Shown: positions 1 through 38,975 of the stretch, in pieces
Numbering within the stretch: the first letter of the stretch is position 1
How the letters are laid out: each line of letters begins with the position of its first letter
Notes under the pieces: model-generated
Told to the model about the DNA's origin: nothing
Database searches by the model: none
The model's input: only the letters and a program-made list of their open reading frames with translations
From: an uncultured Bacteroides sp.
Lineage (GTDB): Bacteria > Bacteroidota > Bacteroidia > Bacteroidales > Bacteroidaceae
Assembly: GCA_900553815.1 (NCBI GenBank)
Contig: USEY01000030.1
Span: forward strand, 1 to 38,975
Length of the DNA: 38,975 nucleotides
Direction: 5' to 3'
Position numbers and translations under genes: made by a program

Positions 1-499
1 TCCGGGATTGTTTGATTAATATTAATTTGTCCCGATTTTAACGGGACACTAATGACTATGTATATTAACATTATAATACTTCACTGCTTAAATTAAGAAC
101 ACACATCGGTGGTTGATATCACAAAAGTTGTCAACCACCGAGTTCAAGGGAATCAACTGCTAGCAGACGGGAAGTTAATTGCTATCCCAAGGGAAGTCAA
201 GCACTACCCGAAGAATTACCTGCATCGTCAGAAAGACGCCCACGTCCGAACGAGAATTCTATACCAACCACAGACGGGCACCGGTACTTCTAAAAGAGTT
301 TCAACAGAACAGGAATATACCACAAAAAGCAAGCGTAAACACCTGCGAAAGCCAACGACAGGTAGCCCAAAAACAGCACGAAATTTCTAATATAAAATAG
401 GTACGCGCGTAAGCAAAAAACAAATTATATCTAATTCATTTAAAACTATAATTTTATATAAATCTTCCCTTTAAAGCACTTTATAGCGAAAAATGTTCC
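1..499. other. Non-coding stretch with two hairpins, no gene recognised
   Basis: I see no convincing gene here. A 93-codon GTG-initiated frame (109-390) exists, but its product is rich in Lys, Arg, Thr and Gln, resembles nothing I know and has no ribosome-binding site. Two inverted repeats are visible. TGTCCCG at 28-34 pairs with CGGGACA at 42-48 over a 7-base loop. CGGTGGTTGA at 107-116 pairs perfectly with TCAACCACCG at 131-140 over a 14-base loop. Neither is followed by a T-run on the + strand. They may belong to the end of an upstream gene or of a mobile element outside the window. Confidence 0.5.
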
Positions 500-507
500 T
501 ATTTTTG
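500..507 (+). promoter_or_regulatory. Bacteroidota -7 promoter element
   Basis: TATTTTTG fits the Bacteroidota -7 consensus TAnnTTTG. It lies 31 bases before the start codon of the DUF6242 lipoprotein gene, inside an A+T-rich tract. It probably drives the whole 539-7176 run. No clear -33 TTTG is visible. Confidence 0.6.
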
Positions 508-538
508 CAACTTGTAATAAAAATACAATCGCCGAAAA

Positions 539-1855
539 ATGAGAATAAAGTTTTTTTCATTCATCGTGAGCTTAGTCTTTATTTTCATTGCCATAAGTTC
601 ATGCTTGGACTCTGACAATGTAACAGAATACAGCTCCGACACAACGATACACGCATTTGGTCTGGACACCATTCACGGTAAACACTACCGTTTCATCATT
701 GACAACCTGCAAGGGCAAATCTACAACCCTGATTCATTGCCGGTTGGTGCCGACACCATTATAGACCGCATCTTGATAGACACACTTACCGTAGCAGGTT
801 GGGTCACTTCAGGCTCGCCCGACACACTGTTCAACACATCAGACTCTGTCGACCTGCGCAATCCCATCAAGCTGAAGGTACATGCACCCGACGGTCTCTC
901 TTCGCGTGAATATACTGTCACCGTATTGGTACACAAGCAAGACCCAGACTCATTGGTATGGAACGAGATGACTCCTTTCTCTACAACACGCATCAGCGGT
1001 AAGCAGCAAGTAGTCACGCTGGGAAACGAGTTGCTGGTTTACACTGCCACGCAGCTGTTCCGCGCCCAACTGCCACTGGCCAGCTCATGGAGCGAACAGG
1101 CTTGCGGTCTGCCGGCAAACGCCTTGTTGTCCTCCATCGTCAACTGGGATAATACACTCTACGTGCCAACCACCGACGGTGACGTTTACTCTTCACAAAA
1201 CGGAACCACCTGGCAGAAAAGCGAAGGTCTGAGCAAACAAACCGACGGCAGCAGCATCCTGACATTAATAGCCAGCCTGCCCGCAAATGATATACAGCAA
1301 AGCCCCTCTTTCCTGTGTGCCATCATGGAGAAGGCAAACGACGAGGGTGTCATGTCGCGCTACTTCTGCCGCACATTTGATGGCCTGGGCTGGGAGTTGG
1401 GTACAGAAGTTCCTGCCGACTTCCCTGTACAGAACATACACGCTACCATGCAGCCTACAGCCAATGACCTCTACCGGCTGGTCATCAGTGGCACACCCGA
1501 CACACCTACCGAGCACACGGTACCCTGGTTCACCTTCGACGGAGTGGAATGGGCCGACTTGGGAACTACTTCAGACGCTTACTGCCCGGGCATGACCAAT
1601 CCTGCCATCATTTACTATGGCGACCTTTACTACATGCTTGGAGGCGATTTCAGCGACATATATTACTCTATAACCGGAATAGCCTGGTACAAGACCGAAG
1701 AGAAATTCCTCTACCCGGCCTCGTTCAAAGACAAGCAACCCTACTCCATGGTGATAGACAAAAACAACTTCATCTGGCTGATATGGGGAGGCGAAGGCAG
1801 CAACAACGAAGTATGGCGCGGCCGCCTCAACAAACTGGGCTTCGACAAGCAATAA
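539..1855 (+). CDS. DUF6242-type lipoprotein
   Basis: A 438-residue exported lipoprotein. The first 21 residues form a hydrophobic signal ending in a lipobox (I-S-S-C, lipidated Cys22), and the acidic LDSDN that follows resembles Bacteroidota surface-export signals. Residues about 30-125 (two-strand patterns such as TIHAFGLDTIHGKHYRF, and an SSREYTVTV segment) match the N-terminal region of DUF6242 proteins. The remainder has repeated W and DG motifs (SSQNGTTWQKSEG, DGLGWELG, DGVEWADLG), suggesting a beta-propeller or sialidase-like fold. The function of the family is unknown. The gene starts 32 bases after a TAnnTTTG element and is followed after 19 bases by a DUF6089 gene, so it leads the envelope operon. 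The family call rests on pattern memory, not a search. Confidence 0.8.
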   Translation: MRIKFFSFIVSLVFIFIAISSCLDSDNVTEYSSDTTIHAFGLDTIHGKHYRFIIDNLQGQIYNPDSLPVGADTIIDRILIDTLTVAGWVTSGSPDTLFNTSDSVDLRNPIKLKVHAPDGLSSREYTVTVLVHKQDPDSLVWNEMTPFSTTRISGKQQVVTLGNELLVYTATQLFRAQLPLASSWSEQACGLPANALLSSIVNWDNTLYVPTTDGDVYSSQNGTTWQKSEGLSKQTDGSSILTLIASLPANDIQQSPSFLCAIMEKANDEGVMSRYFCRTFDGLGWELGTEVPADFPVQNIHATMQPTANDLYRLVISGTPDTPTEHTVPWFTFDGVEWADLGTTSDAYCPGMTNPAIIYYGDLYYMLGGDFSDIYYSITGIAWYKTEEKFLYPASFKDKQPYSMVIDKNNFIWLIWGGEGSNNEVWRGRLNKLGFDKQ

Positions 1856-1874
1856 TACGTAAGAAACACAAGAA

Positions 1875-2564
1875 ATGCGTTGTGCAAGCTACATTGGCTG
1901 CCTGTTCCTGCTGCTTCCGTTGTGCCAACTCAGCGCACAGGAAGAATACACGTGGGAGATGGGAGCTGCCGCAGGTGGCAGCTTCTACATGGGCGACGCC
2001 AACTATAGCCGTCTCTTTAAGGACACCGGCCCTGCCGGGGGCTTCATTGCCCGTTACTTGCTCAACCCTCACGCTGCCATCAAAAGCAGCCTGACCGTCG
2101 GCAGAATAGTCGGCGACACAAAAGATTTCAAGAATGCGTACCCCGACGGCGGGCATACCTCTTTTACACGGACGGTGTTCGACCTGGGAGCGCAGTTTGA
2201 ATATAATTTTTGGGGATATGGTATAGGAAATGCATACCGGGGCGACAGCCGCTTCACTCCCTACCTGGCTGGTGGACTGGGCTTCACCTTTGCTCCCAAG
2301 CCAGCAGAGAACATATTCACGGTGAATATTCCTCTCGGTGTAGGAGTGAAATACAAGTTGACTCCACGTGTCAACATAGGATGCGAGTTCAGTATGCACT
2401 TCAGTTTGAGCGACTGCCTGGACGTCACCCACGACGAAGGGTTGAAGCTAGACGACCCATACCAGATAAAGGGGAAGGGACTGAAGAATAAAGACAGCTA
2501 TGCCTTTGTTCTTTTGTTTGTCACCTACGACCTGTTCCCGAAATGTAGGGATTGTAACAATTGA
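1875..2564 (+). CDS. DUF6089 outer-membrane beta-barrel protein
   Basis: A 229-residue protein with a Sec signal peptide (cleavage expected after LSAQ, about residue 21). It has alternating amphipathic strands and Gly/aromatic turns typical of an eight-strand outer-membrane barrel ([16 protein letters not shown] near the N-terminus, [12 protein letters not shown] near the end). It resembles the DUF6089 family, which sits directly before uppS and bamA in many Bacteroidales. That position suggests an envelope role, but no activity is known. The mature C-terminus ends in CRDCNN instead of the aromatic residue common in proteobacterial barrels. The stop codon lies five bases before the uppS ATG, so the two genes are probably translationally coupled. 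Confidence 0.8.
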
Positions 2565-2569
2565 ACGAA

Positions 2570-3304
2570 ATGTCATACAAAGAACAAATCAATCCAGACC
2601 GGATTCCACAGCATGTGGCAATCATAATGGACGGCAATGGCAGATGGGCCAAGCAGCGCGGACACGAACGCAGCTTCGGACATCAGGCCGGTGCCGAAAC
2701 AGTGCATGTCATAGCCGAAGAGGCTGCACGTCTGGGCATCAAGTATCTGACGCTCTACACGTTCTCGACCGAAAACTGGAACCGGCCCATGGAGGAAGTA
2801 GCGGCACTGATGGGGCTGCTATTCGAAAGCATTGAAGAAGAAACCTTCATGAAAAACAACATCAGCTTCCGCATCATTGGCGACATTGACAAACTGCCCG
2901 AAAACGTCAGGCAGCGACTCTATACCTGCGTGGAGCACACGGCTGCCAATACAGGCATGTGCCTGGTACTGGCACTCAGCTATTCATCGCGCTGGGAACT
3001 GACCGAAGCCACCCGACAGATAGCAGCCGAGGTGAAAGCAGGCAAGCTAAACCCAGAAGACATTGACAGCGAACTGATAACCCGACATCTTGCCACCAAC
3101 TTCATGCCCGACCCCGACCTGCTCATACGCACGGGCGGCGAGCTGCGGCTAAGCAACTATCTGCTGTGGCAATGCGCTTATTCCGAATTATACTTCTGCG
3201 ACACCTATTGGCCCGACTTCCGTGAAGAAGAATTCTTCAAGGCCATCAGCGACTACCAGAAGCGTGAGCGCAGGTTCGGCAAAACGAGTGAACAAATCAG
3301 CTAA
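2570..3304 (+). CDS. uppS: Isoprenyl transferase (undecaprenyl diphosphate synthase)
   Basis: A cis-prenyltransferase of 244 residues that condenses isopentenyl diphosphate onto farnesyl diphosphate. This makes the C55 lipid carrier for peptidoglycan and surface glycans. The signature [17 protein letters not shown] is at residues 15-31, with catalytic Asp21 and the phosphate-binding Gly-Asn-Gly-Arg. The C-terminal family signature [19 protein letters not shown] is also complete. I chose the ATG at 2570 (MSYKEQ). A TTG three codons upstream (2561) is in frame and overlaps the previous stop, but is a weaker start. The length is normal. It lies 33 bases before bamA, so carrier-lipid supply and outer-membrane assembly are encoded together. 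Confidence 0.95.
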
Positions 3305-3337
3305 CATTAAAATATAACCAAACATAAGTAAGAATAA

Positions 3338-5971
3338 ATGCATTATCGTATTTTCTCCATAATCGTAGCATTTTGGTGCCTGTTCGGCTCTCTGGCGAAT
3401 CTGAAGGCACAGACCAACACAGAGACGACAGAAAAACCGATAGTACTCTACACAGGTACGCCGAAGAAGTATGAAATTGCCGACATCAAGGTGGAAGGAG
3501 CACAGAACTATGAGGACTACGTCATCATAGGCCTGTCGGGACTTGCCGTCGGTCAGGTCATATCCATCCCTGGCGAAGAGATAACCGATGCCTGCAAGCG
3601 CTATTGGCGCCACGGACTTTTCTCTGACGTGAGAATCACGTGGGACAAGGTTGAAGGCGACAAGGCGTGGCTTACCATCCACCTGACCATGCGTCCGCGT
3701 GTATCTGAAATACGCTACCACGGCGTCAAGAAGTCAGAGCGTGAGGACTTGGAAGCCCGAGTAGGCCTGATTAAGGGTAACCAGATTACGCCTAACCTGG
3801 TGGATCGTGCCAAGACGCTGATTAAGCGCTACTTCGACGACAAAGGATTTAAGAATGCCGACATCATTATCAATCAGAAAGACGATGTTTCGAAGGACAA
3901 CCAGGTCATTGTAGACATCATCATCGACAAGAAGGAGAAAATCAAGGTACACAGCATCAATATCACAGGCAACTCGGCCCTTACGACCAAGAAGCTGAAA
4001 CGCGTGATGAAGAAAACCAACGAAAAAGGCAAGCTGTGGAACCTCTTCCGCACCAAGAAGTTCGTAGAAGAGAACTACGAGGCTGACAAGCAGCTGATTA
4101 TAGACAAGTACAACGAGTTGGGTTATCGCGACGCCATGATTGTATCAGACAGCGTGACCAACTATGACGACCGCACCGTCAACGTCTACATGACCATTGA
4201 CGAAGGCCAGAAATACTACCTGCGCAACGTGACATGGGTGGGCAATACCCTCTACCCGTCCGAGCAGTTGAACTATCTGCTCCGCATGAAAAAGGGTGAC
4301 GTCTACAACCAGAAGTTACTCAACGAACGTACACAGACCGACGAAGACGCCATCGGTAACCTCTACTATAACAACGGTTATCTGTTCTACAGCCTCGAAC
4401 CCGTGGAAGTGAACATTGTGGGCGACTCCATCGACCTTGAAATGCGTATCTACGAAGGACGTCAGGCAACCATCAACAAAATTAGTATCAGCGGTAACGA
4501 CCGCCTCTACGAGAACGTAGTACGCCGCGAGCTGCGTACACGCCCCGGCCAGCTGTTCAGCCGCGAGGATGTGATGCGCTCTTACCGCGAAATTGCCCAG
4601 ATGGGACACTTCGACCCTGAACAAATCAACCCGGATATCAGGCCCCGTCCTGAAGACGGAACAGTAGATATAGACTACCAGCTGGTATCAAAAGCCAACG
4701 ACCAGGTAGAGTTCTCTGCCGGTTGGGGACAGACGGGTATCATCGGTAAGCTGAGCTTGAAGTTCACCAACTTCTCATTGGCCAACCTCCTGCACCCGGG
4801 TGAAAACTACCGAGGCATCCTGCCGCAAGGCGACGGACAGACACTGACCATCAGCGGACAGACCAACGCCAAGTACTACCAGTCGTACAGCGTATCGTTC
4901 TACGACCCTTGGTTCGGCGGCAAGCGTCCGAATGCCTTCTCTGTTTCGGCCTTCTACTCTGTACAGACCGACATCAGCGACCGTTATTACAACAGTGCAT
5001 GGTACAACAGCTACTACAACAGCTACTATAGCGGTATGTACGGTTATGGTCTCTACAACTACGGCAACTACAACAGCTACGAGAACTACTACGACCCCGA
5101 CAAGTCTATCAAGCTCTTTGGTGTAGCTGTCATGTTCGGTAAGCGTCTGAAATGGCCTGATGACTACTTCCAGATTACAGCCGAGCTCTCTTACCAGCGC
5201 TACATCCTGAGCGACTGGCAATACTTCCCCGTGACCAACGGTAAGTGCAACAACCTGAGCTTGAACATCACCCTGTCGCGTAGTTCTATCGACAACCCCA
5301 TCTACCCGCGCCAAGGTTCTGAATTCTCGCTCTCGGCACAAATCACGCCGCCCTACTCTCTGTTCGACGGAGTTGACTACAGCAAGTACAACATCAACAA
5401 CCAGGACGACATGAACAAGATGCACAAGTGGATTGAGTATCACAAGTGGAAATTCAAATCAAAGACATACATCCCCTTGATGGACCCCATGAACGTGAAG
5501 CGTACGCCCGTGTTGATGAGCCGCGTGGAATTTGGTTTGCTGGGCCACTACAACAAGTACAAGAAGTCACCCTTCGAAACCTTCGACGTGGGTGGTGACG
5601 GCATGACAGGCTACTCTACATACGCCACTGAAATGATAGCCCTGCGTGGTTACGAAAACAGCTCACTGACACCTTATGGCTACGAAGGCTATGCCTACGC
5701 CCGCCTCGGTCTGGAGCTTCGCTACCCGCTCATGCTCGAAACCAGCACCAGCATCTACGCTCTGACCTTCGTAGAAGCAGGTAACGCTTGGCAAGACGTC
5801 AGCAAGTTCAATCCTTTCGAACTGAAACGTTCGGCCGGTGTCGGTGTCCGCATCTTCCTGCCGATGATTGGTATGATGGGTATTGACTGGGCCTACGGCT
5901 TCGACAAGGTATTCGGCTCCAAGGAATATGGCGGCAGCCAGTTCCACTTCATCCTGGGACAGGAATTCTAA
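3338..5971 (+). CDS. bamA: Outer membrane protein assembly factor BamA
   Basis: An Omp85-family protein of 877 residues that inserts beta-barrel proteins into the outer membrane. It has a signal peptide (cleavage near LKAQ, residue 25), then about five POTRA domains (to roughly residue 440), then a 16-strand barrel. The conserved loop-6 motif appears as L-R-G-Y (Arg770 by my count). The C-terminus HFILGQEF ends in Phe, the expected barrel-recognition signal. An unusual Tyr/Asn/Gly/Ser-rich insertion (about residues 548-590, bases 4980-5108) sits within the first half of the barrel, probably in an extracellular loop. Two Skp-type chaperone genes follow, so the machine and its periplasmic carriers form one cluster. 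Confidence 0.96.
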   Translation: MHYRIFSIIVAFWCLFGSLANLKAQTNTETTEKPIVLYTGTPKKYEIADIKVEGAQNYEDYVIIGLSGLAVGQVISIPGEEITDACKRYWRHGLFSDVRITWDKVEGDKAWLTIHLTMRPRVSEIRYHGVKKSEREDLEARVGLIKGNQITPNLVDRAKTLIKRYFDDKGFKNADIIINQKDDVSKDNQVIVDIIIDKKEKIKVHSINITGNSALTTKKLKRVMKKTNEKGKLWNLFRTKKFVEENYEADKQLIIDKYNELGYRDAMIVSDSVTNYDDRTVNVYMTIDEGQKYYLRNVTWVGNTLYPSEQLNYLLRMKKGDVYNQKLLNERTQTDEDAIGNLYYNNGYLFYSLEPVEVNIVGDSIDLEMRIYEGRQATINKISISGNDRLYENVVRRELRTRPGQLFSREDVMRSYREIAQMGHFDPEQINPDIRPRPEDGTVDIDYQLVSKANDQVEFSAGWGQTGIIGKLSLKFTNFSLANLLHPGENYRGILPQGDGQTLTISGQTNAKYYQSYSVSFYDPWFGGKRPNAFSVSAFYSVQTDISDRYYNSAWYNSYYNSYYSGMYGYGLYNYGNYNSYENYYDPDKSIKLFGVAVMFGKRLKWPDDYFQITAELSYQRYILSDWQYFPVTNGKCNNLSLNITLSRSSIDNPIYPRQGSEFSLSAQITPPYSLFDGVDYSKYNINNQDDMNKMHKWIEYHKWKFKSKTYIPLMDPMNVKRTPVLMSRVEFGLLGHYNKYKKSPFETFDVGGDGMTGYSTYATEMIALRGYENSSLTPYGYEGYAYARLGLELRYPLMLETSTSIYALTFVEAGNAWQDVSKFNPFELKRSAGVGVRIFLPMIGMMGIDWAYGFDKVFGSKEYGGSQFHFILGQEF

Positions 5972-6011
5972 TAGAGGCATCATATAGATATCCCCACTTT
6001 AAAGATAAGCA

Positions 6012-6048
6012 CTTCTCGGGCGACAGCAACACCCTGCCGCCCGAGAAG
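6012..6048 (+). promoter_or_regulatory. Strong intergenic hairpin between bamA and the first skp gene
   Basis: CTTCTCGGGCG (6012-6022) pairs perfectly with CGCCCGAGAAG (6038-6048) over a 15-base loop. No T-run follows (the next bases are AACAAGAAACC), so it is unlikely to be a full intrinsic terminator. Likely roles are partial attenuation, or an RNA processing or stability barrier that sets the ratio of BamA to chaperone. Confidence 0.7.
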
Positions 6049-6077
6049 AACAAGAAACCAACTAAAACCCAAACGTT

Positions 6078-6593
6078 ATGAAAAAGAGTTTAACCCTTAT
6101 GTTTCTGTTGCTGATCGGCGCACTGACGGCAAACGCACAACGATTTGCCCTCATCGACATGGAATACATACTGAAGAACATTCCTGCCTACGAGCGTGCC
6201 AACGAACAGCTGAACCAAGCCTCCAAGAAGTGGCAAAACGAAGTGGAGAAACTGGCCGAAGAAGCCAAGACCATGTATAAGAACTACCAGTCCGAATCTG
6301 TCTTCCTCTCTGAAGAGCAAAAGAGCCAAAAGGAAGAGGAAATCGTGAACAAAGAGAAAGAAGCAGCCGAACTGCGCCGCCAATACTTTGGTCCTGACGG
6401 CGAACTCTACAAGAAGCGCGAAAGCCTGATGAAACCCATTCAGGACGAAATATACAACGCCGTGAAAGAGATTGCCACACAGAAGGGATACAGCGTTGTA
6501 GTAGACCGCGCCTCGGCAGGCAGCATCATTTTCGCCTCACCCAGCATAGATATAAGCAATGAAGTACTGGCAAAGCTGGGATATTCAAATTAA
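6078..6593 (+). CDS. Periplasmic chaperone, Skp/OmpH family (first copy)
   Basis: A 171-residue protein with a Sec signal (cleavage after TANAQ, about residue 21). A short beta segment follows (RFALIDMEYIL) and then a long charged helical region, about residues 45-120, rich in Glu, Lys and Gln. This is the tentacle architecture of the trimeric Skp/OmpH chaperones that carry unfolded outer-membrane proteins from Sec to BamA. The C-terminal strand region (GYSVVVDRASAGSIIFASPSIDIS) closes the trimer body in this family. It lies downstream of bamA behind a hairpin, and a second paralogue follows. Confidence 0.92.
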   Translation: MKKSLTLMFLLLIGALTANAQRFALIDMEYILKNIPAYERANEQLNQASKKWQNEVEKLAEEAKTMYKNYQSESVFLSEEQKSQKEEEIVNKEKEAAELRRQYFGPDGELYKKRESLMKPIQDEIYNAVKEIATQKGYSVVVDRASAGSIIFASPSIDISNEVLAKLGYSN

Positions 6594-6598
6594 TTTCA

Positions 6599-6606
6599 TA
6601 CATTTG
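6599..6606 (+). promoter_or_regulatory. -7 promoter element for the second skp gene
   Basis: TACATTTG fits TAnnTTTG and lies 63 bases before the next start codon. The second chaperone could therefore be transcribed independently of bamA. No clear -33 element was found. Confidence 0.5.
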
Positions 6607-6669
6607 CAACCAAGCGAAAAAACGCACGCAGACAAACAAATTTCATAAATCATAAAAAGAAAAAGAATC

Positions 6670-7176
6670 ATGCTTAAGAAAATCGCACTTATCGCAATCT
6701 TGTTCGCCCTTCCGCTGGGCGTTATGGCACAAAGCAAATTTGGCCACATGAACTCACAGGAAATCATCACAGTGATGCCTGAATTTACAAAAGCACAAGC
6801 CGACTTGGAAGCCCTGTCAAAACAATATCAGGACGAAATGCAACGTGGTCAGGAAGAACTGAACAAGAAGTACCAGGAACTCCTGCAACAACAAGACTCT
6901 CTGCCCAGAAACATCCTGGAAAGACGTCAGAAGGAAGTACAGGACATGGCTCAACGTCAGGAGCAATTCCAACAGGAAGCCTACAACACCATGCAGCAGA
7001 AGCAGCAGGAAGCCATGGCTCCCATTTACAAAAAGCTGGACGAAGCCATTCAGGCTGTAGGTAAGGCAGAAGGCGTAATCTATATCTTCGACCTGGCTCG
7101 TACTTCTATCCCTTACGTTGGCACAGAAAGCATCGACGTAACAGCCAAAGTAAAAACCCAACTGGGCATTAAATAA
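6670..7176 (+). CDS. Periplasmic chaperone, Skp/OmpH family (second copy)
   Basis: A 168-residue Skp/OmpH paralogue with a signal peptide ending in GVMAQ (residue 21). The first strand is KFGHMNSQEII, and the helical arm (about residues 40-115) is very rich in Gln (QQKQQEAM, RQEQFQQEAYN). The C-terminal strand contains VIYIFDLART. Compared with the first copy, the arm has more Gln and fewer Lys/Glu pairs, so the two may prefer different clients or form mixed trimers (inference). It has its own possible promoter at 6599 and is followed by an intrinsic terminator, so it closes the envelope transcription unit. Confidence 0.92.
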   Translation: MLKKIALIAILFALPLGVMAQSKFGHMNSQEIITVMPEFTKAQADLEALSKQYQDEMQRGQEELNKKYQELLQQQDSLPRNILERRQKEVQDMAQRQEQFQQEAYNTMQQKQQEAMAPIYKKLDEAIQAVGKAEGVIYIFDLARTSIPYVGTESIDVTAKVKTQLGIK

Positions 7177-7216
7177 AGAAACTAAGGTTTGACAACCGGC
7201 TCTTCGAGCCAACAAC

Positions 7217-7269
7217 ATCCGACCGGCAAAATCCCTAAACAGGACCACGCCGGCCGGATTTGTTTTTTT
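7217..7269 (+). terminator. Intrinsic terminator after the skp pair
   Basis: ATCCGACCGGC (7217-7227) pairs with GCCGGCCGGAT (7249-7259) with one mismatch, over a 21-base loop. A run of T follows immediately (7260-7269). It ends the 539-7176 transcription unit. Confidence 0.85.
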
Positions 7270-7332
7270 AACAGGAAATTACCCACTAAGAATGGAGCAG
7301 GAAAATACAGAATAGGAACTTTACATGATACC

Positions 7333-7442
7333 AGTGAACTACTAACAGGTTACCAGTGGACTACTATCAGGTAAGCAGTGAACTACTATCAAACAAGCAG
7401 TGGACTACTATCAGACAAGTAGTGGACTGCTATCCTTTCTAC
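7333..7442. repeat. Tandem array, 5 units of 22 bp (family A)
   Basis: Five head-to-tail units start at 7333, 7355, 7377, 7399 and 7421, each exactly 22 bp. Every unit begins AGTGRACT, a dyad of AGT and ACT around two bases, followed mostly by ACTATCA. The last seven or eight positions vary. The array lies between the terminator of the skp unit and the murI promoter. The same unit type reappears at 24743-24852. The units are contiguous with no unique spacer, so it is not a CRISPR array. Confidence 0.9.
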
Positions 7443-7907
7443 TTACTACTGCATCAGCTTACAGGCACATAAAAGGAACAGTTGCAAGATGCTTGCTGCG
7501 CAACCTGACAATTTTCAGAGACACTCCCCCCAATCTGATAGGTGAACTATATGAAAGAGTCACAATATTACCTACCCTACACCGTACTAAATATCCCCTT
7601 TCCGCATTGAAGTTTCACACCTTCACGGAAAAATTTAACCGTCTGACATGTAGATAAATACGGTGAAAGATTCACCCCACACCATCATTCACGCTCCACC
7701 GCTTCAACTCTATCCTTCACCACAAAGTATTCATTTTCAACGTATAGCTGTGAAACTTCACCCGAACAACTCCCTTTTCTCCCTCCGTGAAACTTTATGT
7801 TTCTTCTTTCACCCTTTCCAAAAGAATTACTTGACATCACTATGACTTTGAGGGACGTCTTCAAAAGATTTCAGCCAACGGACACGAAGATTTCGACCCA
7901 TAATGTG
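7443..7907. other. Long intergenic tract with degenerate TTCA/GTGAA motifs
   Basis: No gene is supported in this stretch. From about 7600 to 7830 the sequence is rich in TTCAC and GTGAA. Several are paired as small dyads, such as GTGAAAGATTCAC near 7670 and GTGAAACTTCAC near 7751. TTCA recurs roughly every 13-15 bases between 7685 and 7735. This looks like a decayed repeat array related in style to the cleaner arrays elsewhere, but the period is not exact. Confidence 0.4.
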
Positions 7908-7915
7908 TAACTTTG
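7908..7915 (+). promoter_or_regulatory. -7 promoter element for murI
   Basis: TAACTTTG is a perfect TAnnTTTG, 40 bases before the murI ATG. It implies that murI is transcribed separately from the upstream envelope unit. Confidence 0.7.
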
Positions 7916-7955
7916 CGCTACGACGGCGCATCCTAAAAAAACGCTGCAAGAAGAC

Positions 7956-8813
7956 ATGAACAATCAGCAAATCCCACTCCCCCTGCCGCAGGCAGCTGGC
8001 CCCATCGGTGTGTTCGACTCAGGCTACGGTGGCCTGACCATCCTCAGCAAGATACGCGAGGCCTTGCCTCAGTACGACTACATCTACATAGGCGATAATG
8101 CACGTGCACCTTACGGTACGCGCTCTTTTGAGATAGTCTACGAATTCACGCGAGAGGCCGTCATAAAACTGTTTGAAATGGGATGCCACCTTGTCATACT
8201 GGCCTGCAACACGGCATCGGCCAAAGCCCTGCGCAGCATACAGATGAACGACCTGCCCGGTCTTGACCCACAACGCCGTGTGTTGGGCGTCATCCGCCCT
8301 ACGGTGGAGTGCATAGGCAGCCTTACGCATAGCCGCCACATAGGCGTGCTGGCCACTTCGGGCACCATCCTGTCCGAATCCTACCCCATGGAGGTACGCA
8401 AGCTGTTTCCTGACATTGAGGTCAGCGGACAGGCCTGCCCCCTTTGGGTACCCTTGGTTGAAAACAACGAAGCAGCCTCGGAAGGTGCCGACTATTTTGT
8501 GAAGAAATACATTGATGAGCTGTTGGCGAAAGACCACCTGATAGATACCGTCATCTTGGGTTGCACCCACTATCCGCTATTGCTGCCCAAGATAAGGCAA
8601 TACATGCCGCAGGATATCACCATCGTGTCGCAAGGCGAGCTGGTGGCACAAAGCCTGAAGGACTATCTGCGACGCCACCCCGAAATGGAGAAACGCTGCA
8701 CCCGCGGCGCCACCTGCCAATATTGCACCACCGAGGCCGAAGACAAGTTCAGTGCCTCGGCCGCCACGTTCCTCAACGAGTTGGTATCGGTCAGACATAT
8801 TGACTTCATGTAA
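7956..8813 (+). CDS. murI: Glutamate racemase
   Basis: A cytoplasmic cofactor-independent racemase of 285 residues that makes D-glutamate for the peptidoglycan stem peptide. It shows the substrate loop IGVFDSGYGGLT (residues 17-28). The two catalytic cysteines are in ILACNTAS (Cys84) and ILGCTHYP (Cys203). The motif DNARAPYG is also present. The length is normal for the family. The start is the ATG 40 bases after a clear -7 element. A four-Cys stretch near the C-terminus (RCTRGATCQYCTTEAEDKF) is unusual for MurI and could be a small metal or redox site, or may simply reflect lineage variation. It converges on the response regulator gene at 9045 across 231 bases of heptad repeats. Confidence 0.96.
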   Translation: MNNQQIPLPLPQAAGPIGVFDSGYGGLTILSKIREALPQYDYIYIGDNARAPYGTRSFEIVYEFTREAVIKLFEMGCHLVILACNTASAKALRSIQMNDLPGLDPQRRVLGVIRPTVECIGSLTHSRHIGVLATSGTILSESYPMEVRKLFPDIEVSGQACPLWVPLVENNEAASEGADYFVKKYIDELLAKDHLIDTVILGCTHYPLLLPKIRQYMPQDITIVSQGELVAQSLKDYLRRHPEMEKRCTRGATCQYCTTEAEDKFSASAATFLNELVSVRHIDFM

Positions 8814-8821
8814 ATAACAGT

Positions 8822-8849
8822 GGTGAATGGTAAGTGATAAGTGGTAAGC
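8822..8849 (+). repeat. Heptad repeat array, forward orientation
   Basis: Four consecutive 7-mers follow the murI stop: GGTGAAT, GGTAAGT, GATAAGT, GGTAAGC. A weaker one (TAACAGT) precedes them. They match the consensus of the arrays at 29171, 32957 and 33341. Confidence 0.75.
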
Positions 8850-8970
8850 ACTCGGAATCCTTTAGACGCGGATAATGCAGATGAAGCGGATTATTATTTA
8901 TTGAACAAGGAGAGTTCTGGGAAAGGTTGAGATTTTAAGGTATTGGAGTATTCAGTCCGCCATACCCACG

Positions 8971-9041
8971 ACCGACCGCCTATCACTGATTTTCCGCCGG
9001 ATGGCCGCTTATCATTGACCGCTCACCACTAACCGCTGAAA
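8971..9041 (-). repeat. Heptad repeat array, reverse orientation
   Basis: Read on the + strand, the 7-mers ACCGACC, GCCTATC and ACTGATT are followed, after a one-base slip, by GCTTATC, ATTGACC, GCTCACC, ACTAACC and GCTGAAA. These are reverse complements of the forward heptads at 8822-8849. The pair therefore forms a loose inverted repeat in the gap between the convergent murI and response-regulator genes, and may serve as a bidirectional stop. Confidence 0.65.
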
Positions 9042-9044
9042 AAA

Positions 9045-10427
9045 TCAGCATTCTATCCCATAAAGTTTCAGCTTGTTATACAGCGTCTTGCGGTCGATGC
9101 CCAGCAACAGGGCTGCACGGCTCTTGTTGTAGCCCGTCTGCTTCAAGGCTTCCACAATGCGCTGCTTTTCTGTCTCCTCATTGCGCAGCGCCATGCTGAC
9201 TGGTTGTGGAGGAACCACTTGCAAGTCTCCCATGTCGTCCAGCGTGATGTACTTGCCCTGCGCCAACAGGGTAGCTCTACGTACCACGTTCTTCATCTGG
9301 CGCAGGTTGCCCGGCCAGTGATAGTCCAACATGGCACGTGACACCTTTTCGTCAAAGCCCACCACCTGCTTGTCCATCTCGCGATTGGCTTGGTCGAGAA
9401 AGAACTTGGCAAAGAGCAAGATGTCCTCACGACGGTCTTTCAGCTGAGGAATGCGCAAGGTAAACTCATTAATGCGGTGATAGAGGTCTTCGCGGAAGGC
9501 ACCCCGCTCAATGGCCTGTTCCAGGTTCTCATTGGTGGCCGACACCAGGCGCACGTCTACGCTGATTTCACGCGTGGAACCTACGGGCCTGATGATGCGC
9601 TCCTGCAACGCACGCAGCAGCTGCACCTGCACTTCGTAGCTCAGGTTGCCTATCTCATCAAGGAAAATAGTGCCGCCATTGGCCGCTACAAAAGCCCCCG
9701 TCTTGTCGCTCAACGCACCCGTAAAGGCACCCTTTACGTGGCCAAAGAACTCCGACGCCGCCAGTTCCTTGGGAATGGCACCGCAATCAATGGCAATGAA
9801 CGGCTTGTCGGCCCGCTTACTCAGGCTATGAATGCGGTGGGCCACGTATTCCTTACCCGTTCCGCTGGCTCCATTCACCAACACCGACATGTTGGTAGGG
9901 GCCACCAGTCTGACGTAGTTGTATAGCTGCCGAGCAGCCTCGCTCTCGCCCTCCAGATATTCCGACCACGCGGCGGCAGCCGGCTTCAGGTCGGCGGCAA
10001 CGGCACGTTCGGCCTTTGCCGAGACAGGTGTTGCACCCACACTCTCGGTGGCCGTTTTGCGTTTGGGAGCAGCCTTCAGGGCCTCTTCCATTTTCTTCAG
10101 CAGTTCCTCCGGGTTCACCGGTTTGGCAATGTAGTCCGACGCCCCCTCCTTCATGGCCATCACGGCCGACTGAATGTCAGCATAGCCCGTCATGATAATC
10201 AGGGGAATAAACAGCTCCTTCTGCCCCAGCCAGCGCAAAAGGTCCAACCCATCGCGATCGGGCAGACGCAGGTCAGACAAAATCAAGTCGGGCTCTTCCG
10301 TCTCAATGAGCTTCTGGGCACGTGCAATGCTGCTGGCCGAATTCACAACGAACCCTTTCTTAGCCAACCATGTTTTCAGCATCATGCCATACGTAATGTC
10401 ATCTTCTACTATCAAAACCGACTTCAT
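9045..10427 (-). CDS. Sigma-54-dependent response regulator (NtrC family)
   Basis: A 460-residue activator with three domains. The receiver is at residues 1-120 (VEDD acidic pocket, phospho-acceptor Asp52 in ILSDLRLPD). The central AAA+ domain has Walker A GASGTGKE, the sigma-54 contact loop GAFTGA and Walker B TIFLDEIG. The C-terminal Fis-type helix-turn-helix ends in DRKTLYNKLKLYGIEC. It is therefore expected to activate RpoN promoters after phosphorylation. I start it at MKSVLIVEDD (10427); ATG 10433 is possible. A GTG at 10457 is excluded because it overlaps the -7 element TACCTTTG. No kinase is adjacent. The hybrid kinase with an HPt domain at 14148-16559 is the nearest candidate phosphodonor (inference). 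Confidence 0.93.
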   Translation of the reverse strand: MKSVLIVEDDITYGMMLKTWLAKKGFVVNSASSIARAQKLIETEEPDLILSDLRLPDRDGLDLLRWLGQKELFIPLIIMTGYADIQSAVMAMKEGASDYIAKPVNPEELLKKMEEALKAAPKRKTATESVGATPVSAKAERAVAADLKPAAAAWSEYLEGESEAARQLYNYVRLVAPTNMSVLVNGASGTGKEYVAHRIHSLSKRADKPFIAIDCGAIPKELAASEFFGHVKGAFTGALSDKTGAFVAANGGTIFLDEIGNLSYEVQVQLLRALQERIIRPVGSTREISVDVRLVSATNENLEQAIERGAFREDLYHRINEFTLRIPQLKDRREDILLFAKFFLDQANREMDKQVVGFDEKVSRAMLDYHWPGNLRQMKNVVRRATLLAQGKYITLDDMGDLQVVPPQPVSMALRNEETEKQRIVEALKQTGYNKSRAALLLGIDRKTLYNKLKLYGIEC

Positions 10428-10456
10428 TGCCATTCCTTTTCGTTTCTTTTGTTTCA

Positions 10457-10464
10457 CAAAGGTA
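10457..10464 (-). promoter_or_regulatory. -7 element for the NtrC-family regulator gene
   Basis: On the minus strand this reads TACCTTTG, a perfect TAnnTTTG, 30 bases before the regulator start at 10427. It decides the start codon, because the upstream GTG lies within it. It is paired back-to-back with the element at 10485-10492. Confidence 0.65.
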
Positions 10465-10484
10465 AAGGGTTTAGCCGAAAATCG

Positions 10485-10492
10485 TATATTTG
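10485..10492 (+). promoter_or_regulatory. -7 element for the cyclophilin gene
   Basis: TATATTTG is a perfect TAnnTTTG, 27 bases before the cyclophilin start codon. With the divergent element at 10457-10464, only 20 bases separate the two -7 boxes, so the two promoters must occlude or co-regulate one another. Confidence 0.7.
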
Positions 10493-10518
10493 CAGACTTA
10501 AATTAAACAAAAAGACAG

Positions 10519-11355
10519 ATGAAAAGGCATTTTATAGTAGTATTAACCTTACTGGCCTGCACGCTTGTTGCCTGCAAGCCGGGACAAAAAAAGAACAATA
10601 TGGAAAAAGAAACAATGCTGAAAATTGAAACTACCGCCGGCGACATCGTGGTGAAACTTTATGACGAAACGCCCAAGCATCGCGACAACTTCATCAAGCT
10701 GGCTGAAGACGGCACCTACGAGGGAACGCTCTTCCACCGCGTCATCAAGGACTTCATGATACAGGCAGGCGACCCCGAGTCAAAAAACGCACCCAAGGGC
10801 AAGATGCTGGGCGCAGGCGACGTGGGCTACACGCTTCCGGCCGAGTTTGTCTACCCCAAATACTTCCACAAGCGCGGTGCCTTGTCGGCCGCACGCCAGG
10901 GCGACAATGTGAACCCCAAAAAAGAATCGTCGGGCTGCCAGTTCTACATCGTCACAGGTAAGGTCTACAACGACTCTACCCTGCTGAGCATGGAGCACCA
11001 GATGAACCAGATGAAGCTGAACAATGCCTTCAACGCACTGGCACAGCAGCACATGAAGGAAATCTACAAGCTGCGCAAGGCTGGCGATCAGGAGGGTCTG
11101 ATGAACTTGCAGGACACGCTGATAGCACAGGCCGAAGCACAAGTGGCCAACGAACCCGAATTTCGCTTCACACCCGAGCAGGTGAAGGCCTACACCACCG
11201 TGGGCGGTACTCCGCACCTGGACGGCGAATACACCGTGTTTGGCGAAGTAGTGGAAGGAATGGACGTGGTCGACAAGATACAGCAAGTGAAGACCGACCG
11301 CAACGACCGCCCCGAACAGGACGTGAAGATTCTGAAGGTTGAGGTAATTGAATAA
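10519..11355 (+). CDS. Cyclophilin-type peptidyl-prolyl isomerase, lipoprotein
   Basis: A 278-residue periplasmic or membrane-anchored prolyl isomerase. The signal ends in the lipobox L-V-A-C (Cys19). The cyclophilin core starts near residue 33 (LKIETTAGDIVVKLYDETPKH) and contains the active-site segment FHRVIKDFMIQAGDP (catalytic Arg). Further core motifs are GALSAARQG and SSGCQFYIV. The core is then interrupted by about 75 residues of charged helix (from roughly residue 155 to 230, NDSTLLSMEHQMNQMKL onward). It resumes with YTTVGGTPHLDGEYTVFGEVVEGMDVVD. The insertion has no counterpart in E. coli PpiA or PpiB and may be a chaperone arm. The gene is divergent from the response regulator and followed by a large hairpin. 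Confidence 0.93.
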   Translation: MKRHFIVVLTLLACTLVACKPGQKKNNMEKETMLKIETTAGDIVVKLYDETPKHRDNFIKLAEDGTYEGTLFHRVIKDFMIQAGDPESKNAPKGKMLGAGDVGYTLPAEFVYPKYFHKRGALSAARQGDNVNPKKESSGCQFYIVTGKVYNDSTLLSMEHQMNQMKLNNAFNALAQQHMKEIYKLRKAGDQEGLMNLQDTLIAQAEAQVANEPEFRFTPEQVKAYTTVGGTPHLDGEYTVFGEVVEGMDVVDKIQQVKTDRNDRPEQDVKILKVEVIE

Positions 11356-11371
11356 AAGCAATAAAGTAGAT

Positions 11372-11427
11372 GCCGGCCTGCTCTTAGTAAGTTTATAGGG
11401 CTTTACTTTCTAAGCCAGCTCGCCGGC
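11372..11427 (+). promoter_or_regulatory. Long imperfect hairpin after the cyclophilin gene
   Basis: GCCGGC (11372-11377) pairs with GCCGGC (11422-11427). Inner pairing between the flanking CTGCT/AGTAAG and CTTTACT/AGCCAG stretches extends the stem. No clean T-run follows, so this could be a weak terminator or a processing site between the cyclophilin and peptidase genes. Confidence 0.5.
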
Positions 11428-11464
11428 TGATTAATACTTTACTACTTCAATACTTTAAACAAAC

Positions 11465-12700
11465 ATGTTCGACATCAACCGACATACGCTGGACAATGGG
11501 CTAAGGCTGGTGCACTGCCAGGACACGAGCACACAGATGGTGGCGCTCAACATTGTCTACGACGTGGGTGCCCGCGACGAGCACCCCGACCACACCGGCT
11601 TTGCCCATCTGTTTGAGCACCTCATGTTTGGCGGTTCGCTCCACATCCCCGACTACGACACCCCCATGCAACAGGCGGGAGGCGAGAACAACGCGTGGAC
11701 CAACAACGACATCACCAACTACTACCTCACCCTGCCACGGCAAAATGCCGAGATAGGCTTCTGGCTCGAATCGGACCGCATGCTCCAGCTGGTCTTCAGC
11801 CTGCAGAGTCTTGAGGTTCAGCGCAGTGTGGTGAGCGAGGAGTTCAAGCAACGCTGCCTCAACCAACCTTACGGCGATGTCGGACACCTGCTCCGCCCCT
11901 TGGCCTACCACGTGCATCCCTACCAATGGCCTACCATCGGCAAGGAGCTGTCGCACATAGCGCAAGCCACGCTCGACCAGGTGCGCGACTTCTTCTACCA
12001 CCACTATGCGCCCAACAATGCTGTACTGGCCGTCACCGGCAACATCAGCTGGGACGAAGCCCGACGCCTTACGCAGAAGTGGTTCGGTCCCCTGCCCGCC
12101 CGGCAGATAGCCCCGCGCCGCCTGCCACAGGAACCGCCGCAGACCGAGGAACGTCGCCTCACCGTGGAGCGGCCCGTTCCCCTCGACGCCCTCTTCATGG
12201 CTTTCCATACCTGCCGCCGCGACGAGCCCGACTACTACGCTACCGACATTCTGTCTGACATTTTGGCCAATGGCCGTTCCAGCCGCCTCATCCGTCGCCT
12301 GGTGCACGAGCAGAAGCGCTTCTCGAGCATCGACGCCTACATATCGGGCAGCCGCGACGCCGGCCTCATCTACATCAGCGGCAAGCCTGCCCCCGGCACC
12401 TCGCTGAACGAGGCGGAAGCCGCCATACGCGAAGAATTGGAGCAACTGCGCCAGCAGCCCGTGGACGAGCGCGAACTGGAGAAGGTGAAAAACAAGTTCG
12501 AATCTACCCAGATATTCAGCAACATCAACTATCTGAACGTGGCCACCAACCTGGCATGGTTTGAACTGACGGGGCGCGCCGAAGACATCGACCGCGAAGT
12601 GGAGCGCTACCGTGCCGTCACGCCCGAGCAACTGCAACAGGTGGCCAACCGGATATTCAGCCGCGAAAACGGCTGTGTGCTGCACTATAGAAAACAATAA
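11465..12700 (+). CDS. M16 family zinc metallopeptidase
   Basis: A 411-residue single-module member of the insulinase/processing-peptidase family. The inverted zinc motif HLFEH is at residues 48-52 (His48, Glu51, His52), and the distal zinc ligand Glu lies in the conserved VVSEEFKQR segment about 75 residues later. The C-terminal M16_C domain follows, with the usual ANGRSSRLIRRLVHEQ and ISGKPAPG motifs. There is no signal peptide, so it should act in the cytoplasm, probably on short peptides. Many bacteria encode an active and an inactive M16 half side by side. Here no partner is adjacent, so it may be a homodimer. Confidence 0.92.
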   Translation: MFDINRHTLDNGLRLVHCQDTSTQMVALNIVYDVGARDEHPDHTGFAHLFEHLMFGGSLHIPDYDTPMQQAGGENNAWTNNDITNYYLTLPRQNAEIGFWLESDRMLQLVFSLQSLEVQRSVVSEEFKQRCLNQPYGDVGHLLRPLAYHVHPYQWPTIGKELSHIAQATLDQVRDFFYHHYAPNNAVLAVTGNISWDEARRLTQKWFGPLPARQIAPRRLPQEPPQTEERRLTVERPVPLDALFMAFHTCRRDEPDYYATDILSDILANGRSSRLIRRLVHEQKRFSSIDAYISGSRDAGLIYISGKPAPGTSLNEAEAAIREELEQLRQQPVDERELEKVKNKFESTQIFSNINYLNVATNLAWFELTGRAEDIDREVERYRAVTPEQLQQVANRIFSRENGCVLHYRKQ

Positions 12701-12757
12701 ACCGAACAGGAAAGTAGCTAACCGAGAACGAACAAACTGGAAATCATTAAAATAGAA

Positions 12758-14104
12758 ATGTCAATAAGCAACTGGATTCCAACCTACGGCGGTCACTACC
12801 GCGCCCTTGCCCGACTGGGATTCCCCATTGTGGTGGGTCAGCTGGGCATCATCATACTGGGCTTTGCCGACACGCTGATGATTGGCCATCACAGCACCGA
12901 GGAGCTGGGAGCAGCCTCGTTTGTAAACAACCTCTTCAACCTTTGCATCATCTTCAGCACTGGCTTCAGCTATGGCCTGACACCCGTGGTGGGTGCCCTC
13001 TACGGCAACCGCCGCCTGCCCGAAGCCGGCCAGGCTCTGCTGTGCAGTCTGGCAGCCAATGCATTGGTGGCCGTGGTTCTGACGGCCCTGATGGGTGTGC
13101 TCTACTTCAACATAGGCCGCCTGGGCCAGCCCGAGGAGCTGCTGCCACTCATACGCCCCTACTACCTGGTATTGCTGTCCTCACTGCTGTTCGTACTGCT
13201 GTTCAACGGTTTCAAACAGTTCACCGACGGCATCACACAGACGCAGACAGCCATGTGGCTACTGCTGGGCGGCAACGCATTGAACATAGCCGGCAACTAT
13301 GTGCTGATAAACGGTAAGCTGGGCCTACCTGAACTGGGACTGCTGGGTGCGGGACTGAGCACACTGCTGTCGCGCATTGTCATGGTAGTAGCCTTTGCCC
13401 TCATTATCTGGCACGGCCGTCGTTATGCGCGCTATCGGGTAGGTATCCGCAGATTGGGATGGTCGAAAGCCGTGTTCTGCCGACTCAACGCACTGGGATG
13501 GCCTGTTGGACTGCAGATGGGCATGGAGACAGCCTCGTTCAGCCTCAGCACGGTAATGGTGGGCTGGCTGGGCACCATGGCTCTGGCCTCACACCAGATT
13601 ATGCTTACCATCTCACAATTCACCTTCATGATGTTCTATGGCATGGGGGCAGCCGTGGCAGTGCGTGTCAGCAACTTCAACGGACAGGGCGATGTGGTCA
13701 ATGTCCGTCGTTCGGCTTACGCCGGTTTCCACCTTATTGTTTTCATGGGCATTATCCTGCTCAGCATCGTCTTTGCCTGCCGAAGCCACGTGGGCGGATG
13801 GTTTACTGACAATGCAGAGGTATCGGCACTGGTATCAGCACTGTTCTTCCCCTTCCTCATCTACCAGCTGGGCGACGGGCTCCAGATAAACTTTGCCAAC
13901 GCGCTACGTGGCATGGCCGACGTACGCCCCATGATGCTCATAGCATTTATTGCCTATTTTGTCATATCCCTGCCCGTGGGCTACCTCTGTGGCTTCGTGT
14001 TGGGCTGGGGGCTGGTAGGCGTCTGGATGGCCTTTCCTTTCGGACTGACCAGTGCGGGACTGATGCTATGGCTGAGATTCAGAAAGCAGACAAGCAAGGG
14101 ATAA
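12758..14104 (+). CDS. MATE family multidrug/cation exporter
   Basis: A polytopic inner-membrane protein of 448 residues with about twelve hydrophobic segments arranged as two similar halves. The N-terminal half opens with the family pattern LARLGFPIVVGQLGIIILGFADTLMIG. The second half repeats it (LNALGWPVGLQMGMETASFSLSTVMVG). Family members export cationic drugs or metabolites in exchange for Na+ or H+. The substrate is not predictable. The gene sits 57 bases after the M16 gene and 43 bases before the hybrid kinase, so the three may be co-transcribed. The kinase could sense envelope stress that the exporter relieves, but that is inference. Confidence 0.93.
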   Translation: MSISNWIPTYGGHYRALARLGFPIVVGQLGIIILGFADTLMIGHHSTEELGAASFVNNLFNLCIIFSTGFSYGLTPVVGALYGNRRLPEAGQALLCSLAANALVAVVLTALMGVLYFNIGRLGQPEELLPLIRPYYLVLLSSLLFVLLFNGFKQFTDGITQTQTAMWLLLGGNALNIAGNYVLINGKLGLPELGLLGAGLSTLLSRIVMVVAFALIIWHGRRYARYRVGIRRLGWSKAVFCRLNALGWPVGLQMGMETASFSLSTVMVGWLGTMALASHQIMLTISQFTFMMFYGMGAAVAVRVSNFNGQGDVVNVRRSAYAGFHLIVFMGIILLSIVFACRSHVGGWFTDNAEVSALVSALFFPFLIYQLGDGLQINFANALRGMADVRPMMLIAFIAYFVISLPVGYLCGFVLGWGLVGVWMAFPFGLTSAGLMLWLRFRKQTSKG

Positions 14105-14147
14105 GCCCACGCAAACAATATATTCCTCCATCAAAAAACAACCGTCC

Positions 14148-16559
14148 ATGAACAACGTCTCCAAACTCAAAATCATACTTGGCTACGGCGCCCTGCTGGC
14201 CTTCTTGTTCTACTCGCTGTTCTTCGTCCGCCGCGAGATGGACCGTCTGCTGCAATCGGGCACCGCCGACGTGCAATGGACCGATAGCCTTTTCAGCCTG
14301 CTGCGCGAGAAGGACAAAAACACCCTGAACCTGCTGCGCACCCTGAGCACGGCCAACGACAGCATGCTGTCAACCTACGACATCAAGCGAGTCATTGCCA
14401 CACAAGACACCGTCATACCTCAACGACGCATCCAGCGACGTGTCATCACCCACCGCGACACCATTGTCACCCCCAAGAAAAAGAAAGGCTTCTTCCGTCG
14501 ACTCAAGGAAGCTTTCGTGCCACCCAAGAAAGATTCCAGTGTCAACGTGAAGAACACGTTGGAGTTCGTGGTCGACACCATCATCGAAACCTACAATCCT
14601 GTAGACTCCCTGCAACGCCGCCTACAGGAAATGTCGGAAGCACGCAAGGAAGAAAACCGCCAGGCCGAACGACGCAAGCGAAGCCTGCAACGACGCAACT
14701 CGCAACTCACAGCCCGTATTGACAGCATGCTACACAATTACGAAACCATCACCATGGAACGTGCCCTGCAGGAAAGTGAACGCCGACAGACGGCCATCCA
14801 CCGCTCGGCCACCACGGTGGGTAGCATTGCCGTGGGCGCTGTGGTATTGGCAGCCCTGTTTCTCTTTATCATCATACGCGACGTTACACGCAGTAACCGC
14901 TACCGCCGCCAGTTGGAAGAAGCACGCCGCAAGGCTGAAGACCTGCTGGCCACCCGGGAAAAGCTGATGTTGGCCATTACCCACGACTTCAAGGCTCCTC
15001 TGGGTTCTATCATGGGCTATGCCGACCTGTTGAGCCACCTTATCGTGGACAAGCAGCAGCAGTTCTACCTGGACAATATGAAGGTGTCGTCCGAGCACTT
15101 GCTGAAGCTGGTCACCGACCTGCTCGACTTCCATCGTCTGGACCTCCACAAGGTGGAAATCAACCGTGTCAGCTTCACGCCTGCACAAATGTTTGAAGAC
15201 ATACGTGTCAGCTTCGAACCCCTGACCGCCGCTAAAGGACTGACCCTGCATTGCGACATCGCCCCCGAACTGAACGATACTTACCAGAGCGACCCTCTAC
15301 GCCTGAAGCAGATAGTGAACAACCTGTTGTCCAACGCCGTGAAGTTTACTTCACATGGCAGCATCACCCTGTCTGCCCATTGCGAACAGGTGCTGGGCGG
15401 CGAACGGGCTGGCAACCGCCTCATCCTGTCCGTGGCCGACACGGGGCAGGGCATGAAACCCAGCGACCGCCAGCGCATCTTCCGCGAGTTCACCCGCCTG
15501 CCGGGCGCGCAGGGCGAGGAAGGTTTCGGGCTTGGTCTGTCCATCGTTCAGATGCTGGTACAGCTGCTTAGAGGTACCATCACGGTAGATAGCGAACTGG
15601 GCAAGGGCAGCACCTTCACCGTCGATCTGCCCCTGCACCGTATCGACACAGCTGTGGGCAACGACCGCAAGAAGGCAGCCGCCTCTGAAGCCGCGCCATC
15701 AGCTCCGCGTCCTGCCGACCACTTGCAACCACGACGCCTGCTACTCATCGACGACGACCGCATACAACTGACCCTCACCGCCGCCATGTTGCAACAAAAT
15801 GGCTTTGAAGCTGTCACCTGCCTGCAAACCGACGAATTGCTCGACGCTCTGCGCACAGGCCACTTCCTGGCACTACTAACCGACGTGCAGATGCCGGCCA
15901 TTAACGGCTTCGACCTGCTCAAGCTGCTGCGAGCATCCAACGTGGGACAGTCGCGCACGCTGCCCATCATTGCCGTCACGGCACGCAGCGACATGGAGCG
16001 CGACGACTTTGTGGCACATGGCTTTGCCGGTTGCCTGCACAAACCCTTCAACATGCAGGAGCTGTTGCAGGAATTGGAGCGTGTTTTCAATCAAAAAGAT
16101 GGCCAGCCTACCACTTCCGTCAAGGCCGAATTACCCGCAAAAGCTTCAGAAGCAAACGAAAATTCGCCAACCAAGGCCGCCAATTCATCCTCTGCACCTG
16201 AAACCACGCAACAAGCCGATGCCATCAACCTGTCTGCACTCACCGCTTTTTCGGGCGATGATGAGGAAGCAGCACGCGACATTTTGAACAGCTTCATGGA
16301 AGAAACAGATAAAAATATCGAACGATTAAAACAAGCTATTGACCAGTCCGATACGGAAGTCATATCGGCCGTAGCTCACAAGATGCTGCCGCTCTTTACC
16401 CTCATCGGTGCCAACTCGCTCACCGTCCTGCTGCGTACGCTCGAAGCCACACGTTTCACACCTCATACGCCTCAACTCGACGACACAGCCCGACAGGCAT
16501 TGGCTAAAGCTCAAAACATCCTCGACACCTGCCGCAAACAGATGGCAGGGAGCAACTGA
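14148..16559 (+). CDS. Hybrid histidine kinase with receiver and HPt domains
   Basis: An 803-residue inner-membrane sensor. TM1 (about 9-27) and TM2 (about 222-246) enclose a roughly 195-residue extracytoplasmic region rich in Arg and Glu helix. The dimerisation domain carries phospho-His279 in MLAITHDFKAPLG, and the ATPase has N-box NNLLSNAVKFT, ADTGQGM and GLGLSIV. The receiver has Asp579 in LLTDVQMPAINGFD. An Ala/Ser/Pro/Thr-rich linker leads to a C-terminal HPt domain with His744 (AVAHKMLP). The chain His-Asp-His is complete, so the protein needs only an external response regulator. The NtrC-family regulator at 9045-10427 has no adjacent kinase and is the closest candidate. No DNA-binding domain is fused. 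Confidence 0.95.
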   Translation: MNNVSKLKIILGYGALLAFLFYSLFFVRREMDRLLQSGTADVQWTDSLFSLLREKDKNTLNLLRTLSTANDSMLSTYDIKRVIATQDTVIPQRRIQRRVITHRDTIVTPKKKKGFFRRLKEAFVPPKKDSSVNVKNTLEFVVDTIIETYNPVDSLQRRLQEMSEARKEENRQAERRKRSLQRRNSQLTARIDSMLHNYETITMERALQESERRQTAIHRSATTVGSIAVGAVVLAALFLFIIIRDVTRSNRYRRQLEEARRKAEDLLATREKLMLAITHDFKAPLGSIMGYADLLSHLIVDKQQQFYLDNMKVSSEHLLKLVTDLLDFHRLDLHKVEINRVSFTPAQMFEDIRVSFEPLTAAKGLTLHCDIAPELNDTYQSDPLRLKQIVNNLLSNAVKFTSHGSITLSAHCEQVLGGERAGNRLILSVADTGQGMKPSDRQRIFREFTRLPGAQGEEGFGLGLSIVQMLVQLLRGTITVDSELGKGSTFTVDLPLHRIDTAVGNDRKKAAASEAAPSAPRPADHLQPRRLLLIDDDRIQLTLTAAMLQQNGFEAVTCLQTDELLDALRTGHFLALLTDVQMPAINGFDLLKLLRASNVGQSRTLPIIAVTARSDMERDDFVAHGFAGCLHKPFNMQELLQELERVFNQKDGQPTTSVKAELPAKASEANENSPTKAANSSSAPETTQQADAINLSALTAFSGDDEEAARDILNSFMEETDKNIERLKQAIDQSDTEVISAVAHKMLPLFTLIGANSLTVLLRTLEATRFTPHTPQLDDTARQALAKAQNILDTCRKQMAGSN

Positions 16560-16630
16560 CCGCCGCATAACCGTCGGCAATCATATTCTTACGACACGGT
16601 TCTTTCATTGTTAAAGCAAGGTTTCATATC

Positions 16631-16740
16631 AGTTTCAACGGGTAAAACCGTTAGTTTCAACGGATGAAACCACCAGTTTCAACGGATGAAACTACCAGTT
16701 TCTGCGGATGAAACCATTAGTTTCTGCGGATGAAACTAAA
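16631..16740. repeat. Tandem array, 5 units of 22 bp (family B)
   Basis: Five contiguous 22-bp units start at 16631, 16653, 16675, 16697 and 16719. The core is AGTTTCAACGGATGAAAC, with CTG replacing CAA in the last two units, followed by four variable bases. AGTTTC and GAAACT form an inverted repeat across a 7-base centre in each unit, so a transcript could fold into five small hairpins in a row. It lies between the hybrid kinase and tamB. The flanking GTTTCATATC suggests a decayed sixth unit. Confidence 0.92.
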
Positions 16741-16890
16741 CTGTTCTGACGGAGATGCCAGCTGAAGCTCGACTGTTTGCAGTTTTTTCTGCCTGACGGC
16801 AAATGGGCGGATAGGATACTTTAAGCGAAAGAGTCCAGTTTTACGCAACTTTTTGTGCCTGCCCAAGGAATATATCTCAAATATAATTGT

Positions 16891-16898
16891 TTACTTTG
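16891..16898 (+). promoter_or_regulatory. Possible -7 element for tamB
   Basis: TTACTTTG differs from TAnnTTTG at one position and lies 39 bases before the tamB start, in an A+T-rich stretch. The same variant precedes the gene at 26212. The 150 bases between the repeat array and this site hold nothing else I recognise. Confidence 0.4.
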
Positions 16899-16937
16899 TA
16901 AATGCTTATTATATAAGAAAAAGACAGAGTTCCTTCT

Positions 16938-19900
16938 ATGAAACGAAAATGGCTTAAAATAGCAGGCTGGATAATACTGACCCCTGTGTCGCTTTTCCTA
17001 TTGCTGATGATATTGCTCTACATCCCTCCTGTACAGGATTTTATACGCAGGAAGGCCACGAGCATGGTTTCTGAGGCAACAGGTCTTGACATCTCTGTCA
17101 GACGCATTGACCTGCGCTTCCCCCTCAACCTGCTGGTCAGGGACGCACAAGTCATCCAACCGGCACAAGCCGACACCATACATGCCGACACCCTCCTCGT
17201 ACTTGGCAGTCTGAACGTACGCATACAGGCATGGCCCTTGCTCAGGGGGCAAGTAGAAGTAGACGAGGTTTCAATAGAAGATGTCTCGGTTAACACGGCC
17301 GACATGCTGCCCGACATGATGGTACAGGGTAAGTTGGGACGACTCTTTCTCAACAGCCACGGCATTGACCTGGGGCGCGAGGAAGCCATCATCAACCAGC
17401 TGGAACTGAGCGACACGCACCTCCACCTCTGCCTGCCCGACACGACCACCACACCTGCCGATACCACTGCCTCTGCTCCCCTGCGTTGGAAAATCAATCT
17501 GCATTCCCTCAAAGCCGACAACCTGTCGGTAGACATGCAGCAAGCAGCCGACTCCACCATGCTTAATGCCCAAATAGCCAGCTTGCAGATAGAAGATGTG
17601 CTGGCCGACCTTGGCAAGCAGACCTACGGCTGGCGAAGTTTCAGTCTGCGCAAGTCTGCTGTGGGCTATGACATGGGCAGCAGCGAACCAGCCCCAGGCT
17701 TCGACCCTTCGCACATTGCCTTGCGCAACATCGAGATAGGCATTGACTCCGTGCTATATAGTGACCGCAACTTGAATGCTGTCATCCGCCGCTTCAGCCT
17801 GAACGAACGTTCGGGCCTGTCCATCAGCTCACTCGACGGCTGGCTGACAGCCGATTCCACCCGCATACTTATCCCGCAGCTTCGACTGCTTACCCCGCAC
17901 AGCGAGGTAACCCTCACCGCCCAAACCTATTGGGAACTGATTGACCTGCCCACCACAGGACGACTCAGCGCACGCCTCAACGCACGCATAGGCAAGCAGG
18001 ACGTGCTGCTCTTTGCCGGCAATCTGCCCGAATCCTTCCGCGAGTCCTATCCTTTCCGCCCCCTGACCATATACGCCGGCACAGAAGGCAATTTGCGCCA
18101 AATGCAAATCTCGCGACTGACGGCCGACTTGCCTGGCGCCTTCCACATTGATGGTGGAGGCGAATTCTATAACCTGTCAGATACGCTGAAGCGTAGCGGC
18201 GCGCTCGACCTCGAGATGCAAACCTACGACCTCAATTTCCTAACCGACCTGTCAGGACCCGCTCCTGATGGTTCCCTCGCCATACCCGACAGCATGGACC
18301 TCAAGGCACGCCTATCCATCGAAGGCAGCTTGTGCAACGCCATGCTCCATGTAGACGAAGGTGGAGGCCGCCTGCATGCCGACGCACGCTACGACCTTAC
18401 TACTCAAGCCTATGAAGCAAAGATTGGCATCGATTCCCTTCAGATAGACCACTTCATGCCCAAGGACTCCATCTATAGGTTCACAGCCAAGCTCAGCGCC
18501 CAAGGACAAGGCTTTGATTTTGCATCGCACGCAACCAAAGCCCAGATAAGCGCCTCCATTGACGAGTTGCAATACGGTCATTGGAACCTTAATGGCATTG
18601 ACCTGGATGCCAGCCTGCGCTCGGCACTGGCCACCCTGCGCCTCAACAGCTACAACAGCCTGCTCAAGATGCAAAGCAATGCCGAACTGCGCTTGAACCG
18701 CAAATACCTGGATGGCAAGCTGAACCTACACGTTGACAAGCTGGGCTTGTACGAACTGGGCATCGCCCCACAGCCATTGAAACGGCCTTTTGCATTCGAC
18801 CTCACTGCGGAAGCGCGACGCGACTCCATCAAGCTACAACTGGGGGCAGGCGACCTCGATTTCCAATTCCGAGCACGAAGTACCTTGAAGGAACTACTCA
18901 GCCGCTCAGACAAGTTCATGCAAGAACTGACCCAGCAATTGGAGAACCGACGGCTCGACCATGCCGCTCTGCGCCGATTGCTGCCCTCGGCCGGCATGCA
19001 GCTCACTGCCAAACAAGAGAACCCAGCCAGCTACTTTTTGGCCACGAAGGACATTTCTTTCAATGAATTCAGCCTCCGCTTCGGATTCACCCCCCAAAGG
19101 GGAATCAACGGGCGTACATCCATTCATGGCCTGCGCTCCGACTCCCTGCTGCTCGACACAATATTCTTTGCCGTCAGCCAGGACACCACACACATGCAAC
19201 TGCAAGGAGGTGTCATCAACGGTCCCAAGAACCCGCAAGCTACTTTCCGCAGCACACTGACAGGCGAAATACGCAACGAAGATGCCGAACTGACCGCCAG
19301 CTTTACCGACGGCAATGGCAATACCGGCCTGCTGCTGGGCATCAATGCCCAACCCCTGACCGAAGGCAATGGTAAGGGTAACGGCGTACTGCTGCGACTC
19401 ACCCCCGAGGAGCCAATCATTGCCTTCCGCAAGTTCAGCTTCATTGACCAAGGCAACTGGATTTACCTGCACAAAAACATGCGCGTCTATGCCGGCATCA
19501 ATATGGAAAGCAACGACGGCTTGGCCTTCCGCATGCAATCCAACAGAGCCGACACCGTATCTCTACAGAATATCAACGTAGAATTCAGCCGCTTCCGACT
19601 GAGCGAACTAAGTAAAATAATGCCTTACATGCCCCAACTGACCGGACTCTTCTCGGCCGAAGCCAACTACATACAGACCGACAGCACCTTCCAGGTATCG
19701 GCCGATGCCAATATAGAGAAGCTGACCTACGAAAAACAGCCGGTAGGCAACATGGGTATGGGAGTAACTTGGCTACCTGGCGAAAACAACCGCCACTACC
19801 TGAGTGCCTACCTGTCTTATGACGACGAGGAAATTGCCACAGCCACAGGCCGGCTGACTCAAGCGGGCGAACAGCAGACGCTGGATATCACGACTGTCTT

Positions 19901-21590
19901 CGACCATTTCCCACTGAAGATAGCCAACGCTTTCGTACCCGACCAGGCTGCGACCCTGACAGGTGACCTCGATGGCGAGTTGTCCATCAATGGTTCCAGC
20001 ACATCGCCGTTGGTAAGTGGAAGTCTGAGTCTGGACAGCGTATCTGTCTTCGTCCAGCAACTGGGTGCCCGCTACTGGTTCGACAACCGGCCGATACAGG
20101 TGAACAACAATAAGCTGACGTTCAACCGTTTCTCCATCTACACCACCAGCCGAAACCCCTTTGCCATAGATGGTACGGTGGACTTCCGCGACATGGGCAA
20201 TCCGACTGCCAACCTGACGCTGAAAGCCAACAACTATACCCTGCTCGATGCTCCACGCACCCGCAAAAGCCTTGTCTACGGCAAGGTCTTTGTAGACGTC
20301 AACGCTACCGTACGAGGCCCGCTCAGCGGACTGATAATGCGTGGGAACATGAACTTGCTGGGCAATACCAATGTGACATACGTGCTGACCGACTCGCCAC
20401 TGACCGTGGAAGACAGGTTGGACGGACTCGTATCCTTTGTATCGTTCAACGACACAGCCAGCATTGCCGCTGCCAACGCACGGGCTGTTTCATTGGGAGG
20501 CATGAACATCAACATGACCGTCCATATTGACGATGCCGTCCGCCTGCGTGCCGACCTGACACCCGACCGCAGCAAGTTTGTGGAACTGGAAGGCGGTGGC
20601 GACCTGCAACTGCAATACACGCCACAAGGCGACATGAGTCTGAACGGACGCTACACCCTTTCGGGCGGCATCATGAAATACTCACTCCCCATCATACCGC
20701 TGAAGGAGTTCCAATTCACCAACGGCAGCTATGTAGACTGGCGTGGCAACATCATGAACCCCACACTGAACCTGAAAGCCACCGAACGCGTCAGGGCCTC
20801 TGTGGCCGAAGGCGACAACGGCGGCTCGCGCATGGTGAACTTCGATGTCTCCATTGCCATCAAGAACCAGTTGGAGGCACCCGACATCATCTTTGACATC
20901 AGCGCACCCGAAGACGCTACCGTAGAAAACGAACTGCTGGCCATGGGCGCCGAAGAGCGCAGCAAACAGGCCATAGCCATGCTGGCCACAGGCATCTACC
21001 TGAACAACTCGGCCAAAGGTGGCGGACTGGACATGGGCGCTGCCCTGAACAGCGTACTGCAAAGCCAAATCAACTCTCTGGCCGGAGGCGTAAAGGGAGC
21101 CAGCATCAGCGTAGGCATAGAAGACCGCACTTCGGCCGAAACAGGCGACAAACAGACCGACTACAGCTTCCGCTACTCGCAACGCTTCCTGAACGACCGC
21201 ATACAGATAGTCATCGGCGGCAAGGTGTCGACCGGCAACAACGCTACCAACAACGTAGAGTCGTTCATCGACAACATTTCGCTGGAGTATAGACTCGACC
21301 AGAGCGGCACGCGCTACGTACGCCTCTTCCACAACAAGAACTACGAAAGCCTGCTCGACGGAGAGATAACAGAAACAGGTGCAGGCCTGGTGCTGCGCAA
21401 GAAAATGGACCGCATCGGTGAACTGTTCATCTTCAGGCGTAAAAAGAAACCTGCCGACGAACCCAACACCCATGCCCGACCGGCCGACGGACAAGGCGGC
21501 AACAATCAGGAGAAACCCTGGCAGGACAACCAGCCCGCCGACCAGCCACGCCCCGCCACCAGCCTACAACCCCAAAACGAGAAAGAATGA
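16938..21590 (+). CDS. tamB: TamB family translocation/assembly protein
   Basis: A 1550-residue AsmA/TamB-type protein. An N-terminal membrane anchor (about residues 7-30) is followed by a very long repetitive beta structure, as expected for the hydrophobic groove that bridges the periplasm in lipid transport or outer-membrane assembly. The C-terminal TamB domain is recognisable (GRYTLSGGIMKYSLPIIPLKEFQFTNG split over residues about 1238-1264, then LNLKATERVRA and ISAPEDATVENELLAMG). The last 70 residues are a low-complexity polar tail rich in Pro, Asn, Gln and Asp. It is longer than E. coli TamB, which is usual in Bacteroidota. The stop codon overlaps the next ATG by ATGA, coupling it to the Omp85 partner. 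Confidence 0.94.
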   Translation: MKRKWLKIAGWIILTPVSLFLLLMILLYIPPVQDFIRRKATSMVSEATGLDISVRRIDLRFPLNLLVRDAQVIQPAQADTIHADTLLVLGSLNVRIQAWPLLRGQVEVDEVSIEDVSVNTADMLPDMMVQGKLGRLFLNSHGIDLGREEAIINQLELSDTHLHLCLPDTTTTPADTTASAPLRWKINLHSLKADNLSVDMQQAADSTMLNAQIASLQIEDVLADLGKQTYGWRSFSLRKSAVGYDMGSSEPAPGFDPSHIALRNIEIGIDSVLYSDRNLNAVIRRFSLNERSGLSISSLDGWLTADSTRILIPQLRLLTPHSEVTLTAQTYWELIDLPTTGRLSARLNARIGKQDVLLFAGNLPESFRESYPFRPLTIYAGTEGNLRQMQISRLTADLPGAFHIDGGGEFYNLSDTLKRSGALDLEMQTYDLNFLTDLSGPAPDGSLAIPDSMDLKARLSIEGSLCNAMLHVDEGGGRLHADARYDLTTQAYEAKIGIDSLQIDHFMPKDSIYRFTAKLSAQGQGFDFASHATKAQISASIDELQYGHWNLNGIDLDASLRSALATLRLNSYNSLLKMQSNAELRLNRKYLDGKLNLHVDKLGLYELGIAPQPLKRPFAFDLTAEARRDSIKLQLGAGDLDFQFRARSTLKELLSRSDKFMQELTQQLENRRLDHAALRRLLPSAGMQLTAKQENPASYFLATKDISFNEFSLRFGFTPQRGINGRTSIHGLRSDSLLLDTIFFAVSQDTTHMQLQGGVINGPKNPQATFRSTLTGEIRNEDAELTASFTDGNGNTGLLLGINAQPLTEGNGKGNGVLLRLTPEEPIIAFRKFSFIDQGNWIYLHKNMRVYAGINMESNDGLAFRMQSNRADTVSLQNINVEFSRFRLSELSKIMPYMPQLTGLFSAEANYIQTDSTFQVSADANIEKLTYEKQPVGNMGMGVTWLPGENNRHYLSAYLSYDDEEIATATGRLTQAGEQQTLDITTVFDHFPLKIANAFVPDQAATLTGDLDGELSINGSSTSPLVSGSLSLDSVSVFVQQLGARYWFDNRPIQVNNNKLTFNRFSIYTTSRNPFAIDGTVDFRDMGNPTANLTLKANNYTLLDAPRTRKSLVYGKVFVDVNATVRGPLSGLIMRGNMNLLGNTNVTYVLTDSPLTVEDRLDGLVSFVSFNDTASIAAANARAVSLGGMNINMTVHIDDAVRLRADLTPDRSKFVELEGGGDLQLQYTPQGDMSLNGRYTLSGGIMKYSLPIIPLKEFQFTNGSYVDWRGNIMNPTLNLKATERVRASVAEGDNGGSRMVNFDVSIAIKNQLEAPDIIFDISAPEDATVENELLAMGAEERSKQAIAMLATGIYLNNSAKGGGLDMGAALNSVLQSQINSLAGGVKGASISVGIEDRTSAETGDKQTDYSFRYSQRFLNDRIQIVIGGKVSTGNNATNNVESFIDNISLEYRLDQSGTRYVRLFHNKNYESLLDGEITETGAGLVLRKKMDRIGELFIFRRKKKPADEPNTHARPADGQGGNNQEKPWQDNQPADQPRPATSLQPQNEKE

Positions 21591-23941
21591 AACGATTTGC
21601 CTTATATATCTTCTGCCTGCTGCTCACAGCAGCCTGCTCCACTACCAAGAACCTGCCCGAAGGCGAAATACTCTATACCGGACAGAAAGCCATGATAGTG
21701 GAAAATCCTCCCACTACGCCCGTAGGCGAAACGGCCATGGAAGAAGTGGAAGCCGCACTGGCCACAGCACCCAACAACTCCCTGCTGGGCAGCTCCTCCG
21801 TGCGTATTCCTTTCCCCTTCGGATTGTGGGTGTACAACGGCTTTGTGAAATACGAGAAAGGCGTGGGACGATGGATATTCAACCGCTTTGCAGCCAAGCC
21901 CGTACTGATGTCAACCGTCAATCCTGACATCCGTCAGAAGGCAGCCCAAAATATCCTACGCGACTATGGCTACTTCAACGGCACCGTCAGCTACCAGACT
22001 TTCACAGACCCCAAGGACTCACTGAAAGCCAAGCTGCAATATACCGTCAACATGAACAATCCCTACGTCATAGACACCGTCTTCTATCAGGGATTCAGCC
22101 AGCGCACCCTGCGCATCATGGAGATGAGCCGCCGACGCTCGCTCATCAGCCCCGGCGAGCAGTTCAACATTACCGACCTTGACGGCGAACGCACCCGCAT
22201 CAGCAACCTGCTGCGCAACATCGGCTGCTACTATTTCCGCCCCGACTACCTGACCTATCAAGCCGACACCACGCTGGTGCCGGGCGGACACGTCAGCATG
22301 CGCATGATACCTGTAGCAGGCATGCCCAAGGTGGCCGAAAAGCCCTTCTACGTGGGGCGCAAAGCCATCTACCTCTATGGCCGCCAGGGTGAGGAGCCCA
22401 ACGACAGCACCTCCTACAACGGTGTGAAGATATACTACCATGACAAGCTCGACGTGCGTCCCAACATGCTCTACCGCTGGATGAACTACCAGGGATTCCG
22501 CATGAAACGCCAGGTGACCGACAGTGCCGGCATCAGCCGCCAAAAGTCGTTTCAGAACCGCTATAGCCTCTACCGCCAGACCCGTATCCAGGAGCGTCTG
22601 TCCAACGTGGGCATCTTCCGCTACCTGGAGATGCAATACGTGCCGCGCGACACCGCCATGACCATAGACACGCTGGACGTGAACGTACGCGCCATGCTCA
22701 ACAAACCCTACGATGCTGAACTGGACTTCAACGTCAAGCTGAAGAGCAACAACCAGATGGGCCCCGGTGCCGCTTTCACCGTGACCAAGAACAACGTATT
22801 CGGCGGCGGCGAATCGTGGAATATCAAACTCAACGGCTCTTACGAATGGCAAACCGGCAAGGACCGCTCCTCGCTGATGAACAGCTACGAAATGGGGCTG
22901 TCAACCGCCCTCACCTTCCCCCGCGTGGTCTTTCCGCGCATGGGCGACCGCGAGTACGACTTCCCTGCTACCACCACCTTCAAACTTTACATTGACCAGC
23001 TGAACCGTGCCAAGTACTACAAGCTGCTGGCCTTTGGCGGCAACGCTACCTACGACTTCCAGCCAATGCCCAGCCACAAGCACAGCTTTACACCCTTCAG
23101 GCTGACATTCAACGTGCTGCGCAACCGCACCGACGCCTTCAAGCAACTACAGGAAGAGAATCCCGCCCTCTACGTCAGTCTGCGCGACCAGTTCATTCCG
23201 GCCATGGAGTACACCTACACCTACGACGAGTCCAGCCGCAAGAACGCGCGGCACACCCGCTGGTGGCAAACCACACTGGCCTCGGCCGGAAACGTCACCT
23301 CGTGCATCTACCGCCTGACAGGCAAGCCCTTCAGCGAAAAAGGCAAGGAACTCTTTGGAGTGCCCTTCGCTCAGTTTCTGAAAGTGAACAGCGAATTCCG
23401 CTACAACTACCGCATAGACAAGAACCAGAAACTGGCCATGCGGGCCGCTGCCGGCATCATCTACTCCTACGGCAATGCCACCGTGGCACCCTACACCGAG
23501 CAATTCTACGTAGGTGGTGCCAACAGCGTGCGAGCCTTCACCGCCCGCAGCATAGGCCCCGGCGGCTATCACCCGGCCGGCAACCAAAGCTATTCCTTCA
23601 TCGACCAAGTGGGCGACATCAGGCTGGAGGCCAATCTGGAATACCGCTTCCGCATCATCAGCGACCTGCACGGTGCCATCTTCCTGGATGCCGGCAACGT
23701 ATGGCTGCTGCGCGAAGACGAAGCGCGCCCCGACGCCAAATTCGACCTGCGCCGCCTGCCCAAGCAGCTGGCACTGGGCACGGGCACCGGACTGCGCTAC
23801 GACATGGACTTCTTGGTCATCCGCTTCGATGTGGGCGTAGCACTGCATGCCCCCTACGAAACCGGCAAGAGCGGCTATTACAACATTCCCAAGTTCGGCG
23901 ACGGCCTTGCCTTCCACTTTGCCATCGGCTACCCGTTCTAA
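21587..23941 (+). CDS. tamL: TamL-type Omp85 lipoprotein (TamA homologue)
   Basis: A 784-residue BamA/TamA-family barrel protein with a lipoprotein signal (L-T-A-A-C, Cys17), not a plain Sec signal. That is the hallmark of the Bacteroidota TamL subtype. The N-terminal half holds POTRA-like domains (VNMNNPYVIDTVFYQGF, LRNIGCYYFRPDYL, LDVNVRAMLNKPYDAELDF). The C-terminal half is the barrel, with the loop-6 equivalent S-V-R-A-F (Arg649), where Gly of the BamA VRGF motif is Ala. It ends in FHFAIGYPF with terminal Phe. It is translationally coupled to tamB by a 4-base overlap. Together they should form the periplasm-spanning TAM complex. Confidence 0.93.
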   Translation: MKRFALYIFCLLLTAACSTTKNLPEGEILYTGQKAMIVENPPTTPVGETAMEEVEAALATAPNNSLLGSSSVRIPFPFGLWVYNGFVKYEKGVGRWIFNRFAAKPVLMSTVNPDIRQKAAQNILRDYGYFNGTVSYQTFTDPKDSLKAKLQYTVNMNNPYVIDTVFYQGFSQRTLRIMEMSRRRSLISPGEQFNITDLDGERTRISNLLRNIGCYYFRPDYLTYQADTTLVPGGHVSMRMIPVAGMPKVAEKPFYVGRKAIYLYGRQGEEPNDSTSYNGVKIYYHDKLDVRPNMLYRWMNYQGFRMKRQVTDSAGISRQKSFQNRYSLYRQTRIQERLSNVGIFRYLEMQYVPRDTAMTIDTLDVNVRAMLNKPYDAELDFNVKLKSNNQMGPGAAFTVTKNNVFGGGESWNIKLNGSYEWQTGKDRSSLMNSYEMGLSTALTFPRVVFPRMGDREYDFPATTTFKLYIDQLNRAKYYKLLAFGGNATYDFQPMPSHKHSFTPFRLTFNVLRNRTDAFKQLQEENPALYVSLRDQFIPAMEYTYTYDESSRKNARHTRWWQTTLASAGNVTSCIYRLTGKPFSEKGKELFGVPFAQFLKVNSEFRYNYRIDKNQKLAMRAAAGIIYSYGNATVAPYTEQFYVGGANSVRAFTARSIGPGGYHPAGNQSYSFIDQVGDIRLEANLEYRFRIISDLHGAIFLDAGNVWLLREDEARPDAKFDLRRLPKQLALGTGTGLRYDMDFLVIRFDVGVALHAPYETGKSGYYNIPKFGDGLAFHFAIGYPF

Positions 23942-23952
23942 AACACACAGAT

Positions 23953-24639
23953 ATGGAAAAACTCACCATCAACCAGTGGGCGGAAGAAGATCGCCCCCGC
24001 GAGAAAATGATGCTCAAAGGAGCAGAAGCCCTGAGCGATGCCGAGCTGCTGGCCATACTCATAGGCTCGGGAAACACCGAAGAGAGTGCCGTAGCCCTGA
24101 TGCAGCGTGTGCTGGCCGCTGCCGGAAACGACCTGAACCGACTGGGGAAATGGGAGATACGCGACTTTGCCCGCTTCAAGGGACTGGGACCCGCCAAAAG
24201 CATCACCATACTGGCTGCCCTCGAACTGGGCAAACGCCGCAAGCTGCGCGAACATGCCGAACGGCTCACCATCCGCAGTTCGGAAGACATCTATCACCTG
24301 TTCCACCCTCTGCTCTGCGACCTGCCCTACGAAGAATTCTGGGTTCTGTTGCTCAACCAAGCCGCCAAGGTAATAGACAAGGTACGCATCAGCCGCGGCG
24401 GCATAGACCAGACCACAGCCGACGTGCGCTCCATTCTGCGCGAAGCACTGCTGCAACGGGCCACGCAGATAGCCCTCGTCCACAACCACCCTTCGGGCAA
24501 CACACGCCCCAGCAACGACGACTTGCGCCTGACACAACAGGCCCGACAATCCGCACAAACCATGAACATACGCCTGCTGGACCACGTCATCGTAACCGAC
24601 GGCAGCTACTACAGCTTCTGCGACGAAGGTCGGCTTTAA
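23953..24639 (+). CDS. radC: RadC family JAB/MPN-domain protein
   Basis: A 228-residue protein. The N-terminal part is a helix-hairpin-helix-like region (residues about 10-85, EKMMLKGAEALSDAELLAILIGSG, then FKGLGPAKSITI). The C-terminal JAB1/MPN domain has the metal-binding motif LVHNHPSG (His177, His179) and the downstream Asp in NDDLRLT. The family was once linked to DNA repair, but its true function is unsettled. The same frame is open about 690 bases further upstream inside tamL, but the ATG at 23953, just after the tamL stop, gives the normal family length and start sequence. It is the last gene of the tamB-tamL unit. Confidence 0.95.
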   Translation: MEKLTINQWAEEDRPREKMMLKGAEALSDAELLAILIGSGNTEESAVALMQRVLAAAGNDLNRLGKWEIRDFARFKGLGPAKSITILAALELGKRRKLREHAERLTIRSSEDIYHLFHPLLCDLPYEEFWVLLLNQAAKVIDKVRISRGGIDQTTADVRSILREALLQRATQIALVHNHPSGNTRPSNDDLRLTQQARQSAQTMNIRLLDHVIVTDGSYYSFCDEGRL

Positions 24640-24742
24640 GATCTCCCACCCGACATACAGTCCTATCCTTCAACGTCTTCCGTCTACAGCAAGCCACCTC
24701 TTGATTCATTCCACAAAGTGTCTTGACAGCATGGTTGATAGC
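24640..24742. other. Short intergenic tract before the 22-bp array
   Basis: Nothing recognisable lies here: no hairpin with a T-run after radC and no gene. The tract is C+T-rich. Together with the array and the promoter region it makes a 436-base gap before the next gene. Confidence 0.4.
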
Positions 24743-24852
24743 AGTTAACTCCTCTCATGTTAGCAGTCCACTGCTATCGCGTCAGGAGTTAACTGCTATC
24801 ACGTTAGGAGTGGACTACTAATACGTAAAGAGTTAACCGCTATCAAACAACC
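24743..24852. repeat. Tandem array, 5 units of 22 bp (family A, second locus)
   Basis: Five contiguous 22-bp units start at 24743, 24765, 24787, 24809 and 24831. The first eight bases are AGTTAACT, AGTCCACT, AGTTAACT, AGTGGACT and AGTTAACC. These keep the AGT..ACT dyad while the two central bases change. AGTCCACT in unit 2 is the exact reverse complement of AGTGGACT in unit 4. The following GCTATC matches the family A array at 7333-7442, about 17 kb away. The array lies between radC and the nucleotidyltransferase gene. Confidence 0.9.
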
Positions 24853-25011
24853 TAAAACCTGTCTGCAACAGCCATCCCCAGCATCACTTATCATCCCTTT
24901 TCAGCTTACAAAAGCCGAACAAACCACCCGTTTGGCAGAAATACAGACAGAAATGAACTATATTTCCTAAAGAATGAACCAAATTTTCCCCTCTTCAGTC
25001 ATTTCTTTTTG

Positions 25012-25019
25012 TAATTTTG
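25012..25019 (+). promoter_or_regulatory. -7 element for the nucleotidyltransferase gene
   Basis: TAATTTTG is a perfect TAnnTTTG, 56 bases before the start codon. It implies independent transcription after the repeat array. The stretch between the array and this element (24853-25011) shows nothing else. Confidence 0.65.
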
Positions 25020-25075
25020 CCCTTGTTATCAACAAAGACTGATACATTTTTACTAACCTTTTAAATATAACTAAC

Positions 25076-25987
25076 ATGAAACCAACTCTTTTCTTACTTG
25101 CAGCCGGTATGGGTAGCCGCTACGGTGGCCTGAAACAATTGGACGGACTGGGTCCTAACGGAGAAACCATCATGGACTACTCCATCTACGACGCCATCAA
25201 AGCCGGCTTTGGCAAACTGGTGTTTGTCATCCGTAAAGACTTTGAACAGGACTTCCGCGAGAAAATCCTTTCCAAATACGAAGGACACATTCCCTGCGAG
25301 CTGGTATTCCAGTCGCTCGACGCGCTGCCCGAAGGCTTCACTTGCCCCGAAGGCCGTACCAAACCCTGGGGAACCAACCACGCTGTCATGATGGGTGAGA
25401 ATGCCATCAATGAACCGTTTGCCGTTATCAACTGCGACGACTTCTATGGCAGCGACTCATTCCAGGTAATGGGCAAATTCCTGGCCAACCTGCCCGAAGG
25501 TTCCAAGAACGTATATTCAATGGTAGGTTTCCGCATCGGCAACACACTGAGCGAAAGCGGTACCGTATCACGTGGTTTGTGCAGCACCAACGACAAGCAC
25601 TTGCTGACTTCCGTAGTAGAGCGCACCAAGATTCAGCGTATGGACGGTGAAGTGAAGTACATCGACGACAACGGCGAATGGGCTCCCACTCCCGAAACCA
25701 CTCCTGTCAGCATGAACTTCTGGGGCTTCACTCCCGACTACTTTGCCTACAGCAAGGAATTCTTCAAATCGTTCCTGAGCGACCCGAAGAACATGGAGAA
25801 CCTGAAGAGCGAATTCTTCATCCCGCTGATGGTAGACAAACTTATCAACGACGGCACTGCCACTGTTGAAGTGCTCGACACCAACAGCAAATGGTTTGGC
25901 GTGACTTATCCTGAAGATCGTCAGAGCGTGGTTGACAAGATTAAGGCACTGGTTGACGCCGGCGAATATCCTGCCAAGCTGTTCTAA
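25076..25987 (+). CDS. Sugar-phosphate nucleotidyltransferase family protein
   Basis: A 303-residue protein of the NTP-transferase (GT-A-like) superfamily. The nucleotide-binding loop LLAAGMGSRYGGLKQL is at residues 7-22, with the usual Gly-x-Gly-x-Arg and Lys. It then has a metal-binding AVINCDDFYG segment and a product-site region VSMNFWGFTPDY. Family members activate sugar phosphates to NDP-sugars. The exact sugar cannot be read from sequence. The protein lacks the left-handed beta-helix of GlmU or GlgC. It has its own promoter and a strong terminator, so it is monocistronic. The sialyltransferase-like gene next door makes a glycan role plausible. Confidence 0.85.
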   Translation: MKPTLFLLAAGMGSRYGGLKQLDGLGPNGETIMDYSIYDAIKAGFGKLVFVIRKDFEQDFREKILSKYEGHIPCELVFQSLDALPEGFTCPEGRTKPWGTNHAVMMGENAINEPFAVINCDDFYGSDSFQVMGKFLANLPEGSKNVYSMVGFRIGNTLSESGTVSRGLCSTNDKHLLTSVVERTKIQRMDGEVKYIDDNGEWAPTPETTPVSMNFWGFTPDYFAYSKEFFKSFLSDPKNMENLKSEFFIPLMVDKLINDGTATVEVLDTNSKWFGVTYPEDRQSVVDKIKALVDAGEYPAKLF

Positions 25988-26027
25988 TAAGAAGAGATTG
26001 ACTTATATTGTAAACATTTTATAGGGA

Positions 26028-26066
26028 AGAGACGTACTGAGGAAACTTTAGTACGTCTCTTTTTTC
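26028..26066 (+). terminator. Intrinsic terminator after the nucleotidyltransferase gene
   Basis: AGAGACGTACT (26028-26038) pairs perfectly with AGTACGTCTCT (26050-26060) over an 11-base loop, and T-rich sequence follows. It is one of the two clearest terminators in the window. Confidence 0.93.
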
Positions 26067-26147
26067 TTTCAAATTATATGTCAAAGGTATCAAAAAGAGA
26101 AACAACAGGCTGTCACCTATCATAGGAGAGCAAAAAGGTTCAGAAAG

Positions 26148-26179
26148 TTTGAATATGTCATACTTTCTTTCTTACTTTG
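26148..26179 (+). promoter_or_regulatory. Promoter (-33 TTTG and -7-like box) for the BACON-glycosyltransferase gene
   Basis: TTTG (26148-26151) and TTACTTTG (26172-26179) are separated by 20 bases, close to the Bacteroidota -33/-7 arrangement, with one mismatch in the -7 box. The gene starts 33 bases later. Confidence 0.55.
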
Positions 26180-26211
26180 TAGCATTGTGAATCTTACTTT
26201 CAAGCTACCAC

Positions 26212-27687
26212 ATGCACAAGACAAGGCCATTTAAACAAATCTTTCAAGCTGTCCGTACGACATTCATTGCTATGACATCTGGCAAAAAAAAGTCGAAGGA
26301 CCCTACAGAGAGATTCTCCATTAACGGGAACCGTCACTTTGTATCGTCAGACTGTGAAGCACGCACCATTAAGTTGACAATAAATTCTGCAATCTCATGG
26401 AAGCTGCTTCGCAAAAAATTACCCGACTGGGCTGTACCCGACCGTCTGTCAAGTAAAGCAGGAACAAGTACTCTTACTTTTACGTTGACTGCCAATTCTG
26501 GTGCTGCCCGTTACCAACAAATCATATTCAAACACCGCAAAGAAATTTATCCGTTTACGCTGCAACAAAGCGCTTCACCGGACCACAAGACACAACCCGA
26601 CTACTATTTCTATGCTACTTTCGGTACCATGCCGGCACTCTATGCCAGTTTACATCTATTATCACATGACCGACCATCGTACTTTTTCTATGAACGTGCC
26701 GAAACCTTCGACCCTACCCTGTTGCCACCACATGCCACATATGTACCTTGCCCGCGCGAATACATGAAAGAAATTTTCAAGCAAAAGATTCTTGAAATCA
26801 ATGCCTCGAATCCCAATGCTACATTCGGATTCCTAACAGACAATATTCGCGCCCGCTTAGGACACGATTTCTTCGTCAGGCTGGGCATATCCCCCTCACG
26901 CGTGGAAGTCATTCTTTTATCTGACGGTACGGGTACCTACAATGAATTCTATAAAGCTTTTGGCGATGCTACAAAAGGTAAAGACGCATGGAACAACTAC
27001 AAGCAACAGATTGACGGACTCGACTGGGATGCAACGCATCCTATGCCCGAATTGGAAGGTGCAAACTTTGAGTCGTTTAATTGGGCTTACTACCTGTCTA
27101 CCTATCCGGGATATACATTGCTACTACAGAATGCCGCTTTGCTGGAAACAAACAATGAGGCCGTAAAAGCAGAACTCACCCAAATGAAAGCTATCACAAT
27201 GCCTCCTCTCGACATGCTGAACAAACTTTCTCCAGAACGACAAGAGTTGTTCTATCGTATGAACAAATTCGACAAGGCCTATTACGAATCTCTGTTTACC
27301 GCCTCGCCAAAACCCAACCTCGTCATCATTGGTAATGATACACATGTGGCTTCTTCTCCAGAAGCCCAACAAAACTATGTCAGACAGATTTGGGAACAAT
27401 ATGGCAATAGCCACGATATCTATTTTAAGCCTCATCCTAGAGATGACGACTCTCAGAACTACGAACAGCTCTTTCCGGGATTGGTGATGCTTCCCCGACA
27501 AATGCCGTTTGAAATTATGATATGGGCACTCAACAATCTGATAGACCTTATCGGCGGCTATCCCTCCACCACCTTTTTGACTGTTCCGACCGAAAAAGTT
27601 AAATTCATTTTTGAAGCGACTCCCGACACTATAGACCGTCCACTCAACTTACTATTCAAAAATGCCGATGTAAAGTGGATAGTCTGA
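26212..27687 (+). CDS. Sialyltransferase-like GT-B protein with N-terminal BACON-like domain
   Basis: A 491-residue protein without signal peptide or membrane segment. Residues about 34-120 read like a BACON domain: RTIKLTINSAISWKLL, then a PDW tryptophan, STLTFTLTANSGAARYQQIIF and a closing FTLQQSA. Residues about 130-491 carry the three motifs shared by bacterial sialyltransferases of the GT52/polysialyltransferase group. These are an acidic-Gly motif (SDGTGTY, Asp238), the HP motif (FKPHPRD, His408-Pro409) and a Ser/Thr motif (YPSTTF, 452-454). CMP-sialic acid or a related nonulosonic acid donor is therefore likely, but not certain. BACON domains are normally extracytoplasmic, so their presence here is odd. 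The gene has its own promoter and uses a slightly A+T-richer style than its neighbours. A later in-frame ATG at 26272 would still keep the BACON part. Confidence 0.75.
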   Translation: MHKTRPFKQIFQAVRTTFIAMTSGKKKSKDPTERFSINGNRHFVSSDCEARTIKLTINSAISWKLLRKKLPDWAVPDRLSSKAGTSTLTFTLTANSGAARYQQIIFKHRKEIYPFTLQQSASPDHKTQPDYYFYATFGTMPALYASLHLLSHDRPSYFFYERAETFDPTLLPPHATYVPCPREYMKEIFKQKILEINASNPNATFGFLTDNIRARLGHDFFVRLGISPSRVEVILLSDGTGTYNEFYKAFGDATKGKDAWNNYKQQIDGLDWDATHPMPELEGANFESFNWAYYLSTYPGYTLLLQNAALLETNNEAVKAELTQMKAITMPPLDMLNKLSPERQELFYRMNKFDKAYYESLFTASPKPNLVIIGNDTHVASSPEAQQNYVRQIWEQYGNSHDIYFKPHPRDDDSQNYEQLFPGLVMLPRQMPFEIMIWALNNLIDLIGGYPSTTFLTVPTEKVKFIFEATPDTIDRPLNLLFKNADVKWIV

Positions 27688-27737
27688 CAGACTTCTATCG
27701 GACAGCAATAATTCTGAATATATTCAACGTAAGAAAC

Positions 27738-28153
27738 ATGATACTACAAACCGAATTCAGCCTACGCCCGCGCCGACGTGGCTTCCACCTGGTCACGGGC
27801 GAGATTCTGCAACAGCTACCCACACCGTTGCCACAGACGGGAGTGCTTCACCTCTTTGTAAAGCATACCAGCTGTGCTCTGTCGGTCAACGAAAATGCCG
27901 ACCCCGATGTCCGCTCGGACATGGAAAAGATATTCAACCACTTGGTTAAGGAAGGAGAGCCCTACTACGACCACACACTGGAAGGGCTGGACGACATGCC
28001 GGCACATGCCAAGTGTACGCTGGCGGGCGTCAGCCTGACGCTGCCCATCAGCCACGGACGGCTGAACCTGGGCACTTGCAGGGCATCTACCTGTGCGAGT
28101 TTCGCGACGAAGGCGGACCGCGCCGCATAGTGGCCACAGTAATGGGTGAATAA
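27738..28153 (+). pseudogene. yjbQ: YjbQ family protein (thiamine phosphate synthase-like), frameshifted
   Basis: The first 113 codons encode a normal YjbQ (UPF0047) core, including the conserved VKHTSCALSVNENADPDVRSD segment and GRLNLGT. At 28077-28079 the reading frame then breaks, giving a nonsense tail that stops at 28130. Reading one base over from 28079 restores QGIYLCEFRDEGG and ends in ATVMGE at 28153, exactly what the family should have. Insertion of one G after 28078 would recreate the invariant-looking GTWQG and a product of 138 residues, the usual length. YjbQ proteins have weak thiamine-phosphate synthase activity. This is either a genuine one-base deletion or a sequencing error. 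A start at 27675 is also open, but the ATG at 27738 matches the family. Confidence 0.88.
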
Positions 28154-28170
28154 GAGCAGAATCCCGTGGT

Positions 28171-29160
28171 TTACTTATAGAAGTTTTTCTTGAACGCCTC
28201 AAACTCGTCACGCCCCAGCACGCAACGCTTCCACCAAGCACGCCAAAAACCGGTGCCGTAGCCAATGAGCTGTATGTAGGCGGCAGCTATGGAGTAGACG
28301 CCAATGGTCAGACTGTGGTTCTGAATGGCAGAGTCCACACACACCAGCAACGCATAAAGCAGCAATGGCACGAGGCTGTAGAGACAGATGGGAGCAGACA
28401 AGAGGAACAAAGCGACAAAGAAGGTGAACGCAGCCGGCAGCAGGTGAACCAGCTTCAGCGACTCAGGATACTTCTTGTACAGGTTAATGCGGGCAATGCC
28501 CGAATTGTGTACTTGCTTGAAGAACTTCTTCAGGTCGGTGCGCCGCTTGTGGTAGACCCAGGCATCAGGGAAGAGGCGGCAGCGGTAGCCTCCCTTGAAG
28601 ATGCGGATGCTGAAGTCAATGTCTTCGCCAAAACGCATCTTGGAGAATCCGCCCAGCGCCATATAAACATCGCGCTTGACGCCCATGTTGAAACTGCGTG
28701 GATAGAACTTGTCCATCTTCTTCTTGCCGCCACGGATGCCACCGGTGGTAAAGAAGGAGGTCATGGAGTAATTGATGGCCTTCTGAATGTCGGTAAAGGA
28801 AGCATGGGCACGGTCAGGTCCGCCGAAAGCGTCGGCAGGATTGGCCTGCAACTCGTGTTCTATGGCCTCCAGGTAGCCCGGCGGCAGGATGCAGTCCGAA
28901 TCCAGTATCAGCAAATAGTCACCGTGGCTACGTTCGGCACCGTAGTTGCGGGTCTGGCCAGGTCCCGAGTTAGGCTTGGCATAGTAGTGCACATCCAGCT
29001 TTTCTTTATACTTGTCTACAACATCCTTACAGGGAACGGACGAGCCATCTTCCACCACTATCACCTCAAAGTGGGTGTAGCGTTGGGTGGTAAGGCTTTG
29101 CAGCAGTTCGTCCACTTCATCAGGACGGTTGAATACGGGAATGATGACGGAATAGAACAT
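28171..29160 (-). CDS. Family 2 glycosyltransferase with C-terminal membrane segments
   Basis: A 329-residue inverting GT-A transferase. It begins SVIIPVFNRPDEVDELL, with VVEDGSS, the metal-binding Asp87-Ser-Asp89 and the catalytic-region GEDIDFSIRI. Residues about 243-300 contain two or three hydrophobic segments that would anchor it to the inner membrane. A basic tail follows. The likely job is transfer of a sugar to a lipid-linked or surface glycan. Its stop is only 17 bases from the restored end of yjbQ on the other strand. Upstream on its own strand lie a heptad repeat and the PagL-like gene, so it may be the last gene of the acyl-CoA synthetase unit. Confidence 0.92.
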   Translation of the reverse strand: MFYSVIIPVFNRPDEVDELLQSLTTQRYTHFEVIVVEDGSSVPCKDVVDKYKEKLDVHYYAKPNSGPGQTRNYGAERSHGDYLLILDSDCILPPGYLEAIEHELQANPADAFGGPDRAHASFTDIQKAINYSMTSFFTTGGIRGGKKKMDKFYPRSFNMGVKRDVYMALGGFSKMRFGEDIDFSIRIFKGGYRCRLFPDAWVYHKRRTDLKKFFKQVHNSGIARINLYKKYPESLKLVHLLPAAFTFFVALFLLSAPICLYSLVPLLLYALLVCVDSAIQNHSLTIGVYSIAAAYIQLIGYGTGFWRAWWKRCVLGRDEFEAFKKNFYK

Positions 29161-29170
29161 AGGTGACAGG

Positions 29171-29226
29171 GGTTAGTGATAAGTAGTTAGTGATAAGCGG
29201 TTAGTAGTTAGTGGTCAGCGGTAAAT
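29171..29226 (+). repeat. Heptad repeat array, 8 units
   Basis: Eight 7-mers run in perfect register: GGTTAGT, GATAAGT, AGTTAGT, GATAAGC, GGTTAGT, AGTTAGT, GGTCAGC, GGTAAAT. The array lies 10 bases upstream of the start codon of the minus-strand glycosyltransferase gene, so on that transcript it would form part of the 5' leader or intercistronic RNA. Confidence 0.88.
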
Positions 29227-29250
29227 TCTTTATTCTTAACTCTTCATTTC

Positions 29251-30540
29251 TCAAAGATGTAGTCCCAGTCCCAGCATCAGGTAGTTGGGGTCGCGGAAGT
29301 TGCGCAGGTTATAACCCACATGCAGGAACAGACGCTTAGTAAGGTCGGCCTTCAGGGCAAGTACCTGGTAGAAGCACTTCATGTCGCCCCCGCCGTGCAG
29401 CACGTTGGCTCCGAGTCCGATGCCTACCGAGAAGAACGGCATCACCCACTCGCCACGCAACGAGAAGCCCAGCGACAACTGTTTGTCCAGCGAAGGTTTC
29501 TCAAAGTCTTCTTCGTTGGTGCTGCCCTGTCCGTAGCGGGCAGTCAGATTGCAGCTGGCATCATAAACGCCGTCGAGCGACACGCCTGCGCGGAACTTAG
29601 GATGCAGGCTGTACATGGGTGCCAGCCCAAAGCCTACCACGGCATACTTGCCGGGTGCAGGAATCTGCCCACCTTCCACATTTACCGCCTTCCTGCGCCA
29701 TGAACCAAAGAGGGTAAGGTCATAGCCCAGACGCCGCTTGAAGGTGCGTGCCGGCTGGGGAACCTCATCGCTTGCCTGGTCTTGGCGTCCGTCGGTCATG
29801 GCCTGCGTACGGGCTTGGGAAGCATGACGTGCATCCTGCTCCGGGTCGACAAAGTGATAGACCAGTCCCAAACGAAAGTCGGCAGTATTCACTCCCGAAT
29901 TGGGATAATGGGTATTACCGTTGGAAAAGTGCGTGCCACCTACTCCGGCCTGTACTTCCCACTGCGGAACAGGTGTCCAACTGAGGTAAAAGCCAGCATT
30001 GATGTAGGCGTTCAGCTTCGAGCCAACAGTGGTGTTGGCCGGATTGGTCACTTCATCGTAAGGCTTCCAACCGAACGACACACCGAAATTCCACTCATAA
30101 TTCAGACTCAGCACAGGCGAAAAGCGGGCCAGACGTGCCCCTTGAAAGACATAGACTGCCCACGGTGTACCCAGTTCGCGGCTGCCTTCCAGGCCAAAGC
30201 GTCCCACACCGATACCCTGGTAGACGCCGCCAAACATACGGTCGGCCTCGCTACCGGGCTTGACACGCAGGGCATACTTCAGCATCAGAGCGTTGCTGCC
30301 TGTCAGTTCCGTACCCTTGTAGTTGGCCCCTTTCAGGAAGCTACTGGTAGGGAACAAATATCCCATACGACCTTCCACACCAAGGCTGTGTACAAAACCG
30401 TCCTTCAACGCCAACCCGGTAGGCGAAAATGGTTCGCCTGCCAGTGCCGGTTGAAGAAGCGACATCACCCAACATATCAACACCCCCCAAATGCAACTGC
30501 CACAAGATGCACGCCGTGTCTTCCGTCTCTGTTTTTTCAT
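29251..30540 (-). CDS. PagL-like lipid A deacylase / acyloxyacyl hydrolase
   Basis: A 429-residue outer-membrane protein with a basic N-terminus and a signal peptide ending in PALA (residue 34). The middle carries the PagL active-site signature GGTHFSNGNT (His204, Ser206) followed by YPNSGVN. PagL enzymes use a Ser-His pair to remove the 3-O acyl chain of lipid A. The protein is more than twice the size of proteobacterial PagL. After about residue 265 there is a second strand-rich half (LGYDLTLFGSWRRKAV to LMLGLGLHL), so it may be a larger barrel or two fused barrels. It starts 24 bases after the acyl-CoA synthetase stop and is probably co-transcribed with it. That pairing could link released fatty acids to their activation (inference). 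Confidence 0.85.
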   Translation of the reverse strand: MKKQRRKTRRASCGSCIWGVLICWVMSLLQPALAGEPFSPTGLALKDGFVHSLGVEGRMGYLFPTSSFLKGANYKGTELTGSNALMLKYALRVKPGSEADRMFGGVYQGIGVGRFGLEGSRELGTPWAVYVFQGARLARFSPVLSLNYEWNFGVSFGWKPYDEVTNPANTTVGSKLNAYINAGFYLSWTPVPQWEVQAGVGGTHFSNGNTHYPNSGVNTADFRLGLVYHFVDPEQDARHASQARTQAMTDGRQDQASDEVPQPARTFKRRLGYDLTLFGSWRRKAVNVEGGQIPAPGKYAVVGFGLAPMYSLHPKFRAGVSLDGVYDASCNLTARYGQGSTNEEDFEKPSLDKQLSLGFSLRGEWVMPFFSVGIGLGANVLHGGGDMKCFYQVLALKADLTKRLFLHVGYNLRNFRDPNYLMLGLGLHL

Positions 30541-30564
30541 GCTGACCTGTATTCCAAACCGAGT

Positions 30565-32223
30565 TTAAGCCTTCTTTTCCTTCTCGCGAATCTCCACACG
30601 ACGAATCTTTCCGCTGATGGTCTTGGGCAGTTCGTCCACAAACTCAATGACACGCGGATACTTATAAGGTGCCGTTACCCGCTTCACGTGGTTCTGAAGC
30701 TCCTTGATAAGGTCGTCGCCTGCCTTGTCCTTGTAAGCCTTCGACAAGACAATGGTAGCCTTGACCACCTGTCCGCGGATTTCGTCTGGCACACCCGTAA
30801 TGGCACATTCCACCACTGCCGGATGGGTCATCAGCGCGCTCTCCACCTCGAACGGGCCAATGCGGTAACCGCTACTCTTGATGACATCGTCGGCACGACC
30901 CACAAACCACAGGTAGCCGTCTTCATCACGCCAGGCCACGTCGCCCGTGTAGTAGATGCCATCGTGCCAAGCCTCGCGGGTACGCTCAGGAGCACGGTAG
31001 TATTCCTTGAAGAGCCCCAACGGTTTACCCTTGTCGGTGTGGATAACAATCTGTCCCTGTTCACCAGCCTCTACCGAACGGCCCTCGCTGTCAATCAGGT
31101 CGACGTCGTATTGCGGATTGGGCAAGCCCATGCTGCCGGGTTTCGGCTCCATCCAAGGCATGGTGGCCACGGTCAGAGTGGTTTCCGTCTGTCCAAAGCC
31201 TTCCATCAGCTTGATGCCGGTCAGTTTCTTAAAGGTATCGAATACGGCCGGGTTGAGTGCCTCGCCCGCAATGGTGCAATATTGCAGCGACGAGAGGTCA
31301 TACTTCGTCAGGTCTTCGTGAATGAGGAAGCGGAAGATGGTAGGCGGCGCACAGAGTGAAGTAACGTGGTAGTCCTGAATCTTCTTGAGAATATCGGCCG
31401 GCGTAAACTTCTCATGGTCATAGACAAAGACATTGGCTCCGGCAATCCACTGGCCGTAGAGCTTGCCCCACACAGCCTTGCCCCAGCCCGTATCGGCTAT
31501 GGTCAGGTGCAGGCTGTTTTCGTGCAGGTTGTGCCAGAACACACCTGTTACGATATGACCCAGCGGATAAGTAAAGTCATGAGCCACCATCTTGGGTTCG
31601 CCCGTAGTACCGCTGGTGAAATACATCAACGAAATATCATCGTTCGTGTTCGGATGCTCCGGCTTGACAAACGGTGCGGCAGCCTCAATGCCTTTGTGGA
31701 AGTCTTCGTAGCCTTCGGGCACTTCGGGACCTACACTGACCAGACATTTGACACTGGGCGACTCGGGCATAGCGGCAGTGATGTGGTCGGTGATGACTGT
31801 CTCGCCGGCACAAACTATCATCTTGATGTCGGCCGCATTACAACGATAGACGATGTCTTTCTTTGTCAGCAGGTGAGTGGCGGGAATGACAACCGCTCCC
31901 AGCTTGTGCAGTGCAATGATGCTGAACCAGAACTCGTAGCGACGCTTCAGAATGAGCATCACCATGTCGCCGTGACCAATGCCCAGACTCTGGAAGTAGC
32001 TGGCCGTCATGTCGGTATAGCGCTTCATGTCGGCAAACGTAAACTGGCGGTGCTCACCCTTGTCGTTGGTCCAGAGCAAAGCGGGTTTGTCGGGCTGTTC
32101 GGCTGCCCAAGCGTCTACAACATCGTATCCGAAGTTGAAGTTATCGGGTACATTAATCTTCAGGTTCTCTATAAAGTCCTGTTGAGAAGTAAATGTGGTT
32201 TGTTTGAGAAATCGTTCTAACAT
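30565..32223 (-). CDS. AMP-forming acyl-CoA synthetase
   Basis: A 552-residue member of the ANL adenylate-forming superfamily, of the acetyl-/medium-chain acyl-CoA synthetase type. The AMP-binding P-loop [11 protein letters not shown] is at residues 201-211. EGFGQTETT and the hinge segment [25 protein letters not shown] follow, then the C-terminal catalytic Lys539 in ISGKIRR. It activates a carboxylate with ATP and joins it to CoA. The chain length is not predictable by eye. Upstream lies an XRE-cupin regulator with 170 bases between them, and downstream a lipid A deacylase. A long inverted repeat in the upstream gap could attenuate its expression. Confidence 0.93.
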
Positions 32224-32244
32224 AATGATAAAGAATGTATGTTT

Positions 32245-32383
32245 GGAGTTAAAGGGAGTTAGAGGGAGTTATCGCCCGCCTTGGCGGACTTGGGAGTTAA
32301 AGGCCAAATGTCTTGCTAATGACTTTTAACTTCTAAACGGAGCGTCAGCAAAGTGATAACTCCCTTTAACTTCCTCTAACTCC
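32245..32383. repeat. Inverted repeat made of 10-bp units, before the acyl-CoA synthetase gene
   Basis: On the left (32245-32272), GGAGTTA occurs three times with a 10-bp period. The right arm (32356-32383) is its near-perfect inverted copy (28 positions, three or four differences). Inside are a CCGCC-TT-GGCGG hairpin (about 32276-32287) and a further pair of GTTAAAG/CTTTTAAC-type arms. The whole 139 bases fold on themselves and fill the gap between regulator and synthetase. It could be an attenuator, a terminator or a small MITE-like insertion. Confidence 0.8.
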
Positions 32384-32393
32384 TTCTAAAAAA

Positions 32394-32942
32394 TTACATG
32401 ATTATCGCCAGGAAGCGCACCGTCTTTCCGTCGAGTGCCTTCATTCCATGGGGCAGCAATGAATTGAAGTAGATGCTGTCGCCCGGATTCAGCATCAGTT
32501 CCTTGCCGCCAATGCTGAGCAGCAGTTTGCCTTCGATGACAAGGTTGAACTCCTGTCCTTCGTGCGTATTGTAGTGCATGGGGTTGTCGTTGGGCTCCAC
32601 GGTGACGATGAACGGGTCGGCTTTGCGGTTCTTGAAGCCGGCAGCCAGCGACTGGTACTTATAGGCTTTGGTACGCTCCACACTCACCCCCTTACCGGCA
32701 CGGGTCAGGAAGTAAGTGTTCATCTTGGGCTCTTCACCAAACATCAGGGCGTCGAGCGAAATGCCGTAATGACGCGCTATCTGCTGCAACATGCTGACCG
32801 ATATGTCATGCTCGCCACTCTCGGCACGCTCGTATTCATCCTTATCGATGCCACACTCGTTGGCTATGTCGTTGGGAGTAAGCTCCATGGCGTCGCGCAA
32901 GCCGCGCAAGCGCTCTGCTATCTGTTTAATCTGTTCGTCCAT
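32394..32942 (-). CDS. XRE-family regulator with cupin sensor domain
   Basis: A 182-residue transcription factor. Residues about 8-62 form an XRE helix-turn-helix (TPNDIANECGIDKDEYERAE). Residues about 105-180 form a small cupin barrel (MHYNTHEGQEFNLVIEGKLLLS and LNPGDSIYFNSLLPHGMKAL), the usual metal- or ligand-binding sensor. Such regulators often control the adjacent metabolic gene. Here that is the acyl-CoA synthetase on the same strand, so fatty-acid or acyl-CoA sensing is a fair guess. Heptad repeats occupy the region directly upstream of its start. Confidence 0.92.
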   Translation of the reverse strand: MDEQIKQIAERLRGLRDAMELTPNDIANECGIDKDEYERAESGEHDISVSMLQQIARHYGISLDALMFGEEPKMNTYFLTRAGKGVSVERTKAYKYQSLAAGFKNRKADPFIVTVEPNDNPMHYNTHEGQEFNLVIEGKLLLSIGGKELMLNPGDSIYFNSLLPHGMKALDGKTVRFLAIIM

Positions 32943-32956
32943 AAGTAAGATATAAT

Positions 32957-32998
32957 GGTTAATGATTAATGGTTAATAGTTAATGGTTAATGGTTAAT
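32957..32998 (+). repeat. Heptad repeat array, 6 units, overlapping the end of the four-helix-bundle gene
   Basis: Six 7-mers are in register: GGTTAAT, GATTAAT, GGTTAAT, AGTTAAT, GGTTAAT, GGTTAAT. The last two supply the stop codon and the final Ile-Asn-His of the four-helix-bundle protein read on the minus strand. A matching array in the same orientation begins at that gene's start codon (33341). Confidence 0.92.
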
Positions 32999-33340
32999 AC
33001 TTTGTTTGGCTGTCTTGATGCTTGCTGTAATTATCTTCATAAGTTCAGAAGCATCCTCGTTTATACTTTCATAAGCATTTTGGCTTATATAGTCAGTCAT
33101 ATACAAGAGTTTCAACCAATATAGGGTTTCGTTCGCTTCCTTTTGGGCAATAGACAGTTTATGTATAAAGTCCGATTTGCTTTCACTATGTTCGCTTTCA
33201 CTGACCATGGCTCCTATGGATGTCCCCGAACGAAGAATTTGTTTGGAAAGAATAAGTTCCTTCTTTTCTTCATTCAGATATTTGTATAGCTTTACTATCC
33301 TTATTGCGAAATTAAAACTTTTATCCTTTAACAAATTCAT
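32987..33340 (-). CDS. Four-helix-bundle protein (23S rRNA intervening-sequence type)
   Basis: A 117-residue all-helical protein. FNFAIRIVKLYKYL, ILRSGTSIGAMVSESEHSESKSDFIHKLSIAQKEANETLYWLKLL and ASELMKIITASIKTAKQ match the S23/IVP four-helix-bundle family. Its members were first seen inside intervening sequences of 23S rRNA genes and are related to the Avd protein of diversity-generating retroelements. The role of free-standing copies is unknown; a basic pentameric nucleic-acid-binding barrel is known for relatives. Heptad arrays abut both the start codon and the stop codon, and the last three residues come from the repeat. This suggests the gene arrived as a unit. No reverse transcriptase or template repeat is nearby. 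Confidence 0.9.
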   Translation of the reverse strand: MNLLKDKSFNFAIRIVKLYKYLNEEKKELILSKQILRSGTSIGAMVSESEHSESKSDFIHKLSIAQKEANETLYWLKLLYMTDYISQNAYESINEDASELMKIITASIKTAKQSINH

Positions 33341-33424
33341 GACTAATGACCAATGATTAATGGTGAATGATTAATGATTAATGGTGAACGCTTAATTGGG
33401 AATGATTAATGGCTTATGATAAAT
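33341..33424 (+). repeat. Heptad repeat array, 12 units
   Basis: Twelve 7-mers in unbroken register begin at the base next to the start codon of the four-helix-bundle gene: GACTAAT, GACCAAT, GATTAAT, GGTGAAT, GATTAAT twice more, GGTGAAC, GCTTAAT, TGGGAAT, GATTAAT, GGCTTAT, GATAAAT. Its last 17 bases (33408-33424) are complementary to 33450-33466 with two mismatches, giving a strong hairpin on the proC transcript. Confidence 0.92.
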
Positions 33425-33442
33425 CTTTTCACCGCGCAGCCT

Positions 33443-33477
33443 ATTAACCATTTATCATTAACCATTAACCATTAAAC
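33443..33477 (-). repeat. Heptad repeat array, 5 units, reverse orientation, at the proC stop
   Basis: On the + strand ATTAACC, ATTTATC, ATTAACC, ATTAACC and ATTAAAC run in register. These are inverted copies of the neighbouring heptads. The final unit includes the proC stop codon. Pairing with 33408-33424 could end proC transcription. Confidence 0.88.
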
Positions 33478-34248
33478 TACACTGATTTTGATTGCATTGA
33501 TGAGTGCCGACGTAAATCCGTCGTGCTCCAGCTGGTTGATGCCCTTGATGGTCAGTCCGCCAGGCGTGCACACCTTGTCAATCTCTACGCTGGGATGCGT
33601 ATCGTTGGCCAGAATCAGCTCGGCCGCACCTTTCAGCGACTGGGCCACCATCCGCATGCCGTCCTTCGGACGTACACCCAGTTCGATGCCGGCCTGCATG
33701 GCTGCCTGTATGTACTTCAGCGCGTATGCAATGCCACACGAGGTCATAGCCGTAGCGGCAGCCATCTTCTCTTCGGGAATAAGCATGGCCAGTCCCATCT
33801 CACTGAAGATGTCCAGCACCAGCTGTATCTGCTCCTGGCTGGCCTGGCTACACGACACCAGCGTCATACTCTGCATTTCGCTGATAGCCGTGTTGGGTAT
33901 TACACGGAAGAGCGGATTTCCTTTCTGCCCCAACAATTGCCACAGGTCGCCTAGTTTGATGCCAGCAGCTATGGAGATGAGCATCTGAGTCTCTTTCAGT
34001 TGCAGTTTATTCAACACTTCACCCACCAGCCAAGGCTTGACAGCCAGCACCACGATGTCGGCACCGGCCACGGCTTCACTGTTGTCGGAAGTTACCTGCA
34101 TGTCAGGGAACTCGGCCTTCAGAGCCTCTAGCTTGCCCGGCGAAGGATTGGACACTCTGATGTCCTCCACCCTTACCAGACTTCCCTTGGCAAGTCCACG
34201 GGCTATGGCTCCGCCCATGTTTCCTGCCCCTATTATCGCTATTTTCAT
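33472..34248 (-). CDS. proC: Pyrroline-5-carboxylate reductase
   Basis: A 258-residue NAD(P)H-dependent enzyme for the last step of proline synthesis. The Rossmann motif IIGAGNMGGAIARGL is at residues 4-18. VVLAVKPWLVGEVL and VIPNTAI follow, and the C-terminal dimerisation and active-site segment CTPGGLTIKGINQLEHDGF is complete. The length is slightly short compared with about 265-270 residues, but all motifs are present. Promoter elements lie upstream on its strand (34277-34284), back-to-back with those of the DUF6078 gene. Its stop codon falls inside a heptad repeat. Confidence 0.95.
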   Translation of the reverse strand: MKIAIIGAGNMGGAIARGLAKGSLVRVEDIRVSNPSPGKLEALKAEFPDMQVTSDNSEAVAGADIVVLAVKPWLVGEVLNKLQLKETQMLISIAAGIKLGDLWQLLGQKGNPLFRVIPNTAISEMQSMTLVSCSQASQEQIQLVLDIFSEMGLAMLIPEEKMAAATAMTSCGIAYALKYIQAAMQAGIELGVRPKDGMRMVAQSLKGAAELILANDTHPSVEIDKVCTPGGLTIKGINQLEHDGFTSALINAIKISVV

Positions 34249-34276
34249 CTGTTTCTCTGTTAAGTTAATGTCCTTG

Positions 34277-34284
34277 CAAAAGTA
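34277..34284 (-). promoter_or_regulatory. -7 element for proC
   Basis: On the minus strand this reads TACTTTTG, a perfect TAnnTTTG, 28 bases before the proC ATG. A TTG about 20 bases further upstream may be the -33 element. Confidence 0.65.
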
Positions 34285-34327
34285 ATCCTTTCCTTGCGTA
34301 AGTGCAAGGTTTTCCCGACAGATTGAT

Positions 34328-34335
34328 TATATTTG
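34328..34335 (+). promoter_or_regulatory. -7 element for the DUF6078 gene
   Basis: TATATTTG is a perfect TAnnTTTG, 18 bases before the ATG at 34354. It contains the in-frame TTG at 34333, so that codon cannot be the start. With the proC element it forms a divergent pair. Confidence 0.65.
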
Positions 34336-34353
34336 TCTGCAAAAACAAATACT

Positions 34354-34803
34354 ATGATAACAGTTAGTTTCGATTATTCGCAGGTTCCGACTTCTTTTGT
34401 ACATTGTTTCAACTCCGACTGCCCGCTGGCCGACAGCTGTCTGCGTCGGTTGGCGGCAAACCAGGTCACAGCCCGGCAAAAGGTTATACAGACCATCAAC
34501 CCTGCTGTTTGGCCTGCTCAGGAGACACAAGCCCAATGCCCTCACTTCCTCCCCATGAAAACCATACGCCTGGCCTGGGGTATGCGAAATGCCCTGAACC
34601 TAATGCCTCACCAACAGGCTCAGGGCATCATCCGTGCGCTGAACTGCATGTACTCCCGCCCCACCCTGCATCGCATCATGGTATGCCAGCGCGAAATACC
34701 TCCCCGAGAACAAGTGCAGATTGAAGCCCTGTTCCGCCGTTACGAATGGACGGGCGAACACCCTTTCGACCGCGTAGAGTGGCAATACGACTTCCGTGGT
34801 TGA
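34354..34803 (+). CDS. DUF6078-type Cys-containing protein
   Basis: A 149-residue soluble protein with a conserved-looking cysteine pattern: Cys18, Cys23 and Cys29 (HCFNSDCPLADSC) and Cys62 in QCPHF. This would suit a zinc or iron-sulfur site. The rest is helical and Arg-rich, with SRPTLHRIMVCQREIP and RRYEWTGEHPFDRVEWQYDF near the end. It resembles the uncharacterised DUF6078 family of Bacteroidales. There is no signal peptide. The start is the ATG 18 bases after a perfect -7 box, which implies a very short leader. A 22-bp repeat array follows the stop. Confidence 0.75.
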   Translation: MITVSFDYSQVPTSFVHCFNSDCPLADSCLRRLAANQVTARQKVIQTINPAVWPAQETQAQCPHFLPMKTIRLAWGMRNALNLMPHQQAQGIIRALNCMYSRPTLHRIMVCQREIPPREQVQIEALFRRYEWTGEHPFDRVEWQYDFRG

Positions 34804-34849
34804 CTTCAGCCGACACTAAAGCGGTATTCACACTCTGTTCCATATAGTT

Positions 34850-34959
34850 TGAAACAGTGTTTCAGTCCGCATGAAACAATGTTCCATAACGTGAGAAACA
34901 ATGTTTCAGATTTGGAGAAACAATGTTTCAATAGCGCTGAAACAAAATGAAACAACCTG
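34850..34959. repeat. Tandem array, 5 units of 22 bp (family C)
   Basis: Contiguous 22-bp units start at 34850, 34872, 34894, 34916 and 34938 (the last one decayed). A degenerate sixth unit at 34828-34849 keeps CTGTTCCATA. The core is TGAAACAATGTTTCA, a near-perfect palindrome of 7+1+7, followed by seven variable bases. It shares the GAAAC/GTTTC elements of family B but with different spacing. It lies between the DUF6078 gene and the convergent toxin gene. Confidence 0.9.
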
Positions 34960-35070
34960 TTCTATACGATAGCTGCCATATTCGCTTAGCCAAGGACCGG
35001 TGGTGGCCGACAACTGCCAAATGCTTTGCCGCGACTGCAACCGTCGTAAGTCCGGAAAATAAACAAGAAG
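34960..35070. other. Short non-coding tract
   Basis: No gene or clear signal lies between the family C array and the toxin-operon terminator. Together with these elements it fills the 323-base gap between the DUF6078 and toxin genes. Confidence 0.4.
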
Positions 35071-35102
35071 ACCCCGCCCTCTGCGTACGAGAGGAGCGGG
35101 GT
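35071..35102 (-). terminator. Terminator of the toxin-antitoxin operon
   Basis: ACCCCGC (35071-35077) pairs with GCGGGGT (35096-35102), with an inner CTCT/AGAG pair. Read on the minus strand it is followed by CTTCTTGTTTATTTT, which is T-rich. It lies 24 bases after the toxin stop. Confidence 0.8.
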
Positions 35103-35126
35103 AAATATGAGATAAAAAAGATTCTT

Positions 35127-35468
35127 TCAGTCAGTCACATACTTACGAAGCAAGTCCTGTAGTTCCCTATCACTGATATTATCACATTCGGATTTGTCGT
35201 AGATGGTCAACAGCTTGACTTCCGAAGCAATGTTGGCAAGAATCACGGTGTAGGTAATGACCCTGGCACCGCCACTTTTCCCCTTGCCTTTTGATGAGAT
35301 AGACATGCGCACCTTTCGGAGACCCTTACCCAAGTCAGTTCCTTGCAGTGGATTCTCCCGCAAACTATTGCCGAGAGTTTTCACGTCTTCTTTAATGGAT
35401 TTGTATCGCTTGGAGAGACGTTTCAACTCTTTGATAAATTGTGGAGAAACACTGATGTTACAATTCAT
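35127..35468 (-). CDS. RelE/ParE-superfamily toxin
   Basis: A 113-residue basic protein with the small RelE/ParE fold. It has an N-terminal strand (ISVSPQFIKELKRLSKRYKSI) and two helices. The central KVRMSISSKGKGKSGGARVITY resembles the Bacteroidota subgroup of these toxins, and YDKSECDNISDRELQDLL closes it. Relatives cleave ribosome-bound mRNA or poison gyrase; the sequence alone does not decide which. It overlaps the antitoxin gene by 11 bases, with the antitoxin first, the usual order for coupled control. Confidence 0.88.
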   Translation of the reverse strand: MNCNISVSPQFIKELKRLSKRYKSIKEDVKTLGNSLRENPLQGTDLGKGLRKVRMSISSKGKGKSGGARVITYTVILANIASEVKLLTIYDKSECDNISDRELQDLLRKYVTD

Positions 35469-35715
35469 CGAGAGCTTCCTCCAAACTTTTGAATGTCAAT
35501 TCGCCTTCCAAGTTTTGTTTAAGCTCTTTGCAGGCTTGGTCGAAGCTGGCAAGCACTTCTTCTTTGGCAAGTGGTCTCTCCACTTCCTCCGAAGCTACCT
35601 TCTGCGAAGCTAGTTTCTTAATGAAGTCCAATGCCTTCTTCATATAGGCTTCATCATCGGCAATGTAGCTCAGTTGCCTGAATAATTCAGCATTTAGATT
35701 GACTGTATTGCTCAT
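35458..35715 (-). CDS. Antitoxin partner of the RelE/ParE-like toxin
   Basis: An 85-residue acidic, helical protein (MSNTVNLNAELFRQLSYIADDEAYMKKALDFIKKL at the N-terminus, with a Glu-rich C-terminal half ending ALDEL). The N-terminal half would suit a dimeric DNA-binding or scaffold region, and the C-terminal half would wrap the toxin. I do not recognise a named antitoxin family. The identification rests on size, charge, position ahead of the toxin, the 11-base overlap and a perfect -7 element 30 bases upstream. Autoregulation at that promoter is likely. Confidence 0.82.
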   Translation of the reverse strand: MSNTVNLNAELFRQLSYIADDEAYMKKALDFIKKLASQKVASEEVERPLAKEEVLASFDQACKELKQNLEGELTFKSLEEALDEL

Positions 35716-35744
35716 AATTATCCTTTCGTTCTGTGATTCAAGCT

Positions 35745-35752
35745 CAAAGATA
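35745..35752 (-). promoter_or_regulatory. -7 element of the toxin-antitoxin operon
   Basis: On the minus strand this reads TATCTTTG, a perfect TAnnTTTG, 30 bases before the antitoxin ATG. Confidence 0.7.
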
Positions 35753-35804
35753 AGGATTTAGTATAAAATACGTAATTATAGTAGCTACAATTAACAAATA
35801 TCAT

Positions 35805-35812
35805 TAACTTTG
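35805..35812 (+). promoter_or_regulatory. -7 element of the leader or small RNA before the BACON-LRR gene
   Basis: TAACTTTG is a perfect TAnnTTTG. The next convincing start codon is 338 bases downstream, so it either makes a long leader or an independent small RNA. It is divergent from the toxin-antitoxin promoter. Confidence 0.6.
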
Positions 35813-35818
35813 CACTCA

Positions 35819-36149
35819 AATTCAAGACATTCATTGCGTTGAAATCTTGAAGAACGTATTTAAAGAAAGGTGTTATTGAAATTATCTTCTTCTTCTCAAA
35901 TTCTCGCAAAATTTGAAATTCCGTGAAGATAGTAGCAATAGCACCCCATCATTTGGCATATACCTACCTCATCGATTCGTTAGTGAGGCTTTTTGATATT
36001 GTCAATTGGTGTGGGTTGCTATTGTTTTATCCACGGAATAGGCAATGCGAGAAGCCTGAGAAGGAGGATGAAACAGTAAGTTCCCACACCTTATTTTTTA
36101 TCTGCTCTCTTTGGGGAATTGAGAGAGCGACAAAAACAATATCATTATC
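35819..36149 (+). ncRNA. Candidate structured leader or small RNA
   Basis: About 330 bases lie between a perfect promoter box and the BACON-LRR start. GGTGTGGG (36008-36015) pairs with CCCACACC (36083-36090), followed by TTATTTTTTA, a terminator-like end. A second hairpin GCTCTCT/AGAGAGC (36104-36110 with 36122-36128) stands just before the gene. An 87-codon GTG frame (35923) crosses the tract but runs into the lipoprotein gene and looks non-coding. I cannot match it to a known riboswitch. It may be an attenuated 5' leader or a separate RNA of about 280 nucleotides. Confidence 0.45.
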
Positions 36150-38882
36150 ATGGGAAAATCATTCAGATTATTCGGAATGGCTCTGATGGGCATATTCTTG
36201 TGCACTTCCTGCAGCAATGAGAATGACAAAAATGAACCGTCTGTTCCCAAAGACCCAATTGAAGATTTTGAGCAAGGGGACATGAACTTTACCGAAAAAG
36301 CAGGAGAGCAATCTTTTACATTTACTGCCAATGTGGATTGGAATTTAAGCGTAGCATCAACAAGCAACGGAGCCTCGTGGTGCACCGTATCGCCCAACAA
36401 AGGAAGTGCAGGAACACAAACAATTAAAGTCAATGTTTCCGAAAACGACACCTACGACAATCGTAGTGTGACCATTACTTTAAAAGCCGGAACAGAAAGC
36501 AAATATTTTGTAGTAACTCAGAAACAAAAAGATGCCATTCTGCTTACTTCTGACAAATTTGAAGTAAATCAGCAAGGAGGTACTATTCATATAGAAGTAA
36601 AAGCCAATGTTGAATATACAGCCGAAATAGGAGAAACCTGCAAGGACTGGATTAAGGAAGCACCCAATACCCGCGGTCTGAACACCACTACAAAGGTCTA
36701 TACCATCGCTGCGAATGAAGATTCTGAAAAGCGCGAAGGTAGCATTGTGTTTTCTGATGGCACGCAAACTGAAATCGTACATGTCTATCAGGCTGGAGGT
36801 GATATTATTTTGTTGACCCAGAACGAGTATTATGCAGACGCAGCAGGCGAAGACATAACTGTAGAATTAAAAAGCAATTGCGAGTATGAAGTAGAAATGC
36901 CCGACGTAGATTGGGTGCACGAAATTCAGACTCGAGGTATGTCCAGCCACACCCTATATTACACTATTGATGCCAATGAAAGCTACGACAGTAGGGAAGC
37001 TAAGATTGTATATCGAAATAAGACAAAAGAGACAGCCGATACATTGACCATTACGCAGGCACAAAAGGATGCTATTGTACTGAATCAAAAAGAGTATAAT
37101 GTGGGCGTCATGGGAGAGACTATTGAGGTAAAGGTTGCAAGTAATACTGATTACTCTATTTCTGTCGATAAAGACTGGATTACACAAATAGAGAATACGA
37201 GCACAAAAGGCTTAACGGAAAACAAATACTATTTTCAAGTTACTCAGAACACATCTGACCAAGCACGAACAGGAAATATCACTTTCTCAAACGAGAAAGG
37301 TATGAAAGAAAGTATCAAAATAATCCAAGAAAAAGCCATATTGGAATTATTATCTGAAAGTGAAATAAACATAGGTGCAAAGAGTCAAACCATTGAAGTA
37401 AAGGTAAATTCAAATATACCCTTTGATGTTAAAATAAATCCTTCAAATACATCAGGTGAAGAGCAGATTAACTGGATAAAACTAACATCCGAGCCAGGAG
37501 AAACAATGTCATTCGCCATTGAAGAGAACAAAGAAAGTAAGGAGAGAATAGCAAAGATTACATTTATCAATAAAGAATATCAAAATTATAAGAGAACTGT
37601 CACAATAACGCAGCAAGGAGGGATTAAAGAAGTAACCGTAAAAGCAACAGGAACCTTGAGCGACTTACTTGAAGGAGATGAAAGTGCATTAAAGATATAT
37701 GGACCACTTAGTGGAGCAGATATTAATACATTAAGAAATATGTGTAATCGCACAAGTGGAAAATTAACTTATTTGGACTTATCAGATGTTTCGATTGTTG
37801 AAGGAGAAGGTACTTATTATTACGATGATGGAAGCAGAGGCCATTTTATAGAAACAGTTAATGATGTAATAAGTAAATATATGTTTTGCGACCTTTCAAC
37901 ACTGGAAACCATAATTCTACCTAAGGCAATTATCAGCATAGAGGAACTTGCCTTTAGTCAGAGTAAAAAGATATCCAGCATCATCATTCCCAATAATGTT
38001 ACATCAATAGGAGAAGAAGCCTTTTCTGGATGTAGCAATTTATCAAATATTACCATGGGGGAAAAGATTACATCAATAGGAGAAGAGGCTTTTAAAGGTA
38101 CAAACATATCAACCATAACCATTCCTGATGGCATTACTTCATTAGAAAAAGAAATATTTGCGTCTTGTACTAAATTGACAGACATTATTTGGGGAAAAGG
38201 AATTACTTCAATAGGGGAAAAAGCTTTTTATCAATGTACAAGTTTACAAGAAGTTATTATTCCAGAGGGTGTATCTTTAATAGATAAAGATGCTTTCTCC
38301 TCATGCACAAATTTATCACGTGTTACTATCCCCAGCTCCGTTGTTACATTAAAGGAAGCGTTTAAAGATTGCACGAACTTGGTATCTATAATAATCAGTA
38401 ATGGGATTACTGAAATATGGTCAGACGTTTTTAAAGGACTGCCAAATTTAAATGAAGTATATCTACCTAATAGTATAATCTATATTGGCAGTTTTGCTTT
38501 TTACTCATGTAGCAATTTAAATACTATTATCATCCCCAACAATGTGACAGGAATTGGCAAAAGTGCTTTTAGGAATACAGGTTTAACCAATATCAATATT
38601 CCCAACGCTGTAACAAGAATTGAAGAACTCGCCTTCTACAATTGCAAAAAGTTATCAAGTGTCATTATCGGTTCTAGCATATCTCAAATCGACAAGCATG
38701 CCTTTTCCGGTCCTATCAAAGAATGCCGTATTTATGCTAAAATACCTCCTAAACAAAATGATTCTTTTGCCAATTCAGCTTATGCCGAATCTGTTCTATA
38801 TGTACCCAAAGGTTGTGTAAAAGCATACGAGGATGCGGGGTGGCTAAGTTATTTCTATAACATTTATGAAATGGAGGAGTAA
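36150..38882 (+). CDS. Surface lipoprotein with five BACON domains and BspA-type LRRs
   Basis: A 910-residue lipoprotein. The signal ends L-C-T-S-C (Cys21), with SNENDKNEP following, like a surface-export tag. Five BACON-like domains lie at about residues 44-125, 128-215, 218-304, 307-394 and 397-489. Each has a Trp near the middle (DW or SWC) and ends in a T-Q or Q-x-G strand. After a linker, residues about 585-895 hold roughly twelve LRR_5 repeats of the BspA type (IPNNVTSIGEEAFSGCSNL). Such proteins bind host or glycan surfaces. The gene is clearly A+T-richer than the rest of the window and uses A/T-ending codons, suggesting recent acquisition. The C-terminus YVPKGCVKAYEDAGWLSYF is the normal end of this family. 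Confidence 0.93.
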   Translation: MGKSFRLFGMALMGIFLCTSCSNENDKNEPSVPKDPIEDFEQGDMNFTEKAGEQSFTFTANVDWNLSVASTSNGASWCTVSPNKGSAGTQTIKVNVSENDTYDNRSVTITLKAGTESKYFVVTQKQKDAILLTSDKFEVNQQGGTIHIEVKANVEYTAEIGETCKDWIKEAPNTRGLNTTTKVYTIAANEDSEKREGSIVFSDGTQTEIVHVYQAGGDIILLTQNEYYADAAGEDITVELKSNCEYEVEMPDVDWVHEIQTRGMSSHTLYYTIDANESYDSREAKIVYRNKTKETADTLTITQAQKDAIVLNQKEYNVGVMGETIEVKVASNTDYSISVDKDWITQIENTSTKGLTENKYYFQVTQNTSDQARTGNITFSNEKGMKESIKIIQEKAILELLSESEINIGAKSQTIEVKVNSNIPFDVKINPSNTSGEEQINWIKLTSEPGETMSFAIEENKESKERIAKITFINKEYQNYKRTVTITQQGGIKEVTVKATGTLSDLLEGDESALKIYGPLSGADINTLRNMCNRTSGKLTYLDLSDVSIVEGEGTYYYDDGSRGHFIETVNDVISKYMFCDLSTLETIILPKAIISIEELAFSQSKKISSIIIPNNVTSIGEEAFSGCSNLSNITMGEKITSIGEEAFKGTNISTITIPDGITSLEKEIFASCTKLTDIIWGKGITSIGEKAFYQCTSLQEVIIPEGVSLIDKDAFSSCTNLSRVTIPSSVVTLKEAFKDCTNLVSIIISNGITEIWSDVFKGLPNLNEVYLPNSIIYIGSFAFYSCSNLNTIIIPNNVTGIGKSAFRNTGLTNINIPNAVTRIEELAFYNCKKLSSVIIGSSISQIDKHAFSGPIKECRIYAKIPPKQNDSFANSAYAESVLYVPKGCVKAYEDAGWLSYFYNIYEMEE

Positions 38883-38975
38883 AGATGAACGAATTTCAAA
38901 TATACCGTGATTATATTAAAACAATAGTTCGTTAAAAATTAGCCCAGCCTAAGCGGCTCTGGCAGTAAATAAAAT
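38883..38975. other. Intergenic end of window
   Basis: Ninety-three A+T-rich bases with no gene or terminator that I can support. Confidence 0.4.

Follow-up and report, generated by a model that had tools for sequence, protein, structure and literature searches.

Few-unit tandem arrays with a kept 22-bp spacing and varying sequence in the genus Bacteroides

Results

Four tandem arrays behind genes

The window analysed here, a stretch of 38,975 nucleotides from an uncultured Bacteroides sp., carries four arrays of 22-bp units, each of which lies 45–156 bp past the stop codon of a gene on the + strand (Table 1), in agreement with the initial annotation, which had placed them downstream of genes. 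The next called gene after array 4 (35127-35468) is convergent with the DUF6078 gene. By eye, a long-looped stem with a T-run, resembling a terminator, can be seen at about 7218-7270, between the OmpH/Skp-like gene and array 1; it is absent from the listing of our hairpin scan, which allowed loops of 3-8.

Table 1. Arrays of the window and the genes upstream of them, with the tandem repeats reported by TRF.
Feature	Coordinates	Strand	Description	TRF
OmpH/Skp-like gene	6670..7176	+	upstream of array 1	
Array 1	7332..7441	+	five 22-bp units, consensus CAGTGGACTACTATCAGACAAG; imperfect dyad AGYAGT-N2-ACTRCT	7332-7434, period 22, 4.7 copies, score 122
Hybrid histidine kinase gene	14148..16559	+	upstream of array 2	
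Array 2	16630..16753	+	five 22-bp units GTTTC-N7-GAAAC-N5 and one decayed unit	16630-16736, period 22, 4.9 copies, score 130
Predicted gene	23953..24639	+	upstream of array 3; from our own gene caller	
Array 3	24739..24848	+	five 22-bp units, dyad AGNAGT-N2-ACTNCT	24739-24845, period 22, 4.9 copies, score 88
DUF6078 gene	34333..34803	+	upstream of array 4	
Array 4	34836..34957	+	about five 22-bp units GAAACA-N-TGTTTC-N9	34850-34945, period 22, 4.4 copies, score 72

The four arrays noted at the outset are real, as TRF finds all of them at 4.4-4.9 copies and nothing comparable arose in 200 dinucleotide shuffles of the window (none reached a score of 70 with at least 2.5 copies and a period of at least 10, and shuffle scores at such periods peaked at 67). 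The dyad claimed for every unit is significant in arrays 2, 3 and 4 but not in array 1, where it is imperfect (p = 0.01, 0.02, 0.01 and 0.27, respectively, by column permutation, for which 100 permutations set a floor of 0.01). Arrays 1 and 3 align with each other at 72% over 109 bp (E 3e-17), the alignment being confined to the array, and no other pair among the four gives a significant alignment; arrays 2 and 4 have the half-site GTTTC/GAAAC in common, spaced 12/10 in array 2 and 8/14 in array 4. The sorting of the units into three families is thus a fair one, whereas the description of four independent arrays is not, since arrays 1 and 3 are homologous. Patterns for the family of arrays 1 and 3 matched elsewhere in 0/399 and 0/80 genomes; they do recover the window arrays, that of the 399-genome search recovering array 1 only. 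Array 2 is a member of the dispersed family G described below, the G pattern recovering it with three exact site pairs.

Prevalence of period 22

Across 1.80 Mb of Bacteroides-group DNA, 43 of the 62 intergenic tandem arrays have a period of 21-23 and any other single period accounts for at most five, so that other periods do not occur at equal frequency. The corresponding counts are 11/15 in 400 kb of B. cellulosilyticus, 5/20 in an order-level sample (20 stretches, 394 kb) and 0/5 in a phylum-wide sample (400 kb), the latter two having been taken solely around TamB genes, with a phylum draw that may include Bacteroidales. Two of the five order-level arrays (L125 and L135) appear dyad-like by eye.

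Arrays of few units with a kept 22-bp spacing, and with letters that vary by family, are a genus-wide pattern in Bacteroides, which bears out the earlier view of an architecture shared without shared sequence; the literature searched held no report of such arrays in Bacteroides. The proposed copy number of about five fits the arrays of the window but is not strictly kept across the genus. Column permutation finds a significant dyad in 23 of 45 arrays, several of the 23 being copies of one family, and finds none in a conserved 23-bp array of the Mediterranea group. Phasing of G+C at 11 bp, as would be expected of a gyrase-binding analogue of BIME-2, is weak (p≤0.05 in 8/45 arrays, three of the eight belonging to family T), and a general gyrase-like phasing finds little support past a few families.

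Two dispersed families

Pattern searches of 60 genomes found family G (GTTTC-N7-GAAAC, pitch 22) in 19 and a second family, T, in seven, the reversed-pattern control being empty but for one genome (count 3). Site pairs number 49 in the B. cellulosilyticus genome and 26 in that of B. faecis for family G, and 37 in that of B. fragilis for family T. Among viral contigs, two stretches matched the G pattern and eight the T pattern.

The pitch of family G is 22 in 67 and 23 in six of 80 intervals. Five units are present in 11 of the 13 fetched B. cellulosilyticus arrays (range 4-8 over the 13), and seven arrays from a genome taken as B. bouchesdurhonensis have 3, 5, 3, 6, 7, 4 and 6 in-register units. 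By eye, the flanks of G arrays seem unrelated to each other. The idea that arms were swapped between G and T with loops kept was dropped, since the loop overlap lies within what position-wise composition alone would give (8 against a null mean of 4.7, maximum 10; 4 against 3.6, maximum 5); between two G genomes it was 2 against a null of 2.9. The 50 loops of B. cellulosilyticus nevertheless comprise only 20 distinct forms (null mean 43.8, minimum 35).

Arrays of family T hold 4-6 units in 24 copies, and have been duplicated whole with unit order preserved. Over 24 loci, 108 of the 122 successive GTAA[AC] sites follow at a pitch of exactly 22 and the remaining 14 at 39 or more; the half-site offset is 13 in 104/105, and an extra TTTAC lies exactly 11 bp off in 11/107 intervals. 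Substitutions are not evenly spread over the unit (family T alone compared): post-dispersal disagreements, counted over the final four units in sets of 12 and 11 copies, amount to 1/432 and 2/396 in the arms, 46/384 and 61/352 in the loops, and 26/240 and 45/220 in the linkers, although the constancy of the arms is partly ascertained, since T and G copies were found via patterns that contain them. The T copies of B. fragilis have common flanks that by eye end in inverted repeats, and 11 of the 13 matches to that inverted repeat in the genome fall within T copies. No neighbour gene is common to all T loci; homology between the neighbours of different loci is limited to a few cases, mostly pairs.

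These two families speak for the constraint on length that had been suggested, their pitch being nearly free of indels. Local amplification, suggested along with it, does not suffice alone, given the dispersal of family G and the copying of family T as whole arrays.

Genomic position

Arrays are scarce in divergent gaps, which hold 9 of 86 arrays against 26.8% of the available space (P=1.7e-4), and 9 of 66 when family G is left out (P=0.008; 18 of the 66 are fetched T copies); the test counts family copies that are not mutually independent, and the bias depends on the gene call, being unclear with crude ORFs and present with a codon-based caller. In two orthologous gaps, sister species have unrelated 22-bp arrays. 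Eight of 77 arrays lie within called genes. Six species have arrays inside an NtrC-like coding sequence, whose linker is 22 residues longer (66 bp, three units) than in short-form relatives, as fits a mutational origin.

Discussion

Our preferred explanation, which we hold tentatively, is that the arrays are palindromic sites in double-stranded DNA about two helical turns apart, putatively bound by protein, copied about, and turning over in sequence at fixed slots. Computation shows the fixed pitch, the constancy of half-sites in family T, the dispersal of families T and G, the scarcity in divergent gaps and the unrelated arrays at two orthologous slots, on which this explanation draws; the dyads lacking in about half of the arrays, the variable unit number, the weak G+C phasing and the arrays inside coding sequence speak against it. 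Each array would line up a small number of operator-like sites, commonly about five; in the dyad families, a unit would present two inverted half-sites and recur each 22 bp, and since this is close to two helical turns, protein dimers would be aligned on one face of the DNA. The putative proteins would act in trans, with probably a different one for each family. Spread may have proceeded by ectopic copying or conversion, and in the case of family T in B. fragilis perhaps as a MITE. By analogy with the BIMEs of E. coli, the most likely purpose would be chromosome organisation or insulation behind genes. That the results for families T and G extend to arrays 1, 3 and 4 of the window is something we infer from architecture only. 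A bolder version, in which slots behind genes hold a two-turn-pitch array of any sequence that is rewritten when a lineage's family and its putative proteins change, strikes us as doubtful.

The main rival is that these are neutral minisatellites, with replication or recombination duplicating about 22 bp in tolerant gaps and linkers, dyads aiding slippage, and no protein involved; we think it unlikely, but give it appreciable weight. Such duplication would account for the three extra units of the NtrC-like linkers and for the arrays inside called genes, but by itself gives no reason for a period of 22, and edge units are not clearly more divergent than units at the centre (0.709 vs 0.733, p=0.20), so that edge decay as a mark of unequal crossing-over is not significant. 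It would likewise accommodate unrelated sequences in one and the same slot, a unit number of 3 to 8 in G arrays, and the 22 of 45 arrays in which a significant dyad is missing; yet array families are dispersed across genomes, T and G are almost without indels, and the arms of family T are constant while its loops and linkers differ by 11-20%.

It is improbable that the arrays in general are MITE-like non-autonomous elements, comparable to BrickBuilt, with an internal minisatellite that a transposase would need. The B. fragilis copies of family T, with their shared flanks, apparent terminal inverted repeats and unchanged unit order, would suit such a description, but the window arrays lack shared flanks, and their longest flanking inverted repeat (10-14) compares with 11-15 at 30 random positions; in three TTGCCA arrays compared from B. 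oleiciplenus, too, the common sequence is the array only.

A function as RNA hairpins at transcript 3' ends, in termination or mRNA stability, would agree with placement behind genes, and the greater stability of folded arrays over mononucleotide shuffles (mean z -4.9, 23 arrays) is expected of any row of palindromes. Nonetheless, the sense strand of codirectional gaps has 19 G.T against 26 A.C and thus no G.T excess, the unit-dyad energy averages above -2 kcal/mol in 13/23 arrays, the window has no Rfam match, and in 28/84 stretches the interval from gene to array already contains a terminator-like hairpin (an unmatched comparison, as controls spanned 120 bp and array stretches 25-500). With G.T no commoner than A.C and many stems weak, we reject this reading as very unlikely. 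The constraint on pairing put forward earlier is more aptly taken as palindromic half-sites in double-stranded DNA than as hairpins, there being no sense-strand G.U bias, many weak stems, and a significant dyad in only about half of the arrays.

REP families go with a RAYT gene, and mobilisation as REP/BIME elements by a RAYT (Y1) transposase, the least credible reading of all, is rejected on the evidence of related genomes: the arrays are indeed palindromic, extragenic, behind genes and between convergent genes, and a Y1 gene is present in three genomes rich in family T copies, but Y1 (PF01797) is absent from 6/9 related genomes and found in 5/21 genomes of the genus draw, has no match in B. 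fragilis (for which the reading is largely refuted), B. cellulosilyticus or B. faecis despite their many T/G site pairs, and the seven Y1 loci scanned for T and TTGCCA sites (L161-L163 and L087-L090, 2.1-3.3 kb each, about ≤1.5 kb per side) contain no T or TTGCCA array and one single-site T match.

If the protein-site reading is true, a major gut genus would harbour a large class of chromosomal sites that escapes standard repeat searches, since these rely on common sequence rather than on common pitch; as 400 kb of B. fragilis contains nine arrays, extrapolation would give on the order of a hundred per genome. The question would then arise which proteins read the arrays, and whether they organise, insulate or parasitise the chromosome. 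The arrays would also provide a natural test of how genomes rewrite the sites of a dispersed family from one sister species to another, and, should the slots indeed accept any sequence, an example of a chromosome element that is conserved in architecture and replaceable in sequence.

Comparison with known systems

Iterons and tandem operators are direct repeats of about 22 bp, present in a few copies with helical phasing, and in these respects the Bacteroides arrays resemble them. Iterons sit at replication origins beside a Rep gene, whereas the Bacteroides arrays are many per chromosome and lie behind unrelated genes.

REP and BIME elements are described as palindromes outside genes, situated at gene ends and between convergent genes and frequently in clusters, and BIME-2 as binding gyrase (PMC3733652, PMC1525189, PMC6379681). 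As these reports present them, a REP family has a single sequence, in most cases with a GTAG/CGTC end, whereas here the units vary and the pitch is kept; a fixed 22-bp pitch forms no part of the REP definition given there, and is a trait of the Bacteroides arrays.

BrickBuilt is described as a minisatellite/MITE of Porphyromonas gingivalis with 23-nt tandem units, recorded from P. gingivalis and P. gulae only, in an account that further notes repeats of 22, 23 and 41 nt in strain W83 (PMC4596501). It resembles the present arrays in its occurrence in Bacteroidales, its tandem units, an always intergenic position, imperfect copies and a mention of dyads, and one case is stated to sit past a terminator (PMC4596501). 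The window arrays are likewise intergenic and tandem, but their pitch is 22 rather than 23, and their membership of BrickBuilt is not supported: that element, as described, has a leader and a tail with IS5-type inverted repeats, ends which the window arrays lack, and it is a single sequence family of 1 to 22.8 copies, whereas the Bacteroides arrays form many families, usually of 3-8 copies.

Period of the arrays in Bacteroides and beyond

A period of 21–23 bp is found in 43 of the 62 intergenic tandem arrays across 1.80 Mb of Bacteroides-group DNA (the window, 42 related loci and 400-kb stretches from B. fragilis and from B. oleiciplenus), and no other period is represented by more than five; the 42 loci are a single orthologous region, so that some of the arrays counted are orthologs. 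An equal frequency of other periods, which the initial annotation had named as evidence against a distinct system, is thus not what is seen. A 400-kb stretch of B. cellulosilyticus gives 11 of 15 arrays at period 22–23, an order-level sample (394 kb) 5 of 20 at period 21–23 (judged by eye, two of these are dyad arrays) and a phylum-wide sample (400 kb) none of five. The order and phylum samples are small and were taken around TamB genes, and the taxonomic range is therefore a first estimate.

The window encodes BamI, PorG, UppS, TamB, Omp85 proteins and a POTRA protein, a gene set that indicates a chromosome of Bacteroides-like type; among five genomes compared, the Omp85 gene is nearest to that of Mediterranea massiliensis (75%). 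The description of four period-22 arrays of about five copies lying behind genes holds: Tandem Repeats Finder (TRF) reports 4.4–4.9 copies for each, 200 dinucleotide shuffles of the window yielded no array with a score of at least 70, at least 2.5 copies and a period of at least 10, and all four lie 45–156 bp behind the preceding plus-strand gene. A dyad in every unit had also been proposed, and a column-permuting test bears this out for arrays 2, 3 and 4 (p = 0.01, 0.02 and 0.01) but not array 1 (p = 0.27). Nor are all four independent, since arrays 1 and 3 align with one another over the array and only to its borders; the remaining pairs give no significant alignment. Other repeats in the window include heptad tandem repeats surrounding a gene for a 23S rRNA-intervening-sequence protein.

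Coordinates of arrays and other features
Feature	Coordinates	Location	Remarks
Array 1	7332-7434	window	22-bp tandem array
Array 2	16630-16736	window	22-bp tandem array; family G
Array 3	24739-24845	window	22-bp tandem array
Array 4	34850-34945	window	22-bp tandem array
Possible fifth 22-bp array	114-200	window	decayed; 4.0 copies, score 77 (relaxed TRF settings)
21-bp unit AGTAGTTAGTGATAAGCGGTT	29182-29222	window	intergenic; 2 copies
Heptad repeat TAATGGT	32953-32998	window
Heptad repeat ATTAATG	33335-33412	window
Heptad repeat ATTAACC	33443-33475	window
23S rRNA-intervening-sequence protein gene	32987-33340	window
Weak 22-bp array	227150-227560	B. oleiciplenus joined stretch (L074)	at the centre of a long inverted repeat that is MITE-like in its own right
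NtrC-like longer linker	~3280-3703	L001, L003, L005, L006, L039, L041	the regulator is a homolog of window 9045-10457

Different arrays in orthologous gaps

A 194-kb stretch (62 anchors, 83% identity) is collinear between B. oleiciplenus and B. cellulosilyticus. Twelve B. oleiciplenus arrays have a period of 20–24, and for five of them B. cellulosilyticus has an orthologous gap shorter than 4 kb. Three of these gaps hold an array of other sequence and two none detected; in two of the gaps the B. cellulosilyticus sequence is partly N, which makes absence there uncertain. In the reverse direction, three of five comparable arrays face an array. The difference is clear in two cases (gaps of 173 versus 203 bp and 430 versus 707 bp), with TTGCCA-N6-TGGCAA units in one species and unrelated units in the other; the third involves a weak B. 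oleiciplenus array that lies within a long inverted repeat. A theta-group gap holds a ACTATAGT array in two species and, by eye, a TTCCTCACCGAGGAA array in another, with none seen in others. A 23-bp array whose dyad is not significant is conserved in position, following a terminator-like stem, at four Mediterranea-group loci.

Position relative to genes

A codon-based gene caller places 66 of 77 arrays in gaps, 8 in genes and 3 at edges; the gaps are ++ for 26 arrays, -- for 14, +- for 17 and -+ for 9, and 18 of the 66 are fetched copies of family T, the dispersed TTTACC-type arrays. With 20 arrays of family G (GTTTC-N7-GAAAC), none divergent, the set reaches 86, of which 9 lie in divergent gaps, which make up 26.8% of the space available (P=1.7e-4), and 23 in convergent gaps, which make up 18% (P=0.03); family copies are not independent. 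Codirectional arrays are closer to the end of the upstream gene in 28 of 40 cases, and 28 of 84 array-bearing stretches have a terminator-like hairpin ahead of the array, versus 50 of 237 controls, for which just 120 bp was read. A mutational component is best supported by a case in coding DNA: in six species the linker of an NtrC-like regulator is longer by 22 residues (66 bp, three units), and other relatives have the short form.

Dyads and families of arrays

Dyads are significant (p<=0.05) in 23 of 45 arrays of period 21–23, several of which are copies of one family; the 45 comprise 43 from TRF, less a partial duplicate and two of low complexity, plus five added by hand. Core pairs in the 23 are modal in 430 cases, changed on one side in 32, compensated in 11 and changed on both sides without pairing in 5. 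Sense-strand mispairs in codirectional gaps number 19 G.T versus 26 A.C, which gives no sign of selection on RNA. G+C phasing reaches p<=0.05 in 8 of the 45 arrays and is not supported as a general feature.

The family T pattern occurs in 7 of 8 genomes (reversed control, zero) and a stricter form in 7 of 60. Unit order and flanks are common to the copies, and the adjoining genes differ between loci save for a few homologous pairs. By eye, B. fragilis flanks terminate in inverted repeats like GGTTCATCCGNNNAATGCGTAG (L110–L120), and 11 of the 13 occurrences of this pattern in that genome lie within family T copies; the repeats are sometimes doubled at one end. Counted over the final four units of each copy, 12 from B. 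oleiciplenus and 11 from B. fragilis (excluding L116, a near copy of L115), disagreements number 1/432 and 2/396 in the arms, 46/384 and 61/352 in the loops and 26/240 and 45/220 in the linkers, respectively. The arms were part of the search patterns; three non-arm pattern positions did vary (3, 0, 0 and 5, 5, 13 disagreements), so ascertainment accounts for at most part of the arm constancy. Across 24 loci (20 fetched, four from stretches of the data set) the pitch is 22 in 108 of 122 intervals and at least 39 in the others, the half-site offset is 13 in 104 of 105, and an extra TTTAC stands at 11 bp in 11 of 107 intervals.

Two family G sites at a spacing of 22 bp, the pattern matched by window array 2, are found in 19 of 60 genomes, with at most 49 site pairs per genome; the control gave no matches except for three in one genome. 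Of 20 loci fetched, 13 are from B. cellulosilyticus; five in-register units are present in 11 of these arrays, with 8 and 4 in the other two, and unit numbers in the seven arrays of a second genome are 3, 5, 3, 6, 7, 4 and 6. The pitch is 22 in 67 of 80 intervals and 23 in six. Flanks seem unrelated by eye. The 50 B. cellulosilyticus loops fall into 20 distinct forms versus 43.8 expected; they recur across loci (L174–L186) in scrambled order and both orientations, and the linkers, by eye, vary without tracking them. Exact pattern matches also occur in viral contigs, two for family G and eight for family T (L214–L223).

A putative binding role and known systems

Constant half-sites, additional half-sites at a distance of one turn, a pitch nearly free of indels and the absent RNA signature point to double-stranded DNA bound by a putative protein for family T and, less tested, for family G; by architecture only, this may be extended to the remaining window arrays. 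No report of such arrays was found in the literature on Bacteroides as judged by titles and the start of abstracts, most subscription papers being outside this scope. Gyrase binding is a feature of BIMEs (PMC6379681). The closest known system is BrickBuilt (PMC4596501); further papers drawn on are PMC3733652, PMC5771137 and PMC1525189.
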